The notes beneath the pieces are model-generated. The model saw only the letters and a program-made list of their open reading frames with translations, had not been told where the DNA came from and did no database searches. DNA of 64,000 bases from Glutamicibacter creatinolyticus (lineage in GTDB: Bacteria; Actinomycetota; Actinomycetes; Actinomycetales; Micrococcaceae): contig NZ_CP034412.1 of NCBI RefSeq assembly GCF_006094275.1, forward strand, positions 1,302,001-1,366,000, in the 5' to 3' direction. Below, in pieces: positions 1-64,000 of this stretch. Every line of letters starts with the position of its first letter. The first letter of the stretch is position 1. Made by a program: the position numbers and the translations under genes.

Positions 1-109
1 CTGGCAGTGGGTGGACCCTGCCCAATTGGCTGTGGCGGTGCGTGCAACCCCCTGGGCTTTCAGCCCGTGGCTCGTGATGCAGCTGCCGCAACTGCCGGCC
101 TACTCCTAG
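1..109 (+). CDS. idi: Isopentenyl-diphosphate delta-isomerase type 1, C-terminal end (partial)
   Basis: Frame 2 is open from the window edge to a TAG at 107-109. Its 35 residues include ATPWAFSPWLVMQ, the conserved C-terminal signature of the Nudix-fold type 1 Idi enzymes (E. coli Idi has ATPWAFSPWMVMQ). Idi interconverts IPP and DMAPP for isoprenoid synthesis in the cytoplasm. Only the tail is visible, so the catalytic residues cannot be checked. The assignment rests on this one motif and the short remaining tail. Confidence 0.8.
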   Translation, partial: WQWVDPAQLAVAVRATPWAFSPWLVMQLPQLPAYS

Positions 110-536
110 GCGGCAGACCGAGAGCGGGCGCCGACTTCCGAACCAAAAATAAACTCCAAAGTTCCTGCACGTCATAAGCCTTTTTGAGGGCAGACGGGGT
201 GCTCGAACATGGGGTTCGTGGTCGGCGCGAGAAGTAATGAACCTTTACCGGCGCGCCCGTGGAGCCTAGAGATTACGCAAGATTTGACAATATTTCGTCC
301 ATGCACACGACTAACAATTCACCGGTGGAACTGTGTCAACGTGCGTGTTATCTCAGCTTTGAGCTCTGTTGCATCGAAAAGTTAAGCTGAATCTGCGCAA
401 TTGGAGATCTCAACGGCACAGCCATTGCCTAATATTCATTGTGGGGGCTGTCCGTAGTGGACAGATCATTTCCGCACGACGGAGTTCGCTCCGGGAGGCG
501 GAAAGCTAAACGCACGTGGAAACCACCCTGATCGCT
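110..536. other. Intergenic region after idi
   Basis: No convincing gene is seen in this stretch of about 430 bases. It is AT-richer than the flanking genes and holds short direct and inverted motifs. The left half (518-526) of an inverted repeat around the promoter of the next transcription unit lies near its end. Confidence 0.5.
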
Positions 537-557
537 TTGACGTTCATCGTGGTTTCC
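518..557. promoter_or_regulatory. Inverted repeat over a promoter -35 region
   Basis: GGAAACCAC at 518-526 is repeated as its exact complement GTGGTTTCC at 549-557. The half-sites start 31 bp apart, about three helical turns, and bracket the -35 hexamer at 537-542. This is the geometry of a repressor or activator operator. A weak hairpin role is also possible. Confidence 0.4.
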
Positions 558-566
558 TCCTACAAA
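537..566 (+). promoter_or_regulatory. Candidate sigma-70-type promoter
   Basis: TTGACG at 537-542 and TACAAA at 561-566 are separated by 18 bases. Transcription would begin near 573, at the G-rich hairpin that abuts the ATG at 586, so the untranslated leader would be very short. The call is based on hexamer match and spacing only. Confidence 0.45.
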
Positions 567-567
567 T

Positions 568-584
568 AAATTCTTGGGGAATTT
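568..584 (+). promoter_or_regulatory. Start-site hairpin with G-rich loop (small ORF 586)
   Basis: AAATTC (568-573) pairs exactly with GAATTT (579-584) around the loop TTGGG. One base separates the hairpin from the ATG at 586. It is one of a family of G-loop hairpins found in front of exopolysaccharide and sulfate-activation genes in this window. Confidence 0.6.
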
Positions 585-585
585 C

Positions 586-732
586 ATGGGGATACATCCT
601 GTACTTTTGAGCGCCCTAAATCGGGGCGCCCAATACCGCGCGGTGCTGAACGGCGAGCACCAGCCCGAGCGGAATCTGCGTCCGGCGATGACGGGGTCAC
701 TGACCGGACCAGTGCTGTGGGTCGCGCCATGA
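586..732 (+). CDS. Small 48-residue ORF translationally coupled to the PelF-like glycosyltransferase
   Basis: ATG at 586 opens a 48-codon frame ending in TGA at 730-732. The stop overlaps the ATG of the glycosyltransferase at 729 in an ATGA arrangement, typical of translational coupling. The product starts MGIHPVLLSALNRG, has no signal peptide or recognisable domain, and ends LWVAP. The TTGGGGA start-site motif is 6-12 bases upstream, as in other genes of the locus. It may be a real small protein or a coupling leader whose translation gates the downstream gene. No family is recognised. Confidence 0.45.
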   Translation: MGIHPVLLSALNRGAQYRAVLNGEHQPERNLRPAMTGSLTGPVLWVAP

Positions 733-2333
733 CCACTGCGCAGACCAATCAGAAGGAAAACTCCGCTGCTGCGCCAAAGGCCGGCGCAAGGATCCGTGTG
801 GCATTAATCGGGGAAGACACCTGCCCGGTCGCAATGGGCGCGTCGAACACCTGGAATGAGCAGCTGGTCAATGGGCTGCCGGATTACCACTTTGAGATCG
901 TGAAGCTGGTCGGGGATCAATCCATCCCGGTGAACCTCTCCAAGAGCCCGGCGCGCGTGAGCACGATCCCGGTAGGGGATCCACCATCCCGCGCCCGACT
1001 GACCGGACGCAAGGTTGAAGAGCAGCGGGTCAAGACCGCCTTGAACGAATTGTGGAACGCCGCCCTGCCGAAACAGGATCCGGAACAGTCCCACATCATG
1101 CAGGCCACCAGCGCGCTGAAGGAATTGGCCCGAGGCACCCGCCACCAGCTTGCGGGGACCCTGCACCGGATCAATAGCGCCGCACTGGTTGCCGAAGCGT
1201 GGAGCCGCCACCGCAGTGCCCGCCCGGAACTGCCGCACCTGACCACGGCACAGGCCGAACAGGTGGCGCATTACGCAAACCAGTTCCTGGCGGTGCTGGA
1301 TGTCCCCTGGCCGCAGGTGGATATCTGCCACGTGACCTCGAACGGTCCGGCAGTCTTGGTTGGCCTGGCCCGCTACTGGCGCGACGGCAGTCCGTTGCTG
1401 CTGACCGAACACGGAGTATGCCTGCGCGAACGCTACCAGGGCCTGGAAGATCTTGGCCTAGCGCACCCGGTGCGTACCGCACTGCTGGGGCTGTCCCGGG
1501 TGGTCTGCCAGGTGGCTTACGCCGAGGCCGCCAAGCTGCTTCCGGTCAATGAATTCTTGGCCAAGTGGGCCCGGCAGCTCGGGGCGGACAAGCAGCGCAT
1601 GCACACCGTGCATTACGGGGTGGATGCCGAGGCCTTCCCGGAGATCACCACCGAGCCGGAAGTGCCCACCGTTTCCTTCGTTGGGCCAATTGACCCCTCC
1701 ATGGACCTGGCCACCATGATCCGCGCCTTTGCCACCGTCACGCAGCGGATCCCGGAGGCCAAGCTGCGGATCTTTGGAAAGATTCCCAATCAGAAGCGGG
1801 AGTACTACCAGCAGCTGACCGCACTGGTGGAGGAACTGAAGCTGGGCAACGCAGTGAGCTTCGAGGACAAGGAGCCGAACACCCGCGAAGCCGCTGAGGC
1901 GGGGCACCTGGTGGCGCTGTCCTCGGTGTCGGAACGAGTTCCGTTCAGCGTGCTGGAGGCGATGGCCTGTGCCCGCGCCACGATCTCGACCGATGTGGGC
2001 GGAACCAGGGAAATCACCGGCCATGACGGACTCTCCGGTGCGCTGGTGCCGCGGCGCAGTCCGGAAGCACTGGCCAAGGAAATCATCCGGTTGCTGCTCG
2101 ATGGGCCGGCCCGGCGCCGCATGGGCTTTCGCGCCCGCGAACGGGCCATGGAGAAGTTCCCGCTGGAGTTGTTCCTCAGTCGCATGCGTGATGAGTACCG
2201 TCAGGTACTTGCCCCGGCACCGGTGTCGGCCGCTGCGGTGGTGCAGGGCGGGACGCCGCAAGCCACGAAGGAGCGCCCGTCGATGACCCAGCACGTGCTG
2301 CCGGCCTTGAAGACCGCCGCCCGGCAAGCATAG
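729..2333 (+). CDS. GT4 glycosyltransferase, PelF-like
   Basis: The 534-residue product has an N-terminal block (about residues 20-240) resembling the PelF/DUF3492 region, with a GEDTCPVAMGASNTW stretch and LLTEHGVCLRERY near residue 220. A GT-B nucleotide-sugar domain follows from about 310, with SERVPFSVLEAMA carrying the conserved Glu pair of the donor site. It probably transfers a sugar from a nucleotide donor during exopolysaccharide synthesis at the cytoplasmic side. The start at 729 is chosen over GTG 717 because it overlaps the stop of the small upstream ORF as ATGA. The cellulose-synthase-like GT2 further on is a likely partner, now separated by an IS remnant. Confidence 0.8.
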   Translation: MTTAQTNQKENSAAAPKAGARIRVALIGEDTCPVAMGASNTWNEQLVNGLPDYHFEIVKLVGDQSIPVNLSKSPARVSTIPVGDPPSRARLTGRKVEEQRVKTALNELWNAALPKQDPEQSHIMQATSALKELARGTRHQLAGTLHRINSAALVAEAWSRHRSARPELPHLTTAQAEQVAHYANQFLAVLDVPWPQVDICHVTSNGPAVLVGLARYWRDGSPLLLTEHGVCLRERYQGLEDLGLAHPVRTALLGLSRVVCQVAYAEAAKLLPVNEFLAKWARQLGADKQRMHTVHYGVDAEAFPEITTEPEVPTVSFVGPIDPSMDLATMIRAFATVTQRIPEAKLRIFGKIPNQKREYYQQLTALVEELKLGNAVSFEDKEPNTREAAEAGHLVALSSVSERVPFSVLEAMACARATISTDVGGTREITGHDGLSGALVPRRSPEALAKEIIRLLLDGPARRRMGFRARERAMEKFPLELFLSRMRDEYRQVLAPAPVSAAAVVQGGTPQATKERPSMTQHVLPALKTAARQA

Positions 2334-2349
2334 GGCTCGCCGACGCAGC

Positions 2350-2386
2350 GACCCGCGCTTCCGGACAGCTGCCGGAGGCGCGGGTC
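2350..2386 (+). terminator. Terminator-like hairpin after the GT4 gene
   Basis: A 15-base arm at 2350-2364 pairs with 2372-2386 (one G-T wobble) around a 7-base loop. No strong T-run follows, so it may stop transcription inefficiently or only protect the 3' end. Confidence 0.5.
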
Positions 2387-2400
2387 CTCCCATCAGTGGC

Positions 2401-2937
2401 CTAGTTGTTCTTCCCACGGAGGTTGTGAGCAACGGCGCGTTGTGTGAGAAGAGGTGAGGACCTCCGGTATCGATATGGGTAACCACACTCATCTCGATCT
2501 CTACTTGCATTCCGCGATCGATGACCACTCCCGGTTGGCGTATTCGGAGATCCTTGAGAACGAGAAGAAGGAGACCGCGGCCGGGTTCTGGGAACGCGCG
2601 AACGCGTTCTTCGCCAACCACGGCATTACCGTTTCACGCGTGCTGACCGATAACGGCTCATGCTACCGCTCACGCCTGTTCAACGACACACTCGGCGAGC
2701 ACGTCGCGCACAAGTTCACCCGGCCGTATCGGCCTCAGACCAATGGGAAGATCGAGCGCTTCCACCGCACTCTGGCGTTCGAATGGGCCTACGCCCGGCA
2801 CTACGGCTCAGAAGCCGAGCGCGCCGCCGCATACCCGGCCTGGCTCCATGAGTACAATCATCACAGACCCCATACCGGCATCGGCGGCAAATCACCCATC
2901 GACCGCGTACACAACGTCCATGGGAAGAACACCTAGT
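2401..2937 (+). mobile_element. IS481-type element, deletion derivative
   Basis: A 27-base sequence at 2401-2427 (beginning CTAGTTGTTCTTCCCACGGA) is repeated inverted at 2911-2937 with three differences. The right copy contains the last codons and stop of the transposase, as in related actinobacterial elements. Between them lies only the C-terminal half of a transposase. TGGC precedes the left end and follows the right end, and could be a short target duplication. The element is therefore probably an internally deleted, non-autonomous copy. Confidence 0.6.
2454..2936 (+). pseudogene. IS481-family transposase, 5'-truncated
   Basis: The reading frame gives the integrase catalytic core: AIDDHSRLAY (first Asp), VLTDNGSCYR (second Asp) and NGKIERFHRTLAFEWAY (Glu), then YNHHRPHTGIGGKSP and a terminal HGKNT. 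These match IS481-type DDE transposases. The usual N-terminal helix-turn-helix and the linker before the core are missing, since intact members run to roughly twice this length. The GTG/ATG starts available have no good ribosome binding site. A functional transposase is unlikely. Confidence 0.75.
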
Positions 2938-3000
2938 GGCGCTGCGCTAAGTGCAGCTTCTTCAGCAGGTTCAGGGCAGGTAGGCGACTCATAGGATCAC

Positions 3001-5325
3001 TTAGCGAATGCCTATGCGTTTGCGGCGGTCTTCCGAGCCCCGCAGGTCCCGGTTCAGGCGGCGGTCGCCCTGATACAGGATGGTGGCCCAGTCCGTGGTC
3101 TCCGGTGTTGCCTGGGGATGAACCGGCGCGGGCTGCGCCTTGGGCTTCGGCGCGACAAAAAGCCAGGAGATGAGTCCCAGGCTCATGTCCGCCACCGAGT
3201 TCTTGATTCCGACATAGGCGCGGATGGCGTAGGCGGCCAGGGTGGCGTTGATCGCCGCGAACAGCACGTTGCCCCAGTTCTGGTGCTGCAGATCCCGCCA
3301 CAGGGTGAACAGTGAGAAGATCACGATCAGGTAGGGGACCAGCACGTGCAGGGCCGGTGCCGCGGTTCGGTCACGGACCTTGGGGGTGCGGGCGAACGGG
3401 ATCTTTTCGCCGGTGAATGCCTGCTGGATGGATTTCAGGACTCCGGCGAGGTTCACCGGCAGCAGCACCAGGTTGAAGCCATAGATGCGGAAAATATCGC
3501 CGAAGCGGTGACCGCAGTCGCGCAGGTCGCTGCCCATGCACAAGAAGTAGGGGATCGCGGCGGCGAAGATCAGGGGGCTGAGCAGGCGGCTGTCATAGGG
3601 GTAGGCCAGGAGGAAGACCAGGCCGAAGCTGGCCCACGCGATGGAGGACATGTAGTTCACCCGCAACAGCACCTCCCGCAATCCCATGGGACGCCGTTCA
3701 CGGCGTCGCTCCCGGGCCTGGGTCCAGAGCTTGGGCATGATCAGCAATCCACCATTGGCCCAGCGGCGGCGCTGCACCACGAGGGAACCAAAGTCAGGGG
3801 GAGTGGCGCTGTAGCTCAGGCGTTCCGGGTAGTTCGACAAGCCCCACCCGTGGGTTCCCAGGTCGATGCTGGACTCGGTGTCCTCAATGACGGTGCGGTC
3901 CTGGATGTACGTATAGATCTCATAGCCGCCCACGGTGTTGACCTGGGCAATATCCTGCAGGGCGCGCTTGCGGATGACCGCGTTGGCTCCCACCCAGAAG
4001 GTGGCGTTGTACTGGGTCATGCCCTGATGCAGGATGTGCTGGATATCGGTGGTCGCCCCGGCGATGCGTTCGATCCGGGTCGGGGCACCGCGGAAGGAAG
4101 AGTACGGAGTCTGGGTGACGGCGATGCGCGAGTTCTCCTCGGATTCCAGGAAGTACACCAGGCGCAGGCAGTAATCACGAAGCAGCAGGGAATCGGCGTC
4201 CAACGTGAGCAGGTAGGTGCTGTCCGGGACGTGCAGCAGGTTATCGGAAGAGTGCTCCGTTGCCTCGGCTTGCGGTGTCGCCTGCTCCACCAGCACCAGC
4301 GCGTCCCCACGCTGTTCTTGACGCCAGGTCTTGCCCATGAGGCTGATGTACGAGTTCAGGTTCATGGCCTTGTTGGCCTCCTGGGAGAGACTGGCGTAAC
4401 GCTTGCGCTCGAAGTTGTCCATCTGTGCGGAGAAGATCCGCACCAGGCGCAAGTGCAGCTCTTCCATGCGTTCAAGGTCCGGTGCCGAGTGTTGTGCCGC
4501 GGCGGCCTCCAGGGCGAGCAAGGTCAAGCGCAGTTCACGGGACAGGCCCATGAGCACCGAATCAACGAAGAACTCCTCGACATGGTCGGTGACGGCCTCA
4601 TTGGCGGCCATGGAGTCCAGCCACTCGGCGGACCAACGGTAGGTGGCAATCAGCGCCGGCAACAGTGCTTCGGGGCTGGCATCCTGGGCACGGGCGGAAC
4701 GAAACGCCTGTAATTCCCTGCGGGTGTGGGCGGCCGGCTCGGCCAACGCGGTGGCGATTTGCCCGCTCAGCGCCCGCGTGGCGTCCAGGCGTTCTCTTAC
4801 CGCGGGATCGGTGGGGTGCGGATTGTCGTCAATCAGCAGCACAACCCGCAGCTGCGGGAATTCCTGCAGGGCCGCGGACCAGAGCGTGGCACGTACGACC
4901 GCCGGTTCCTCGGCATAGCTGGGTACCAGGACCGTAATCCCCTCGGTGTGTTCCCGAAAGTGCCGGTCCAGCTCTCCGCGCGGAACCCGCTGGTGGGTGG
5001 CGAACCGGTTCAGGGCTCCCTGGCGTGCCGTGAGGTACATCAGGGCAGAGAAGGTCAGGAACGTCACCACAATCAGATACAGCACCGCTTCGAACTGGAA
5101 TCGGAAGCCGGCCCCGGGATTGTTCGCCAGCTGGCGCAGGATGGTGGTGATGACATAGGCAACCCAGGACAGCACGGTCACCACAATGGCCACGCGTCCC
5201 CATGCCAGCTTGGCCTTGGAAGGGGTCGGGTGGACGATGGACAAGGGTTCGGAGCGTTTCTCAGATCCCCATTGCCGTCGCCGGCTTTCGGTCGCTTGAG
5301 CCGTGGTGTGCTTGCCTGCGCCCAT
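3001..5325 (-). CDS. Cellulose-synthase-like processive GT2, membrane-bound
   Basis: The 774-residue protein has two N-terminal membrane segments (about 40-110), then a GT2 catalytic domain: VLVPSYAEEP and LLIDDNP for donor binding, TLDADSLLL (DxD), TVIEDTESS (TED-like) and VVQRRRWANGG (QxxRW). About five further membrane segments follow. This is the layout of BcsA-type synthases that polymerise and extrude a polysaccharide. A stretch of about 200 residues is inserted between the first Asp and the DxD motif. No PilZ domain is visible. ATG 5325 follows a canonical GGGAGGAAA site. Clustering with the PelF-like GT4, a chitin-binding hydrolase and a GGDEF-EAL protein suggests a cyclic-di-GMP-associated surface glycan. 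Confidence 0.85.
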   Translation of the reverse strand: MGAGKHTTAQATESRRRQWGSEKRSEPLSIVHPTPSKAKLAWGRVAIVVTVLSWVAYVITTILRQLANNPGAGFRFQFEAVLYLIVVTFLTFSALMYLTARQGALNRFATHQRVPRGELDRHFREHTEGITVLVPSYAEEPAVVRATLWSAALQEFPQLRVVLLIDDNPHPTDPAVRERLDATRALSGQIATALAEPAAHTRRELQAFRSARAQDASPEALLPALIATYRWSAEWLDSMAANEAVTDHVEEFFVDSVLMGLSRELRLTLLALEAAAAQHSAPDLERMEELHLRLVRIFSAQMDNFERKRYASLSQEANKAMNLNSYISLMGKTWRQEQRGDALVLVEQATPQAEATEHSSDNLLHVPDSTYLLTLDADSLLLRDYCLRLVYFLESEENSRIAVTQTPYSSFRGAPTRIERIAGATTDIQHILHQGMTQYNATFWVGANAVIRKRALQDIAQVNTVGGYEIYTYIQDRTVIEDTESSIDLGTHGWGLSNYPERLSYSATPPDFGSLVVQRRRWANGGLLIMPKLWTQARERRRERRPMGLREVLLRVNYMSSIAWASFGLVFLLAYPYDSRLLSPLIFAAAIPYFLCMGSDLRDCGHRFGDIFRIYGFNLVLLPVNLAGVLKSIQQAFTGEKIPFARTPKVRDRTAAPALHVLVPYLIVIFSLFTLWRDLQHQNWGNVLFAAINATLAAYAIRAYVGIKNSVADMSLGLISWLFVAPKPKAQPAPVHPQATPETTDWATILYQGDRRLNRDLRGSEDRRKRIGIR

Positions 5326-5587
5326 GCAGGTTTCCTCCCAGAAGATGCGGTATGACCGGACGCTGCCGCGCCGCCGCGCGGGCGGAAAAATCTGCGGGAA
5401 AAGCCGGTCCTAGAAGCGGGATGCCCCGGGGCATCCAATTAGCATAATTCTAAACTACAGCCTTAAGATGTCCTTAAGGCCGTGTACTGTCAGTGGTCGT
5501 CCAGGAAGCTGGTCTGGCCAGTAGCGTCGCGGTTTTGCGCCTCATCTTCATCTCTCTTCACCTCCTGTGATTCCTAAAGGGGAACCC
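5326..5587. promoter_or_regulatory. Divergent promoter region with palindrome
   Basis: This region separates the GT2 gene (minus) and the GH18-like gene (plus). GCCTTAAG (5460-5467) and CTTAAGGC (5473-5480) form an 8-bp inverted repeat with a 5-base centre. A TAGAAT-like -10 for the minus direction lies just left of it, inside TTTAGAATTATGCTAATT on that strand. A shared operator for both genes is plausible. Confidence 0.4.
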
Positions 5588-7216
5588 ATGGCAATTCAGT
5601 TCCAGGGCCGCCGGCTTTCCGTGTTTCGCCTGCTGATCGTGCTGCTCGTGATTGCCGGGCTCGTGGCCGGTTCCCTGGCGCTGTGGTTCCGGGCAAAGGA
5701 CCGTGCCGCGGCGGCGGGCAGCGACCAGTGGTTCGGAGCGTACGTGGACTCCACGTCCACCCCGTTCTATGACATTGGGGGAGCCGTGGCTCAGGGCGAA
5801 CGCGTCGTGCTGGGATTCATCGTCGCCGATCCGGATGAAGCGTGCGCCCCTTCCTGGGGCGGCTTCTACTCGATGGACGAGGCCGCGGACACTTTTGACC
5901 TGGACCGCAAGGTGGCGCGGGTGAAGGACTCCGGCGGAGAAGTGGTAATTTCCACCGGCGGTTTGCTCAACGACGAACTTGCCAGCGCATGTCAGGACGA
6001 GGGGAAGATTACTTCCGCCTACAAGTCGCTGTTGGAACGCTACGAATCCACCACCCTGGATTTGGACATCGAAGCCGATGACCTGACCAATGTTGCGGGC
6101 GGGAAGCGACGGGCAGCGGCGGTGGCGCAGCTGCAGCAGCAAATTCAGGTCGAGGTGTGGTTGACCCTTCCCGCCGCCACGTTCGGCCTTGCCCCCGAGG
6201 GCCTGGCCGAGGTGAACCGGATGCTGGACGCCGGAGTCGATCTTGCTGGCGTCAATCTGATGACCATGAACTTCGGGCAGACCCGCCAGGAGGGGGACTC
6301 CATGGCGCAGGCCTCGATCCAGGCGGCCGAAAGCGCGCGCGGCCAGCTGTCTGCCGCCTACCGTGAGCATGGCCAGCAGCTGGGGGAGCAGAGCCTGTGG
6401 CGCAAAATCGGGGTTACCCCGATGATTGGCCAGAATGATCTGCTCGGGGAGGTCTTCGACCTGCAGGATGCCAAGGACCTGAACGATTTCGTCAAGGAAA
6501 AAGGCCTGGGGCGTGTCTCCTTCTGGTCCGCGAACCGCGATTACTCCTGCGGGGACAACTTCCCGGACCCGACCCGGGTATCAAACAACTGCAGCGGCGT
6601 AACGCAGGAGGACCGGCAGTTCGCCAAGCTCCTCTCCGACGGGCTGGGACACGGGGCGGATTCGGCACCGGCCCCGGAGGCTGCACCAAGCCCGGAACCG
6701 GCCCCGGTCGAAACCGCGATCACCGATGATCCGGCCACCAGCCCGTACCCGATTTGGAATGAGAGCGCCGCGTACGTCGAGGGCGATCGCACCGTGTGGC
6801 GCAAGAACGTGTACGAGGCCAAGTGGTGGACGCAGGGCACGGCGCCGGACGCCCCCGCAGCCGAGGGGCAGCCGTCGCCGTGGCAATTGGTCGGTCCGGT
6901 CCTGCCCGGTGACAAGCCGGCACCGGTGGTCACTGCCCCCAAGGGCCTCTATCCAGGGTGGGCTGCCGACGCGGTCTACACCAAGGGTGACCGCGTGCTG
7001 TTCGAAGGGCGCGTCATGCAGGCCAAGTGGTGGAATTCGGCCCAATCGCCGCAGGCTGCGCTGGAAGGCGCCGCGGAGTCGCCATGGGACGTGCTGGACA
7101 ACGCGACGGTGCAGAAACTCATCCAGGAGCAAGGCACCAAGGAACAGGAGCCCAAGAAGCAGGAAAAGGGTCAGGAATCCGCGACGCCGTCGGCCAGCGC
7201 TTCTGCCTCGAAGTAG
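5588..7216 (+). CDS. Membrane-anchored GH18-like chitinase with two CBM5/12 modules
   Basis: The 542-residue protein begins with a basic stretch and one hydrophobic segment (about residues 10-35), a signal anchor or uncleaved signal. The catalytic region follows the GH18 barrel pattern: STTLDLDIEADDL matches the DxDxE signature with the acid Glu, and LMTMNFGQ is the later strand motif. After a Pro/Ala-rich linker, two similar modules (AYVEGDRTVWRKNVYEAKWW and VYTKGDRVLFEGRVMQAKWW) are CBM5/12 chitin-binding domains. ATG 5588 follows AAAGGGGAACCC. It may trim or remodel an N-acetylglucosamine-containing glycan made by the divergent GT2. Activity on chitin is inferred from family only. Confidence 0.8.
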   Translation: MAIQFQGRRLSVFRLLIVLLVIAGLVAGSLALWFRAKDRAAAAGSDQWFGAYVDSTSTPFYDIGGAVAQGERVVLGFIVADPDEACAPSWGGFYSMDEAADTFDLDRKVARVKDSGGEVVISTGGLLNDELASACQDEGKITSAYKSLLERYESTTLDLDIEADDLTNVAGGKRRAAAVAQLQQQIQVEVWLTLPAATFGLAPEGLAEVNRMLDAGVDLAGVNLMTMNFGQTRQEGDSMAQASIQAAESARGQLSAAYREHGQQLGEQSLWRKIGVTPMIGQNDLLGEVFDLQDAKDLNDFVKEKGLGRVSFWSANRDYSCGDNFPDPTRVSNNCSGVTQEDRQFAKLLSDGLGHGADSAPAPEAAPSPEPAPVETAITDDPATSPYPIWNESAAYVEGDRTVWRKNVYEAKWWTQGTAPDAPAAEGQPSPWQLVGPVLPGDKPAPVVTAPKGLYPGWAADAVYTKGDRVLFEGRVMQAKWWNSAQSPQAALEGAAESPWDVLDNATVQKLIQEQGTKEQEPKKQEKGQESATPSASASASK

Positions 7217-7259
7217 GGCAGCTTACCGGCGGCTGTGTTCCGCCTCCAGCGCTTGGCGC

Positions 7260-7643
7260 TCAGTACCCAAGATGGGCGAGCGCCTCGTCCATGGTGGTGA
7301 CGTACTTGCCAATCGGCGAATCGCGTAAATCGGAGAGCATAAATCCCGAGAGCACCTGATCCACATGGTTTTGCCCCAGCAACGCCACACGGCTCGTGGG
7401 ACGGGATTTGGCCACCTCGGTGGAAACATCGGGACACACATCGGACAGTCCACCGATCACCGCGATCACCTTGATCTCATCGGCCGTGTGCAGCTTGCGG
7501 AGCTCTGCGGAGATTTCCGCCAGCATGGGAACCGTGAGGACCGAGCCCTCCTTGAAGGTCAGGACGTGATATCCCCGTTCCTCCCAGTTTAAATCCCAGT
7601 GTTCATGGCTGGATTCAGGTAGGACTGCAGTCTCAGTGATCAT
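7260..7643 (-). CDS. Small STAS/SEC14-like protein of unknown function
   Basis: The 127-residue soluble protein starts MITETAVLPESSHEHW. It alternates hydrophobic strands and helices (HVLTFKEGSVLTVPML, IKVIAVIGGLSDV, SRVALLGQNHVDQVLSGFM), the pattern of STAS or SpoIIAA/SEC14-like folds found in related actinobacteria. No catalytic motif is visible. The start at 7643 is preferred over an upstream in-frame codon because the G-rich start-site motif lies just upstream. It sits downstream of the GGDEF-EAL gene on the same strand, so a regulatory role near that pathway is possible. Confidence 0.6.
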   Translation of the reverse strand: MITETAVLPESSHEHWDLNWEERGYHVLTFKEGSVLTVPMLAEISAELRKLHTADEIKVIAVIGGLSDVCPDVSTEVAKSRPTSRVALLGQNHVDQVLSGFMLSDLRDSPIGKYVTTMDEALAHLGY

Positions 7644-7665
7644 AGTTCCCCCGACATTCTGATCA
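7637..7665 (-). promoter_or_regulatory. Start-site hairpin with G-rich loop (STAS-like gene)
   Basis: TGATCA at 7660-7665 and 7637-7642 pair on the minus strand around a 17-base loop containing CGGGGGAAC. The downstream arm includes part of the ATG at 7643. Because TGATCA is itself palindromic, chance is a larger concern here than at the other sites. Confidence 0.45.
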
Positions 7666-7757
7666 GTAATCCCTGCGGCCACCTCGATGCGAGTGGGGTG
7701 AGCGGAGGGCAACAAAAGCTGTTCTTAACGCGAGTCTACCTAAAGATAACGTAAATG

Positions 7758-7774
7758 CTAGCTTGCGAGGCTAG
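7758..7774 (-). terminator. Weak hairpin after the GGDEF-EAL gene
   Basis: CTAGC (7758-7762) pairs with GCTAG (7770-7774) just past the stop of the minus-strand gene ending at 7784. An AT-rich tail follows on that strand. The stem is short, so the terminator call is weak. Confidence 0.3.
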
Positions 7775-7783
7775 GGATTTAGT

Positions 7784-9280
7784 TTAAATCGAAGGGTACG
7801 GTCCCGGACGGCCAAACAGGAATCCCTGAAGGCAGTGGGCTCCCAGGGTGCGCAGCACGGCGGCTTCGGCCTCTGTTTCCACACCCTCCACGATGCACTC
7901 CAAGCCACACGCCACCGCCAGGTCCAACACGGCCTGCATGACGGCCCGCTGCTTGGGGTCGCTGTCCACTCCAATGGTGATGGAACGGTCGACTTTCACT
8001 CCGGCCACCGGCAATTTGCTGAGATAGCCGAAGGACGAATAGCCCGCACCGAAGTCATCAATGAAGACCCGAACCCCCAACTCTCGAAGGGCCCGCAGTG
8101 AATACAGCTCCGGGCGATCCCCGGAGATGTAACGTTCCTCGGTCACCTCGATGACCAGGCACTCGGGCGGGATCTCGTGTTCACGCAACTTTTGGGTGAC
8201 CTTGTCGGAGAAGGCCAGATCCATCAGCTCCGACGGGGTCACGTTGACTTGGACGCGGAAGTCCTCGGAGACCCGCTGCCCTCGCCGCCACTGTCCCAGG
8301 TCGGCCAGGGCGCAATCCAGCAGCCGGGTGGTGAGCTGGCTGAGCAAGCCTGATTCGGCCGCCAGCGGCAGGAAGTCCGCCGGGGAGAGCTCGCCCAATT
8401 CGGGGTGTTCCCACCGGGCCAGGGCCTCGACCCCGACTTCGGCGCCGTCCTCCACCGAGATCACCGTTTGGTAGGCCGGGTGGATTTGCCCGCTGGCCAG
8501 GGCCGTGCGCAGCTCCGTGCTCAGCAAGGCCTTGCGGTGCCGTTCGTAGAGCATGAAGTCCTCGAACTGCTGGACCTTTTCCTTCGGGTCCCGTTTGGCG
8601 ACGTACATGGCGGTGTCAGCGCACTCCAGCCATTGTTCCGCGGTGAGTGATTCGTGGCCCACGCAGAACCCGATGCTGCCGCCCGGAGTGATGTTTGCCG
8701 GGCCGACTTCCACCGGTTCACGCAGTACCTGAAGCAGGCGCTGACCCATCGTCTTGGCTGCCGAGGCATCCACGCGGGCCAGGATGGCGAATTCGTCTCC
8801 ACCCAGCCGGGTCGCCAAATCTCCCGGACGCACGCTCTGACGCAGCCGGGTTGCCACTTCCTGCAGCACCCGGTCTCCGGCGTTGTGTCCGTGGATGTCG
8901 TTGATGGGCTTGAAGTCATCCAGGTCAATCAGGAACAACGTGCTGACCGGTTCGGCGCGATGTGCCGCATCCAGCTGTGAGGCGAGTTCGCGCATCAGGG
9001 CGGCCCGGTTGGCCAGGGACGTGAGCGGATCGGTGTAGGCCAGCACCTCCATTTTGTCCCTCGCGGACTCCAGCAGGTGGGTCCGCTGGCGCACCCGCTG
9101 CTCCAGCTCCTCATAGGTGCCCGAGAGGCGATTGGCCATGGCCTTGATCCCCACCATGATCGCGTCGATGTCATCACGCTGTTGGCTGGGCCGCAGGGAG
9201 ACAGCGAAGTCTCCACCGGCAATTTTCAGGATCGAGTCAACGATGTCCTGGATCCGCGGATCCATTTCGGCGTGCGTCAC
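7784..9280 (-). CDS. GGDEF-EAL cyclic-di-GMP turnover protein
   Basis: The 498-residue cytoplasmic protein has a HAMP-like helical region (about residues 5-65), then a diguanylate cyclase domain with intact RLGGDEFAIL and a phosphodiesterase domain with intact VEALARW, DDFGAGYSS and VEGVETEAE. Both halves look catalytically competent, so it may synthesise and degrade cyclic-di-GMP, or one activity may dominate. The GTG at 9280 is chosen because it overlaps the stop of the upstream TPR-like gene as GTGA and has GGAAAGGA in front. No membrane segment is present. The neighbouring synthase and hydrolase are candidate targets of the signal. Confidence 0.85.
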   Translation of the reverse strand: MTHAEMDPRIQDIVDSILKIAGGDFAVSLRPSQQRDDIDAIMVGIKAMANRLSGTYEELEQRVRQRTHLLESARDKMEVLAYTDPLTSLANRAALMRELASQLDAAHRAEPVSTLFLIDLDDFKPINDIHGHNAGDRVLQEVATRLRQSVRPGDLATRLGGDEFAILARVDASAAKTMGQRLLQVLREPVEVGPANITPGGSIGFCVGHESLTAEQWLECADTAMYVAKRDPKEKVQQFEDFMLYERHRKALLSTELRTALASGQIHPAYQTVISVEDGAEVGVEALARWEHPELGELSPADFLPLAAESGLLSQLTTRLLDCALADLGQWRRGQRVSEDFRVQVNVTPSELMDLAFSDKVTQKLREHEIPPECLVIEVTEERYISGDRPELYSLRALRELGVRVFIDDFGAGYSSFGYLSKLPVAGVKVDRSITIGVDSDPKQRAVMQAVLDLAVACGLECIVEGVETEAEAAVLRTLGAHCLQGFLFGRPGPYPSI

Positions 9281-10254
9281 GAACCGTCCTTTCCAGCCTG
9301 CTGCGCCTGGTGGCGTTTGTGCTGCGCTGCCTTCGGCTCCCCGGCCTGCTCCAGCAGCTGCGCCCACCAGGAGAAAAGGGGAACCAAATGCTCAGGTGCA
9401 CCACTATAACGGGATGTGAAATCCTCCAGAATGGCCATGGCGCGGGCAGGGTCGCTCTGGACCGCGGCGGCGCGAGAACGTGTCAGACACAGGCCGGCGT
9501 GGTCCAGGTCGCCGGCCTCGATGAGTCCAAAGGCCAGCTCGGCCCGCTGCAGGCAATCCTGGACTTGTTCGTTTAGGATCCCGGCCTGAAGTCGTAGTTC
9601 GGCGGTGGCCCGGTTGAAGCGCGCCCAGAGGACCATGTCCTGGGCCGGGACCAATAGTTCCGCGGCGCGCTGGTGGTAGTGCACTCCCAAATCCGGTTCG
9701 CAGACCATGAAGGCCAGGTTGCCCAGCGTCCAATACGCCTTGCCCTGCTCCTGTCCGTCGGCAACAAGATGCAGCGAGCCTGCCAGGTGCTGGTGCAGTT
9801 GCCATGCTTCATCTGGGTGCCCGGCTTCTACCAGTGCGGCCAACAGCACCTGGTAGAGCTGGACCCGTACCGGAGACTGATCGTCCAGTTCACGCACCAG
9901 GCATTGGGCCTGGCGAGCAAGGGACAGTGCGTTGGCGTCATCACCCACGCAGCGCCGTGCGGTTGATTGGGCCAGCAGCGCCTTGATGGTCAGGTCGGTG
10001 CGGTTCAGCTGCCCGGCGGTTTGTTTCATCTGATCCGCTACCCGGCACATCAGTTCGTAGTCATCCACGGCGTGGGCGGCCGAACACAGGGCCTCCTGCA
10101 CCAGCCAATAACTTGACGCTTCGGTCTTCGGATCTAATTGGGCCAGTACCTGGGGGCCTTGGAGGGTGACCTTCTCATGTTCGCCATCGCGTGCGGCACG
10201 CAGTACCTCGGCGACCTTTAGTTGGGCGGCTGAGCCGTGACGAAAATGATCCAC
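9277..10254 (-). CDS. TPR-like helical repeat protein
   Basis: The 325-residue protein is built from helix pairs with TPR-like spacing (for example KAYWTLGNLAFMVCEPDLGVHYHQRAAELL) and has no signal peptide or enzyme motif. It is the first gene of a two-gene operon and overlaps the GGDEF-EAL gene by four bases. Such proteins often act as sensors or scaffolds, so it may control the cyclic-di-GMP enzyme. This partner role is inferred from coupling alone. Confidence 0.6.
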   Translation of the reverse strand: MDHFRHGSAAQLKVAEVLRAARDGEHEKVTLQGPQVLAQLDPKTEASSYWLVQEALCSAAHAVDDYELMCRVADQMKQTAGQLNRTDLTIKALLAQSTARRCVGDDANALSLARQAQCLVRELDDQSPVRVQLYQVLLAALVEAGHPDEAWQLHQHLAGSLHLVADGQEQGKAYWTLGNLAFMVCEPDLGVHYHQRAAELLVPAQDMVLWARFNRATAELRLQAGILNEQVQDCLQRAELAFGLIEAGDLDHAGLCLTRSRAAAVQSDPARAMAILEDFTSRYSGAPEHLVPLFSWWAQLLEQAGEPKAAQHKRHQAQQAGKDGS

Positions 10255-10394
10255 TGCATCAGTATCGCATCAGATGCGTTTAATTGTGCAGATTCCTTGT
10301 TCTCATTCTCAGGCTTCACTAGGCTTTACCTTGGCTCGTTGCGCTTCGGCAGGAGCCGCGGCACGAGCCGCGCATTTCGAGAAGGGTACTGCCC

Positions 10395-10556
10395 GTGAAG
10401 AACGTCAAGAAACTCATCGCACTGGCCGCCGCGGCCATGGCCCTGGTGGTCGGTGTCAGCGTCAGTTCCGCCTCCCAGGGGGATACCACCGCCGGTGGTC
10501 TGTGGCCGTACAGCCACGGGATCAGCACCCCGGCAGGCGGCCTCTGGCCCTACTAA
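10395..10556 (+). CDS. 53-residue secreted peptide with repeated AGGLWPY motif
   Basis: GTG 10395 follows GAGAAGGG by a normal distance. The product has a lysine-rich start (MKNVKKLIAL), a hydrophobic core and a likely signal peptidase site after SVSSAS. The mature part is only about 26 residues, holds AGGLWPY twice and ends on the second copy. That two-fold motif at a free C-terminus suggests a processed extracellular peptide such as a signal or a cell-surface ligand. It is divergent from the TPR-like gene. No named family is recognised. Confidence 0.6.
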   Translation: MKNVKKLIALAAAAMALVVGVSVSSASQGDTTAGGLWPYSHGISTPAGGLWPY

Positions 10557-10619
10557 TAACGACGACGGTAGATACTGCGGAATACGCCATATTCCGATGG
10601 ATCGCCGACCAACTGTCGA

Positions 10620-10657
10620 CCGGCCGCTGAGTTCCAACCCCGGAACTTGGCGGCCGG
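10620..10657 (+). terminator. Long two-part hairpin after the small peptide gene
   Basis: CCGGCCGC (10620-10627) pairs with GCGGCCGG (10650-10657). Inside it AGTTCC (10630-10635) pairs with GGAACT (10642-10647), separated by a symmetric TG/TG bubble. No T-run follows. Confidence 0.5.
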
Positions 10658-10788
10658 TGCCGGTTTGGAGCCAAATACCATCGCACGCCTAACGAGTCAG
10701 CAGGTGTTGCATAAGACTTGCCGGGGGTTAGTCGGCGAGAGAAAGTAAAAAAGTGGGCTGGGACCCGAGGTTGTGTATGAGCGGATAC

Positions 10789-10836
10789 GCAAAACTCCCT
10801 GCTCCTCGGGATCACCGGCGGGTCAGGGAGTTTTGC
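10789..10836 (-). terminator. 12-bp hairpin before the 10914 gene end
   Basis: GCAAAACTCCCT (10789-10800) pairs perfectly with AGGGAGTTTTGC (10825-10836) across a 24-base loop. It lies downstream of the minus-strand gene ending at 10914. Confidence 0.5.
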
Positions 10837-10913
10837 AGGAAAGTAGGGGAGCCGATGGCAGGTGTTGATTCACCGCCGCCGACTTTTCTTTGGCTGAGTG
10901 ATGAGCCGGTGGG

Positions 10914-11375
10914 TTACACGAAGTTCTCGGTGCCCTCGATGGTGTTCATGAAATGGTGCATGAACTCGGCGAAGTCCGCCGCGTCCGATTCCTGATCCAA
11001 CTCCACGCTCTGCACCACGGCATCATCCAGATGCAGGTCCACGTTCGGGTGTGCATCCACATTGAAGCGGAACACCCGGCCGGTGGAGGTGGCGATCTCA
11101 TAGCCTCCGTCATTGACCAGCGCGAGCTGGTTGACGTTCGTGTTGTTGATCGTGATCGCGTCCTCGGCGGCCCTCAGGTCTGCCGGATCGATGGGGGCGA
11201 GCACCAATTCTGCCGGTTGGCGCCGATACCCGATGACCTTCAATCCGCCGCTGCCGGCCAGTCCCACCGCCGCGACCAGGTTGTAGCTGGCGAAGTTGGG
11301 GATCTGTGCATCAAACGCCTCATGCAGCAGGCGCTTGACGGTGTCGGTCGGATTCTCGTCTGGGCGTGTGTCCAT
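10914..11375 (-). CDS. Conserved-looking hypothetical protein, 153 residues
   Basis: The protein begins MDTRPDENPTDTVKRLLHEA and has an acidic C-terminal half (AADFAEFMHHFMNTIEG). There is no signal peptide, membrane segment or recognised motif. The mix of beta-prone (LKVIGYRRQPAELVLAP) and helical parts suggests a compact soluble alpha/beta protein. It is monocistronic and divergent from ilvD, with about 117 bases between starts. No function can be given. Confidence 0.55.
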   Translation of the reverse strand: MDTRPDENPTDTVKRLLHEAFDAQIPNFASYNLVAAVGLAGSGGLKVIGYRRQPAELVLAPIDPADLRAAEDAITINNTNVNQLALVNDGGYEIATSTGRVFRFNVDAHPNVDLHLDDAVVQSVELDQESDAADFAEFMHHFMNTIEGTENFV

Positions 11376-11454
11376 GACTCACACTCTACTAAGAATGCTG
11401 AACAAAATGATCAATGAGCGCTTTTGGCGAAATGTGTCATTGTCGCGTCACGGG

Positions 11455-11485
11455 TTGTCCAATTGGTCATATTGACTTCTAGAAT
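11455..11485 (+). promoter_or_regulatory. Candidate promoter for a leaderless ilvD transcript
   Basis: TAGAAT at 11480-11485 is a good -10 box and ends seven bases before the ATG at 11493, so the transcript may begin at or next to the start codon. TTGTCC at 11455-11460 is a possible -35 with a long 19-base spacer. No ribosome binding site precedes the ATG, which agrees with leaderless translation. Confidence 0.4.
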
Positions 11486-11492
11486 CTTTTTC

Positions 11493-13196
11493 ATGAGCCA
11501 GGAAACGACCCCAGATATCAAACCACGCTCCCGCGCGGTGACCGATGGTATCCATGCCGCTCCCGCCCGGGGCATGCTCCGCGCCGTGGGCATGGGTGAT
11601 GAGGACTTTGCCAAGCCCCAGATCGGTATCGCCAGCTCGTGGAACGAAATTACCCCGTGCAACCTTTCGCTGAACCGTTTGGCCCAGGGTGCCAAGGAAG
11701 GCGTTCACGCCGGTGGCGGCTTCCCGATGCAGTTCGGCACCATCTCCGTCTCGGACGGCATCTCCATGGGACACGAGGGAATGCACTTCTCGCTGGTCTC
11801 TCGCGAAGTGATCGCCGACTCGGTGGAAACCGTGATGATGGCCGAGCGCCTCGACGGCTCGGTCCTGCTGGCCGGTTGTGACAAGTCGCTGCCCGGCATG
11901 CTGATGGCCGCGGCCCGCCTGAACCTGGCTTCCGTATTCCTTTACGCCGGCTCCATCATGCCCGGTTGGGTGAAGCTGGAAGACGGCACGGAGAAGGACG
12001 TTACCCTGATTGACGCGTTCGAGGCCGTTGGCGCCTGCGCGGCAGGGAAGATGAGCGAAAAGGACCTGGACGCCATCGAACGGGCCATCTGCCCGGGCGA
12101 AGGCGCGTGCGGCGGCATGTACACCGCCAACACCATGGCCTCCATCGGTGAGGCCCTGGGCATGTCCCTGCCCGGTTCCGCCGCCCCGCCGTCGGCGGAC
12201 CGCCGCCGCGATATGTTCGCCCACCGCTCCGGTGAGGCCGTCGTGGAGATGCTGCGCAAGGGCATCCGCGCCCGCGACATCCTGACCAAGGAGGCCTTCG
12301 AGAACGCGATCGCCGTGACCATGGCGTTCGGCGGCTCCACCAACGCGGTGCTGCACCTGCTGGCCATCGCCCGCGAGGCCGAAGTGGATCTGACCCTGGA
12401 TGACTTCAACCGGATCGGTGACAAGGTTCCGCACCTGGCCGACCTGAAGCCCTTCGGCCGCTACGTGATGAACGACCTGGACCGCATCGGTGGTGTCCCG
12501 GTGGTCATGAAGGCGCTGTTGGATGCCGGGCTGCTGCACGGGGACTGCCTGACCGTCACCGGCAAGACCGTGGCCGAGAACCTGGCTCACATCGCCCCGC
12601 CGGATCCGGACGGCAAGATCCTGCGCGCCATGGACAACCCGATCCACAAGACCGGTGGGGTGACCATCCTGCACGGTTCGCTGGCTCCCGAGGGTGCGGT
12701 GGTGAAGTCCGCCGGTTTCGACGCCGACGTCTTCGAGGGCACCGCCCGCGTCTTCGAACGCGAACAGGGCGCCCTGGACGCCCTGGACAAGGGTGAGCTG
12801 AAGGCCGGGGATGTGGTGGTCATCCGCTATGAGGGCCCCAAGGGCGGACCAGGCATGCGCGAGATGCTGGCCATCACCGGCGCCATCAAGGGCGCCGGGC
12901 TGGGCAAGGACGTGCTGCTGTTGACCGATGGGCGCTTCTCCGGGGGCACCACCGGGCTGTGCATCGGCCACGTGGCCCCCGAGGCCGTGGACGGCGGACC
13001 GATTGCGTTCGTCGAGGACGGGGACAAGATCCGCGTGGACATCGAGGCCCGCAGCTTCGACCTGCTGGTGGATCCGCAGGAGCTTGAGGCCCGCAAGGTC
13101 GGCTGGGAGCCGCTGCCGGCCAAGTTCACCACCGGTGTGCTGGCCAAGTACGCCAAGCTGGTCAACTCGGCCTCCACCGGCGCATTCTGCGGCTGA
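11493..13196 (+). CDS. ilvD: Dihydroxy-acid dehydratase
   Basis: The 567-residue enzyme dehydrates 2,3-dihydroxy acids to 2-oxo acids in valine and isoleucine synthesis. Signature stretches are present: [31 protein letters not shown] and [19 protein letters not shown]. The cysteines in the CDK and GACGG motifs fit Fe-S ligands. ATG 11493 ([16 protein letters not shown]) agrees with the usual IlvD N-terminus, and the longer frame upstream is AT-rich and unlikely to be translated. A strong terminator follows, so ilvD is separate from ilvBNC. Confidence 0.95.
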
Positions 13197-13213
13197 AACA
13201 CTTCGGTGTGAAG

Positions 13214-13246
13214 CGGTGGGTGGACACCCGCAGTGTCCACCCACCG
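13214..13246 (+). terminator. ilvD terminator
   Basis: A perfect 13-bp stem (13214-13226 with 13234-13246, arm CGGTGGGTGGACA) encloses a 7-base loop just after the ilvD stop. There is no long T-run. Confidence 0.7.
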
Positions 13247-13266
13247 AACATCCGTCTCATATCTTG

Positions 13267-13292
13267 AGATCAACGGAGAGCCGTGTTGATCT
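13267..13292. promoter_or_regulatory. Inverted repeat upstream of the ilv leader
   Basis: AGATCAAC (13267-13274) and GTTGATCT (13285-13292) form an 8-bp inverted repeat with a 10-base centre, about 30 bases before the leader peptide ATG. Its position suits an operator for the ilvBNC promoter. The promoter hexamers themselves are not clear. Confidence 0.35.
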
Positions 13293-13320
13293 TTCAGATG
13301 AGTTGGACAAAACTGGGTAT

Positions 13321-13368
13321 ATGCAAACAACCACCAGTGTTCTACTAGTTATCAGGCGCGGAGCCTGA
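13321..13368 (+). CDS. ilvL: ilvBNC attenuator leader peptide
   Basis: A 15-codon ORF reads MQTTTSVLLVIRRGA and has a run of five branched-chain codons (Val-Leu-Leu-Val-Ile). It lies just upstream of mutually exclusive hairpins and a T-rich terminator before ilvB. This is the classic arrangement for ribosome-mediated attenuation by branched-chain amino acids, known for ilvBNC in Corynebacterium glutamicum. Stalling on the regulatory codons would favour read-through into ilvB. Confidence 0.8.
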   Translation: MQTTTSVLLVIRRGA

Positions 13369-13373
13369 AACTT

Positions 13374-13392
13374 GATCTGTCCTAGACAGATC
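13374..13392 (+). promoter_or_regulatory. Pause hairpin in the ilv leader
   Basis: GATCTGTC (13374-13381) pairs exactly with GACAGATC (13385-13392) around the loop CTA, six bases after the leader peptide stop. A ribosome stalled on the Val/Leu/Ile codons would influence whether this hairpin forms. Confidence 0.65.
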
Positions 13393-13409
13393 ACCTGGTG
13401 ACGCGCACA

Positions 13410-13450
13410 GCCCCCTTTCGTCAGTTGCTGACGGCCGCGGGGCGTTTTTT
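13410..13450 (+). terminator. ilvBNC attenuator terminator
   Basis: GCCCC (13410-13414) pairs with GGGGC (13439-13443). Inside, CGTCAG (13419-13424) pairs with CTGACG (13428-13433). A run of six T follows at 13445-13450. TGACG upstream (about 13400-13404) can pair with CGTCA at 13419-13423 and would break this terminator, giving a plausible antiterminator. Confidence 0.75.
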
Positions 13451-13486
13451 ATGCGCAGATGAAGAGATAGATCAGGAAGGATCCCG

Positions 13487-15367
13487 ATGAGCAACGGAAA
13501 ACCTGCCAATCCGGCTACGGTTGCCAAGTCATTGAACCGCAGCAAGGATGCCACCGCTGTCTCTTCCGTCGTGGAGGCTTCGAACCCGGTCCAGGGTCCG
13601 AACAACATTGTCGCTCCCACGCAGATGACGGGCTCACAAGCCATCGTCCGTTCATTGGAAGAACTGGGCGTCAAGGACGTCTTCGGATTACCCGGTGGGG
13701 CCATCCTTCCCACCTATGATCCGCTCATGGACTCAACCAAGCTCAACCACATCTTGGTCCGCCATGAACAGGGTGCCGGCCATGCCGCACAGGGTTACGC
13801 CATGGTCACCGGGGAAGTGGGCGTATGCATCGCCACCTCCGGCCCGGGCGCAACCAACCTCGTCACCGCACTGGCCGATGCCAACATGGACTCGGTCCCG
13901 ATGGTGGCAATCACCGGACAGGTGAACAGCGCCTTCATTGGCTCTGACGCGTTCCAGGAAGCCGACATTGTCGGCATCACGATGCCCATCACCAAGCACG
14001 CCTTCTTGGTGACCAAGGCCGAGGACATCCCGCAGGTGCTGGCCAGCGCCTTCTACCTGGCCCAGAGCGGACGCCCGGGCCCGGTGCTGGTGGACATCAC
14101 CAAGGACGCGCAGACCGCGCAGACCGAGTTCTCCTGGCCGCCCAAGATCGACCTGCCCGGCTACCGGGTGGTCACCAAGGGCCACAACAAGCAGCTGCGC
14201 GAGGCCGCCAAGCTGATCGCCGCGGCCACCCGTCCGGTGCTCTACGTGGGCGGCGGGGTCATCAAGGCCGACGCCCACCAGGAACTGAAGGAATTCGCCG
14301 AGTACATCGGTGCCCCGGTGGTCACCACCCTGACCGCCCGCGGCGCCTTCCCGGACTCGCATGAACAGCATGTGGGCATGCCCGGCATGCACGGGGCCGT
14401 TTCGGCGGTCACCGCGCTGCAGCAGTCCGACCTGCTGATCACCCTGGGTGCGCGCTTCGATGACCGGGTCACCGGGGTGCTGCACACCTTCGCCCCGTAC
14501 GCGAAGGTGATCCACGCCGACATCGATCCGGCCGAGATCTCCAAGAACCGCACCGCGGACGTGCCGATTGTCGGTTCGCTGGATGAGATCATCCCGCAGC
14601 TGCATGCCGCTTGCCGCACCCGGTTTGAGACCGACCCGCAGCAGGACTTGAAGCCCTGGTGGGATCTGCTCAACCGCCTGCGCGACACCTACCCGATCGG
14701 CTGGACCGAAACCCATGACGGGCTCACCGCCCCGCAAAAGGTCATCGAACGCATCGGGGCCCTGACCGGCCCGGAGGGCGTGTTCGTGGCCGGGGTGGGT
14801 CAGCACCAGATGTGGGCCGCCCAGTTCGTGAAGTACGAGCGCCCGCGCTCCTGGCTGAACTCGGCCGGCCTGGGCACCATGGGCTACTCGGTGCCCGCCG
14901 CCATGGGCGCCAAGGTGGCCCAGCCCGAGCGCGTGGTCTGGGCGATTGACGGGGACGGCTGCTTCCAGATGACCAACCAGGAGCTGGCCACCTGCATGAT
15001 CAACCAGATCCCGATCAAGGTCGCGGTGATCAACAACTCCTCGCTGGGCATGGTCCGCCAGTGGCAGACCCTGTTCTACGATGCGCGGTACTCGAACACC
15101 GACTTGAACACCGGCCACGGCACCGCCCGGATCCCGGACTTCGTGAAGCTGGCGGACGCCTACGGCTGCGTGGGGCTGCGCTGCGAACGCGATGAGGACA
15201 TTGACGCGACCATCCAGAAGGCGTTGGAAATCAATGACCGCCCGGTGGTCATCGACTTTGTGGTCTCCGCCGACTCCATGGTCTGGCCGATGGTGCCGTC
15301 CGGGGTCAGCAACGACCAGATCCAGATTGCCCGGGGCATGACCCCGGAATGGGAAGAGGAGGACTAG
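13487..15367 (+). CDS. ilvB: Acetolactate synthase, large catalytic subunit
   Basis: The 626-residue thiamine-diphosphate enzyme condenses pyruvate with pyruvate or 2-oxobutyrate, the first common step of branched-chain amino acid synthesis. Motifs include [13 protein letters not shown] with the cofactor-activating Glu, [17 protein letters not shown], and the ThDP/Mg site [15 protein letters not shown] 50-residue N-terminal extension precedes the core, common in actinobacteria. ATG 13487 follows AGGAAGGATCCCG. It is the first structural gene after the attenuator and is followed five bases later by ilvN. Confidence 0.95.
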
Positions 15368-15372
15368 GAAAG

Positions 15373-15891
15373 ATGGCAAAGCATACGCTGTCGGTGCTGG
15401 TCGAGGACGTCCCCGGTGTGCTGACCAGGGTCGCCGGACTCTTCGCCCGCCGTGCCTTCAACATCCACTCGCTGGCCGTGGGACCCACGGAAATCGAGGG
15501 AATCAGCCGCATCACCGTGGTGGTCGACGCCGAGGGGGACTCCCTGGAGCAGGTGACCAAGCAGCTGAACAAGCTGATCAACGTCATCAAGATCGTTGAG
15601 CTGCTGCCCGAGGCCTCGGTGCAGCGCGACCACATCATGGTCAAGGTGCGCGCCGACGCCGCAACCCGGCTGCAGGTCACCCAGGCCGCGGAACTCTTCC
15701 GCGCCTCGGTCATCGATGTGGGACCCGAGTCCCTGGTCATCGAGGCCACCGGCAACGCCTCGAAGATCGAGGCCCTGCTGGCGGTGCTCGAACCATTCGG
15801 GATCCGCGAAATCGTGCAGGCCGGCACGCTGGCCGTGGGCCGCGGCGCCAAGTCGATGAGCGACCGGGCCCTGAAGTCCCTGAGCGCCTAG
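15373..15891 (+). CDS. ilvN: Acetolactate synthase, small regulatory subunit
   Basis: The 172-residue protein opens with an ACT domain (LSVLVEDVPGVLTRVAGLF) and has the second half typical of IlvN (about residues 85-165). It stimulates IlvB and carries the valine feedback site. ATG 15373 follows AGGAAAG, with a five-base gap after the ilvB stop, so the pair is co-translated. The longer frame beginning upstream inside ilvB is not needed. Confidence 0.93.
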   Translation: MAKHTLSVLVEDVPGVLTRVAGLFARRAFNIHSLAVGPTEIEGISRITVVVDAEGDSLEQVTKQLNKLINVIKIVELLPEASVQRDHIMVKVRADAATRLQVTQAAELFRASVIDVGPESLVIEATGNASKIEALLAVLEPFGIREIVQAGTLAVGRGAKSMSDRALKSLSA

Positions 15892-15983
15892 CGACGGCAC
15901 CGCACACCACAGAACAACAACATTGAACACCCCTCGGTGGGGCAGCCCTAGGTAGGCCGAACACCGTGGAACCAAGCTTCTGA

Positions 15984-17036
<1,053 letters not shown>

Positions 17037-17060
17037 GCGCGGCACCGCCGCCTAGGCAGC

Positions 17061-17114
17061 AGCGCCTGTGGCGCAGTGAGGGGAGCTCATCCCCAAGACT
17101 GCGCCGCAGGCGCT
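17061..17114 (+). terminator. ilvBNC operon terminator
   Basis: A 17-base arm (17061-17077) pairs with 17098-17114 with one mismatch, enclosing a smaller GGGG/CCCC hairpin. A short TTTG follows. It also separates the operon from the convergent LysR gene. Confidence 0.75.
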
Positions 17115-17132
17115 TTGTCGTGTTCGGGGTTT

Positions 17133-18028
17133 TCAGGACTGCGCGCGGGCAATGTCCCCCAGCTGCGCGGCCAGGCCGTTCAACCGGCGCGGCCCACCCC
17201 ATACGGCGCTCAGCGGCCGGGCCACCCCCTGGCCCTGGAACGGGACGCTGAGCAGCTCCCCGCTGGCCAACTGGGCGTGTACCGCCAACTCGCTAGACGC
17301 CGCGGGTCCGGCCCCCGAGGCCGCGGCCACCCGCACGGCCGAATTGCTGGAGAGCACCTGGGCCGGTTCCGCCAGCGGCCAACCGGCCAAGAGTTCGGTC
17401 AGGGCCTCGCGGGTCCCGGAACCGGATTCACGCAGCACCAGCGGTGTCGCGGCCAGCTCCGCCAGGCTCACCGGCGTGCTGCGCTCGGCCCACGGGTGGT
17501 GGGGGCCGACCACGATCCGCAAGGCGTCCTGCTGCACGAGCAGCGTGTTCAGCTGCTGGGGCAGGTGCGGTGTCTCCACGAAACCCAACTGCAGCGCACC
17601 TTGCTGGACCTGTTGCAGGATTTCCTCCGAGTTGCCCACCTTCACGTCCACGCGTACCCGCGGAACGAGCGTGCGCAATCGTGAGAGCCAGGCGGGCAGC
17701 AGGGTTTCGGCGATGGTCATGCTCGCTCCCACCCGCAGTTCCTCCACCTGGCGACCAACGCCGCTCTGCTCCCAGGCGCTGAAGCGTTGGGCGGCATCCA
17801 GCAGGATGCGTGCCTGTTCGGCCAGCTGGACCCCGACTTCGGTGGGCGCCGAACCGCGTCGGGTGCGGTGCAGCAGGGACGTCTTGAGCCTTGATTCCAA
17901 AAGGGCCACGGCCCGGCTGGCATTGGGTTGGGCCATCCCACCTTCCGGGCCCCGGCGCCGAGGCTGCCGGAATCCACCACGGCCACGAAGAGTTCCAGGA
18001 CATCCAAATCGGGCCAAGAATGACTCAT
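17133..18028 (-). pseudogene. LysR-type regulator with an internal frameshift
   Basis: The first 31 codons from ATG 18028 (MSHSWPDLDVLELFVAVVDS) give the start of a LysR winged helix-turn-helix. The rest (MAQPNASRAVALLESRL onward, through a full co-inducer domain ending ARAQS) lies in another frame. The break is at about 17934-17940, where one base is missing between KVG and MAQPN. Either the gene is inactive or the base is an assembly error. Divergence from a YeiH-type transporter recalls the yeiE-yeiH pairing of enterobacteria, so it would be expected to control that transporter. Confidence 0.75.
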
Positions 18029-18049
18029 ATCAGGAGTATATGTCCTGAT
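18029..18049. promoter_or_regulatory. Palindromic LysR operator candidate
   Basis: ATCAGGA (18029-18035) and TCCTGAT (18043-18049) form a 7-bp inverted repeat with a 7-base centre, containing a T-N11-A core as in LysR sites. It touches the regulator start codon and lies 50 bases before the transporter start, suiting control of both. Confidence 0.55.
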
Positions 18050-18098
18050 GTTAAAGTGCCGTCAGCTGGGTTCGTCCCCGTGTTGAAACCATGGAAAC

Positions 18099-19130
18099 AT
18101 GGCAATTCAAACAGATCAGGTCAAACAGCCTGCGACCCACAAGGCCACAGGAGTCATTCACCCATACCTGCCGGGACTGCTGCTGTGCGCGGTCGCCGTA
18201 GTCATCTCCATGGGCATCAACAAGCTGCTGCCCGGCGTCAGTGCGCTAATCGTGGCGATCGTGTTGGGCATTACGCTCACCAACGTCATCCGGCTTCCCG
18301 AAAGCACCATGCCCGGCATCACCTTCGCCTCCAAGAAGCTGCTGCGCCTGGGCATTGTCTTCCTGGGATTGCAGCTGGTGCTCTCGGACATCATCTCACT
18401 GGGGGCACCGATGCTGCTGGTGATTGTGTGCATCGTCGGCGGCGGGATCTTCTCCACCCTGCTGATTGGCCGGCTGATGAAGATGCGCGCCGCCCAGGTG
18501 CTGCTGATCGCCTGCGGCTTCTCCATCTGCGGGGCCGCGGCGGTGGCCGGGGTGGAAGGTGTCACCGACTCGGATGAGGAAGATGTGGTCACCGCGGTGG
18601 CCCTGGTGGTCATCTTCGGCACCCTGATGATCCCGGCGGTGCCCTTCCTGGGCCAGCTGCTGGGGATGAGCCCGGAACTGAACGGCATGTGGGCCGGAGC
18701 CTCGATTCACGAAATCGCTCAGGTGGTCGCCGCCGGCGGCATCATCGGCGGGGGAGCGCTGGCCGCAGCGGTCATCGCCAAGCTGGCCCGCATCCTGATG
18801 CTCGCCCCCGTGGTGGCGGTGCTCAGCGTACGCCAGCGGCGCCGCGGCAACCTGAACCCGGAAGCCAAGCGCCCACCGATCGTGCCACTGTTCATCATCG
18901 GCTTCCTGGCCATGATCCTCATCCGCTCCTTCTGCAACCTTCCGCAGGGAGTCATCGACGCCGGTTCCATGATCCAAACCGCGCTGCTCTCGGCGGCCAT
19001 GTTTGGCCTGGGCTGCGGGGTGAAGATCCGCAATCTGATGAACGTGGACGTTCGTCCCTTTATCCTGGCCGCCATCTCCACACTCATCGTGGCCGGCATC
19101 GCCTACACCGGAATCATCCTGGTTCACTAA
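18099..19130 (+). CDS. YeiH-family transporter (putative sulfate exporter family)
   Basis: The 343-residue protein is almost entirely hydrophobic, with about ten membrane segments and family-typical stretches such as LLRLGIVFLGLQLVL, CGFSICGAAAVAG and GASIHEIAQVVAAGG. The substrate of this family is not firmly established. Members are often named sulfate exporters. The ATG at 18099 has a poor upstream site. The divergent LysR gene is the likely regulator. A link to the sulfate genes 32 kb away is only a possibility. Confidence 0.8.
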   Translation: MAIQTDQVKQPATHKATGVIHPYLPGLLLCAVAVVISMGINKLLPGVSALIVAIVLGITLTNVIRLPESTMPGITFASKKLLRLGIVFLGLQLVLSDIISLGAPMLLVIVCIVGGGIFSTLLIGRLMKMRAAQVLLIACGFSICGAAAVAGVEGVTDSDEEDVVTAVALVVIFGTLMIPAVPFLGQLLGMSPELNGMWAGASIHEIAQVVAAGGIIGGGALAAAVIAKLARILMLAPVVAVLSVRQRRRGNLNPEAKRPPIVPLFIIGFLAMILIRSFCNLPQGVIDAGSMIQTALLSAAMFGLGCGVKIRNLMNVDVRPFILAAISTLIVAGIAYTGIILVH

Positions 19131-19254
19131 CCACGGAATCAAACAATCATTCCCACGAAAGCGGAGCACATTCGTTGCTGCGCTTGAAGTGCATCCGACC
19201 CGCGCCGAGTCGCACCTCCATCACCTCCACATCAGACCCTGCACCGGAAAGAAC

Positions 19255-19962
19255 ATGAACCGAGATCCCCGTACCCCACTGATTGCCATGGCCCTGCTCA
19301 GCACCCTCCTGCTCGGAGCCTGCTCCAGTGGAGCCGCCCCGGCCAACCACACGACGCCCAGCCCTGAAGCCAGCGCAGAAAGCAGCGAAGCCGTGCGCAC
19401 ACCGGCGGCTCCCTCGGCTGAGGTCGCCCGGCTGCTCGCACCGCAGGATGCCCGCACCATCAGCGCGCCGAAAGCAGCATCCGGCACGCTGGTGCTCTTC
19501 ACCGATTACCAGTGCCCGTTTTGTGCTGGGATGGAGTCTGTAGTGCGCCGAGCCAAGGACGACTACGGAGATGAGCTGCGCATCATCATCCGCAACTTCC
19601 CGCTGCCCATCCATGAGAACGCACCAGCGGCGGCCCGCGCGGTGGAAGCGGCCGCGGAACAAGGCGCACTGGAGAAGATGTCGGAAACCGTCTTTGAGCA
19701 TCAAGATCAATGGAGCCAGAGCACTTCGGTGGACGAACAGTTCCTGGCCTATGCAAGGGACTTGGGCCTGGACACCGAGAAGTTCCTGAGCGACTACGAA
19801 TCCGAAGCGATAGCGGAACGGGTGGAGCGCGATTCCCAGGACGCCATGGAGTTAGGTCTACAGGGAACTCCCACCCTGATTTTGCAAGACACCGTGCTGG
19901 CCGTGGATGTATCCAACTACGAGACACTCTCCGCACCGCTTGATGACTTCCTGAACTGCTAG
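19255..19962 (+). CDS. DsbA-like thiol-disulfide oxidoreductase, lipoprotein
   Basis: The 235-residue protein has a lipobox (LLLGACSS) after a short signal sequence, a Ser/Ala/Pro-rich linker, then a DsbA-type thioredoxin fold with the CPFC active site (YQCPFCAG) and a cis-Pro motif (QGTPTLIL). It would act outside the membrane in disulfide formation or repair. ATG 19255 follows CCGGAAAGAAC, and the upstream in-frame codon would add an unlikely histidine-rich leader. Secreted proteins with paired cysteines, such as the PKD protein at 45189, are possible clients. Confidence 0.85.
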   Translation: MNRDPRTPLIAMALLSTLLLGACSSGAAPANHTTPSPEASAESSEAVRTPAAPSAEVARLLAPQDARTISAPKAASGTLVLFTDYQCPFCAGMESVVRRAKDDYGDELRIIIRNFPLPIHENAPAAARAVEAAAEQGALEKMSETVFEHQDQWSQSTSVDEQFLAYARDLGLDTEKFLSDYESEAIAERVERDSQDAMELGLQGTPTLILQDTVLAVDVSNYETLSAPLDDFLNC

Positions 19963-19998
19963 CATCGGTGACGGCTCTGCATGCACCACCGCAGACGA

Positions 19999-20047
19999 GA
20001 CAGGGGCTGCCGTCCACCAGCACATCCGGTGAATGACAACCCCTGTC
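19999..20047. terminator. Hairpin between convergent genes
   Basis: GACAGGGG (19999-20006) pairs with CCCCTGTC (20040-20047) over a long loop, between the ends of the DsbA-like and sunset-domain genes. It could serve both directions. Confidence 0.4.
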
Positions 20048-20081
20048 AGTTGCATGATGATGCCCCGGCTAGGGCGACCGC

Positions 20082-20690
20082 TTATACCTTGGAGGCGCGG
20101 TAACCGGCCTTCCGGGCATCAGCAGCGGTCTTGAAGCACTCTTCTGGCTTGGTGCTCTTGTAGAAACGCTGACCCGGAACGTGGTACTTCCATTCCTTGT
20201 TGCTGCCGGTGCGATTGCCCTTGACCGGGAACCCTGCCGGGCAGTTGATGGTCTTGCCGTTCATCTTCACGACGGTCTTCTTCACGGCGGCCTTCTTCAC
20301 CACCAGCTGCTGCTTCTTGCTCACTGTGGAAGTCTTGCCCTTGTACTGGTACTTCACGGCGGTGGTGACCTCGTAGGTGCCCGCTGCCAGTGCGACCGAC
20401 TTCTTGTTCTTGGCGATCGTCTTCTTGCCCTTTTTGACCGTCAAGACTGCCGACTTGATCTTGACGTTTTTCGCCTTCTTATAACTTGGCTTCACGGTGG
20501 CTTTGGCATTGCCCTTCACCGTCTTGGTGCCGATCTTGTTGATCGTCACTGCCGGGGTCCTCTTGGCAGCGACGACCGAGACCGTAGTGTGCGCCGTTGT
20601 TGGCTGCAGGGCGGTAGCTGCGGTGGTGCCTGAAAGCATCAGTGCCAGAGCTGCCCCGGCGGCTGTGACCCCACGGATGATTTTGTTCAT
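20082..20690 (-). CDS. Secreted lysine-rich protein with C-terminal sunset-type domain
   Basis: The 202-residue protein starts MNKIIRGVTAAGAALALML, a signal peptide with cleavage near ATALQ. A central Ig-like, very basic region (KKAKNVKIKSAVLTVKKGKK) is followed by CPAGFPVKGN and a YHVPGQRFYKSTKPEECF stretch. These match the sunset domain of actinobacterial surface proteins and nucleases. No catalytic domain is present, so it may bind a wall polymer or extracellular glycan through its charge. ATG 20690 is favoured because it begins the signal peptide. Confidence 0.7.
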   Translation of the reverse strand: MNKIIRGVTAAGAALALMLSGTTAATALQPTTAHTTVSVVAAKRTPAVTINKIGTKTVKGNAKATVKPSYKKAKNVKIKSAVLTVKKGKKTIAKNKKSVALAAGTYEVTTAVKYQYKGKTSTVSKKQQLVVKKAAVKKTVVKMNGKTINCPAGFPVKGNRTGSNKEWKYHVPGQRFYKSTKPEECFKTAADARKAGYRASKV

Positions 20691-20802
20691 TCTTGTACCC
20701 TGAAAAGTAGTGATGACAGCGAATTCCCCGATCCGCTTGAGGAGTAGTTTATCCTCAATCTGAGACAAATATTCGCCCCAATAAGCTCAAATTCTCCTCA
20801 GG

Positions 20803-21942
20803 CTAAGTTCGCATCCGACGGCGGCGGCCCTTAACCGCAATAGTTGCGGTTTTGGCGGCCGGTACGGGCGCAGGATCGGGGTTGTGTCTGAATCGATTGG
20901 TATGACGCAAAATGGGGGATTCGAAGAATCGAAAGCTCACGTAGGCGGCCAGCGTGACCAATAGCGTGGCGCCGATGAAGATGTCGATTCCCACTTCGTG
21001 CCCGAGCACCCGTCGCACCACATTGGCGGCCAACATGTGCATCAAATACATGCCATAACTAATGGCTCCGATAAAGGTGAGCAGACGCAGCTGTAATAGG
21101 GGATGCAGAATCGTTTCTTCCCTGATGCACAATGTAACGGCCAGCAGGACCATCAGGGTGTGAATCAGGAGACTGGGTGCGTCGGCCGCGATCACCGCAA
21201 GGAGAAGGATGGCCAGGGGCAACGCTGTCCATCGTCCGCCGAGCAGACGGTAGGTGATACGAAACGCAGCCGGTTGATGCACGATGATTGCCGCAGCCGA
21301 AGCCATCATGATCGCCGGGGATAGGTTAATCAAAATCGTCAGCAACAGATTCTGCTCACCGACGAAGGAAGCTGCGACCTGCAGGAGCGTCAGCGCAATG
21401 GCCGCGTAGATCCCTGGAGTGACGCGCAGGAACAGTGTGATGAGCAGGATCAGCAAGGGCGGCCACAGTAAGTAGAACTGTTCCTCGGTAGCCAACGACC
21501 AGGCAAAGTAGAAAGTGGCTCCTTCCTCACCTTTGGTCAGGTCCACGAACCAGTTAGAGGTATAGGTAAGAAACGCCGGCAGGTTGTCCCAGAAGGCCTG
21601 TCCCTTGGTTGTGCCGCTTAGGGTGAGGGCAACGAGCAGACAATACATTGCCAGTACCGAGTAATAGAGTGGAAAAATTCGCAGTGAGCGGCGAATGTAG
21701 AAATTCTTGAGCGAGATTTTCCCCGTGCGGCTTCTTTCCCGTATCAACAAGGAGGTAATGAGGAAACCACTGATGGCAAGAAACAGGTCGACACCGCGGA
21801 ACCCCTGATTCAGTTGTGGAATGTAGTTCACTCCCGAAACGTGGTGCCAGATGACCGCTACGACGCTAAAGGCACGCAGACCATCTAGGGCTCCGAAACG
21901 CTTCTTCCGGATGAAATCCTCGTAGAAATTCTCCTGCTGCAT
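20803..21942 (-). CDS. Membrane acyltransferase, family 3
   Basis: The 379-residue integral membrane protein has about ten segments and the OafA-like N-terminus GALDGLRAFSVVAVIWHHVSG with the catalytic His, followed by FRGVDLFLAISGFLITSLL. Such enzymes acetylate or otherwise acylate cell-surface sugars. It lies at the left edge of the exopolysaccharide locus, so it may modify that polymer. The C-terminus ends in a basic cytoplasmic tail (KGRRRRMRT). Confidence 0.85.
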   Translation of the reverse strand: MQQENFYEDFIRKKRFGALDGLRAFSVVAVIWHHVSGVNYIPQLNQGFRGVDLFLAISGFLITSLLIRERSRTGKISLKNFYIRRSLRIFPLYYSVLAMYCLLVALTLSGTTKGQAFWDNLPAFLTYTSNWFVDLTKGEEGATFYFAWSLATEEQFYLLWPPLLILLITLFLRVTPGIYAAIALTLLQVAASFVGEQNLLLTILINLSPAIMMASAAAIIVHQPAAFRITYRLLGGRWTALPLAILLLAVIAADAPSLLIHTLMVLLAVTLCIREETILHPLLQLRLLTFIGAISYGMYLMHMLAANVVRRVLGHEVGIDIFIGATLLVTLAAYVSFRFFESPILRHTNRFRHNPDPAPVPAAKTATIAVKGRRRRMRT

Positions 21943-21947
21943 AACGT

Positions 21948-21956
21948 ACCCCCAAG
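21948..21956 (-). promoter_or_regulatory. G-rich start-site motif (acyltransferase 1)
   Basis: On the minus strand CTTGGGGGT lies five bases before the ATG at 21942. Only a 3-bp stem (CGT/ACG) can be drawn around it, so this copy has the motif but no convincing hairpin. Confidence 0.4.
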
Positions 21957-22157
21957 ATCGACGCCGAGCAGATGTCCCTATTATGGCATCAAGGTCAAGC
22001 CCTCAGCCCGACGTTGATGTTCGCTTTACTAGGCCTTAATAAGCAGACTTATTGGATCCGCGCTGACGGGATGCGCCGGGGAAGCGACACGTCACGCAGT
22101 GTCGTAACCCTCGTTTTCGCATTTGCTAACGAGTAACATGTCCTCCAAGACCTACCG

Positions 22158-22204
22158 GGCCCTTTTGGGGAGGGCCTGGATTTTATCCAGATCTTTGGGG
22201 GGAT
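22158..22204 (+). promoter_or_regulatory. Tandem leader hairpins with G-rich loops (LuxR 1)
   Basis: GGCCC/GGGCC (22158-22176) presents the loop TTTTGGGGA. CTGGAT/ATCCAG (22176-22190) follows directly. A third element, ATC-TTTGGGGG-GAT (22191-22204), carries the ribosome-site G-run eight bases before the ATG at 22212. The upstream loop thus repeats the motif at the start site. Confidence 0.55.
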
Positions 22205-22211
22205 AGGGTAA

Positions 22212-24716
22212 ATGGGTGTCATTGTCGCATCTTCGCAGTGGTTAAATCACTGGGATGGCATTCCGACACAGTGCTGGCACGCCACAGGTGAGCGAAGCGT
22301 GGAACGACAACGCGTTCTTATGTTGCTTGCCGGATTGGGCGAAGAGACGGACCGCGGGGGCTATGTCCTGCGCGGTGCTATTGGAACCGGTAAGCGCGAG
22401 CTGCTAAGGACTGCCTTCAATCAACGCAGCAGCGGCACCGGACCGTTGTGGGTGTCCGGGAGCCGCTATGGAAGTGAAATTCCCTACGGGGCAATCCACT
22501 TCCTTCTTACACGCCTGGAGCACGACCAGCTGCAGTCGCCTCTGGCCGTTTACGGACACCTTCGACAGCACTTTACTGGCTTGGGAACACGGCCGGTCAT
22601 CGTCCTTGAGCATGTTGACCTCATCGACACTCTTACCAGCGCCGTGCTGGCGCAACTTGTCAGCACGGGTGTCATCAAGCTGGTGATCATCGATGACATC
22701 CTGACGGAACTGTCCCAGGACATTTCGGCCCTGATCCGTAACGGCGTGCTGGAGGTGTTGAACCTGGGCGCGCTGAGGCTGCGCGAGGCCCGGCTACAGG
22801 TCGCGGAATCTGTAGAGGGCGACGTCTCTTTCTTGACGGCTGCCCACCTCTGGATGCATACCTCCGGCTGCTCGGAGGCGCTGGATGCCGTGCTGCTTGA
22901 CTGCCGACAGGCGAACAGTTTTGAGTTTAGTGCAGATGTCGTGGCACTTCGGAAGGGAGCGATTCCCCACCTGACCAACGTTGAGCAGCACATGGTGGCG
23001 CGACTGGGACGCTTGAACCGACGCGAACGACAGTTTCTGGATTTCGTCGCCCAGCGTGGGGCGATACCGTTCGGGCACGACCTCTGGGTGCACGACGTAG
23101 ATGTGGACCATCTAGTGGCCTCCGGGCTGCTTACTGAGCAGGAGGGCAGTTTTGCGATCGCCAGCCCTGCCATTGCGCGAAGTCTTTCCGGTTCGGTGCC
23201 GGGATATTCGCCGCTTCAGCCAGCAGGTTCCTCTGGCGCGGAAGCACGCCCGGATCACTTGGTGCAAACCCATACATCCGAATTGCACCAAGCATGGCGC
23301 GCGTCGAAGTCCGAAGCGCAGCGATTCAGTGCCGAGGCAAAATGGTCACGCGCCATCGACAGCGTCAAGAGCTTCCGCCAGGGCCACCAGGACAGGACGA
23401 TGACGGAGGGCCAGCGGGAGCAGGCAGACCTGAATGAGTCGATGCTGATGTTGCTGCGCCTGCTGTTGGCGGCCAGCCGCCTGGAGGAAGCAGCGGCGCT
23501 CATCGATGAACTACAGCCCGAGGCGCCACATGGAGTATGGATCGCACTGGATCCGTGCCAGAAACACGAGGCACTCGCGCTGGTCGCCGAATACCGTTCC
23601 AGGATCAATGACTTCGAGATCGCCAATGAGCTGATCGACAGCTTGTGGCGACACCTTGATGTCCAGCACGCAGGAAACGCCACCGGCTACAGGCTCGCCC
23701 CGTGCATGGCCGAAACCATCCGGGCAATGCTGAACTGCAGTCTGGCTTTGGGACGTTGGGAACAATCTCGCCACCTCATCGAGCTGATTCTTGACGGGGC
23801 ACTACCGGACCTTGAGCTCATCGCCTATGCGGAAGCCATGCAGGCCATCATCTTTGCCCTGGCAGGAAACCTGACCCAGGCGCAAAAAGCGATAGTTCCG
23901 CTGCAACAGCAGCTGCGCCAAAGCGGGACCGAACTTGAACGACTGTATGTCGACGCGGTTTCCCAATACATCAGCGGGCGCAGCGGCCGCGAAACCCTGG
24001 GGGCCGGCGCTCAGTGGAAGACCATTAATATGGATCTCGGTGCAGCCAGCGCCTTCGACTGCCTCTGGCAGTGCCTGCATGCGGTTCAGGCCGTACAACC
24101 GGGGCAGGCATCCCATGGAATTGAGGCCGTCCAAACCTGGGCCCGGCGGGCGGAAGCCCAAGGGGAAATACTGCTGGCCTCCCACCTGTTGGGGCTACTG
24201 ATTCGCAACGGTCAATTTGAGGTTGCCGACCGCCTGCTTGATCTTCAACACGGGCAACGGCACCAGCTGGCCGAGTCGTTCAGGCTGCTTGCGCAGGGGG
24301 CACAGAACCGTGACGCTCAGCTGCTGGCCGCTGCCGTCGGTGCATTGGCGGCCTTGGGGTTCGTCTCCTACGCGACCGATGACGGTGCCGAAATTTTCCG
24401 GCACATGAATGCCTCCCAACGCCGGCAGGCTGCCCGAAAAGCCCACAAGTTCATGCTCTCGCTGCAGGCCGAGCGCATCAGCCCCAAGGCGTTTGCGAAC
24501 CTGGGCAGCCTGACCGTGCTCACCGAGCGGGAAAAGTTTGTGGCCTCCGCGGCGGCCAGCGGGCTGTCGAATCTGGAAATCGCCGAACAGGCCAGCGTCT
24601 CCGTGCGCACCGTGGAGGGCCATCTGTACCAGGTGTACTCGAAACTGGGAATCCGCAAACGCACCGATCTCCACGCACTGACCGAGCTGAAACACGACCT
24701 CAATGCTGCCGGGTAG
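22212..24716 (+). CDS. Large ATP-binding LuxR-type regulator (LAL-like), first of a pair
   Basis: The 834-residue protein has an N-terminal P-loop (RGAIGTGKREL, about residue 60), a long helical TPR-like middle region and a C-terminal LuxR helix-turn-helix (LTEREKFVASAAASGLSNLE then VRTVEGHLYQVYSKLGI). This is the layout of LAL/MalT-like activators that bind a ligand and nucleotide. It forms an operon with a similar gene two bases downstream. The pair sits at the head of the exopolysaccharide genes and is a likely pathway-specific activator. Confidence 0.8.
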   Translation: MGVIVASSQWLNHWDGIPTQCWHATGERSVERQRVLMLLAGLGEETDRGGYVLRGAIGTGKRELLRTAFNQRSSGTGPLWVSGSRYGSEIPYGAIHFLLTRLEHDQLQSPLAVYGHLRQHFTGLGTRPVIVLEHVDLIDTLTSAVLAQLVSTGVIKLVIIDDILTELSQDISALIRNGVLEVLNLGALRLREARLQVAESVEGDVSFLTAAHLWMHTSGCSEALDAVLLDCRQANSFEFSADVVALRKGAIPHLTNVEQHMVARLGRLNRRERQFLDFVAQRGAIPFGHDLWVHDVDVDHLVASGLLTEQEGSFAIASPAIARSLSGSVPGYSPLQPAGSSGAEARPDHLVQTHTSELHQAWRASKSEAQRFSAEAKWSRAIDSVKSFRQGHQDRTMTEGQREQADLNESMLMLLRLLLAASRLEEAAALIDELQPEAPHGVWIALDPCQKHEALALVAEYRSRINDFEIANELIDSLWRHLDVQHAGNATGYRLAPCMAETIRAMLNCSLALGRWEQSRHLIELILDGALPDLELIAYAEAMQAIIFALAGNLTQAQKAIVPLQQQLRQSGTELERLYVDAVSQYISGRSGRETLGAGAQWKTINMDLGAASAFDCLWQCLHAVQAVQPGQASHGIEAVQTWARRAEAQGEILLASHLLGLLIRNGQFEVADRLLDLQHGQRHQLAESFRLLAQGAQNRDAQLLAAAVGALAALGFVSYATDDGAEIFRHMNASQRRQAARKAHKFMLSLQAERISPKAFANLGSLTVLTEREKFVASAAASGLSNLEIAEQASVSVRTVEGHLYQVYSKLGIRKRTDLHALTELKHDLNAAG

Positions 24717-24718
24717 CG

Positions 24719-27265
24719 ATGAATAATCGCCAAGAATGGAATCGCAGGGAATATGCCCTGGTGGTGCGTGCGCTGAAATCGCCCGGGAATGCCGGAGTGC
24801 TGCTCAGCGGCGAGTTCGGCACTGGCAAATCCCAACTCGTGCGCCGGCTGGTCACCTCCAAGGAGCTGCACTTGCCGATGATCCGGCTGATCTGCAGTGC
24901 CGCGTTGACCGACTCCTCCTACGGGGCGCTGGCGCCTCTGTTGTCCGGTGCCCAACAGCCAATCAATGACGTATCGGCCATTCGTGCTGCCCTCGCGGCA
25001 GTGGAAGAACTGCTGCAGTTGGAGCACGGCGCAGAGCACGTCCTGATCACGATCGAGGAAGCCCAGAGCATCGATTCGGCCAGTGCCTTCGTTTTGGGGC
25101 AAATGGTCCGCTCGGGGAAGGTCAAGCTCCTGGTGGTAAGCAACGAACAACACGAGGACCCGCTGTCGCTGGATGCACTGATGTCGGTGGCGCGGTTGAC
25201 GCGCGTCGTTGTCGAACCACTGACACCGGATGAGATCGTAGACTTCTCTGGCACGGTGCTTGGTTATCCGGTCAGCCGTGGGTCGGCGAAAATCATCCAC
25301 CAACTGACTTCGGGTTTCCAGAGCTTGGTCCAGGACTACCTGGAACTGGCGGTGCGCTTGGGCATCCTGCTTGAAGTCGAGCAACTCGGCGCATTGCGCG
25401 AATCCAGCCTGGCCATTGACCATGGCACCGCGGGACGCATTGCAGCCCTGGCTCACCGTCACCCGCCACAGGTGCAGCAGCTGTTTGAAATTCTGTGTAT
25501 AACCGGCCCACTGTCCATCGAACAAGTTGATCGGCTCGGTCTGCGTGAGGCCCTGCAGCAGCATCCCACCGCCTTGATCGAGCTGCGCGACGGTTGGACG
25601 TATCTGAGTAGCGAATTCTTCGAGGAAGGCCTTCGCGCCAGTATGTCCGCCGGGCGCAGTGCCGGGGTGTACCGGGAAGTGCTCGCGCACCTGGGGGAGG
25701 ATCTACCGGTAGGTCCCGACTTCGTGGGATTCCGGCTGATCTTCGGGGACACCGTGAGCCGTGAAGAGCTGCTCGCTGCCGCCCGACGGGCGCAACGCAG
25801 TCATCGCTACCAGCAGGCGTTGGAGCTATTGGAAAAAGTGGAGGAACCCGACCGCGAAGCGGAGGCCATTCGTCTGTTGGCCCGTCTGGGGGCAGGGCAA
25901 TTCCAGGCCGCCCGGACGTTGCTTTCCACCTCGGCGGGCAAGCTCGGTGACGAGGAAGGCTCACTGGCACAAGATGTCGGCTGTGCCCTGAATTGGCTGC
26001 ACCCCGCCGTGACGGGGCCCGGCGGGGACCTGACCCAGCGCTTCTGGGGAACCTCGGCTTCCGACGGCGGCCATTCGGACGGGTACAGGGGTGGGGATTG
26101 TGCGTTAGTTGAAGGCATTGAACGCGTCAGGTCCCTGTATTGGCTTGGTCAGCCTTCCACTGCGCTCCACCTTTCCGAACAGAGCACGGTAGGCGGTACC
26201 GCGGTGCCATCCTGCCGTTACCGCCTGGCCCTGCTCGTGGTGGCAGTACGCTCGGCGGTGGCCACCGGAAGCTATGAACAGGCCAGCAGGTTGGTTGACG
26301 GATTCGTGATGGGCAGTTCTTATGAGCTGCTGATGGAACACGGAACGGTGCAGGCGCTTCGAGCACTGATCGATGCACGCCGCGGACAAGTCAGCAATGC
26401 GCAGCTGTACCTCCGTCAAGCCCGGGCGGAATTGGCGCTAAATGACCCAGAAGGATTATTGGCCCTATGTTCCTCGCTTGACCTACTCATAGAGCAGTCC
26501 TCGAATGGGGAAGCACTAAGCGAGGACGGGGCGCAGAGAAACGACAAGGCAGAACAATTCGGGCAGTGTAATGCCGGCCGGCGGGAACCGGGCGCGCTCG
26601 CCGCAAACGCCTGGTGGGCAGCGGATCAATTGGAATGTGATCTGCTGGCCGAGCTGCAGCGGACGAAGCCCTCTGCAGGAGTCATTGACAGAATTCTGCG
26701 CTCCGCCCAGCAGAACGGTGTATTTCTCTATGGAATCTTGACTTACCAGGTCTGGAACTTGTCGCGCAATGAACAATTGGCCTCAAGAGCTGCCGAGATA
26801 TTGGGCGGGTTGGAAGTACCGGAGGAATGTGCCGCATTGCAACGACGACAACGCGCCGTCCAAGTGGTCCAGGACTCCGACGTGAAAGCAATGCAAGGCT
26901 TCGCGCAGGAACTGCATGACGAGGGCGACCGTGTCCTGGCCTTGGAAATGATCACCAGGGTCGTGGATTACTGGTCTGCTCAAGACAACCCCCGCAATCG
27001 CGGGTTCGCCATCCGTCAGATTCATGAATGGCTGCACCAGATGGGACAAAAACCTTGGGGACGCATGGCTCGGAGTTTGGAGGAAAGTGGGCTGACCGCG
27101 CGCGAGAATGAAATTGTCGAGTTGGTCCGGCAGGGGCTGAGTAACCGCGAAATCGCCCGCCTTTTGACCGTCTCACAGCGCACCGTGGAAGGGCACTTGT
27201 ACCGCATCTTCGCCAAGCTGGGCATTACCCAGCGCTCCGACCTGAACTTCGGTGGGCGTCACTAG
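24719..27265 (+). CDS. Large ATP-binding LuxR-type regulator (LAL-like), second of a pair
   Basis: The 848-residue protein repeats the plan of its upstream neighbour: P-loop SGEFGTGKSQLVRRL near residue 30, a long helical middle and a C-terminal LuxR domain (GLTARENEIVELVRQGLSNR, then RTVEGHLYRIFAKLGI). ATG 24719 is two bases after the upstream stop, so the two are co-translated. They are clearly paralogous in domain order but diverged in sequence. They may form heteromers or answer different signals. Confidence 0.8.
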   Translation: MNNRQEWNRREYALVVRALKSPGNAGVLLSGEFGTGKSQLVRRLVTSKELHLPMIRLICSAALTDSSYGALAPLLSGAQQPINDVSAIRAALAAVEELLQLEHGAEHVLITIEEAQSIDSASAFVLGQMVRSGKVKLLVVSNEQHEDPLSLDALMSVARLTRVVVEPLTPDEIVDFSGTVLGYPVSRGSAKIIHQLTSGFQSLVQDYLELAVRLGILLEVEQLGALRESSLAIDHGTAGRIAALAHRHPPQVQQLFEILCITGPLSIEQVDRLGLREALQQHPTALIELRDGWTYLSSEFFEEGLRASMSAGRSAGVYREVLAHLGEDLPVGPDFVGFRLIFGDTVSREELLAAARRAQRSHRYQQALELLEKVEEPDREAEAIRLLARLGAGQFQAARTLLSTSAGKLGDEEGSLAQDVGCALNWLHPAVTGPGGDLTQRFWGTSASDGGHSDGYRGGDCALVEGIERVRSLYWLGQPSTALHLSEQSTVGGTAVPSCRYRLALLVVAVRSAVATGSYEQASRLVDGFVMGSSYELLMEHGTVQALRALIDARRGQVSNAQLYLRQARAELALNDPEGLLALCSSLDLLIEQSSNGEALSEDGAQRNDKAEQFGQCNAGRREPGALAANAWWAADQLECDLLAELQRTKPSAGVIDRILRSAQQNGVFLYGILTYQVWNLSRNEQLASRAAEILGGLEVPEECAALQRRQRAVQVVQDSDVKAMQGFAQELHDEGDRVLALEMITRVVDYWSAQDNPRNRGFAIRQIHEWLHQMGQKPWGRMARSLEESGLTARENEIVELVRQGLSNREIARLLTVSQRTVEGHLYRIFAKLGITQRSDLNFGGRH

Positions 27266-27794
27266 CGCCCGGAATTACCTACACCCGCTTCAAAGCTCAG
27301 CGGTTGGCGCACTCGCGGGGTAGCTCAATGCACTGGGTGGCCTCTCAATGGACCGCGCGCACTGCTGCTCAGCGGGTAACTGGTCCGTGCCCGCAACCAG
27401 TTGCGTAGCGGCATCTGCAAGTGACCAAGTCGCCGGGTGTATTTAGCTTCCAGAGGTTGGCTCATCTCTTGCCTATGTCGATTCGCTGTGCCCGAAAACC
27501 CTGGGCTGAGTGTGGACTACTTGGACTATCTGCGCAGAACGAGTGGTCAATGCCAAGAAATGGCAAACAAGCGCTTCAACTCGGGTGTGAGCTTACGCGT
27601 GAGTACTTCTTAGTTGGTTCATAGAATTTCCACTGTGCAGTGAGCCATGATCCCTAAGGGACGGTGCCGCTGCCTGAATTACAGATGAACACTTGGGGAA
27701 AATCTAGGCAAAATGGGGAGCCGAAGATTCTCGTGAAGCCCGTGCCTGAGCAGCACGTTAAGCCTCGCACAGCACTTCTTCACGGTATCGGCAT
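27266..27794. other. Intergenic region before the phosphoglycosyl transferase
   Basis: AACTGGT (27378-27384) pairs with ACCAGTT (27396-27402), a possible terminator for the LuxR pair. TAGAAT near 27622 is a possible -10. CTTGGGGA appears at 27692-27699 inside a weak AGAT/ATCT stem (27683-27705). An 8-codon ORF (27713-27736) ends in GTGA, overlapping an in-frame GTG of the next gene. No larger gene is supported. Confidence 0.4.
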
Positions 27795-27814
27795 CGCCAA
27801 CAAGGGGGACGGCG
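27795..27814 (+). promoter_or_regulatory. Start-site hairpin with G-rich loop (phosphoglycosyl transferase)
   Basis: CGCC (27795-27798) pairs with GGCG (27811-27814) around AACAAGGGGGAC. The last stem base is the first base of the GTG at 27814, the same geometry as at the SLC13 permease start. This supports 27814 as the real start. Confidence 0.45.
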
Positions 27815-29322
27815 TGTCGCAAGCTTATGAATCCTTAGGGAATCGTGGCCTTGTCGGAAATTGGGGAAACGGTTTAACCGAACTTTCAGGTCACACACTT
27901 AAGGATCAGCAACTCCTGCCTGCCAGCGGCTTCTCGGCCAGCAGGTGGAGACAAAAATACACTCGCATTTTGCTGCTATCCGATATGGCCACCTTGGTGC
28001 TGCTCAGCGGCATCGTGGTGCACCTGTACTCGCTGGCCGCAGGACCAAACTACTGGTTCGCCGGTGCATCGGTGGGCGTCTGGGCGGTATACCTATGGCT
28101 TTCGCGCACCAGGGCCGCGCAGGTAATCGGCGTCGGCGTTCGGGAGTACAAAAGAGTCGTCGACTCCAGCGCACTAGCCGCGGGGACCATGGCGCTAGCC
28201 GTCTTGGTCTTTGACCTTGAGGGAGTGCGCGAACAACTCATTGTCACCTTCCCGGCCGGGATGGCGCTGCTCTTGGCCAGCCGCTGGCTGTGGCGGCGCT
28301 GGTTGCTGGCGAAATCGGAAGCCGGGTACGCGCTGTCCCAGGTCGTTGTGCTCGGCCAGGGTTCCGACGTGGACTACGTCGTCAGGCAGCTGCAGAAGAA
28401 CGCAGGACCGGCCTACAAGATCTGCGGGTTGCTGATTGACGGGGCGGGGGAGGAGCATCGCTATGAGGATTCCGTGCCGACGTTCCAGGGCCTGGAAAAC
28501 CTTGAAGAAGCGGTGCAGCTCGTCGGAGCGGACTCAGTCATCGTTGCCGGCTCGCTGCGCGGCGGGAGCGATGCGCTCAAGGACGTAAGCTGGCGCCTGG
28601 AAAAGACGCGCACCAATGTCATCGTCGTGTCTTCACTGACCAATGTCGCCGGTCCACGCATCAGCATGCGTCCGGTGGAGGGTTTGCCGCTCATGCATGT
28701 GGACGTACCCAGTTTTGCGGGCGGTCACCATGTGGTGAAGCGGGGGATCGACATTGTCCTTTCCGGCCTGGCCCTGGTGCTCTTGGCTCCGCTCTTCTTG
28801 CTCATCGGTCTTTTGGTGCGCAAGGACAGCTCGGGTCCCGCGTTCTTCAGCCAGGAGCGGGTGGGACGCAATGGCCGGACCTTCCGGATGTACAAGTTCC
28901 GCTCGATGGTGGTCAACGCCGAAGCTGAGCTGGAGAAGCTCAAGGAACACAATGAGGGCAGCGGTCCGCTGTTCAAGCTGAAGCAGGATCCCCGGGTGAC
29001 CAAGGTGGGCAGCTGGCTGCGCAAGTACTCGCTGGATGAGTTGCCGCAGATTTACAACGTGTTGCGGGGGGACATGTCCCTGGTTGGGCCCCGACCGCCG
29101 CTGCCCGCCGAAGTAGCCAGTTACGAGGGACATACCGGACGGCGGTTGTTCATCAAGCCCGGCCTAACCGGTCTATGGCAGGTCAATGGGCGCTCCGACC
29201 TGGACTGGGAGGAGAGCGTCAGACTGGATCTCTACTACGTGGAGAACTGGTCGTTGACCGGTGACCTGATGATCATGTGGCGCACCTTCAAGGTCATGGT
29301 GCAGCCGGAGGGCGCCTACTAA
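27814..29322 (+). CDS. Undecaprenyl-phosphate sugar phosphotransferase (WbaP/CpsE type)
   Basis: From GTG 27814 the protein has 502 residues. Four to five membrane segments (from about residue 50) are followed by a CoA-binding-like region and the C-terminal bacterial sugar transferase domain (KRGIDIVLSGLALVLLAPLF, FFSQERVGRNGRTFRMYKFR, SLVGPRPPLP, GLTGLWQVNGRS). It loads the first sugar-phosphate onto the lipid carrier and starts each repeat unit. The frame is open to 27664, so longer starts are possible, but they would place about 95 residues before the first membrane segment. It is monocistronic, with a strong terminator after it. Confidence 0.85.
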   Translation: MSQAYESLGNRGLVGNWGNGLTELSGHTLKDQQLLPASGFSASRWRQKYTRILLLSDMATLVLLSGIVVHLYSLAAGPNYWFAGASVGVWAVYLWLSRTRAAQVIGVGVREYKRVVDSSALAAGTMALAVLVFDLEGVREQLIVTFPAGMALLLASRWLWRRWLLAKSEAGYALSQVVVLGQGSDVDYVVRQLQKNAGPAYKICGLLIDGAGEEHRYEDSVPTFQGLENLEEAVQLVGADSVIVAGSLRGGSDALKDVSWRLEKTRTNVIVVSSLTNVAGPRISMRPVEGLPLMHVDVPSFAGGHHVVKRGIDIVLSGLALVLLAPLFLLIGLLVRKDSSGPAFFSQERVGRNGRTFRMYKFRSMVVNAEAELEKLKEHNEGSGPLFKLKQDPRVTKVGSWLRKYSLDELPQIYNVLRGDMSLVGPRPPLPAEVASYEGHTGRRLFIKPGLTGLWQVNGRSDLDWEESVRLDLYYVENWSLTGDLMIMWRTFKVMVQPEGAY

Positions 29323-29340
29323 ACACGGTTGTCCGTGATT

Positions 29341-29382
29341 ACGGCAAAGGCAGGGCAGCGGAGGCTGCCCTGCCTTTGCCGT
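29341..29382 (+). terminator. Terminator after the phosphoglycosyl transferase
   Basis: A perfect 19-bp stem (29341-29359 with 29364-29382) with a GGAG loop is followed by GTTTTAAA. This is a strong intrinsic terminator. Confidence 0.9.
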
Positions 29383-29978
29383 GTTTTAAAGTAACCACAA
29401 ATGACAGTAGTCGCAGGAACGGTGAGTTGTCATCGGGCCTCGCCTTGGCAATGACAACGCCGCGGAAGCCTTCGGAGCGCTGGACCCGGCGGGCCGGCGG
29501 CAAGCACCAGGGCGGCCACCGGTGATCTACGGGCAGCGGTAGAGCGTGCATGTGGTACGAGCGAGAGTGAACCACTTGTTGCAAAGGTCGGGATTAGGTA
29601 TTGACTACGCGTGTGAGGGCGGTCACCGGTTTGTAGCTTGGATGTAGGCGGAGGGATGGATCTTCCTGCCTGAGCGATCGTGCATGACGTCATGGCCGGG
29701 CTCGGGTGGGAAGTTCAATAATCAGCAGCGTTCCCCAGACGCGATTCATTTCTGCGCCTCATGGACGGGACCGGCGACGAAGACTCCCGGCAATTCGGGA
29801 GCTCATCCCCCCAGCCGTCGTCGGTCCCTTTCCATCGTTGTGTTCTTCGGCGTATTCCGCCAATCCCGGGCGGGACAGGGGCACGCGACTAAGGCCCACC
29901 GCAGGTGCACCGCGTTCCTTCGGGGCGGCCGCGGCAAGCGGGCCGGGAGGAGCGCGGATGCACCGGCACGCCCAGGAG
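29383..29978. other. Intergenic region before the sulfotransferase gene end
   Basis: About 600 bases without a supported gene. A 12-base palindrome CATGACGTCATG lies at 29683-29694. Short open frames here lack ribosome sites and domain features. The stretch could be decayed coding sequence. Confidence 0.4.
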
Positions 29979-30002
29979 CAGGTCCGGGGGCTCCCGGACC
30001 TG
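29979..30002 (-). terminator. Terminator of sulfotransferase 1
   Basis: CAGGTCCGGG (29979-29988) pairs perfectly with CCCGGACCTG (29993-30002) around a 4-base loop, 33 bases beyond the minus-strand stop at 30035. Confidence 0.6.
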
Positions 30003-30034
30003 TCGAAGGCCTGATGGTGTGCTAGATAAGATCC

Positions 30035-31093
30035 CTAGCGCTGGTTGAACCGGTAGAACAAGCGCAGGGGTGCGCTCAGCGTGGTGGCCAGGCGGCGGTC
30101 CAAGTCCTTCATCTGGGTGGTCCATGCATTATCGAACTTCAACTTGATCTGCCCCACCTTGAAACGCATCGGATTCCCGGCCACGGTATGGTGCGCATCG
30201 AGCGTGATGTGCCCGTCGGCAAACTCCGGTACGCGGGCCTGGGTTGGCTCCAAGCCGGCGAAGCGGATGACCTCCTCGAGTGTGCGCGTCGGGTCAGTCA
30301 TGAATTCCTCGTAGTGGACGGTCAGCACCGGAATGCGCAACAGTGTCAGGGCGTGAAACAGCAGGCTGTACGTCGTCCAGTTGAAAATTGAGGCCGGCAC
30401 GGAATAGCGAGGCATGTCTTCGGCGCGACTGCCGGTTTCCGGCCTGGTGACCACCTTTGACCACGAGTAGGCAACGCCGCGTGGATCACGGACAACCAGC
30501 ACACAGCGCAGGTCAATGGGCAGCGAGCGCAGGAAGTACGCGTAGGCCGGGTGTTTGCTGGAATCCACCAGTACCTTGCCGTCGGCCACGGTGTCGGCGG
30601 CACGGTACAGCTTGGACAGGTTTGACAGCAGTCGCTGCCGTGCTTGGCGCCGTTGCCCGAACCCACGCTGCAGGATCAGTTCTGGCAGGAACCGGTTGCG
30701 GATCACCGTCCGCCGGTCGGCTATGGCTTGATCGGTGTCAATCCGCCCCCAGCGGCCATAGGCCTGGACCCCGATCTGCTGCCAGACCGGGCATTCATGG
30801 AAAGGTAGGCCACAACCGCACAGTTCGTTGTCACGCAGGCCGCGTTCCCACAGGTGCAGCAGCTCACCCAGCCCCATGAAGTCTTCACATTGGGCCAGAC
30901 ACCGCTCCAGCAGGGTGGAACCGCTGCGCCCAAAGCCACCGAGCATGACAACGCGTGGTCGGCGTGGTGGCCCGTCGGCCGATTCACGCCGCGCGGGCTG
31001 TGGGTCCGGATCCAGCCCCGCGCCTGTTGCTGGCGCTTCCCCCGATGCGTCCTGCGCTGTTTTAACTTCTTTGATATCCCCCAAGGAATCCAC
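30035..31093 (-). CDS. PAPS-dependent sulfotransferase 1
   Basis: The 352-residue protein has the 5'-phosphosulfate-binding loop VVMLGGFGRSGSTLLERCLA near residue 50 and the 3'-phosphate-binding motif VLVVRDPRGVAYSWSKVV near 205, the two signatures of PAPS sulfotransferases. It likely sulfates a sugar hydroxyl of the exopolysaccharide or its lipid-linked unit. GTG 31093 follows ACGGAGGGCAC. A CCTTGGGGGATATC stretch falls just inside the coding region rather than before it. It is divergent from the Wzz-like gene and shares an upstream region with repeated CGACGCAA sites. Confidence 0.85.
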   Translation of the reverse strand: MDSLGDIKEVKTAQDASGEAPATGAGLDPDPQPARRESADGPPRRPRVVMLGGFGRSGSTLLERCLAQCEDFMGLGELLHLWERGLRDNELCGCGLPFHECPVWQQIGVQAYGRWGRIDTDQAIADRRTVIRNRFLPELILQRGFGQRRQARQRLLSNLSKLYRAADTVADGKVLVDSSKHPAYAYFLRSLPIDLRCVLVVRDPRGVAYSWSKVVTRPETGSRAEDMPRYSVPASIFNWTTYSLLFHALTLLRIPVLTVHYEEFMTDPTRTLEEVIRFAGLEPTQARVPEFADGHITLDAHHTVAGNPMRFKVGQIKLKFDNAWTTQMKDLDRRLATTLSAPLRLFYRFNQR

Positions 31094-31112
31094 GTGCCCT
31101 CCGTTGAGCGTT

Positions 31113-31213
31113 CTGCGTCATAGTCCCCAGACGACGCAAAAGGTGAATAGTTTCAGCTTTGAGTCTGCCATTGCGACGCAACATTTTGTAGAGGAACCGC
31201 CTAAATTGCGTCG
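31113..31213. promoter_or_regulatory. Repeated CGACGCAA sites in a divergent promoter region
   Basis: CGACGCAA occurs at 31132-31139 and 31174-31181 in the same orientation, 42 bp apart (four helical turns), and inverted as TTGCGTCG at 31206-31213. A partial inverted copy (TGCGTC) lies near 31114. The array sits between sulfotransferase 1 (minus) and the Wzz-like gene (plus), where a shared regulator could act. Confidence 0.5.
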
Positions 31214-31290
31214 AAGCGAGGAAATGTTGGCATGCCCCCTGCCCATGTTCGGTGTCTTATGCCACAATTACTCAAATGGGGAAGAATTAT

Positions 31291-31312
31291 CTTGGGGACC
31301 CCAAGCTGGGGG
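31291..31312 (+). promoter_or_regulatory. Leader switch with G-rich motif (Wzz 1)
   Basis: CTTGGGG (31291-31297) pairs perfectly with CCCCAAG (31299-31305) around a single A. The same CCCC can instead pair with GGGG of the ribosome site (31308-31311). The two pairings exclude each other, so this leader can hide or expose the GGGGGA before the ATG at 31318. Confidence 0.5.
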
Positions 31313-31317
31313 AAATT

Positions 31318-32883
31318 ATGTCTTTTGACAATTCACAGGGGAATGAGTTTTTTAAGCGTGCAGTCACCCGCCGTTGGCGGTGGATTGCCTGGTTCAGCAT
31401 TGTGGGGGTGCTGCTGGCCGGAGTCACCTTCATGCTCTCGCCGCGGGAGTACACCTCGACCGCTAACGTGTTCTTGAATCCATTGGTCGGCAGTCCTTTC
31501 TCGCCGACCACGCCTACCTCGCGCACAGAGCAGCTGGCGGCCATGAATACCGAGGCCGGCGTGGTGCTCACCGACGAGGTGCTGGATCAGGCGCTGCAGA
31601 AGGCGGAGATTGCCGGGGCTTCGCGACAGTCCCTGCGTGAACAAACCGTGGCCTCGGTTCCATCGAACTCGCAGGTCATGAACATCAGGTTCACCAGTGC
31701 CGACCCGCAGGAGGCCCAACGCGGGGCCCAGGCCGTCACCGACGCGTTCATGAACTTCCGTTCGGAGCGGGCGCAGAGCGTCATCGATGCGCAGAGCAAA
31801 CTGCTGCAAAGCCGTGAGGAGTCCCTCGCAGGGCTGCTGAAGAGCGCGAACCAGGCCTATGACGCGGCCAAGAAGGCCGGCAGCGACAGTGCCGGGGTCA
31901 TCGAGCTCGAACAGCAGGTGCGGCTCTACGCCCAGGAACTGGCCAACGTGAAGGTGGACCGCACCACCACCGAAACCTCATCCATTGACCCGGGCACCGT
32001 GGTGGGCCCGGCGAACCTGCCGCAGGCGCCGGAGGGGATCAACCCGCTGCTGCTGGCAGCGGCGGTCCTGCTGGGGTTCGTGGCCCTGGGCTTCGTGGCC
32101 ACGCTGATCGTGGAACACGGGGATAAGCGCGTGTGGGACGAGGGCGACTTGGAGCGCCGCCAGGCACCCTCGGTGCTGGCCGTGCTGGGAGATGCACGCG
32201 AGAAGAAGGACAATGCCGCTGAGGGTGTGATTGAAAAGTATCTGCGGGTCACCCCGGTGATCAGCGGGCACGTCAACACTCCTGGGACACTGGCGCTGAT
32301 TGGCAACCAGTCCAGGGAGGAAGTGCACACCATCGCCGCGGGGCTGGCGGCCGCGTTCGCCATGACCGGACGTCGGGTGTGCGTGATTAGCACGACCCGG
32401 TTGCCGGGGGACTCCGAGACGCAGCTGGGCTTCAGCGACGTGTTGGAAGACGGGGTGGCGCTGCGTGAGGCAATCCATGTGAAGAAGTTCGGTGAGGGGC
32501 GTCTGGCGGTCATGTCCGCTGGCACCCAGTCGGAGAAGCTGCCCGGCCTGGTGCAGGCTGATTCGCTGAAGAATCTGATCAACCTGCTGGGAGCGGGCCA
32601 TGACCTGCTGATCTTCGTGGTTCACCAGGGGGCGTCGGCAGTGGCCAGTGCCATTAGCGGGGTCTGTGACCACAGCGTGCTCACGGTCTCCGGGGGCAAG
32701 GACACGGTCACCTCCGTGTTCTCCACCGCCAACTACCTGCAAATGCGCGGTGCCACGATTTCCGGGACGCTGCTCTACTCCTCGGCCTGGGTGCAGGCCA
32801 GCGAGAAGGAGCTGGCCCAGGAGCTGCAGGGCGCGTTCGAACAGCTGCACCACGGCCTGGATCCGCGACGTGTCAGCTCATGA
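31318..32883 (+). CDS. Wzz-like chain-length protein with degenerate BY-kinase-like domain
   Basis: The 521-residue protein has a first membrane segment (about 22-42), an extracytoplasmic coiled region and a second segment (about 245-270). A cytoplasmic alpha/beta domain like that of CpsD/Wzc tyrosine kinases follows. The expected Walker A (GxGKS/T) is replaced by ALIGNQSREEVHTIAAGLA, and no tyrosine cluster is seen at the C-terminus (HHGLDPRRVSS). Kinase activity is therefore unlikely. It would control chain length and export of the polymer. ATG 31318 is chosen over upstream frame starts because GGGGGAAATT precedes it. Confidence 0.75.
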   Translation: MSFDNSQGNEFFKRAVTRRWRWIAWFSIVGVLLAGVTFMLSPREYTSTANVFLNPLVGSPFSPTTPTSRTEQLAAMNTEAGVVLTDEVLDQALQKAEIAGASRQSLREQTVASVPSNSQVMNIRFTSADPQEAQRGAQAVTDAFMNFRSERAQSVIDAQSKLLQSREESLAGLLKSANQAYDAAKKAGSDSAGVIELEQQVRLYAQELANVKVDRTTTETSSIDPGTVVGPANLPQAPEGINPLLLAAAVLLGFVALGFVATLIVEHGDKRVWDEGDLERRQAPSVLAVLGDAREKKDNAAEGVIEKYLRVTPVISGHVNTPGTLALIGNQSREEVHTIAAGLAAAFAMTGRRVCVISTTRLPGDSETQLGFSDVLEDGVALREAIHVKKFGEGRLAVMSAGTQSEKLPGLVQADSLKNLINLLGAGHDLLIFVVHQGASAVASAISGVCDHSVLTVSGGKDTVTSVFSTANYLQMRGATISGTLLYSSAWVQASEKELAQELQGAFEQLHHGLDPRRVSS

Positions 32884-34402
32884 TCCGAAGGCGTCGAAGC
32901 ACACCGCGGTGGAGGGGGAGGACCGCGCCCTAAAGCGGATCGCCCGCAGTGGAGCGGCAAACGTGGGTGCGGCAGCGGTCGGCTCGGCATCGAATTTTCT
33001 GCTGATTGTGCTGATCACCCGCTTCTGGGCATCCGAGGATGCCGGCCTGCTCTTCGCGGCCACCTCTTTCTTCATCATTGCCGTGGCCCTGGCCCACCTC
33101 GGGGCGGACCAGGGCCTGGTGCGCTTCATTGCCTGGAACGTGGGACGCGGCGCCGGGCACAGCAACCGGGCCACCGTGCTGGCCGGCGTGCTGCCATCGT
33201 TGAGCATGACCCTGGTGGTGGCCGTCCTCGGCTACGCGGCTGCGCCCTGGCTGGCCGGGCTGCTCGGCGCGCAGTCCGGTGCCGAAGGCGCCCTGATCAT
33301 CCGGGTGCTGGCGGTGACCCTGCCGTTCGCTGTGCTCTATGAGCAGCTCCTGGCGGTCTGCCGCGGGTATGCGGTCATGAAACCGACCATCGTGTTGGAG
33401 CGGGCCCTGCGCCCAACGTTGCAGATGCTCCTGATTCTCGCGGCCGGTCTGGCCCAGAGCGGGGTGGTCGTCCTGACCCTGGCTTGGACACTGCCCTACG
33501 CGCTGTGCTTCCTGCTGGCTGGCGTGGCCGCCGTGCGCACGCTGCGCCGGCATCGGGATGACTGGCACGGTGCCGGGCCGATCGGGGAGGACCTGCGCTC
33601 GGAGTTCTGGCGCTTCACCGCGCCGCGCGGCCTGGCCCGGATGGCGCAGGTGATGATCCAGCGGGCGGATATCGTGATTGTCACGGTGATGCTCGGACCG
33701 GCTCCGGCTGCCATTTATACCGCCGCCACACGTTTCCTGGTGCTGGGCCAGGTAGCCACCAGTGCCCTGCAGCAGGTGAGCGAACCGCAACTGGCGCGAT
33801 TGCTGGCCCGCAAACGCAAGGACACGGTATCCCTGGTAATCAGGCAAATGACCCTGTGGTCAGTGGCGCTGGTGTGGCCGGTCTACCTGGTCTTCGCGGT
33901 GCATGCCTCCGCCCTGATGGCCCTGGTGTTTGGACCCGGCTATGAGGCCGGTGGGATTGTGCTGCAGCTGTTGGCCACCGCCATGCTGGTGGCTACCGCG
34001 GTCGGTCCGCTGGATGTGCTGCTGCTGATGGCAGGCAGGAGCTCGCTGTCGCTGCTGAACATTTCGGTGGCCCTGGTCGTGGATCTGGCCTTGTGCGTGC
34101 TGCTGATCCCGCAGCTGGGGATCCTTGGGGCGGGAATCGCCTGGGCAGCCGCGATCATCGCCAAGAACCTGCTGTGCCTGTGGCAGGTGCGAAAGCACCT
34201 GGGGATCAGCGTTTTCAGCCGGGAACTGGTAATGTGGCTAATCTCACTATTGGGTCTCTTTGGACTACTGGGACTCCTTGGTAGCCTCCCGCCCGCGCAA
34301 CCCTGGGTGGGGTTGGGCATTTCAGCTTTGACTGGCATTTTCTACCTCGGGTATCTGTGGTCCAAGCGAACCCTCTTGATGCCTAAAAAGGTGGTGGCGT
34401 AG
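32870..34402 (+). CDS. Wzx-type polysaccharide flippase
   Basis: The product (about 510 residues) has roughly 12-14 membrane segments of the MOP/Wzx fold, for example GLLFAATSFFIIAVALAHLG and GLARMAQVMIQRADIVIVTV. It would move lipid-linked repeat units across the membrane. GTG 32870 overlaps the wzz stop by 14 bases. GTG 32909 is another option and the start is uncertain. It shares an operon with the chain-length gene. Confidence 0.8.
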   Translation: MSAHDPKASKHTAVEGEDRALKRIARSGAANVGAAAVGSASNFLLIVLITRFWASEDAGLLFAATSFFIIAVALAHLGADQGLVRFIAWNVGRGAGHSNRATVLAGVLPSLSMTLVVAVLGYAAAPWLAGLLGAQSGAEGALIIRVLAVTLPFAVLYEQLLAVCRGYAVMKPTIVLERALRPTLQMLLILAAGLAQSGVVVLTLAWTLPYALCFLLAGVAAVRTLRRHRDDWHGAGPIGEDLRSEFWRFTAPRGLARMAQVMIQRADIVIVTVMLGPAPAAIYTAATRFLVLGQVATSALQQVSEPQLARLLARKRKDTVSLVIRQMTLWSVALVWPVYLVFAVHASALMALVFGPGYEAGGIVLQLLATAMLVATAVGPLDVLLLMAGRSSLSLLNISVALVVDLALCVLLIPQLGILGAGIAWAAAIIAKNLLCLWQVRKHLGISVFSRELVMWLISLLGLFGLLGLLGSLPPAQPWVGLGISALTGIFYLGYLWSKRTLLMPKKVVA

Positions 34403-34557
34403 GGGGCGAAATCAGCGGGAATCCGGGCTTTTAGCGGCATTTGGACTTTTTATTCAAGAACCTTCAGATTACAGTTTGGTAACGATCAAGCGGATCCCCG
34501 CTGTTGAATCTGCAGGCTGGGTGCAGAGTCACATCCCAACTCTTGGAGACTGAACAT

Positions 34558-36195
34558 ATGGCTGACGCCAAACTATTTTCATTCCCCCGCCGCAAGGGGG
34601 CCAACGTGGCAGCCTGCGCCGTAATGACCGGTGCACTGCTGGCCACGAGCCTTGCTGGCGCCGGTTCGCTAGCTGCACCCGCACAAGCCGCTCCGACCGA
34701 CGGAGCGATTACCGCCGACACCTACAGCGTTTCCACCCGCGCTAATCACAGCAACGGCGATAGCTCGAAGATCGCCGTGGGCGAGAACACCGGCGCCAAC
34801 CGCGAAGCCTTCCTGCGCTTCCATACCGAAACCAAGGTAACCAAGGACTCGCAGGTCGAACTGAAGCTGCACATCAACGGCGGCACTCCTGGCCAGCTGC
34901 GGATTCTGCAGGGCCCTTCGGACTGGTCAGAAGACTCACTGACCGCCTCCAACGCACCGCAGGCCGGTGCTTTGCTCAAGACCGTTTCGGTCAGCGGCAC
35001 GGACCAGACCCTGAGCATTGCGCTGACCGGTTTGGTCTCGGCCGACAACGGCCTGAACATCGTCCTGCAGCGCACCGATGGCGGCATCACCCGCATCGAT
35101 TCGCGTGAGAAGAGTGACGGGCAGGCCCCGGCGGTTGCCATCAGCGGGGAAAACACCCCGGGCACCGGAGGCCCGGAGGAAGTCGAAAAGCCGGGGGACA
35201 ACCAGGGCAATGGCCACGACTCGGTGGAGAACTGCACCGTCTCCGAGATCCTGGTGCCCAGCTGCGGCATCTGGTTCGGGGCAGCGGCCAACCCGCTGAA
35301 GGGCGAATCGTGGGATCAGGCGCTGCTGAACTTTGAGAAGACCTCCGAGCGCAAGATGGACATCGCCCACTACTACAAGCGTGGCCAGTCCGCGATGTTC
35401 CCCAACACGGCCGAACTGAAGCGGCAGGACGAGTCCGGAGCGAACCGGATCCTGTTCTACAACTGGAAGCCCACCGGCATGACCTGGAAGCAGGTTGCCG
35501 AGGGCAAGGCCGACAGCTACCTGAAGTCGCTGGCCCAGCACATGAAGAAGAACGCATCGAAGAAGTTCTTCCTCTCGCTGAACGCGGAGATGGAAGACGA
35601 GGTCAACGAGAACGCTGGCTCGGGGCAGACCGCCAAGGACTACGCGAACTTCTACCGCCATGTGGTGCAGGTGCTGCGCGCGAACGGGGCCGACAACATG
35701 GTCACCGTCATGAATTACACCGGCATCCAGAAGTGGGGCGAGAAGTCCTGGTTCGATCAGCTCTACCCGGGCAACGACGTGGTGGACTGGATTGCCCAGG
35801 ACCCCTACGCCTTCGGCAAGCCGCCGGTGTGGCTGACCGACATGGAGGGTATGGTCAACCGCACCACCAACTCCAAGACCTGGCCCGGCTTCTACAACTG
35901 GGCAGCCTCCAAGTACCCGAGCAAGCCGCAGATGCTGGCCGAGTGGGGCGTGGACGAAGATGGTTCCTACCCGAAGTACAAGAGCGACTTCTGGAAAACC
36001 GCCAACGAGCAGCTCCAGGACCTGCCCAAGCTTAAGGCCCTGGTCTACTGGGACAGCATGGGGTATACCCCCAGTGGTTCCAAGCTCAGCGTGGGCATCA
36101 CCCGCGTTGACTCCAAGCAGGACTCGTTGACCGCCTACCGCAACTTCCTGGACGAGGAGTTCATGAACGCGGCGCGCGAGTCCTACCTGGACTAA
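34558..36195 (+). CDS. Secreted GH26-like glycoside hydrolase with N-terminal DNRLRE-like module
   Basis: The 545-residue protein has a long signal peptide ending near APAQAAP. An Ig/jelly-roll module (about 45-200, FLRFHTETKVTKDSQVELKL) of the DNRLRE type comes next. The catalytic barrel (about 235-545) contains FLSLNAEMEDEVN, whose Glu suits the acid/base, and MLAEWGVDED for the nucleophile Glu, as in GH26 beta-mannanases. It likely cleaves or processes the exopolysaccharide outside the cell. ATG 34558 follows CTTGGAGAC. The G-rich start-site motif is not present here. Confidence 0.75.
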   Translation: MADAKLFSFPRRKGANVAACAVMTGALLATSLAGAGSLAAPAQAAPTDGAITADTYSVSTRANHSNGDSSKIAVGENTGANREAFLRFHTETKVTKDSQVELKLHINGGTPGQLRILQGPSDWSEDSLTASNAPQAGALLKTVSVSGTDQTLSIALTGLVSADNGLNIVLQRTDGGITRIDSREKSDGQAPAVAISGENTPGTGGPEEVEKPGDNQGNGHDSVENCTVSEILVPSCGIWFGAAANPLKGESWDQALLNFEKTSERKMDIAHYYKRGQSAMFPNTAELKRQDESGANRILFYNWKPTGMTWKQVAEGKADSYLKSLAQHMKKNASKKFFLSLNAEMEDEVNENAGSGQTAKDYANFYRHVVQVLRANGADNMVTVMNYTGIQKWGEKSWFDQLYPGNDVVDWIAQDPYAFGKPPVWLTDMEGMVNRTTNSKTWPGFYNWAASKYPSKPQMLAEWGVDEDGSYPKYKSDFWKTANEQLQDLPKLKALVYWDSMGYTPSGSKLSVGITRVDSKQDSLTAYRNFLDEEFMNAARESYLD

Positions 36196-36250
36196 ATTGC
36201 CACACCGCCACCAAGCTGCGGCCGCAAGGACCGCACAGTGGCGGACATGA

Positions 36251-36296
36251 AGGAGTGCCTGGCATGGGGATGAACCTGTGCCGGGCACTCCTTTTT
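36251..36296 (+). terminator. Terminator after the GH26-like gene
   Basis: A 14-base arm (36251-36264) pairs with 36279-36292 with one mismatch and is followed by TTTTT. This is a good intrinsic terminator. Confidence 0.8.
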
Positions 36297-36382
36297 CCTT
36301 GCGCCTGCCTTCCTGCGCAACCTCACCGGTTTTCTGTCCGTAACACTGTTCAGTAGCCAGCACACGGGCTAAGCTCGAGACA

Positions 36383-36425
36383 CCGAGTATTTGGGGATCT
36401 CGGTCCATCAGTCTTTGGGGAGGCT
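36383..36425 (+). promoter_or_regulatory. Two start-site hairpins with G-rich loops (lipoprotein)
   Basis: CCGAG/CTCGG (36383-36403) presents TATTTGGGGAT as its loop. AGTC/GGCT (36410-36425, one G-U pair) presents TTTGGGGA and lies three bases before the TTG at 36429. The same motif is therefore shown twice in one leader. Confidence 0.6.
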
Positions 36426-36428
36426 CAC

Positions 36429-37079
36429 TTGAAGAAGACCGTCTATGCGCTGGCGGCATTGGCCCTGGCAATCACGGCATCCGGTTGTACATCCGCCGCG
36501 GATGAGGAAGCTGCGCCATCCGCAGCTGAGGCCACGCAGAACGAGGGCACGTCAATAGACCCACTCGGTGGCACGCCTTCGGCGGCACCGACCGAAAAAG
36601 ACGTGGACTTCCTTGAGGACCTCGGCGTGAACGACCGCGGCAATGTGACGGTGGAAGAGAACGAACAGGCGGTCTTCAAGGATCCCAAGGGGGATGCCGA
36701 GTTCGCCGAATTCACGGCCACCAACGTCACCACGAATTTCAAATGCACCGCCAAGGACGCCCAGCCGAGCATCAACGGCCAATACGTGGCGCTGGACTTT
36801 GACGTTAATGCCAACGAGGACCTGGCCGAGTCCGGGTTCCCGTACTTCTACCTGAGTGTGCACGAGTTCCGTGCCTGGGATGCCAAGGGTGAACCAATTC
36901 CGGATCCGGTGGGCAACGCCGAATCGTGCATTACCGACAAGGAGCGGGTGCCCTCACCCATTGACCCGGGCGACAGTGAGAAGGGCCTGGTCGTCCTGGA
37001 CCTGCCCAAGGGGGCCGGCACCGCAAGCTTCACGCTCGGTGGGTTCCAAGGCTCATACGGCTGGGAATGGAGCTGGTGA
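36429..37079 (+). CDS. Secreted lipoprotein of unknown function
   Basis: From TTG 36429 the protein has 216 residues: a signal peptide with lipobox ITASGC (Cys near 20), an Ala/Glu-rich linker, and a beta-rich domain with two conserved-looking cysteines (NFKCTAKD, AESCITDK). The domain resembles small immunoglobulin-like lipoprotein modules of the DUF4352 kind, but this is tentative. It sits between the hydrolase and the Alg14/PssD-like gene, so an exopolysaccharide-related surface role is likely. Confidence 0.6.
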   Translation: MKKTVYALAALALAITASGCTSAADEEAAPSAAEATQNEGTSIDPLGGTPSAAPTEKDVDFLEDLGVNDRGNVTVEENEQAVFKDPKGDAEFAEFTATNVTTNFKCTAKDAQPSINGQYVALDFDVNANEDLAESGFPYFYLSVHEFRAWDAKGEPIPDPVGNAESCITDKERVPSPIDPGDSEKGLVVLDLPKGAGTASFTLGGFQGSYGWEWSW

Positions 37080-37164
37080 GCGTCCGGGACAGCACTTGAG
37101 GAGTAAAGCCACAGCAAGTTGAACGGGCAATGCCGGTGTGTCCGTGAGTAAACACGTCAACCGG

Positions 37165-37188
37165 GATGACCTTTTGGGGGAGGACATC
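37165..37188 (+). promoter_or_regulatory. Start-site hairpin with G-rich loop (PssD-like gene)
   Basis: GATG (37165-37168) pairs with CATC (37185-37188) and, across an A-A mismatch, CC with GG. The loop is TTTTGGGGGA. The ATG at 37189 follows with no gap. Confidence 0.65.
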
Positions 37189-37638
37189 ATGAAGGTACTT
37201 TTTGTTACATCGCCGGGGGGACACCTGGCCCAGCTGCTGCCGCTGCGGGAGTGGTGGGAACAGCACCAACGCAGCTGGGTGACGTTCCGGCGTCCGGAAG
37301 TGGAGCAGGCGCTGGAGGGGGAAAACGTCACGTGGTGCTATTGGCCCACCACCCGCAACATTCCCAACGCCATCCGCAACTTCTTCCTGGCCATTCGCAC
37401 GCTGCGCCGGGAGCGGCCCGATGTGGTCATGTCGGTGGGGGCCGGGGCCAGCGTTCCCTTTTTCCTGATTGCCTACGTCATGGGCATCAAGACCGTGTAC
37501 CTGGAATGCTTTGACCGCATCACCATGCCGACGCTGAGCGGACGCATCTGCTACCCGCTGACCGACCTGTTCTGCGTGCAGTGGGATGAACAGAAGAAAT
37601 ACTATCCGGAGGCCGTGAACATTGGGGCCGTGCTGTGA
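37189..37638 (+). CDS. PssD/Alg14-like glycosyltransferase membrane subunit
   Basis: The 149-residue protein begins MKVLFVTSPGGHLAQLLPL, the N-terminal signature of Alg14/PssD/CpsF proteins, and has a hydrophobic anchor (VPFFLIAYVMGIKTVYLE). In this family it recruits and activates a separate catalytic partner, encoded by the next gene with a 4-base GTGA overlap. Together they would add the second sugar to the lipid-linked unit. ATG 37189 is set by the abutting G-loop hairpin. Confidence 0.85.
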   Translation: MKVLFVTSPGGHLAQLLPLREWWEQHQRSWVTFRRPEVEQALEGENVTWCYWPTTRNIPNAIRNFFLAIRTLRRERPDVVMSVGAGASVPFFLIAYVMGIKTVYLECFDRITMPTLSGRICYPLTDLFCVQWDEQKKYYPEAVNIGAVL

Positions 37639-38210
37639 GCGGGGCAGAGCAGCATTACGATTTGGTGGTCTCCGTCGGCACCGACCACCACCTCTTTGAT
37701 CGGCTGATTGACTGGGTGGATGACTGGATGGACCGGCAGGAAAAGGCACCAAGCCTGTTTGTGCAGCACGGTGCGAGCCGGCGACCGCGGCATGGAACGG
37801 GCGTGGAGCGCCTGCCCCGCGGGGAACTGTTGAAAATCTACGAACGCGCCCAGGTGGTGGTGGTGCAGGGCGGGCCCGGCTCGATCCTGGACGTGCGCGA
37901 AATCGGGGTGATTCCCCTGGCCGTGCCACGGGTTCCTGAGCTGAAGGAAGTCGTGGACGGGCACCAGATCGAATTCACCCGGGTCATGGCCGAACACGGT
38001 GACGCCATTTACGTGGACCAGCGCCAGGAGCTGCACCGCCAACTGGACAAGGCGTTTGCCAACCCGCTGGCCTTGCGCACCGAGCCACGGCGGGCTGATC
38101 CGGGGGCTGCGGGGCAACGTCTTGCCGCGCAGCTGGGGCAGCCTTTGTTCGGTTCGCGGCGTTCGGTGGGAAGGATGCTGCGCCGTGTCGGTCAGCTGGT
38201 GCGGCGCTGA
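37635..38210 (+). CDS. PssE/Alg13-like glycosyltransferase catalytic subunit
   Basis: The 191-residue protein corresponds to the C-terminal half of GT28/GT-B enzymes: VVSVGTDHHLFDRLIDWV at the start and VVVVQGGPGSILDVREIGVI for nucleotide-sugar binding. Its GTG overlaps the stop of the PssD-like gene, which guarantees balanced synthesis of the two subunits. A basic C-terminal tail (GRMLRRVGQLVRR) may hold it at the membrane. Confidence 0.85.
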   Translation: MSGAEQHYDLVVSVGTDHHLFDRLIDWVDDWMDRQEKAPSLFVQHGASRRPRHGTGVERLPRGELLKIYERAQVVVVQGGPGSILDVREIGVIPLAVPRVPELKEVVDGHQIEFTRVMAEHGDAIYVDQRQELHRQLDKAFANPLALRTEPRRADPGAAGQRLAAQLGQPLFGSRRSVGRMLRRVGQLVRR

Positions 38211-38345
38211 GACATTGGTGAACGCAATCCCATTCCGCGTTGGCGCCGGCCATCGGGTGGAGCGGTAAAGACGACTGGGAGCAGCACCGTTCTGAAAGGT
38301 GTGCGCGGATGCAGAAGAACATATACGAGTAACAAGCCGCCAAAC

Positions 38346-38393
38346 GGACCGGCCGGCAGCCAGGCGGGCAACACAGCTTTCCGCGGCCGGTCC
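38346..38393 (+). promoter_or_regulatory. Strong 10-bp hairpin upstream of acyltransferase 2
   Basis: GGACCGGCCG (38346-38355) pairs perfectly with CGGCCGGTCC (38384-38393), 19 bases before the acyltransferase ATG. No T-run follows, so an attenuation or RNA-protection role is possible, or a terminator of the preceding genes. Confidence 0.4.
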
Positions 38394-38398
38394 TTTGG

Positions 38399-38414
38399 CA
38401 TGGGGGAGTACATG
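38399..38414 (+). promoter_or_regulatory. Start-site hairpin with G-rich loop (acyltransferase 2)
   Basis: CATG (38399-38402) can pair with CATG (38411-38414) around GGGGAGTA, and the downstream arm includes the ATG at 38412. The stem is only 4 bp and self-complementary, so it is one of the weaker members. Confidence 0.4.
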
Positions 38415-39455
38415 GTCACCACGACGAACTCACGCGTTGGGCAACGCAAGAATCAGAACATCGAGACCCTGCGGGGCATTGCGATCATCGCCTTGGTCGC
38501 CTTCCACGTCATCGGGGTCAGCGGCTCCGCCGGATTAAATGTTCCGCCCGACAGCGTGTGGCGCTGGTTTGCCGATTCCCTGGGCTTCATCCGCATGCCG
38601 TTGTTTACGTTCCTTTCCGGGGTCGTCTACGCCGCCTACGCACCCATGCGCAGCGGGATGGGCAGGTTCGTGCGTTCCAAGGCCCGTCGCCTGTTGCTTC
38701 CCATGGTTTGCGTCGGGGCGATCTTCCTGACCGTGCAGTCATTGGCCCCGGGCACGAACCGCGACCTGCTCGGTGAAGAGCCCTGGTTCATGTGGCTGAT
38801 CCTGCCCGTGGCGCACTTTTGGTTCCTGCCGGCCCTCTTCTGGATCTTTGTGCTGTTCGCGTTGCTCGATGTCCGCCACCTGATGGACTCGGCCCGTAAC
38901 CTGTGGACCCTGCTGGGCTTCACGGTAGCGGCCTCGGTGCTGATCGGGCCGCTCTTTGACCGGAACTGGCTGGGATTTGAGGGCAGCCTCTACCTGCTGC
39001 CGTTCTTCACCTTTGGCGTCATCTGCGCCCGCCTGGGCTGGCAACGGCAGGCGCTGAAGTGGCGGTTGCTGTCCGTGGCCGCCCTGGCGGTGGCCTTCAC
39101 CTGGATCCAACTGGGCCTGCTGGGCGTGGTTCCGGCCATCGCTGAACGTCACGAGTTGGGCGGGATTCTGGCCAGTTTCGCAGCCCTTCTGGCGGTCTTT
39201 GGCTTTCCCTTCCAGGTGCGGGCGCTGGCCTGGCTTGGCCAGTTCGCCTACCCGATCTTCCTCTTCCACGTCTTCGGTTCGGCCGGGGCCCGGATCGTGC
39301 TGCTGCGCCTGGGCGTTGAGATAACCTGGATTCACTTCCTGACCGGCGTCCTGCTGGCCCTGGCCTTGGGAATCGTGGCGGACAAGATGTTCTGCCGGTT
39401 CAACGCCACCAACGTGGTGCTGTTGGGGAACAAGCTCCGTCCACGCCATCGGTAG
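38412..39455 (+). CDS. Membrane acyltransferase, family 3 (second copy)
   Basis: The 347-residue protein has about ten membrane segments and the family signature NQNIETLRGIAIIALVAFHV with the catalytic His, then RMPLFTFLSGVVYA. It probably adds an acetyl or similar group to the polymer. ATG 38412 is favoured, and ATG 38400 in the same frame is the alternative. The longer frame from 38301 would add an unlikely polar leader. Confidence 0.85.
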   Translation: MVTTTNSRVGQRKNQNIETLRGIAIIALVAFHVIGVSGSAGLNVPPDSVWRWFADSLGFIRMPLFTFLSGVVYAAYAPMRSGMGRFVRSKARRLLLPMVCVGAIFLTVQSLAPGTNRDLLGEEPWFMWLILPVAHFWFLPALFWIFVLFALLDVRHLMDSARNLWTLLGFTVAASVLIGPLFDRNWLGFEGSLYLLPFFTFGVICARLGWQRQALKWRLLSVAALAVAFTWIQLGLLGVVPAIAERHELGGILASFAALLAVFGFPFQVRALAWLGQFAYPIFLFHVFGSAGARIVLLRLGVEITWIHFLTGVLLALALGIVADKMFCRFNATNVVLLGNKLRPRHR

Positions 39456-39529
39456 CCCGCCTTCCGGCCAAGTAGCCGCCGGGGAGCGCCTACCGCCACG
39501 CCAGCAGTATTTTATGGCCGTAGACACTG

Positions 39530-39557
39530 TTGGCCCCCGGCAATAGCCGGGGGCCAA
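39530..39557. terminator. Bidirectional terminator between convergent genes
   Basis: TTGGCCCCCGGC (39530-39541) pairs perfectly with GCCGGGGGCCAA (39546-39557) around AATA, between acyltransferase 2 (plus) and the GT2 gene (minus). Confidence 0.8.
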
Positions 39558-39580
39558 GGCGTTGGGAGGGCCGGGACTGG

Positions 39581-40519
39581 TCAGATGCCGCGGCCCTTCT
39601 CGTTCAGGCGGTCCACCACCCAGCCGGGGCTCAACGCCCCGCTGGCCACCGCCAGGGCCAGGTAGCCGCGCGGCTGGCGAGGGTTGAGCCGAATTGACTG
39701 CGCGGCAACCTGCACCCCCTCACGGCGGCGCTCCTTGAGCGAGGCCAGGGCGAAGGCCCGCTGCCCATGCAGCCAGGAGGCCGTGCGCTTCGAAGCGGTC
39801 AGTTCCGGGTGCTTGCCGATCAGGAAACTGATTCCGGCTTCCATGGCCTCCCACCGGCGGGAGAACTTCGAACCGCCCTTGTGCCACAGCACGTCAACGG
39901 CCGCCTGCGGCAGGACGCTGATTCTTCCCGCGGCCGCGGCCCGGATCAGCAGGTCGTAGTCTTCCCCATAGCCGTAGGGAATGGTTTCATCGACCAACCC
40001 CACCTCCTCGATGAGGAACACCCGGTCAAAGAGGTAACTGGAGGGGTGGGCGCCGGTGAGCCGGTCCTGGGTGATGGCACTGGTGTCAACGGTGGCAAGC
40101 TGCGGAATCCTGACCATCCGCTTCTGGCCGTAACTGATCTCAATGCCGGTGACGCACCCCGAGGCGTTCTCCTGGCGCATCAGGGCGACCTGCCGGGTCA
40201 GCTTGCTGGGCTTCCAGGCATCATCATCATCGCAGAACGCCACCAACTCGGTGTCGGCGTGCAGGATGCCCGAGTTGCGGGCTCCGGCCAACCCGGGTGT
40301 CCGGGTGTTGGTGATGACCTTCACCTGGCGGTTGCCCTCGCGGCGGGCAAGCTCTGGATGCGGTGCGTGGTTGTCGTAGACGACCGTGATGGTGATGGAC
40401 CCCTGGTAGTCCTGGTTCCAGGCGGCCTCGATGGCCTGCTGCAGCAGGTGCATGCGGTCCTGTGTGGCGATCACCACCGTTACCGATGGTGCCGGCGATG
40501 GACTGTGGATCTCAGACAT
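39581..40519 (-). CDS. GT2 glycosyltransferase
   Basis: The 312-residue cytoplasmic protein is a GT-A enzyme with SVTVVIATQDRMHLLQQAIE, LVAFCDDDDAWKPSKL (DxD region) and the later GYGEDYDLLIRAAAAG acceptor-site Glu-Asp. It adds a sugar to the lipid-linked repeat unit. ATG 40519 overlaps the upstream wzz stop by eight bases. It is the last gene of a five-gene minus-strand operon (polymerase, kinase-like, sulfotransferase, Wzz, GT2). Confidence 0.85.
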   Translation of the reverse strand: MSEIHSPSPAPSVTVVIATQDRMHLLQQAIEAAWNQDYQGSITITVVYDNHAPHPELARREGNRQVKVITNTRTPGLAGARNSGILHADTELVAFCDDDDAWKPSKLTRQVALMRQENASGCVTGIEISYGQKRMVRIPQLATVDTSAITQDRLTGAHPSSYLFDRVFLIEEVGLVDETIPYGYGEDYDLLIRAAAAGRISVLPQAAVDVLWHKGGSKFSRRWEAMEAGISFLIGKHPELTASKRTASWLHGQRAFALASLKERRREGVQVAAQSIRLNPRQPRGYLALAVASGALSPGWVVDRLNEKGRGI

Positions 40520-41369
40520 TGATACCCCCAAGTAGCTGTGGTCGAGATGCTCTGGCGGCAAACCGGGCGTCGGACAGGGCCGAACGACGGTTGGGCGCCA
40601 CAATAAAGGACAGGACGATGGCCAGGGCCAGTGAAGAGGTGAAGTAGACGGTCACCGGTGGGCGTGCGGCCGTATCCGGTACGGCGGCCTGCCGGGAAAT
40701 AAAGCCCGGGTCCGGTGGGATGGTGTCGATGGCCGAGAGCGCAAACTCCAGTTCACTGATTTGCTCCGAGGATTCGGCCAGCGCCTCACGGCGTTCGCTG
40801 ATCGGGATGTCCTCGATCTGCTGCTCCTGGGCTTCGGTGCGCAGCACCTTGATGTGCGCCTGCAGTTCCTCGCGCCGGCTTTCCTCCAGGCTCTCCAAGC
40901 GGGTGAGGCGCTCCTGAAGGAAGTTGGCCGATAGCAGCTTCACCGCCCGGTAGGCCAGCTGCGGATCCGTGTTGGACACGTAGAGGCGCAGGATGCGGGA
41001 GTTGATGATTGGTGAAATGGTCAGCTCCCGCAGCAGGCCGGAGGAGCGCCCCGGATACTCCAGCTCGCGGGCGGTCTTTCCCACTACCGCGTCCGAATAC
41101 AGGATCTGCACCGCGGAGTCGATGGACACGTCCCGGTCGGCGGCAACCTGCGACGAACTGGTCACCGCAACGACCACCACGTCCACCTGGGCCGAATACT
41201 TTGCCGGCTGCATCAGGTAGAACGCGCTGCCCAGGCAGAAGACGATGATGAAGCACAGCAGGGTGCGTCCCGGGTTGCGCAACGGCATCGAAAAGACCTC
41301 GGCCAGCGTTTCCGCGTCGCTGCGTCGCTCGGCGTGGCGGCTCTTGAGGCTGGCAACCTTGGCGATCAT
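40512..41369 (-). CDS. Wzz-like chain-length/co-polymerase protein, short form
   Basis: The 285-residue protein has two membrane segments (about 35-55 and 245-262) around an extracytoplasmic coiled-coil region (LTRLESLEESRREELQAHIK). This is the Wzz plan without a kinase domain. ATG 41369 overlaps the sulfotransferase stop as ATGA. It is the second chain-length-type protein of the locus, so the two may act on different polymers or together. Confidence 0.8.
   Translation of the reverse strand: MIAKVASLKSRHAERRSDAETLAEVFSMPLRNPGRTLLCFIIVFCLGSAFYLMQPAKYSAQVDVVVVAVTSSSQVAADRDVSIDSAVQILYSDAVVGKTARELEYPGRSSGLLRELTISPIINSRILRLYVSNTDPQLAYRAVKLLSANFLQERLTRLESLEESRREELQAHIKVLRTEAQEQQIEDIPISERREALAESSEQISELEFALSAIDTIPPDPGFISRQAAVPDTAARPPVTVYFTSSLALAIVLSFIVAPNRRSALSDARFAARASRPQLLGGINV
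40521..40532 (-). promoter_or_regulatory. G-rich start-site motif (GT2 gene)
   Basis: CTTGGGGGTATC on the minus strand lies just before the ATG at 40519, inside the last codons of wzz. Only a 3-bp TAC/GTA stem can form around it. Confidence 0.35.
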
Positions 41370-42235
41370 TGCAGCCAGCTTGGCGTGTAGCCCAGGAACC
41401 GGATGAGTTCATCGTTCTCGCCGGCGAACTCCCGGTCCAGCAGCTGGCGCAGCTGCGGGGCCATCTCGGCGCTGGGCCGGGAATTGGAATGGATGATCTC
41501 CTCCGGACGCCAGGGGTCCAGCCCGATGCTGTTCAGCAGCTGATCCCAGCCCTCCAGGCCGGGTCGGAAGAACGCATCGGCGTCCAGGATCGTCAGCTTC
41601 CCCGGGGCCAGTGCGTTCTTGGCCCGGCGCAGCTGAGCCGTGTAGCGGCCGCGGGCCACATAGCCGTAATGCTGGTGGGCGAAGGACTGGTAGTTCGGGT
41701 CGGCGATGATCTTTTCTTCCTCCCCGGCCAGGCGCTCGGGTTCGCGATCCAGGGCCTCTTCAAAGGACAGGGTTTCAAATCCCCGCCCCTTCTCCTGCTT
41801 GTAGGCCGAAAAGGCGCGCTGGGCAGGGTCGCGCAGCAACACGATGACCTGGGCCTGTGGTGCCACCTCGGCGATGCGCTGCATGGCCAGGGGATGGAAG
41901 AGGTAGTACGGGCTGGCCTCCCCGCTGATCCGGTCCGACCCCCAGGGGCGGCGCAACGGGAAATGACCGGCATAGAAGTTCGGGCCCCGGCTGAAGCGCT
42001 CGGCCGTGTCAAAGAAATGGATGCCCTTGTTCAGCATCGGCGGGCGCACCTGCGGATGGCGCGCGAGCATCCGGAAAAGACTGGTGGTGGCGCAGCGCTG
42101 CGCGCCGGCGATAATGAAGCCCGGCTGCATGCGCAGGCTCGCGGTCATTTGCCCGAAACCCACCAGCGTGGTCCGTGCGAACTGGCGTGCCGAATGCTGG
42201 ATGGTGTCTTCCACGACGAATTCTTGTTTAGTCAT
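41366..42235 (-). CDS. PAPS-dependent sulfotransferase 2
   Basis: The 289-residue protein carries PGFIIAGAQRCATTSLFRML near residue 40 (5'-phosphosulfate loop) and VIVLLRDPAQRAFSAYKQEK near 130 (3'-phosphate motif), as in heparan N/O-sulfotransferase-like enzymes. It is coupled to the wzz gene by a 4-base overlap and lies in the polymerase operon, so the sulfated product is very likely the exopolysaccharide. ATG 42235 is preferred over GTG 42238. Confidence 0.85.
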   Translation of the reverse strand: MTKQEFVVEDTIQHSARQFARTTLVGFGQMTASLRMQPGFIIAGAQRCATTSLFRMLARHPQVRPPMLNKGIHFFDTAERFSRGPNFYAGHFPLRRPWGSDRISGEASPYYLFHPLAMQRIAEVAPQAQVIVLLRDPAQRAFSAYKQEKGRGFETLSFEEALDREPERLAGEEEKIIADPNYQSFAHQHYGYVARGRYTAQLRRAKNALAPGKLTILDADAFFRPGLEGWDQLLNSIGLDPWRPEEIIHSNSRPSAEMAPQLRQLLDREFAGENDELIRFLGYTPSWLQ

Positions 42236-42254
42236 CACTTACCCCCATTGAGTG
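42236..42254 (-). promoter_or_regulatory. Start-site hairpin with G-rich loop (sulfotransferase 2)
   Basis: On the minus strand CACT (42254-42251) pairs with AGTG (42239-42236) around CAATGGGGGTA, and the ATG at 42235 follows with no gap. It overlaps the stop of the kinase-like gene. Confidence 0.5.
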
Positions 42255-43459
42255 TCTTTGATCAGTTCCTGCATCACGTCGGTGTACCAGCGCCCCAGCG
42301 CAAAGGTCGCCTCGACCTGGTGCCGGTGCCCGTCCCCAAGGAACCTGGCCGCCAGGGTGGCCAGGTAGAGCAGCCGGAGCATCGCCTGTATGGCGTGGCG
42401 GGGTGCCCGGGTCCCACATTGCACCTGCAGTCCCGCGACGTTCGCATTCAGTTCCGGATCGCGCAGCGCCCTAAGCGCCGCACCCATGTTCCCCATCTCG
42501 CGCAACCTCTCGTGGGCCGCGAAGTGGAATAGGTCATTGCCCACCGGCTGACCGGTGTCGTAGCGTTCCCAGTCCCAGACCATTGGCGCGGATTTGGTCC
42601 GCGCCATGTTCCACGGGCCAAAATCCCCGTGCCACGCCCCGAACGCCAGGCTCTCTTCGGGCAGCAAGCGCGGCAGCTGGCGAACCATGTCGGCCAGTCG
42701 TCCGGCTGCGGGAACCGCTGCCAGAGCCTCCAAGTCACGCAGCAGGCCCCGGAACCAGGTGGAATCGGCCAGCAGGCGTTGCTCCACCGGCGCGCTGGCC
42801 AACAGCCCGATGACCGCGCCGACCGGCAACGGCAGGGGACGCTGGAGCGCATTGGGGCGCAGTGCGCTCATCACGAGCACGGGTTTGCTGTCAAAGAAGT
42901 CATAGGAAATCACCTGCGGTACCTGCAGCGCCGAGGCTGAGCTTGACTGCAGGGCCAGCAGCGCCCGGTGTTCATTGGCCACCAACTCGTGGGCCAGCTC
43001 GGACAGCCCGATCTTCGCAAACCCCAGTTCACGCCCGCGCCGGTCAAAGATCCCCAGTACCGGTTTGCGGTTGGCGCGCGCCGACCCGGTCATCAGCCCG
43101 AAGCAGACCGGCTGGTTGAAAATGTTCTCCAGATGGGTGGTGATGGAGCCGGAGTCATCACCGACGGTGATCCCGGCGGGCATCAACCGTGCGCCTGCCG
43201 GTGAACGCAGCGCCGCGGCCAGGGCGTAGCGGCGGGCCTTGTGCTTGAGACCGTCGCTGGCGCAGGGGCGGATCGCACTGCGCATCGCGGCGGGGGGAAC
43301 GTTGGCCGGGACCGCCAGGCGCGGGTTGGTGCGCGAGGGCACTAGCCGCCAGCCATCCTGCCCGGGGCCAAGGTCCCTCACCTCGACGGTACCGTGCGGG
43401 AAGAGCTCACCGAGCGTTTCACACAGTGAGCCGAGTCGTTCACCGGTAGCGCTGTTCAT
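42239..43459 (-). CDS. Aminoglycoside-phosphotransferase-like kinase in the exopolysaccharide operon
   Basis: The 406-residue protein has a small N-terminal domain of unclear fold and a C-terminal APH/choline-kinase-like domain with AWHGDFGPWNMA (HGDxxxxN catalytic loop) and VWDWERYD (metal-binding Asp). It would phosphorylate a small molecule or a sugar. Antibiotic resistance is unlikely given the operon. It may supply or add a phosphate substituent. ATG 43459 overlaps the polymerase gene by 20 bases. Confidence 0.65.
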   Translation of the reverse strand: MNSATGERLGSLCETLGELFPHGTVEVRDLGPGQDGWRLVPSRTNPRLAVPANVPPAAMRSAIRPCASDGLKHKARRYALAAALRSPAGARLMPAGITVGDDSGSITTHLENIFNQPVCFGLMTGSARANRKPVLGIFDRRGRELGFAKIGLSELAHELVANEHRALLALQSSSASALQVPQVISYDFFDSKPVLVMSALRPNALQRPLPLPVGAVIGLLASAPVEQRLLADSTWFRGLLRDLEALAAVPAAGRLADMVRQLPRLLPEESLAFGAWHGDFGPWNMARTKSAPMVWDWERYDTGQPVGNDLFHFAAHERLREMGNMGAALRALRDPELNANVAGLQVQCGTRAPRHAIQAMLRLLYLATLAARFLGDGHRHQVEATFALGRWYTDVMQELIKDTQWG

Positions 43460-44858
43460 CAATGACCAGTCCTTCCGCTAATGGGTCTAGTTCCTGTTTT
43501 TCCCTGAACCATCGCCAGGAAAGACCGGTGGCGATCATCAGGATGAACAGGGAAGTGGTGATGGTGTCATAGGTCGGCAGCACGCAGGCGAAGAACAGTG
43601 CCGGGTAGACCATGGCCCACTGGCGTGAGTCCTTGCTCTTGAGTATCGGGAAATAGCGGCGCACGAAGAACGCCAGGAACAGGAGCGTGCCGATGATGCC
43701 GGTGCAGAAGATCAGGTACCACAGCGTACCCTGGGTCCCCAGCTGCGGGGGCGAGCACTGGTGGCAGTCCGCGGTGGCGCCGGCGGCAATGGAGAAGAAG
43801 TTCCCCTGCCGGGTGCGGGTGGAGCCGAAACCGATGAACGGGGAATGCTCCACCGTGGTCTTGAGCGTGTAGCTGGCCAGGTTGGCGCGTCCGGTGTTGC
43901 TGTGTGGGTTATCCAGGCGCGACTGGATGACGTCCCACAGGGGGGTGCTGATCAGCAGCACCGCCGCCACCAGGAACGCGGTGCAGAAGCCAGCCAATGC
44001 CATGAAGTGCCCGTTCAGCGTCAACCGGACCAGGAGCAGCAGCCCGAGCACCACCAGCCCAACCCACATGGCGCGATTCAGCGAGAGGATGGCCGGCGGG
44101 ATCGCTGCCAGCAACCCGACCCATAGCAGCACCCGCACCCACTTGCGGGCAACATACTTGATGACCAGCAGGTAGAACGGCAGCAACAGGCCGTAGTTGG
44201 CGCCCCAGGAGTTGGCGTACTGGTAGGGCGCCTTGGGGCGCGCACTGGAATACCCCAGGATGTCCTGCACCTGGGTCAGCCCGGGATGGATCTGTGAATT
44301 CACAAATGTGTTGGAGGTGATGGCGTGCGGTAGCACGGCCTCCAACACCGACGGGAAGTCAAGGAAGCTCAGGTACACCCCGGCATAGCCGCCCAGTACC
44401 GTGACCCCGAAAAGCATGGCCAGCAGGGTGATAATGGTGCGGTCTGCAAGCGTCTTTTGCGAGCTGTTGCCGATAAAGAGCATCACCGCGGTGCTGGCCA
44501 ATATCCACCCGAAGCGGTAGGCCCAGCTCAAAACGCGGGACGCACCGCTTTCGGGCATCAGGCCGGGCACCGGGACCCAGAGCACGAACACGCCCAGGGC
44601 CACGATGATCAAGAACAGTCCCCATAGCCAGAATCCCGGCGGCACCTGGATTCGCGGCTGCTTCAGCAGCTGGTAGCCCAGCAGGGCGCCGACAATCAGG
44701 AAGCCCAGATTGCCCAGTCCCAGTAGCCACCACAGCGGAAAGAATCCGAGAAAGGCGACCAGCGGCCACGCAGGATTGCGCTCGAACCAAGTGTTCGAGC
44801 GCAGGCGCCATTCATGGCGCGGTGCAGTATTAAATCCCCCAAGTACAGGTGGCTTCAT
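43440..44858 (-). CDS. Wzy-type polymerase / O-antigen ligase-like protein
   Basis: The 472-residue protein has about 11-12 membrane segments and a large extracytoplasmic loop (about residues 300-370, GFGSTRTRQGNFFSIA) as in Wzy/WaaL proteins. It would polymerise repeat units on the outer face of the membrane. It is the first gene of the minus-strand operon and is divergent from the PKD protein gene. Confidence 0.8.
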   Translation of the reverse strand: MKPPVLGGFNTAPRHEWRLRSNTWFERNPAWPLVAFLGFFPLWWLLGLGNLGFLIVGALLGYQLLKQPRIQVPPGFWLWGLFLIIVALGVFVLWVPVPGLMPESGASRVLSWAYRFGWILASTAVMLFIGNSSQKTLADRTIITLLAMLFGVTVLGGYAGVYLSFLDFPSVLEAVLPHAITSNTFVNSQIHPGLTQVQDILGYSSARPKAPYQYANSWGANYGLLLPFYLLVIKYVARKWVRVLLWVGLLAAIPPAILSLNRAMWVGLVVLGLLLLVRLTLNGHFMALAGFCTAFLVAAVLLISTPLWDVIQSRLDNPHSNTGRANLASYTLKTTVEHSPFIGFGSTRTRQGNFFSIAAGATADCHQCSPPQLGTQGTLWYLIFCTGIIGTLLFLAFFVRRYFPILKSKDSRQWAMVYPALFFACVLPTYDTITTSLFILMIATGLSWRWFREKQELDPLAEGLVIDEQRYR

Positions 44859-44884
44859 CGGTTTACATCCCCAGTTAGAAACCG
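44859..44884 (-). promoter_or_regulatory. Start-site hairpin with G-rich loop (polymerase)
   Basis: On the minus strand CGGTTT (44884-44879) pairs exactly with AAACCG (44864-44859). The loop is CTAACTGGGGATGT. The ATG at 44858 follows with no gap. Confidence 0.65.
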
Positions 44885-45159
44885 AACCCGGCCGCCACGT
44901 GGTGACGCCGAGTTTGAAACTGACGCCAGCCTACCGACAAAGCGTTGACGAAGGGAAGGGGATGACGCGCCAGGAGCGCCGTGCCGCGGCGGATTGCAGT
45001 AGCCCATCACGAATCGAGTATCAGGCGAGTAGTGAATCCAAGTAGTTCGGAGTAGTTAACGAGTATGGGGTCGCGGTTACCACTATTCCTGTGTCCCGGA
45101 TTGCTACCCATAATTAGGTCAGTTGTCGTCCTTTCGGCGGCGCTATGTCACTGGCATTG
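44885..45159. promoter_or_regulatory. Divergent promoter region with helically phased GAGTA repeats
   Basis: (G/A)AGTA occurs at 45016, 45027, 45040, 45050 and 45061, spaced 11, 13, 10 and 11 bases, so the copies lie on nearly one face of the helix. The array lies upstream of the PKD protein gene and between it and the divergent polymerase gene. It resembles a direct-repeat binding array for a response regulator. Clear promoter hexamers were not assigned. Confidence 0.45.
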
Positions 45160-45185
45160 CCAACTTGGGGTTGGTTTGGGGGAAC
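45160..45185 (+). promoter_or_regulatory. Start-site hairpin with G-rich loop (PKD protein)
   Basis: CCAAC (45160-45164) pairs exactly with GTTGG (45170-45174) around TTGGG. A weaker GTT/AAC stem (45174-45185) presents TGGGGG just before the ATG at 45189. Confidence 0.6.
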
Positions 45186-45188
45186 ATC

Positions 45189-48100
45189 ATGAGAGTCAAG
45201 AGATTCTTTGCGGCCGTGGCTGGCCTGGCAATGATCTTGGGGTTAACAGGGATTAATGCGATACCGGCCTCCGCGTCGGATCAGGAATACAACTCCGTGG
45301 TTTCTGCCACGCCACGGAACAACACACCCCACGTACTGGATGGAATTGTCTTTTCCATCGCCGAAGTGGGGAACATGATCGTGCTGGGCGGATCCTTCAC
45401 CCAGGTCCAAGCCGCCAATGGCGGCCCGGTCCTGACAAGGAACCGCCTGGTTGCGTTTAACAAGGACACCGGGGCGATCAGCACCAGCTTCGCCCCGAAC
45501 CTGAACAGCACCGTGCGTTCGGTCATCGCCGCACCGGATGGCAATTCGGTGTACGTCGGTGGACAGTTCGGTACGCTCAACGGCCAGTCGGCTCCCAAGG
45601 TGCTGCGGCTGAATGTGGGCAACGGGCAACGGATCACCCAATTCAACCCGGGCCAGATCAACGCTGTGGTGCATGACATGAACCTGGTGGGGGACCGGCT
45701 CTTCTTCGGCGGCGAATTCACCGCCGTGCGCGGGCAGGAACGCCTGGGCCTGGCCGAGGTGAACGCCACCAGCGGGGCGCTGTCCGAGCGCACCAAGGTC
45801 GCCTTCACCGATACCCACCGTGGAGGGATCACCTTCGTGCACAAGTTCGATGTGGATGCCGCCGGCAAGAAGATGGTGGCTACCGGCAACTTCCGCTACA
45901 TCGATGGGCAGGACCGAGTGCAGGTGGGCGTGCTGGATATTTCCGGTGCCCAGACCAACGTGGCCGACTGGCAGACCGAGCGCTGGAAGCCGAACTGCTA
46001 CCCGTCCTTCGCCTACTACCTCAACGATTTGGACTTCGCCCCCGACGGCAGCTACTTCGTGCTCTCATCCATGGGCGGCTACGGCAGTGGTCCGCCCACC
46101 CTGTGTGACACCATCTCCCGCTGGCAGAGTGATGACAGCGGTGCCGGCATCAACCCGGTGTGGGTGGACTACACAGGTGGTGACAGTGTCTACGCGCTGG
46201 AAGCCACACAGAACACCATTTACTTCGGTGGGCACATGCGTTGGGTCAACAACCCGTTCCGCGCCGACGCCGCCGGGCAGGGCGCCGTGGGACGCGAAGG
46301 CATTGGTGCGCTGAACGCTTCCAACGGCATGCCCATCGAATGGAACCCGGGACGCGACCGGGGCCGCGGCGTCTTTGACCTGTTGGCGACCAAGGACGGG
46401 CTCTGGGTGGGTTCGGATACAGACCGTATCGCCCGCTACGTGTACAAGGGGCGCATCGCACTGTTCCCGCTGGCCGGAGGCACTGAAATCCCGTCAGCCG
46501 AACCACCTGCACTGCCGGTGGACGTCGTGCAGGCCGGGGCGCTGTCCTCCAACCAGGATCCGCGCTACCTTTACCGCATCAACTCCGGGGGCGACACCAT
46601 CCCGGCAGTGGATGGCGGGATGGACTGGCTGGGCGATAACAACGCCCCGGGCAGCAACTACCGCAGCAGCGGGAACAACAGCGCCGGCTATGACGCCGTC
46701 GGTTCGCTGAGCGACAAGGTGCCCGAATCAACGCCGCGCGGGATCTACTCCAGCGAGCGCTGGGACCCAGCCGGCGGGGAGAAGCTGCAGTACAACTTCC
46801 CGGTGGACTCCGGGAAGAACGTTGAGGTGCGGGTGTACCTGGCCGACCGGTGCAACTGCACCACCGCCCCGGGCTCGCGTGTCTACAACCTGGATGTCGA
46901 GGGCAGCCGCGCCTACAGCAACATCGACCTGAACGCTGACCCGGGCCACAATATCGGCACCATGCTCAGCAAGCGGGTGGTCAGCGATGGCAGCATCAAC
47001 ATCACCTTCGACCATGTCACTGAGAACCCGGCCGTAAACGGCGTGGAGATCGTGGACCTGGATGCCCAGGCCCCGGACCCAGGGGCCAGCGCACAAGTAA
47101 ACGAAACCTACTTTGACGGCACCAGCGCCGCGTCCAAGGGCGCCACCAAGCTCACCGGGAACGTGAACTGGGATGCGGTGCGTGGCGGTTTTGTGGCCGA
47201 TGGCCGGATGTACTTCGCGATGGCCGACGGCACTTTCGTCAGTCGAACGCTGAACGGCAATACGCTGGGCAACGCGGCCACCCATGATCTGTATGGGCTG
47301 ACCAACTTCTCCAGCGAGGCGCAGCAGATGACGGGGCTGTTCTTCAAGAACGACCGGATCTACTTCACCCTGAGCGGGCAGAACGCCCTGTTCATGCGCT
47401 ACCTGGATTTGGACAGCGGGATTATCGGGGCCGAACGCTTCACGGTGGCCACCGCGTCTGCGCAGGTGCCCTGGAGTGCGGTGCGCGGTATGTTCCAGGC
47501 CGGTGACAAACTCTACCTGGCCACCCCAGATGGCGACCTGATGGCCGCCAACTGGCGGCAGGGTGTCACCGACGGCACGGCCGAGGGACCCACCCAGGTG
47601 GTTTCCGGGCCGGACAAGGACGGGGCGAACTGGGCCAGTCGGGCGCTGATCTCGATGACCAGCGATGGGGCGCCGCCGCTGCCGAACAAACCGCCGACCG
47701 CGGACTTCGGCTCGGAATGCACCGATTTGGGATGTGCCTTTGACGCCTCGGGATCCGCGGATTCCGATGGGGAGATCAAGGACTACGCCTGGAACTTCGG
47801 GGACGGCAAGACCGGTACCGGCAAACAGGTCGAGCACCAGTACGCCGAGGCCGGGGACTATGAGGTCACCCTCACGGTCACCGACGATGACGGGGCGACG
47901 GCGACCAAGACCGTCACGGTCACGGTCACCGCGCCTGAGAACCAGGCACCGACCGCCCAGATCACCCAAACCTGTGATCAGCTGGCGTGCGAGTTCTCCG
48001 GTGCGGACTCCAGCGACCCGGACGGTGAAATCGCCTCCTACGCCTGGAGCACCTCCGATGGCGGCAGCGGTGAAGGAGCCACCTTCAGCCACGAATTCGC

Positions 48101-50258
48101 CGAAGCCGGAACGTACACGGTGAGCCTGACCGTCACCGACGACCGGGGCGCCACCAACACGAAACAGGTCGAGCTGGAGGTGAGCACCACCCCGAACTCG
48201 GAGCCGGAGGCCAAGATTCTGACCACCTGCAACCAGCTGGAGTGCACCTTCAACGGCGGCGGGTCCACGGATCAGGAGGGCGAGATTGCCTCGTACAAGT
48301 GGAGCACGTCCGATGGCGGCAGCGGGGATGCGGTGGAGTTCGTGCACAAATTCCCGGCCGGCGGCAAGTACACGGTGAGCCTGACGGTGACCGACGAGTC
48401 CGGGGCCACCAACACCGTGCAGGAGGAGGTGCAGGTCAGCGCGGCAGCCAACCAGGTGCCGAAGGCTTCCTTCACCCAGGACTGCGTGTTCCTTTCCTGC
48501 ACGTTTGACGGCACCCTCTCCGCCGACCCGGACGGGGAGATCACCGGCTACGTGTGGAGCGTGAACGGCACCGAGGTCGCCGAGGGCATGGTCGCAACCC
48601 ACGCCTTCGAACAGCCTGGCACCTACCAGGTCACCTTGACGGTTACCGACGACGCCAACGAGACCGGCTCGGTGACCCAGCCGGTGAGCGTGGTGCAGGA
48701 CCCGGGCCCACAGCCCGGAAACAACGTCTCGTTCGTCGCCTCGGCGGCCAACGACGGCGCCACCACCAGCACCAGCCATACGGTGAGCGTGCCCTCGGCG
48801 GTGAAGGAAGGCGACCTGATGGTGGCGGTCCTGTCCACCAACTCGGGCAGCACCACGCTCAGCGCACCGGCCGGCTGGGAAACGCGGGCCGATGCCTCCA
48901 CCACCAGCATGAGCGGGGCGATCTACTCCAAGATCGCTTCGGCCTCGGATGCCGGCAGCAGGGTGAGCGTGGGCAGCAGCGGGTATGTCAGGGGATCACT
49001 GGTGCTCTCGGCCTACCGGGACGCCACAGTTGACGGGGCCTCGTTCGCGATGCGTCCGGAGACCACCTCCGGCGCGGTGCACACCACCCCGGTGCTCAAC
49101 GCCCAATCGAACAGCTGGCTGCTGTCCTACTGGGCTGACAAGACCGCATCGACCACCACCTGGCAGCTGCCCGGCGGCACCGTGGCCCGGGAAACCGGAT
49201 CCGGCAGCGGGGCGGGACACCTATCCTGGATGCTGGCCGACTCCAACGGGGCAGTCTCCGCCGGGGACGCCGGGGGGCTGAAGGCCACCGCCAACTCCAC
49301 GACCGCCAACGCGGTCATGGCCTCGGTGGTCCTGGCCGGGGCACCGGGGCAGGGCCGCAACGCCAAGCCGGTGGCCGACTTCGAGTGGGACTGTGACTTC
49401 CTGGCCTGCATCTTCGACGGCACCGGGTCCTCGGACCCCGAAGGTGCGCTGCTGGACTACACTTGGTCCGTCAACGGCGAAGAAAAGGCCAATGGGGAAA
49501 GCTTCAGTCACGCCTTTAGCGAAGCCGGCACCTATCAGGTCAGCCTGAAGGTCACCGATCCGCAGGGAGCCAGCGGCACCAAGACGGCCTCGGTGAGTGT
49601 TGAAGCGGACACCGCGCCGGAGCCTGAATCCGAGGTGGAGTTCGTGGCCTCGGCCGCCAACTCCGGGACCGCAAATGCCACGACTCACTCGGTGAAGCTG
49701 CCCTCGGGCATCCAGGCCGGAGACGTGCTGGTCGGGGTGTTTGTCACCAACCAGTACACCTCGGCCCCCAGCATCCCGGCCTCCTGGGAGCAACGGGCCC
49801 AGGTCGCCACCGCCTCGATGCAGGGAGCGATGTTTTCCAAGGTGGCCACGGCCTCCGATGCCGGGGCCACGGTGAGTGTCTCGGTCGGCGGATATGCGCG
49901 CGGCTCACTGTCGGTGGCGGTCTACCGCAACGCCACGGTGAACTCGGCCTCCTTCGTGATGGAACCCGAGGTGGGTGCGAAGGCCGAACACCAGACACCT
50001 GAGGCCACCGCGGCCAACGGGGACTGGGTGTTGTCCTACTGGGCGGACAAGACCGCCTCCACCACCAAGTGGTCCATCCCCTCGGCGCTGTCGACCCGAC
50101 AGACCGGGGCGGGCACCGGGGCCGGGCACCTGTCCTGGATGCTGGCTGACTCCGACGGACCGGTCAGCGCCGGCGCCGTGGGCGGACTGACCGGCACCGC
50201 GGACAGCAGCACCTCCAACGCCGTCATGGGAACGGTGGTGCTCGGCGCCGAGGACTAG
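45189..50258 (+). CDS. Giant secreted protein: beta-propeller, malectin-like, PKD repeats and duplicated C-terminal modules
   Basis: The 1689-residue protein has a signal peptide ending near IPASAS. An N-terminal propeller-like repeat region (about 30-450) is followed by a malectin-like sugar-binding domain (about 455-635, SERWDPAGGEKLQYNFPV) and a second repeat region. Four PKD domains (about 835-1170), a module of about 200 residues, a fifth PKD (about 1395-1475) and a second copy of the module end the protein. Each PKD has a Cys pair in the same place (CTDLGC, CDQLAC, CNQLEC, CVFLSC, CDFLAC), suggesting disulfides. There is no sortase signal, so it is probably released or bound to the polysaccharide. 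Confidence 0.75.
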   Translation: MRVKRFFAAVAGLAMILGLTGINAIPASASDQEYNSVVSATPRNNTPHVLDGIVFSIAEVGNMIVLGGSFTQVQAANGGPVLTRNRLVAFNKDTGAISTSFAPNLNSTVRSVIAAPDGNSVYVGGQFGTLNGQSAPKVLRLNVGNGQRITQFNPGQINAVVHDMNLVGDRLFFGGEFTAVRGQERLGLAEVNATSGALSERTKVAFTDTHRGGITFVHKFDVDAAGKKMVATGNFRYIDGQDRVQVGVLDISGAQTNVADWQTERWKPNCYPSFAYYLNDLDFAPDGSYFVLSSMGGYGSGPPTLCDTISRWQSDDSGAGINPVWVDYTGGDSVYALEATQNTIYFGGHMRWVNNPFRADAAGQGAVGREGIGALNASNGMPIEWNPGRDRGRGVFDLLATKDGLWVGSDTDRIARYVYKGRIALFPLAGGTEIPSAEPPALPVDVVQAGALSSNQDPRYLYRINSGGDTIPAVDGGMDWLGDNNAPGSNYRSSGNNSAGYDAVGSLSDKVPESTPRGIYSSERWDPAGGEKLQYNFPVDSGKNVEVRVYLADRCNCTTAPGSRVYNLDVEGSRAYSNIDLNADPGHNIGTMLSKRVVSDGSINITFDHVTENPAVNGVEIVDLDAQAPDPGASAQVNETYFDGTSAASKGATKLTGNVNWDAVRGGFVADGRMYFAMADGTFVSRTLNGNTLGNAATHDLYGLTNFSSEAQQMTGLFFKNDRIYFTLSGQNALFMRYLDLDSGIIGAERFTVATASAQVPWSAVRGMFQAGDKLYLATPDGDLMAANWRQGVTDGTAEGPTQVVSGPDKDGANWASRALISMTSDGAPPLPNKPPTADFGSECTDLGCAFDASGSADSDGEIKDYAWNFGDGKTGTGKQVEHQYAEAGDYEVTLTVTDDDGATATKTVTVTVTAPENQAPTAQITQTCDQLACEFSGADSSDPDGEIASYAWSTSDGGSGEGATFSHEFAEAGTYTVSLTVTDDRGATNTKQVELEVSTTPNSEPEAKILTTCNQLECTFNGGGSTDQEGEIASYKWSTSDGGSGDAVEFVHKFPAGGKYTVSLTVTDESGATNTVQEEVQVSAAANQVPKASFTQDCVFLSCTFDGTLSADPDGEITGYVWSVNGTEVAEGMVATHAFEQPGTYQVTLTVTDDANETGSVTQPVSVVQDPGPQPGNNVSFVASAANDGATTSTSHTVSVPSAVKEGDLMVAVLSTNSGSTTLSAPAGWETRADASTTSMSGAIYSKIASASDAGSRVSVGSSGYVRGSLVLSAYRDATVDGASFAMRPETTSGAVHTTPVLNAQSNSWLLSYWADKTASTTTWQLPGGTVARETGSGSGAGHLSWMLADSNGAVSAGDAGGLKATANSTTANAVMASVVLAGAPGQGRNAKPVADFEWDCDFLACIFDGTGSSDPEGALLDYTWSVNGEEKANGESFSHAFSEAGTYQVSLKVTDPQGASGTKTASVSVEADTAPEPESEVEFVASAANSGTANATTHSVKLPSGIQAGDVLVGVFVTNQYTSAPSIPASWEQRAQVATASMQGAMFSKVATASDAGATVSVSVGGYARGSLSVAVYRNATVNSASFVMEPEVGAKAEHQTPEATAANGDWVLSYWADKTASTTKWSIPSALSTRQTGAGTGAGHLSWMLADSDGPVSAGAVGGLTGTADSSTSNAVMGTVVLGAED
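48719..49341 (+). repeat. C-terminal module, copy 1 (approximate limits)
   Basis: Encodes about 200 residues beginning SFVASAANDG and including YWADKTASTTTWQLPGG and GAGHLSWMLADSNG. The same module recurs at about 49627-50255 with clear but diverged similarity. It is separated from copy 2 by one PKD domain. Confidence 0.7.
49627..50255 (+). repeat. C-terminal module, copy 2 (approximate limits)
   Basis: Encodes EFVASAANSG through YWADKTASTTKWSIPS and GAGHLSWMLADSDG to the protein end. A module-PKD-module arrangement points to duplication of a PKD-plus-module unit. Confidence 0.7.
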
Positions 50259-50275
50259 CCGCCCGGTGCGCCACA

Positions 50276-50321
50276 ACGACGGTGGCCTGCAATCCAGCAC
50301 TGGATTGCAGGCCACCGTCGT
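50276..50321 (+). terminator. Terminator after the PKD protein gene
   Basis: A perfect 21-bp stem (50276-50296 with 50301-50321) with loop GCAC lies 18 bases after the stop. The long perfect stem leaves little doubt. Confidence 0.85.
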
Positions 50322-50532
50322 CTTGTGCACAGATCCACACGGCACGCCGCGGCAGGAATTGTTGCCCGGCCGGTTGCGCCGCAACGCGCATCATGCCGGG
50401 ATCGGTGCGGTGGCGGCATGGACTGATGGGCCGGGCTCTGCAAAGATGAGTTCTGTAAACGCTGCATCACATCATGAACCTGGGCGCCAGATGAAATGGT
50501 CTGCGCCAGGGTGAGGTCACTGAGCGGCGCTG

Positions 50533-50575
50533 ACCCATATGGGGTGGGTTTCATGGCAATACAGGGGGAGTATTG
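50533..50575 (+). promoter_or_regulatory. Double start-site hairpin with G-rich loops (SLC13 permease)
   Basis: ACCCA/TGGGT (50533-50549) presents TATGGGG. CAATAC/GTATTG (50557-50575) presents AGGGGGA in a perfect 6-bp stem whose last base is the first base of the GTG start. This is the clearest member of the family and decides the start codon. Confidence 0.7.
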
Positions 50576-52338
50576 TGGGCATTGATGCCATATTGACGCT
50601 GGTCGTTGTGCTGTGCGTCCTGGGGCTGCTGGCCGCCACACGGCTGGCCGCGGACCTGATTCTGATGGGAGCGGCACTGTGCCTGATGCTCCTGGGCATC
50701 CTGACGCCCCAGGAGGCGCTCGCGGGGTTCTCCAACACCGGGGTCATCACGGTCGCCGTGCTCTATGTGGTGGCCGCCGGACTGAGCGAGACCGGGGCCG
50801 TGCAGTGGATCACCCAGAACCTTCTGGGCCGGCCCTCCAGCGTGCGCGGCGCCTACGCGCGCATGCTGCTGCCGGTTGGGGGACTGAGCGCCTTTTTGAA
50901 CAACACCACCGTGGTGGCGATGCTGCTGCCCGGCATCCAGGAATGGGCGGCCCGGCTGCGCATTCCGGCCTCGAAACTTCTGATCCCGCTCAGCTACATG
51001 GCGATCATCGGCGGGACCATGACGTTGATTGGCACCAGCACCAACCTGGTGGTCAACGGGCTGCTGCAGTCCGAGCTGGGAATCTCGCTGCGAATGTTCG
51101 ACATCGCGGCCGTCGGACTGCCGCTGACCGTGTGCGGGGCCCTGTTCCTGACCCTGTTTGGCAACCGCCTGCTGCCCAACCGGCAGGACGCGGTCGAGCA
51201 GATGCAGTCGGCTCGCGAGTACGCGGTGGAGTTCCGGGTCCAGCCCAATGGCCCGATTGCCGGCAAGTCCGTCGCCGCCGCCGGGCTGCGCAGCCTGACC
51301 CATGGGTTCTTGACCAGGGTGGAACGTGATGAGCACCTGGTGGTGGAGGTCACCCCGGAACTTATCCTGGACCCGGAGGACATCCTGATCTTTGTCGGGG
51401 CACCGGAGTGTGCCAGCGAACTGCGCCACATCCGCGGACTGGAACCCAGCGCCGGAGATGTCTCCAAGCTGGGGATCCGCCACTCCCAGCGCCGGCTGGT
51501 GGAGGCGGTCGTGGGACCGGATTTCACCGGGATTGGCCAAAGCGTCAAGGAAAGCCGCTTCCGCTCCCACTATCAGGCGGTGATCCTGTCCATCTCCCGG
51601 TCCGGGGAAATGCTGCGCGGAAAAATCGGGGACGTGAAACTGCGGGTCGGGGACACCTTGCTGCTGGAGACCGGAACCGACTTCGTGCGCCACTACCGTT
51701 TCCGTCGGGATTTCATGCTGGTCAGCAACATCAGCGACATCGCCCCGGCTAACTTCCGCAAGGCCCCGTGGGCGATTGCCATCCTGATCGGAATGGTCGC
51801 CCTGAACGCCCTGGGGGTCCTGGAAGTCATCCAGGCGGCCCTGCTGGCCGCGCTGGCCATGCTGGTGACCGGGTGCCTGTCCATGGGCAACGTGCGCCGG
51901 CATATCGACCTGCAGGTCATCATTGTCATTGCCGCCTCGTTCGCGCTCGGGGCGGCGATGGTGAAAACCGGGGCGGCCGCCACCATCGCCAACACGCTGC
52001 TGCTGGCCGGCACCGGGCCCTGGGGAGCCTTGGCGCTGGTGTTCCTGCTGACGCTGTGCTTTACCGAGCTGCTGACCAACAACGCCGCGGCAATCCTGGT
52101 CTTTCCCATTGCCATGGCCGTGGCCGAACGGGTGGAGGCAAACTTCATGCCCTTCGCCATCACGGTCATGATCGCCGCCTCGGCCAGCTTCATCATCCCC
52201 ATCGGCTACCAGACAAATCTGATGGTGATGGGTCCTGGTGGGTACCGGGTCATCGACTTTGTCAGGATCGGGATCCCAATGAGTTTGGTGACGGCCGCCG
52301 TCACGCTGAGCGTGGTTCCCCTCGTCTGGCCGCTCTAG
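50575..52338 (+). CDS. SLC13/DASS-type permease with two RCK_C domains, probable sulfate transporter
   Basis: The 587-residue protein has two halves of membrane segments with SNTG, NNTTVVAMLLPG and GTSTNLVVNG motifs of the DASS/NhaD superfamily. They are separated by a cytoplasmic pair of TrkA-C/RCK_C domains (about 200-380, VEFRVQPNGPIAGKSVAAAG). The same layout is found in the algal SAC1/SLT sulfate transporters. Its neighbours cysC, cysQ, cysD and cysN make sulfate the most likely substrate. GTG 50575 is chosen over ATG 50539 because of the abutting hairpin. Confidence 0.75.
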   Translation: MGIDAILTLVVVLCVLGLLAATRLAADLILMGAALCLMLLGILTPQEALAGFSNTGVITVAVLYVVAAGLSETGAVQWITQNLLGRPSSVRGAYARMLLPVGGLSAFLNNTTVVAMLLPGIQEWAARLRIPASKLLIPLSYMAIIGGTMTLIGTSTNLVVNGLLQSELGISLRMFDIAAVGLPLTVCGALFLTLFGNRLLPNRQDAVEQMQSAREYAVEFRVQPNGPIAGKSVAAAGLRSLTHGFLTRVERDEHLVVEVTPELILDPEDILIFVGAPECASELRHIRGLEPSAGDVSKLGIRHSQRRLVEAVVGPDFTGIGQSVKESRFRSHYQAVILSISRSGEMLRGKIGDVKLRVGDTLLLETGTDFVRHYRFRRDFMLVSNISDIAPANFRKAPWAIAILIGMVALNALGVLEVIQAALLAALAMLVTGCLSMGNVRRHIDLQVIIVIAASFALGAAMVKTGAAATIANTLLLAGTGPWGALALVFLLTLCFTELLTNNAAAILVFPIAMAVAERVEANFMPFAITVMIAASASFIIPIGYQTNLMVMGPGGYRVIDFVRIGIPMSLVTAAVTLSVVPLVWPL

Positions 52339-52344
52339 CCCGCA

Positions 52345-52370
52345 CCGCCCGCCACAACGAAGGCGGGCGG
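52345..52370. terminator. Hairpin between convergent permease and cysC genes
   Basis: CCGCCCGCC (52345-52353) pairs with GGCGGGCGG (52362-52370) around an 8-base loop, between the ends of two convergent genes. Confidence 0.6.
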
Positions 52371-52409
52371 CCGTGCGCCGTGTGCGCCCTTCAGCGGCCC
52401 CGCCGAAAC

Positions 52410-53600
52410 CTAGTGGACGTGTACGGCTTCCGGCGTGTGGGCCGCCAGCAGCGCAAAGACCCGGTCGGTGGCGGTATTCAAATCCACGACCGATAGATCC
52501 AGGGTGAGCTCGGCATCCTCGGGAACCTCGTAGGGGGAATCAATTCCCGTGAAGTCCTTGACCTCTCCCGCCCGGGCCTTGGCATACAGTCCCTTCCGGT
52601 CCCGCTGCTCACATACCTCCAGCGGGGTGCTCACGTGCACCAGCAGGAACCGTCCATGCGGCGCGACCAGCTCACGCACCGCCTGACGGGTTTGGGCAAA
52701 CGGCGCGATGGGGGCGCACAAGGCCAGACCACCGACCTCGGCAATGCGGGCGGCAATCCACCCGATGCGTTCCACATTGGTTTCGCGGTCTTCACGTGAG
52801 AAACCCAGTCCCTTGGAGATGAAGCGGCGGATGTCATCCCCATCCAGCAGCACGGCCGGGCGTCCCAGTTGCTCATGGATGCGCTGCTGTACCGCGCGGG
52901 CCAACGTGGATTTGCCGGACCCCGATAAACCACTGAACATCACCACCGTGCCCGGGGCAGCCTCGGGCTGCTGGTGCCGCGCGGAGCGGAAATCGGCGAG
53001 CACATTCCCGGAAAGACGCTGGATCAGTGCCGCTGCGTCCACCGAAGGCGGAACTACCAGATGCCCCGCGGTGCTGCCGGAGAAAAGGCCGGACGCCGCC
53101 CGCAATTGCTTGATGGCCCCGGCATGCCCGGGACCCGAAGACCGGTCGCTGGGGCTGAGCAGCACAAAACAGGTGCCGTTGGGCAACGGCTGCAGCTGCT
53201 GCAGCCGTTGCAGGTCCACAGCCGACGGTGCCTGGTCAAAAAGCACCACGGCTCGTGGACCGAGCGGCGAAGTCAGGCGCAGTTCACGAAACGGCCCGTG
53301 TTCGGCATCGGCCAGCTTCTGTACTTTTCCCACCGTCACGGCAGTCTGCCCCGGGTCCGACTGCCGGGTGTAGGAGACGCGCACCAGCGGTGTGCCATCG
53401 GGATCGGCCAGCTGAATGTGTCCCCTCTGCCCGGGATTGGCCAAGGCAGCGTCCGGGAGTTGCGACCATTGCGGAAGGTTTTCCAGATCCAACCCCTGGT
53501 GATCGAGCAGACCTCCCACGATGAGTTCCACGATGTCGAGCTGGGCAATATCCAGCTGCACGATCGGATCCTGATGCGGGATCGACCCCATGTTTTCCAT
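52410..53600 (-). CDS. cysC: Adenylyl-sulfate kinase with N-terminal sulfurylase-like domain
   Basis: The C-terminal half (about 205-390) is an APS kinase: FSGLSGSGKSTLARAV (P-loop), LDGDDIRRFISKGLGFS and DRETNVERIGWIAARIAE, making PAPS from APS and ATP. The N-terminal half (about 60-195) resembles the PUA-like N-terminal part of ATP sulfurylase (EHGPFRELRLTSPLGPRAVV) but is too short to be an active sulfurylase. ATP sulfurylase activity would come from CysDN nearby. ATG 53600 is fixed by the overlapping hairpin. It is divergent from the cysQ-cysD-cysN operon. Confidence 0.85.
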   Translation of the reverse strand: MENMGSIPHQDPIVQLDIAQLDIVELIVGGLLDHQGLDLENLPQWSQLPDAALANPGQRGHIQLADPDGTPLVRVSYTRQSDPGQTAVTVGKVQKLADAEHGPFRELRLTSPLGPRAVVLFDQAPSAVDLQRLQQLQPLPNGTCFVLLSPSDRSSGPGHAGAIKQLRAASGLFSGSTAGHLVVPPSVDAAALIQRLSGNVLADFRSARHQQPEAAPGTVVMFSGLSGSGKSTLARAVQQRIHEQLGRPAVLLDGDDIRRFISKGLGFSREDRETNVERIGWIAARIAEVGGLALCAPIAPFAQTRQAVRELVAPHGRFLLVHVSTPLEVCEQRDRKGLYAKARAGEVKDFTGIDSPYEVPEDAELTLDLSVVDLNTATDRVFALLAAHTPEAVHVH

Positions 53601-53619
53601 ACTTTCCCCCAAGAAGTAT
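53599..53619 (-). promoter_or_regulatory. Start-site hairpin with G-rich loop (cysC)
   Basis: On the minus strand ATACTT (53619-53614) pairs exactly with AAGTAT (53604-53599) around CTTGGGGGA. The ATG at 53600 shares its first two bases with the stem, so the start codon itself is partly paired. Confidence 0.7.
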
Positions 53620-53740
53620 TCCCTGGAATCCACCCTAGAGAGCGAAAGCCATTTCGGCTAGAGCCAGGCAACGGACACGAGCAGCGTGTAACCCCTTTCA
53701 TCTGAACCCCAAACATGGATAGGATGGCGAATAACTGAGT

Positions 53741-53808
53741 GTCTTGGGGAAGACCTTGGATTTGTTTTGGGAGCAAAAGGGGGATGCTTCATTGGGGGAT
53801 TTACAATG
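53741..53808 (+). promoter_or_regulatory. Leader hairpins with G-rich loops (cysQ)
   Basis: GTCTT/AAGAC (53741-53754) has GGGG as its loop. CATTG/CAATG (53790-53808) surrounds GGGGATTTA at the proposed TTG start. AAAAGGGGGA lies between them. Confidence 0.5.
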
Positions 53809-54538
53809 CGCTATCGACCTGGCCGAAGGTGCCGGGAAGAAGCTTCTTCAACTTCGTGACCGGGCCGGCGAACTAGGCCTGGAGGGCAGGGAACTCAAGG
53901 ACGCTGGGGACAGAACAGCCCAGGAATTTCTCGCGCAATCCTTGCACCAGCTCCATCCGCAGGACGCCGTCCTCTCCGAGGAGGCCGTGGATGACAAGTG
54001 CCGCCTCGATAGCCGACGGGTCTGGATCATTGATCCGTTGGATGGCACACGGGAGTATTCAGAATTCCGGGATGACTGGGCCGTGCACGTTGCCCTGTGG
54101 GAAGACGGAGAGTTGTCGGCAGGTGCCGTTGCGTTGCCGGGGCTTGGCCTTGTCCTGGACAGCGCCGAACAGGACATGCCGATGACCGTTGGCCCGGCCC
54201 GCCCGTGGCGCATCGCCGTCTCGCGCAGTCGCCCTCCGCAGATCGTGCACCAGCTGGCACAGAACGCGGAGGTTGAACTGGTGCCCATGGGCTCGGCCGG
54301 CTACAAAGTCTGCGCGGTGGTCAGGGGAGAGGTGGACGCCTACGTTCACGCCGGAGGCCAATACGAATGGGACTCGGCAGCTCCGGTGGCGGTCGCCCAG
54401 GGCAAGGGCTTGCACACCAGCCGGGTCGACGGAAGCCCGCTGGAGTACAACCGTGCCGATCCCTACCTACCGGACCTGGTGGTCTGCCATCCGGCGCTGA
54501 AGCGTGAACTGTTTGAAGCCGTACACGCCTTCGCCTAG
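53792..54538 (+). CDS. cysQ: 3'-phosphoadenosine-5'-phosphate phosphatase (CysQ-type)
   Basis: The protein belongs to the inositol-monophosphatase family with VLSEEAVDD, WIIDPLDGTREYSEF and YEWDSAAPVAVAQ metal-binding motifs. It hydrolyses PAP, the by-product of PAPS-dependent sulfotransfer, back to AMP. Alignment in memory with the M. tuberculosis CysQ N-terminus places the start near MGDLQCAIDLAEGAGK, so TTG 53792 (after AAAAGGGGGATGCTTCA) is chosen. TTG 53744 is an alternative. It is the first gene of a cysQ-cysD-cysN operon, which fits removal of PAP from sulfotransferase reactions. Confidence 0.8.
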   Translation: MGDLQCAIDLAEGAGKKLLQLRDRAGELGLEGRELKDAGDRTAQEFLAQSLHQLHPQDAVLSEEAVDDKCRLDSRRVWIIDPLDGTREYSEFRDDWAVHVALWEDGELSAGAVALPGLGLVLDSAEQDMPMTVGPARPWRIAVSRSRPPQIVHQLAQNAEVELVPMGSAGYKVCAVVRGEVDAYVHAGGQYEWDSAAPVAVAQGKGLHTSRVDGSPLEYNRADPYLPDLVVCHPALKRELFEAVHAFA

Positions 54539-54563
54539 ACACCTACAACAAACGTTCATTCAC

Positions 54564-54579
54564 TGAATTTGGGGGTTCA
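54564..54579 (+). promoter_or_regulatory. Start-site hairpin with G-rich loop (cysD)
   Basis: TGAA (54564-54567) pairs with TTCA (54576-54579) around TTTGGGGG, four bases before the ATG at 54584. The stem is short (4 bp), but the motif and position match the family. Confidence 0.45.
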
Positions 54580-54583
54580 CTCG

Positions 54584-55507
54584 ATGAAACTAAAAACTGC
54601 CACGAGTATGCGGTATCAGCTGGATCAGCTGACCGCGCTGGAGGCTGAATCAATATTTATCATCCGTGAGGTCGTCGCGGAACTGGAGCGCCCGGGATTG
54701 CTGTTCTCCGGAGGCAAGGACTCGGCGGTGCTGCTGCACCTGGCGGCCAAGGCCTTCGCCCCGGCAGCCATCCCGTTCCCGGTGGTGCATATCGACACCG
54801 GTCACAATTTCCAGGAGGTGTTGGACTTCCGGGACGCCGAGGTGGCTCGGCGCGGAGTCCGCCTCATCGTCGGGTCCGTGCAGGAAGCCATCGACGCCGG
54901 CGAGGTGGTCGAGGAACGCAACGGCTCACGCAACCGGATCCAAACCCCGGTGCTGCTGGACACCATTGAAAAGCACCAGCTGAATGCGCTGATGGGCGGA
55001 GCCCGCCGGGATGAGGAGAAGGCCCGCGCCAAGGAACGGGTCTTTTCCTTCCGTGACGAATTCGGGCAATGGGATCCGAAGAACCAGCGTCCCGAGCTGT
55101 GGAGCCTGTACAACACCCGGATCAATCTGGGGGAGAGCATCCGGGTGTTCCCGTTGTCCAACTGGACCGAACTGGATATCTGGAACTACATCGAACGTGA
55201 AAACGTTCAGTTGCCCTCCATCTACTTCGCCCACCAGCGCCAGGTGTTCGACCGCAACGGGATGCTCTTTGCCGTGCACCCGTTCTGTCAGCCGCGGGAA
55301 GATGAGCCGGTGCGCAACCAGATGGTTCGCTATCGGACCGTGGGGGACGCCAGCCTCACCGCGGCCGTGGCATCCACCGCGATGACGGCGGCGGAAATTG
55401 TGGAGGAGGTGGCCACCACCACGATCACCGAACGCGGGGCCACCCGCGGAGATGACCAAGTGAGCGAAGCGGCGATGGAAGACCGCAAGAAGGAAGGGTA
55501 CTTCTAG
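54584..55507 (+). CDS. cysD: Sulfate adenylyltransferase small subunit
   Basis: The 307-residue protein has the PP-loop FSGGKDSAVLLHLAAKA near residue 45 and family stretches VVHIDTGHNFQEVLDFRD and GGARRDEEKARAKERVFSF. With CysN it makes APS from ATP and sulfate. ATG 54584 is preferred over TTG 54569 because of the G-rich site. The cysN ATG begins two bases after its stop. Confidence 0.93.
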   Translation: MKLKTATSMRYQLDQLTALEAESIFIIREVVAELERPGLLFSGGKDSAVLLHLAAKAFAPAAIPFPVVHIDTGHNFQEVLDFRDAEVARRGVRLIVGSVQEAIDAGEVVEERNGSRNRIQTPVLLDTIEKHQLNALMGGARRDEEKARAKERVFSFRDEFGQWDPKNQRPELWSLYNTRINLGESIRVFPLSNWTELDIWNYIERENVQLPSIYFAHQRQVFDRNGMLFAVHPFCQPREDEPVRNQMVRYRTVGDASLTAAVASTAMTAAEIVEEVATTTITERGATRGDDQVSEAAMEDRKKEGYF

Positions 55508-55509
55508 AC

Positions 55510-56760
55510 ATGGACCTGCTACGCATAGCCACCGCCGGCTCCGTTGACGACGGCAAGAGCACGCTCATTGGCCGTCTGCTCTTTGACTCCAAGGCGATCT
55601 TCGCCGACCAGCTGGATTCGGTCGAAAAAACCAGCCAGGAACGCGGCTCCGAATACACGGACCTGGCGCTGCTCACCGACGGATTGCGCGCCGAGCGCGA
55701 ACAGGGCATCACCATCGATGTGGCCTACCGGTATTTCGCCACCCCGAACCGCAAGTTCATCGTGGCCGACACCCCAGGGCACATCCAATACACGCGCAAC
55801 ATGGTCACCGGCGCCTCCACCTCCGATCTGTCCATTGTGCTGGTTGACGCCCGCAAGGGGATGGTGGAGCAGTCCCGGCGTCATGCCTTCCTCGTTTCCC
55901 TGCTGCAGGTACCGCACCTGGTGGTGGCGGTGAACAAGATGGATCTGGTCGACTGGTCCCAGGAGGTCTTTGAAGACATCCGCCGGGAATTCGTGGACTA
56001 CGCGGCTCGCCTGAACATTGCCGACATCCAGGTGATACCGGTTTCGGCGCTCACCGGCGACAACGTGGTCACCCGTAGTCAGAACATGCCCTGGTACGAG
56101 GGTGCTTCGCTCATGCACCATCTGGAGAACGTGCAAACCGCGAGCGACTCGAACATGGTGGATGTGCGCTTCCCCGTTCAGTATGTGATTCGTCCGCACA
56201 ACAACGACTACCACGACTTCCGGGGGTACGCCGGCCAGGTAGCCAGTGGAGTGATGAAGGCGGGGGACAAGGTCGTGGTACTGCCCAGCGGGCTGCCATC
56301 GACGATCAAGGAAATCAGCACCGCCGATGGGCCGGTGGAACTGGCCTACCCACCAATGTCGGTCACGGTGCGGCTCGAAGATGAAGTTGATATCTCCCGC
56401 GGTGACATGATCGTGCGCCCCAACAATCAGCCAAAGGTGGCCCAGAATTTCGAGGCCATGATCTGCTGGATGAGTGACAAGCCCATGAAAGTGGGGCAGA
56501 AGCTGGCGATCAAACAGACCACCAAGACCGCTAGGGCCCTGGTCCAGGAACTGCGTTACGGCCTGAACATTAACACGCTCCATCGGGACGAAGAAGCTAC
56601 CGGACTCGCGCTGAACGAGATTGGCAGGATTTCCATGCGGACCACCCAGCCGTTGTTGGCTGATGAATACCATAAGAACCGCACGACCGGGGGCTTTATC
56701 CTGATTGATGAAATCACCAATAATACTGTTGCCGCTGGAATGATCATTGAAGCGGAGTAG
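55510..56760 (+). CDS. cysN: Sulfate adenylyltransferase large (GTPase) subunit
   Basis: The 416-residue GTPase has AGSVDDGKSTLIGRLLFD (P-loop), an ADTPGHIQYTRNM switch region and VAVNKMDLVD, followed by EF-Tu-like beta-barrel domains. It drives APS formation with CysD. It ends at about 416 residues with no fused APS kinase, consistent with the separate cysC gene. The upstream site AAGGAAGGGTACTTC is ordinary, unlike that of cysD. Confidence 0.93.
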   Translation: MDLLRIATAGSVDDGKSTLIGRLLFDSKAIFADQLDSVEKTSQERGSEYTDLALLTDGLRAEREQGITIDVAYRYFATPNRKFIVADTPGHIQYTRNMVTGASTSDLSIVLVDARKGMVEQSRRHAFLVSLLQVPHLVVAVNKMDLVDWSQEVFEDIRREFVDYAARLNIADIQVIPVSALTGDNVVTRSQNMPWYEGASLMHHLENVQTASDSNMVDVRFPVQYVIRPHNNDYHDFRGYAGQVASGVMKAGDKVVVLPSGLPSTIKEISTADGPVELAYPPMSVTVRLEDEVDISRGDMIVRPNNQPKVAQNFEAMICWMSDKPMKVGQKLAIKQTTKTARALVQELRYGLNINTLHRDEEATGLALNEIGRISMRTTQPLLADEYHKNRTTGGFILIDEITNNTVAAGMIIEAE

Positions 56761-56803
56761 CTGAAAAATCTGAAGGAACCACGGTAGTAACTAGTTCGAA
56801 GTT

Positions 56804-56841
56804 CACCCTGTGCGTCGACCGCAAAGGGCGCTGGCAGGGTG
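56804..56841 (+). terminator. Terminator after cysN
   Basis: CACCCTG (56804-56810) pairs with CAGGGTG (56835-56841) and is followed by TTTCTTCCTTT. Confidence 0.6.
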
Positions 56842-57110
56842 TTTCTTCCTTTAATCGCGCATGCGATTCGCCCGGCTCTGACCGCTGATGGGAAAAGATA
56901 AAGCGGCACTTACTGGAAGAGGCACTGCGTGGCTCTGAATATTGTTATGAACAAGTGAAAGTTTTCACAAAGTTCGTTCCTGGCCGCGTAATATCGCGCA
57001 AATCCACGGAGTCGGAGGCGCCAGAGCGCTAGCCTGAGTTTTGGAGACGATCAGTGTTGACCGTTTTCGTGCAAGCATCAGCCCAATGAAATCGCAAAGG
57101 TGCCCCACTC
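56842..57110. promoter_or_regulatory. serA upstream region with palindrome
   Basis: GTGAAA (56955-56960) and TTTCAC (56963-56968) form a 14-base palindrome with a GT centre, about 140 bases before serA. It is a plausible operator. No gene is seen in the region, and promoter hexamers were not assigned with confidence. Confidence 0.35.
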
Positions 57111-58706
57111 GTGTCTGATAACAAGCCAATCGTACTTCTGGCCGAACAGCTTTCCCCAGCAACCGTCGCTGCCCTCGGTCCCGACTTTGAAATTCGTCAG
57201 ACGGACGGCGCCGACCGCTCCCAATTACTCGACGCCATCGCCGATGTTGACGCCATCCTCGTCCGTTCCGCCACGCAGGTGGATGCGGAAGCGATCGCCG
57301 CGGCAAAGAATCTCAAGGTGATTGCCCGCGCAGGTGTTGGTCTCGACAATGTGGACATCAAAGCCGCCACCCAGGCTGGCGTCATGGTCGTGAACGCTCC
57401 GACCTCGAACATCATCTCGGCTGCGGAACTGACCGTGGGCCACATCGTCTCCCTGGCCCGCCGAATCCCGGCAGCCAACGCCTCGCTCAAGGGAGGGGCT
57501 TGGAAGCGCAGCTCGTACACCGGTGTGGAACTGTTCGAGAAGAAGGCTGGCATCATCGGTTTGGGACGTATCGGTGCACTGGTAGCCCAGCGTCTACAGG
57601 GCTTCGGCATGGACATCGTTGCCTACGACCCATATATCACCCCGACCCGCGCCCAGCAGTTGGGCGTCACCCTGCTGAGCTTGGATGAGTTGCTTGAACA
57701 GGCCGACTTCATCACGATCCACATGCCGAAGACTCCAGAGACCGTGGGGATGCTCGGCAAGGAGGCCTTCCGCAAGATGAAGAACAGCGCGTACGTGGTT
57801 AATGTAGCCCGGGGCGGCTTGGTGGACGAGGAAGCACTCTACGAAGCGCTGAAGAACGATGAGATCGCTGGCGCTGGTATTGACGTATTCGTCAAGGAGC
57901 CAAGCACCGACCTGCCGTTCTTCGAGTTTGACAACGTCACTGTCACGCCACACCTCGGTGCTTCCACTGATGAAGCCCAGGAGAAAGCTGGTGTATCGGT
58001 TGCCAAATCGGTTCGACTTGCGCTGGCTGGCGAATTGGTGCCGGACGCAGTTAACGTGGCCGGCGGTGTTATCGACGAAAACGTTCGCCCAGGCATCCCG
58101 CTCATCGAGAAATTGGGACGTATCTTCAACGCGTTGGCTACTGGCTCATTGACCAGCATCGATGTTGAGGTTGCCGGAGAAATCGCTTCCTTGGACGTTA
58201 AGGCCCTCGAACTCTCGGCGCTCAAAGGCGTGTTCATGGACGTAGTTTCTGAGCAGGTTTCTTATGTAAACGCTCCGGTACTGGCCGAACAAAGGGGTGT
58301 CGCTACTCGCTTGATCACCACACCGGATTCTCCTGAGTACCGCAACCAGTTGATGATTAAGGGGGCTTCCAACGACGGAGCACAGCTGTCGGTCGCAGGC
58401 ACCCTCACCGGTCCGAAGCAGATCGAGAAACTGGTTGGGATCAACGGCTATGAAATCGAAATCCCGATCACGGATCACATGATTGTGGTTCGTTATAACG
58501 ACCGTCCAGGTATCGTCGGGAGCCTTGGCAACGTATTAGGCGAGCAAAATGTGAACATTGCAGGAATGCAAGTGTCTCGTGACGAAAAACTGGGTGAAGC
58601 GGTGGCAGTTATCAATATTGACTCGGCACTGCCGGGTGGAGTGCTGGATGTCGTCGGGGCCGCCATAGGCGCAAGTATCGCCCGGGAAGTGAACTTATCA
58701 GAATAG
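57111..58706 (+). CDS. serA: D-3-phosphoglycerate dehydrogenase
   Basis: The 531-residue enzyme starts serine synthesis by oxidising 3-phosphoglycerate. It has the NAD-binding motif KKAGIIGLGRIGALVAQRLQ, NVARGGLVDEEALYEAL, the catalytic PHLGAST His, an intervening domain and a C-terminal ACT domain (MIVVRYNDRPGIVGSLGNVL). This is the long type I form usual in actinobacteria. GTG 57111 follows AAAGG. In many actinobacteria serA lies close to ilvC, but here about 40 kb of other genes separate them. Confidence 0.95.
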   Translation: MSDNKPIVLLAEQLSPATVAALGPDFEIRQTDGADRSQLLDAIADVDAILVRSATQVDAEAIAAAKNLKVIARAGVGLDNVDIKAATQAGVMVVNAPTSNIISAAELTVGHIVSLARRIPAANASLKGGAWKRSSYTGVELFEKKAGIIGLGRIGALVAQRLQGFGMDIVAYDPYITPTRAQQLGVTLLSLDELLEQADFITIHMPKTPETVGMLGKEAFRKMKNSAYVVNVARGGLVDEEALYEALKNDEIAGAGIDVFVKEPSTDLPFFEFDNVTVTPHLGASTDEAQEKAGVSVAKSVRLALAGELVPDAVNVAGGVIDENVRPGIPLIEKLGRIFNALATGSLTSIDVEVAGEIASLDVKALELSALKGVFMDVVSEQVSYVNAPVLAEQRGVATRLITTPDSPEYRNQLMIKGASNDGAQLSVAGTLTGPKQIEKLVGINGYEIEIPITDHMIVVRYNDRPGIVGSLGNVLGEQNVNIAGMQVSRDEKLGEAVAVINIDSALPGGVLDVVGAAIGASIAREVNLSE

Positions 58707-58738
58707 TTCCTTCGTTACTCACGACGTTCTGATTACCT

Positions 58739-58781
58739 GAAAGCCGCTGAGCACCATATTAGCGTGCGCTCAGCGGCTTTC
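58739..58781 (+). terminator. serA terminator
   Basis: A perfect 14-bp stem (58739-58752 with 58768-58781) lies 33 bases after the stop. No long T-run follows. Confidence 0.75.
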
Positions 58782-59144
58782 GGACTTAAATTACTTAGTC
58801 TCTCATCCTATTGACTGGTACAAGTTGCGGCGCGATCTGTTCTCGTTCTTATCCAGATCTCGCTCGAACACACTACTTGTGTGGGCTTGGTATGAGGGTT
58901 ACTCGCGCGTCGTGCATTTCCCAGAATTGCCAGTGCTTAAGGACACTTTGAGACCCCCGAGGAGTCAGCATGAGCGGGACTATTCAGTGTTAGTCCACGG
59001 AGATCGTACATCAACCAACAAGAGCTGTTACGCATGCGACATTACACTCCACGGAGGGCATCCTGACTGTATCCGTCCACTAGGATGAAGGTTGGAGTAT
59101 CAACTGTCCCCTGTCTAGAAATATGCAGAAAGAAGGCTTCTGTT
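58782..59144. other. Intergenic boundary region
   Basis: About 360 bases without a supported gene. From here on the sequence is clearly AT-richer than everything to the left. An open frame at 58825-59088 has no ribosome site or recognisable feature. The region may mark the edge of an acquired segment. Confidence 0.45.
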
Positions 59145-61253
59145 TTGCCAAAACGAGTCGACAAATCCAAACTTCTACTTATGGCGAGAACGCTGATCGA
59201 TTTGGGACTATCAATTGTGGTCGGTCTCATCGGGGCACTATCAAGTCAAAGCGCGCTGGGGGGCATCGCGCTCGGATCGCTACTTTTTGTATTCCTCGTT
59301 GGACGGACCGTTCTTGCCAATCGCGAGGGTGGCACGAACGCAAAGTTTCGCGCAGATTCACGGGAGCAGATGAAGAGGATTCGGACCGACGTTTCAAAGG
59401 TTAAGTCAGTCGCTGGGGATGCTTCGAGCACTGCGTTGCACGAGCAGATTAAAGTCCTAGATAAGAAGATTGACTCGTCCCAAAAAGCTATTGCGAATGG
59501 GATCAACGACCTAGCTGCAGGCATCAAGTCGGATCACTCCAAAAAATCAACTTCACCGGCCACACCTGTCGTACTTCCGAAAGTAAAGACCTCAGTTGAA
59601 GCAGTGCTGGCCGTAAACATACAGAAGCGTGCTAAACGACCGGCACCAATTCGTAATGACAGACTGGCTTATGATCCTATTAGTGGGGATGAAAGAGTGA
59701 AGTGGGCCTTGTCGAAAGAGGGCCGCGAGACTTGGGTAGCGGATGACTTCGTTAATGCTTATCGTGGTTCGAACCTGCCTTATAGTCATCAAATTCCTGT
59801 TGCAATGATTGCCGATGACTTCACCTATGGCAGCTTCCAACCGGAGTTCAACACGATCCGCTTAAAGCCCCAGACATGGCGTCAGCAGATGGAATCCCAC
59901 AAACCACAACTATTCATCTGTGAATCGGCGTGGCAGGGTGGAGCGCCTAGCGAGCACCCCTGGCAGGGTAAGATATACACTTCAGTTCGGTTTAAGGAAG
60001 AGAACCGCACAGAACTGATTGAAATATTAAACTATTGTCATGAGAAGGGAATTCCTACTGTCTTCTGGAATAAGGAAGACCCTGTTCATTTCTCAGACAG
60101 AATCAATGATTTTATCCGAACATCTGCTTTATTCGATTACGTCTTCACAACTGCAGCTGAATGTGTTGATCTTTACATCAGAGACGTAGGTGTACCGTAC
60201 GCTGATGTTCTCCCATTCGCTGTGCAACCTAAGCTCTTTAACCCAGTTGGGGCGTATGGCGCATCCAAGAGCGTCAACTTCGCTGGCACTTGGTATGCGC
60301 GCTATCCGAAGCGTGCGAAAGCAGCCTCAAAGATCATCGATAACGTTCTAGAATCGGACAACGAGATGGTTATCTATGATCGTATGTACTCTTCCCCAAG
60401 CCCGGCCTACGCTTACCCCGAACGCTATGTGAAGTACACAAGACCTGCGATCTCCTATCAGGAAACCGCGGACGCCTATCGCCAATCAAAGTACGGAATT
60501 ACGTTGAATACCGTGACTGATTCAGACACGATGTTTGCGCGCAGGGTTTTTGAATTGACTGCTTGCGGGGCTGTTGTGCTTTCTAACACCGCTAAGGGCG
60601 TGCAACACTTTTTCGGAGATAGCGTATTGTATGCAGACCGAGCCGATTTCGATATCAGAAAGATTACGGATTCTGATTACCTGCGACGCCAGAGGGCAGG
60701 CATGCATATTGCCTTCCAGAATACTTATCGTCATCGCGCGGAAAAGATCTTGAGTGCGGTGGGTATTGATTTCGCTACCTACTTCGGTAAGACGCAGCTG
60801 GTAGCGCGTGTTAACGACGAAGCTGCGGTGGAACGCGCAATCACATATTATGAGGAGAATCGTGAACGCTTTAGCGGACTTTTGATAGTTTTGAGTAGTA
60901 CCGCTGACCAAACTTTAGCAATGGAACTGACCCGAAAGCTCCCTAGCAGCATCCGCGTGATCCGCCAGGTTGAAATCGATTCTCGGACATTGCGTCCACG
61001 AAATGTGTTGAAGTCGCGTAAGGTGCTGATCATTGAAATGGCTAAAGGATCTTTGCTGGGTAGTGATGATCTCGACTATCTGTTGGATGTCGGTAATTCA
61101 ATGTCGGAACCTTTGACAGTTACTTCCAGGCCCGAGAAGGAACGTTTCCGCTTCTCGCGTCAGCCGCAACCGCACAACGTCATGCTCGAGGCAGCCGAAG
61201 TTTTCCCGATACTTGCTGGTCGCAGCAATGAACAATCCGTGTTCTTGATCTGA
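59145..61253 (+). CDS. Membrane-anchored CgeB-like glycosyltransferase
   Basis: From TTG 59145 (after AGAAAGAAGG) the protein has 702 residues. Two adjacent hydrophobic segments (about 10-55) are followed by a coiled-coil stretch (about 70-130) and a large domain of the CgeB/DUF3880 plus GT1-like type: GIPTVFWNKEDPVHF, FDYVFTTAAECVDLYIRD and FARRVFELTACGAVVLSN. It probably transfers sugars to a surface polymer or glycoprotein. It is followed 11 bases later by another glycosyltransferase gene. Base composition is far lower in GC than in the neighbouring locus. Confidence 0.7.
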   Translation: MPKRVDKSKLLLMARTLIDLGLSIVVGLIGALSSQSALGGIALGSLLFVFLVGRTVLANREGGTNAKFRADSREQMKRIRTDVSKVKSVAGDASSTALHEQIKVLDKKIDSSQKAIANGINDLAAGIKSDHSKKSTSPATPVVLPKVKTSVEAVLAVNIQKRAKRPAPIRNDRLAYDPISGDERVKWALSKEGRETWVADDFVNAYRGSNLPYSHQIPVAMIADDFTYGSFQPEFNTIRLKPQTWRQQMESHKPQLFICESAWQGGAPSEHPWQGKIYTSVRFKEENRTELIEILNYCHEKGIPTVFWNKEDPVHFSDRINDFIRTSALFDYVFTTAAECVDLYIRDVGVPYADVLPFAVQPKLFNPVGAYGASKSVNFAGTWYARYPKRAKAASKIIDNVLESDNEMVIYDRMYSSPSPAYAYPERYVKYTRPAISYQETADAYRQSKYGITLNTVTDSDTMFARRVFELTACGAVVLSNTAKGVQHFFGDSVLYADRADFDIRKITDSDYLRRQRAGMHIAFQNTYRHRAEKILSAVGIDFATYFGKTQLVARVNDEAAVERAITYYEENRERFSGLLIVLSSTADQTLAMELTRKLPSSIRVIRQVEIDSRTLRPRNVLKSRKVLIIEMAKGSLLGSDDLDYLLDVGNSMSEPLTVTSRPEKERFRFSRQPQPHNVMLEAAEVFPILAGRSNEQSVFLI

Positions 61254-61264
61254 GAGGCAGTTAC

Positions 61265-63211
61265 ATGATTAGCATTGTTATTCCGACGTACAATTCCATT
61301 GGCAAAATGGACGAAACGTTAGATTCCTTGCGAGCCGTTCCGGAAAAAATTCCCCATGAAGTCATTTTTGTGGACGATCAGTCAAAGGACAACACCTTTG
61401 ACGAACTCCGTCGTTTATGTAACGAAATAGAAAACTGGACCGTGTACCGTCTTCCAGAAAATTCTGGATCTGCCGCGAGACCTCGAAATTACGGGATGGA
61501 GAGAGCCTCGGGAGAGTACTTATTCTTTCTGGACTCCGATGATATTCTAATACCCTCCGGACTCGTAAACGCTTACGAGCACGCTCTAAGATTCGACAGC
61601 GATGCAGTCCGCAACAGTCTTGAAGTTACGGCCCCAGACGGAAGCAGCAGGATGTCTGATCGTGTCCCGGGCTGGGACAAAATTAAAGACCCGACTTCTC
61701 GACTACGTGCTATTGCTAAGTACCAAAGCCTAACCTGTTCGTTCCTCATGCGACGTGATGTTGTCATCGACAACGGTATTCGTTTCATGGAAACGCGGCG
61801 TATCGGCGAAGACATTACGTTTACATCAGAAGTGCTTACTCGATGCAGCCGCATTGCGTACCGGGATGTGGCAATACGCAAATATGTCAAGAACGATGAT
61901 GACGAAGCATCGGTCACCCAGAAAATCAATTCTCGGGACTTTAGGGATTTCATTGAAGCGTGGGATGATGTTGAAAACATCTTGGGGCGAAGTGGCGTAT
62001 CGTTTGTAAAAGAACATGGCCACGCGGCGATGGATTACGCTCTACGTCAGTTCATTTGGTTCAAAACAGAGGACTTGAGCGAGGAAGTATTCACTTTCTT
62101 CAGCGAATTTTGCAACACCTATTGGAATTATATTTCTACATTCCGCTTCAGTCGTCGTCTGAATGAGCTCGTACTGGCAGCGCGTGACGGGAGCTATGAG
62201 CAGTTCACGGACGCAAGCAGGCTCCGGCTCGTCCTGGCAGGCCACGACCTCAAGTTCATGGATGACATTTTGCCCGCTCTCAAGGAGCGTTACAACGTTC
62301 GTATCGACAAATGGGCTGGGCACGTCGCTCATGATGAAGAATTAAGCCGCGTGCTCTTGGATTGGACTGACTACGTCTGGGTGGAATGGCTTCTGGGTGC
62401 AGCCGTGTGGTACTCTGAGAACGTTACCTCACGCCACCGATTGATAGTCCGTGCTCATCGTAGCGAAATGTCGGTGGATTACGGTCTTGAATTGAAACTC
62501 GAAAGCGTCTCAAGAATTATTGCTATTGCACCCCACTCGTTAAACGATTTTAGCGACCGTTTCGATATACCATATGAAAAATTTGCGCTGATCCCTAATG
62601 CATTTGATGTGGAGTCGTACCGACGTGACGCTGACGATCCCGAGAACCGTCAATTTTGTCTTGCGATGATAGGAAGCGTTCCGGCATTAAAAGGCCTTCA
62701 CAGAGCCATAGAGCTTCTCGCCAAGCTCCGGACAGTTGATACGCGCTATGAGTTAAATATCTTCGGTAAAAAATACGATGAGTACGCATGGGTAATGAAG
62801 TCAGAGTCCGCGCGCAAGTACTACAGCACCTGCGAATCTCGTATCGACGAGCTCCAGTTGGCCAACGCGGTTCATTACCGCGGTTGGGTTGATACCAAAC
62901 AGGAGTTGCGCAACGTCGGATTTGCTCTTTCGCTCAGTGACTTCGAGGGCATGCAGGTCGCACCTGGGGAAGCATTCTGCGCTGGGGGTCAGGGATTGTT
63001 CCTGCCGTGGAGGGGTGTAGACGCCTGTTATCCGGATGAGTTTATTTTCGATTCGGTAGATTCAATGGCAGAGTATATTTTGGGACTACGCAACGACTCG
63101 ACATCATACACTCGAGGAGCCAAATACGGCCGTCAGTTTATTTCGGAGCGATATGATGTTCGGGAAGTCATGTCAAGTATAGTAGATTTGATGGATCGTG
63201 TGCGAGCGTAG
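61265..63211 (+). CDS. Two-domain glycosyltransferase (GT2 plus GT4)
   Basis: The 648-residue protein begins with a GT-A domain (MISIVIPTYNSIGKMDETLD, FFLDSDDILIPSGL with DxD, RRIGEDITF) and continues with a GT-B-like domain (about 330-648) including FALIPNAFDVESY, LAMIGSVPALKGLHRAIELL and LSLSDFEGMQVAPGEAF. It may add two different sugars in succession, as in other capsule-type bifunctional transferases. ATG 61265 follows GAGAGGCAG. It is part of the AT-rich segment. Confidence 0.8.
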   Translation: MISIVIPTYNSIGKMDETLDSLRAVPEKIPHEVIFVDDQSKDNTFDELRRLCNEIENWTVYRLPENSGSAARPRNYGMERASGEYLFFLDSDDILIPSGLVNAYEHALRFDSDAVRNSLEVTAPDGSSRMSDRVPGWDKIKDPTSRLRAIAKYQSLTCSFLMRRDVVIDNGIRFMETRRIGEDITFTSEVLTRCSRIAYRDVAIRKYVKNDDDEASVTQKINSRDFRDFIEAWDDVENILGRSGVSFVKEHGHAAMDYALRQFIWFKTEDLSEEVFTFFSEFCNTYWNYISTFRFSRRLNELVLAARDGSYEQFTDASRLRLVLAGHDLKFMDDILPALKERYNVRIDKWAGHVAHDEELSRVLLDWTDYVWVEWLLGAAVWYSENVTSRHRLIVRAHRSEMSVDYGLELKLESVSRIIAIAPHSLNDFSDRFDIPYEKFALIPNAFDVESYRRDADDPENRQFCLAMIGSVPALKGLHRAIELLAKLRTVDTRYELNIFGKKYDEYAWVMKSESARKYYSTCESRIDELQLANAVHYRGWVDTKQELRNVGFALSLSDFEGMQVAPGEAFCAGGQGLFLPWRGVDACYPDEFIFDSVDSMAEYILGLRNDSTSYTRGAKYGRQFISERYDVREVMSSIVDLMDRVRA

Positions 63212-63247
63212 TCGCGTTCTGCTAGGCCAAAAGGGAGAACAAACATT

Positions 63248-64000
63248 GTGAGGATTGATCCTTCGGCGTCACTTTGCAACCTGCTGCAAAGCTATGCCGG
63301 TACATTTTCCGACGGTGCCCCCCCTAACTGGAAGTTCAAACGGCAGGGCAATAATTGGGAAATTTCTTTCCCAAATTCTGCGGTCGTAAGGACAGAGGAC
63401 CTTCTTGACCCAAAGACCTGGTCAGTTCACCCGGAGAAGGACGCAAATACAACAATCCTGTGGCGCAATTCGCTCGCGTACTTGCCTAGACTCATCGAGA
63501 GTGCAGAGTCAGATGAGGAGACTATTGAACTTGTAGCCCAGATAGTTGAGTCGTTTATAGCCTGGCAAGATATGTCAATTTCGTTGGACATCGATTCGCT
63601 CCGTTCCGGGAGTCTCGATCACCAAAGTGCTTTACGTATCAGATCTCTTTTGTGGATCATTTCTTATCTTGAACGAAACTTGATGCAAGAGGTCGAAAAG
63701 TTCCGAGAACTGTACGGAAGAATGTTTGCCGCAGAGAACCGATTGTTATCAGAGTTCAGTCTGTTTCAACCTAACAATCATGGAATCATGCTTGGAATTG
63801 CGCATCTTCATGCGGAAACTCTTATGCCGAGTCCTGAATCTGACATGAACGCGTTGAAATGGATTGAAGCTTTGTACTCGACCTTCAATGAGATTATCGA
63901 TAGCGACGGCATCGCATCGGAGAACACTCCTAGCTATCAGATATTCTATGTGATGCTCTTGGAGGACTTAGTTTTATTCATTGCTTGGTCTCGAATGTTG
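63248..64000 (+). CDS. Heparinase II/III-like protein (partial, N-terminal part)
   Basis: GTG 63248 follows AAAAGGGAGA and is open to the window edge (251 codons). The visible part is mostly helical and includes NNHGIMLGIAHLHAE and SDGIASENTPSYQIFY. These resemble the NHG and DGxxxENSPxYH stretches of heparinase II/III and alginate-lyase-like alpha/alpha barrels. Such proteins are common in capsule loci and act on uronic-acid or sulfated glycans. The lyase domain itself would lie beyond the window, so activity cannot be judged. Confidence 0.6.
   Translation, partial: MRIDPSASLCNLLQSYAGTFSDGAPPNWKFKRQGNNWEISFPNSAVVRTEDLLDPKTWSVHPEKDANTTILWRNSLAYLPRLIESAESDEETIELVAQIVESFIAWQDMSISLDIDSLRSGSLDHQSALRIRSLLWIISYLERNLMQEVEKFRELYGRMFAAENRLLSEFSLFQPNNHGIMLGIAHLHAETLMPSPESDMNALKWIEALYSTFNEIIDSDGIASENTPSYQIFYVMLLEDLVLFIAWSRML

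Follow-up and report, generated by a model that had tools for sequence, protein, structure and literature searches.

The window, a 64,000-nt stretch of the Glutamicibacter creatinolyticus genome, carries a block of polysaccharide and sulfate genes headed by two LuxR-family genes. G-runs, typically with a T before and an A or T after, lie just 5′ of many of the block's starts, and the intergenic stretch at 29646 to 29831 appears to encode a previously undescribed structured RNA, known from its sequence. This putative C-rich small RNA (sRNA) bears an unpaired motif whose reverse complement is YUGGGG(G)A, the consensus of the leaders.

Gene starts were called with a home-made gene finder, and per-gene counts are approximate. 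Runs of five or more G fall within the last 25 nt before 10/24 block starts and 28/599 sampled genome starts (Fisher P = 2e-7), which bears out an earlier sequence-only reading that placed G-runs before many polysaccharide and sulfate genes. TTGGGG lies near 5/24 block starts, compared with 4/599 sampled genome starts. Sixteen block genes have a leader G-run complementary to the sRNA, nine of them in the strict form YUGGGG(G)A. These runs overlie or closely precede the ribosome site; some leaders hold two or three copies, and some sites repeat at 10- to 30-bp spacing. The gene at 34567 has its own leader, and no G-run site was found there. As the same reading stated, serA and cysN lack the motif (no G4 run in either leader); of the four leaders taken as ilv, three likewise have no G4 run and the fourth has only CCGGGGC. 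Across ten sRNA-bearing clusters, YUGGGG(G)A occurs at 96 sites in 252 genes, versus 9/647 in a sample of the window's own genome, although sites in related genomes share ancestry and this dependence is not accounted for in the Fisher and binomial values. Among 105 G-runs, T stands at −1 in 76%, T or C at −2 in 74%, and A at +1 in 69%; the values for 120 control G-runs are 28%, 47%, and 40%.

Two G-loop sites (22155 to 22209, + strand; P = 0.003 and 0.10) precede the LuxR-family regulator starting at 22212, and both are present in G022, the most syntenic relative; the first hairpin (22155 to 22179) reads CCGGGCCC-TTTTGGGGA-GGGCCTGG. The sugar transferase has a G-loop hairpin, CGCC..GGCG, at its GTG start (27795 to 27814, +), which is retained in G022 (P = 0.12) and G095 (P = 0.20). 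Upstream of the sulfotransferase-family gene (start 31093), the hairpin at 31111 to 31141 (−; P = 0.003) has another stem in G022, CGCTT-GGGG-AAGCG (P = 0.11). Three TGGGG(G)A sites lie before the start at 31318 (31278 to 31313, +); no hairpin was found there, and G022 also has three G-runs. Two G-loop hairpins precede the start at 36429 (36382 to 36428, +; P = 0.017 and 0.24), the first being ACCGAG..CTCGGT (36382 to 36404), and the G022 leader contains CGAACA-TAGGGG-TGTTCG (P = 0.007). The Alg14-like gene (37189) follows a G-loop hairpin (37165 to 37188, +; P = 0.05, one mismatch), and the acyltransferase start at 38412 has a weak site (38399 to 38414, +; P = 0.33). G022 does not retain the GGGGGT sites at 42235 and 40519.

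The hairpin CGGTTT..AAACCG before the start at 44858 (44859 to 44884, −; P = 0.07 with a mismatch, negative in the strict test) is kept in G022 as CGGTT..AACCG. The PKD-repeat protein gene (45189) has two G-run sites (45159 to 45188, +), both in G022, with nonsignificant stems (P = 0.41 and 1.0). The CitMHS-family transporter gene (GTG at 50575) has two G-loop hairpins (50533 to 50575, +; P = 0.08 and 0.03). The first shows two compensated pairs relative to G022 (two sequences from two species; 133/500 shuffles were as good), and the second is the same in G022, near-identical in G191, and absent in G095. APS kinase (53600) carries ATACTT..AAGTAT (53599 to 53619, −; P = 0.44, or 0.16 in another test). 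Three G-loop sites (53741 to 53805, +; P = 0.08, 0.06, and 0.31) precede the inositol-phosphatase-family (cysQ-like) gene at 53806, with GTCTT-GGGG-AAGAT at the corresponding place in G022. The PAPS-reductase-domain gene (54584) has the hairpin TGAA-TTTGGGGG-TTCA (54564 to 54579, +; P = 0.21, or 0.09 in another test), whose G-run is retained in G022, G191, and G095.

The sequence-only reading had listed start-codon hairpins at 27814, 36429, 37189, 38412, 42235, 44858, 45189, 50575, 53600, 53792, and 54584, and all of these sequences are present. At 53792, however, the start is better read as the ATG at 53806, and a further listed hairpin, at 586, lies at no gene start (a stop comes after 48 codons; the opposite-strand neighbor gene has AGGAGG). 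Several of the listed stems are weak and not significant alone, including those at 53600 and 38412. Five hairpins that it did not list were found at 22155 to 22179, 36382 to 36404, 31111 to 31141 (− strand), 53741 to 53754, and 50533 to 50549.

Flank shuffling with one mismatch allowed gave P < 0.1 at 9/23 window sites and 5/96 control sites, a comparison of 15 hand-reviewed window starts with machine-called control starts that favors the window. Machine-called starts and perfect stems gave 6/25 in the window versus 8/110 (P ≤ 0.1; Fisher P = 0.024). The excess is most convincing in held-out relatives with per-genome gene calls (16/61 sites versus 3/110; 13/61 versus 2/110 on rerun), although reruns vary near the threshold (G095, 4/15 first and 1/15 on rerun). 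Over ten clusters, 25/176 sites had hairpins, versus 2/110. Among the 96 strict sites, P was ≤0.05 in 15 (about 5 expected) and ≤0.2 in 44 (about 19 expected); it exceeded 0.2 in 52, and 43 lacked a stem of 4 bp. When all G-runs were counted wherever they lay, coding sequence included, the block had no hairpin excess (24% versus 28%), so the hairpin signal is positional only. The first positional test gave a weak signal (P ≤ 0.05 in 2/18 window, 1/8 G022, 0/8 G191, and 4/16 G095 sites versus 8/263) and rested on badly placed starts. A constant loop with differing stems, as originally described, recurs in relatives with other stem sequences; a shared RNA-level element in the cluster leaders is supported, but the hairpin is not at every site.

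The putative sRNA lies at 29646 to 29831 (+), its 5′ end being approximate and placed from the −10 element. The candidate promoter (29607 to 29639, +) consists of an ACGCGTG box, a 20-nt spacer, and a −10 TAGCTT; the same box, at a spacing of 20 to 21, precedes both the sRNA and the sugar transferase in the window, G022, and G095. Hairpin I (GCGT-TCCCCAG-ACGC; 29728 to 29742, +) has a loop complementary to CUGGGGA. A terminator-like stem with a 13-pair helix and a short U tract follows (29767 to 29831, +), and the motif UCCCCCCAGC (29806 to 29815, +) is unpaired in the model structure. The two C-rich motifs are UCCCCAG, in the hairpin loop, and UCCCCCCAG, adjoining the terminator stem; two such unpaired motifs, one at the terminator, are found in the window, the first G022 copy, and G095. 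Covariance model R1 matches 29722 to 29840 with 117 bits, the window sequence itself being among the model's inputs. The sRNA model matches 223/395 family genomes. An open reading frame contains the element in G075 and G181. Over 40 aligned matches, 99.4% of cells in the terminator-like helix are paired, and CCCCAG is present in 39/40. Both sides change in 9/23 stem pairs (4 sequences) and 15/22 pairs (40 sequences), so the RNA has the conserved structure that characterizes trans-acting bacterial sRNAs. The hairpin I loop TCCCCAG stays constant while its stem shifts from GCGT/ACGC to ACGG/CCGT; G095 has a covarying stem with an identical loop. A second G022 copy has one broken pair and the loop TTCCCCAT, and the hairpin I loop is not conserved in most other genera. 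The Rfam comparison gave no match to the sRNA, and membership of any Rfam family was rejected for the block.

The likely pairing site is the YUGGGG(G)A loop itself, since the unpaired motif in the sRNA of the same cluster reads as its reverse complement. Predicted duplexes with the 16 G-run leaders range from −9.8 to −17.5 kcal/mol for the hairpin I motif and −12.0 to −19.2 kcal/mol for the terminator motif, versus −4.0 to −11.9 and −2.7 to −13.3 kcal/mol for 15 other leaders; they overlap some motif-free leaders (GT5325, −11.9/−12.9; lysR-type, −8.0/−13.3). In the window's genus, the sRNA is present in 12/18 genomes (3 of the 12 counted only after weak matches were inspected); transferase identity is 47% or more in every one of the 12. 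Two genus genomes with a diverged cluster (transferase, 41 to 42%) have no such sRNA and only 2 sites in 47 genes. Other genera also have the terminator-type element, but sites are rare in their fetched loci (9/326 genes), so the element probably has another role there or other places of action; the fraction of sites with hairpins shows no significant difference from that of the ten clusters (4/60 versus 25/176; P = 0.17).

We consider it probable, at about two chances in three, that the block is a cluster for a sulfated exopolysaccharide and encodes a riboregulator of its own, a C-rich sRNA that pairs with G-rich ribosome sites. An sRNA of about 190 nt would be transcribed from the gap that follows the initiating sugar-transferase gene, under a promoter laid out like that of this gene, and would expose its UCCCCAG loop and, beside the terminator stem, UCCCCCCAG. 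Its targets would be the leader G-runs, part of them in the loops of small hairpins with arbitrary stem sequence, and pairing, loop to loop where a hairpin is present, would mask the ribosome site and lower translation of the pathway. Repression would include one of the two LuxR-family regulators and so create feedback; we infer both sRNA transcription and control by the LuxR proteins. One RNA may thus switch the whole sulfated-polymer pathway. We lean only slightly toward a fuller history, in which an undescribed Micrococcaceae sRNA family, associated with LuxR regulators and with exopolysaccharide genes, gained a dedicated regulon in one genus and Paeniglutamicibacter, and a second C-rich loop in the window's lineage; the leaders would have evolved receptor hairpins with the loop as sole conserved part, and one RNA would tune assembly, polymerization, sulfation, and sulfate supply by kissing.

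It is unlikely that the G-run amounts to no more than a G-rich Shine-Dalgarno variant favored in the cluster, with chance stems and a C-rich RNA that is an unrelated terminator. GGGGG(A/U) can wobble-pair with the 16S tail, and the run ends at most 10 nt from the predicted start at 35/96 YUGGGG(G)A sites. TTGGGGGA-N3-9-ATG also exceeds a mirrored control in many family genomes, including genera without an sRNA match (g6, g22, and g26, for example), so TTGGGGGA doubles as an ordinary ribosome site; four of its nine occurrences in the window's own genome fall in the window. A Shine-Dalgarno role alone, however, does not demand the strong preference for U at −1 and Y at −2, and the additional copies further upstream, the hairpin excess, and the near absence of sites from the two sRNA-free clusters also argue against it.

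CsrA targets combine variable stems with an invariant loop that contains GGA and covers the ribosome site, a likeness shared by part of the sites here, and an RNA-binding protein could read YUGGGGA hairpin loops in this fashion, with the sRNA as a decoy or irrelevant. We think this improbable. The CsrA-like regulator that the sequence-only reading had raised was rejected, as the best PF02599 match in the genome had an E value of 0.29 and 13.4 bits against a cutoff of 27 (3/14 control genomes pass this cutoff), and the sRNA carries the complement of the loop rather than copies of it, which argues against a CsrB-like decoy. Our proposed regulator differs from CsrA/RsmA in being a complementary RNA. 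Least credible is a DNA operator repeated at promoters and bound, for example, by the two LuxR-family proteins. The position of their genes at the head of the block and the repetition of some sites would suit it, but many sites overlap a start codon or closely precede one, their flanks are complementary, and the G residues are in the coding strand; CCCC lies upstream of 0/23 block starts (though 6/41 in G022), and a different box, ACGCGTG, occupies the promoter-like sequences.

The pairing sRNA that we favor resembles the 6C/B11 sRNA of mycobacteria (Rfam RF01066) in being structured and in having two single-stranded C-rich motifs, one of them in a rho-independent terminator. 6C RNA has apical-loop runs of at least six C; here loop I has four, and the run of six adjoins the terminator stem rather than sitting at its apex. 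The window motifs, UCCCC(CC)AG, differ in lying beside that stem and in a 7-nt loop, the sRNA is encoded inside the cluster that it apparently serves, and part of its targets lie in small hairpin loops. Identity with 6C was rejected, as RF01066 matched neither the sRNA region (E ≤ 10) nor any of 20 loci with members of the sRNA family (E ≤ 1), and its best match in the genome lay elsewhere (18.7 bits against a threshold of 47); the model also stays below its cutoff in C. glutamicum, which limits its sensitivity. B11 acts on G tracts near ribosome sites; complementary sites are present here. In one report, B11 has loops of six and nine C and represses lipooligosaccharide genes in M. marinum (PMC12395582), and in another, a G tract in a 5′ UTR is the site of B11/6C action in M. 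abscessus (PMC10470900). If the favored reading is correct, Micrococcaceae have a comparable pathway-wide riboregulator, suggesting that C-rich sRNAs were recruited convergently for surface polysaccharides in actinobacteria; its many natural target variants would offer a system for measuring loop-loop regulation, and a sulfated bacterial polysaccharide pathway would be tunable via one RNA. In Staphylococcus aureus RNAIII, too, C-rich sRNA loops meet G-rich mRNA loops, and PMC2837412 describes loop contacts with rot and coa mRNAs that cover the ribosome site. RNAIII differs in adding a long imperfect duplex with coa and in having scattered virulence targets, whereas the targets here lie in one pathway cluster.

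The window covers 1302001-1366000 of a genome that forms a single contig of 3.31 Mb, and its host belongs to the family of Paeniglutamicibacter (G022, the most syntenic relative), Micrococcaceae. Pfam domains identify two LuxR-family regulators (22212 and 24719), a bacterial sugar transferase (27664/27814), and sulfotransferase-family proteins (31093 and 42235). The same polysaccharide and sulfate block encodes a polysaccharide-synthesis membrane protein, Alg14-like and glycosyltransferase-28-like proteins, acyltransferases and one glycosyltransferase, a PKD-repeat protein, a CitMHS-family transporter, an APS kinase, an inositol-phosphatase-family gene, a PAPS-reductase-domain gene, and a GTPase. 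Judged by these domains, the block would be a sulfated exopolysaccharide cluster with its own sulfate supply. The stretch fetched from G022 contains matches to 21 of the 25 block proteins, arranged as in the window's cluster, and none to acyl38412, acyl21942, the 20085 protein, or serA. G191 and G095, from the window's genus, have part of the block proteins in common. A stand-alone integrase-core fragment (rve) lies amid polysaccharide genes at 2454-2936, and two glycosyltransferase-family genes at 59085-63211, with third-position GC (0.51 and 0.53) below that of other called genes, are possibly recent arrivals.

The sequence-only reading had described a G-run motif at many block gene starts, and this was borne out by comparison with 800 kb of the same genome: a G5 run lies within 25 nt of the start at 10/24 block starts versus 28/599, and TTGGGG is found near 5/24 versus 4/599. 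Sixteen block leaders carry a G-run, nine of them in the strict form YUGGGG(G)A. The block genes without a site (labeled by window start positions) are luxR24719, flip32870, alg13_37635 (TTGGGGC only), h41369, aph43459, and cysN, all of which overlap or closely trail the preceding gene, and 34567, which does neither.

In the window taken alone, the signal for hairpins exposing these runs is moderate and confined to leaders. An initial leader test with poorly placed starts gave a weak signal. Among 15 reviewed starts, flanks paired better than shuffles (p < 0.1, p being the share of flank shuffles pairing as well) at 9 of 23 G-run sites versus 5 of 96 control sites, and a stricter scan gave 6/25 versus 8/110. 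Hairpins were not in excess over all G-runs of the region, coding ones included (24% versus 28% at -2 kcal/mol). The hairpin previously assigned to a gene start at 586 had to be dropped, as that position is no gene start.

Comparison with relatives decides whether the excess is real. Leaders of G022, G191, and G095, held out of the discovery set, contain G-loop hairpins on other stems than the window's (such as GAAATTT-GGGGA-AAATTTC, CTTGT-ATTGGGGA-ACAAG, GTTTTC-TTGGGG-GGAAAC, and GCAGCT-GGGGG-AGCTGC). At p ≤ 0.05, hairpins were found at 16 of 61 [AT]GGGG+[AT] sites in these genomes; the own-genome sample gave 3 of 110 (Fisher 6e-6; 13/61 versus 2/110 on rerun), and seven clusters from farther afield gave 0 of 29. 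At the same threshold, ten clusters together gave 25/176 versus 2/110 in the own-genome sample; five further genus genomes gave 6/43 and other genera 4/60, the latter not significantly below 25/176. Among 96 strict sites, p was ≤ 0.05 in 15 and ≤ 0.2 in 44 (binomial 8e-5 and 1e-8, ignoring relatedness); it exceeded 0.2 in 52, and 43 lacked a 4-bp stem. The excess is therefore real, covering about a quarter of sites by the strict test, though not every site. In the transporter leader, two compensated pairs separate window and G022, a comparison of two sequences equaled by 133 of 500 shuffles.

Scanning intergenic space for C-loop hairpins led to a putative structured sRNA at about 29646-29831 (+). 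Upstream of it, a perfect 18-bp inverted repeat (29342-29381) immediately past the sugar-transferase stop is likely a terminator between that gene and the sRNA. The conserved intergenic unit comprises hairpin I (GCGT-TCCCCAG-ACGC, 29728-29742), followed by a terminator-like stem, GGGACCGGCGACG/CGTCGTCGGTCCC, with CCCCCCAGC unpaired; when longer stretches are folded, hairpin I is not always the sole option. Hairpin I is identical in G022, which has a second element copy with an altered version, while G095 has the same loop on an altered stem. Both sides change in 9 of 23 pairs among four sequences (1/500 shuffles as good) and in 15 of 22 pairs among 40 hits (0/500, with the alignment fitted to the model), and CCCCAG is found in 39 of the 40. 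Rfam gave no match to the sRNA, and literature searches found no published description. Its model matches 223 of 395 family genomes (E ≤ 0.05), a figure that may be too high because some of the hits with low scores consist of a palindrome alone and lack the C motif; stricter filters may lose some true hits.

YUGGGG(G)A and UCCCC(C)AG are reverse complements of each other, with G-U permitted at the end. In ten clusters that carry the sRNA, the flanks of 105 G4-6 runs ahead of starts show T in 52% and C in 22% at position -2, T in 76% at -1, and A in 69% at +1, versus 12%, 35%, 28%, and 40% around 120 runs in the genome sample. Pairing with both C motifs is predicted for all 16 G-run block leaders and is poor for cysN and serA; certain other leaders overlap the range of the G-run leaders. 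We take UUGG to be compatible with the YUNR loop turn of antisense RNA targets. By pairing there, the sRNA would cover the ribosome site and lower translation, and binding could be bidentate where a leader has more than one site, given the two motifs of the sRNA. Known systems work in the manner proposed here: in Mycobacterium marinum, B11/6C uses a C-rich terminator loop as seed against G tracts near the ribosome site, with repression partly restored by compensatory changes (PMC12395582); M. abscessus B11/6C acts similarly (PMC10470900); and Staphylococcus aureus RNAIII offers a loop-loop form of pairing (PMC2837412). The window sRNA was not classified as 6C because it does not match the Rfam 6C model and its C runs are positioned differently. 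CsrA, considered earlier in connection with the leader hairpins, is not supported as the regulator, as a search found no CsrA gene in the genome.

The element with its C motif occurs in 12 of 18 genus genomes, nine by score and three (G198, G023, and G051) on inspection of weak hits, two of the latter with the element 400 to 600 nt ahead of the transferase. Transferase identity is at least 47% in all 12; G200 and G202 have a transferase of 41 to 42% identity without the element, and neither was seen in the remaining four. Sites number 96 for 252 genes in the ten clusters including G022, 20 for 76 in G198, G023, and G051, and 2 for 47 in the element-free G200 and G202 (Fisher on counts, 1.6e-4). 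A putative promoter layout, ACGCGTG-N20-21-TAnnnT, lies ahead of the sRNA as well as the sugar transferase in the window (N20; 29607-29639 and 27595-27627, respectively) and in two other species (G022 and G095), which suggests shared control, perhaps exerted by the neighboring LuxR proteins.

Within other genera, a pattern located the terminator-type element in 15 genomes (18 loci searched), and in 13 of them it lies at most about 600 nt past a same-strand large ORF (866 to 939 aa); LuxR similarity was found at 12 of 30 loci. Sites near the element are rare there (9 for 326 genes), which speaks against a simple account of the co-occurrence. The dedicated regulon would have been added in a particular lineage. 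G075 and G201 have element copies on both sides of a sugar-transferase gene (locus L120, about 11786-11887 and 14039-14155; L156, 9892-10000 and 12198-12314), an apparent intermediate between element-before and element-after arrangements. In G075 (L120, 14039-14155) and G181 (L122, 10316-10427), an sRNA-like element lies within an ORF whose frame is open throughout and runs into lipoprotein-like sequence. A copy in G302 (L124, around 10035) has no adjoining LuxR-size gene; its neighbors presumably encode an arabinose isomerase and an arabinofuranosidase, judging by how they begin. In three genomes (L125, L128, and L135), the gene after the element begins like what we take to be a SufS-type cysteine desulfurase, and a large regulator-size ORF adjoins it.
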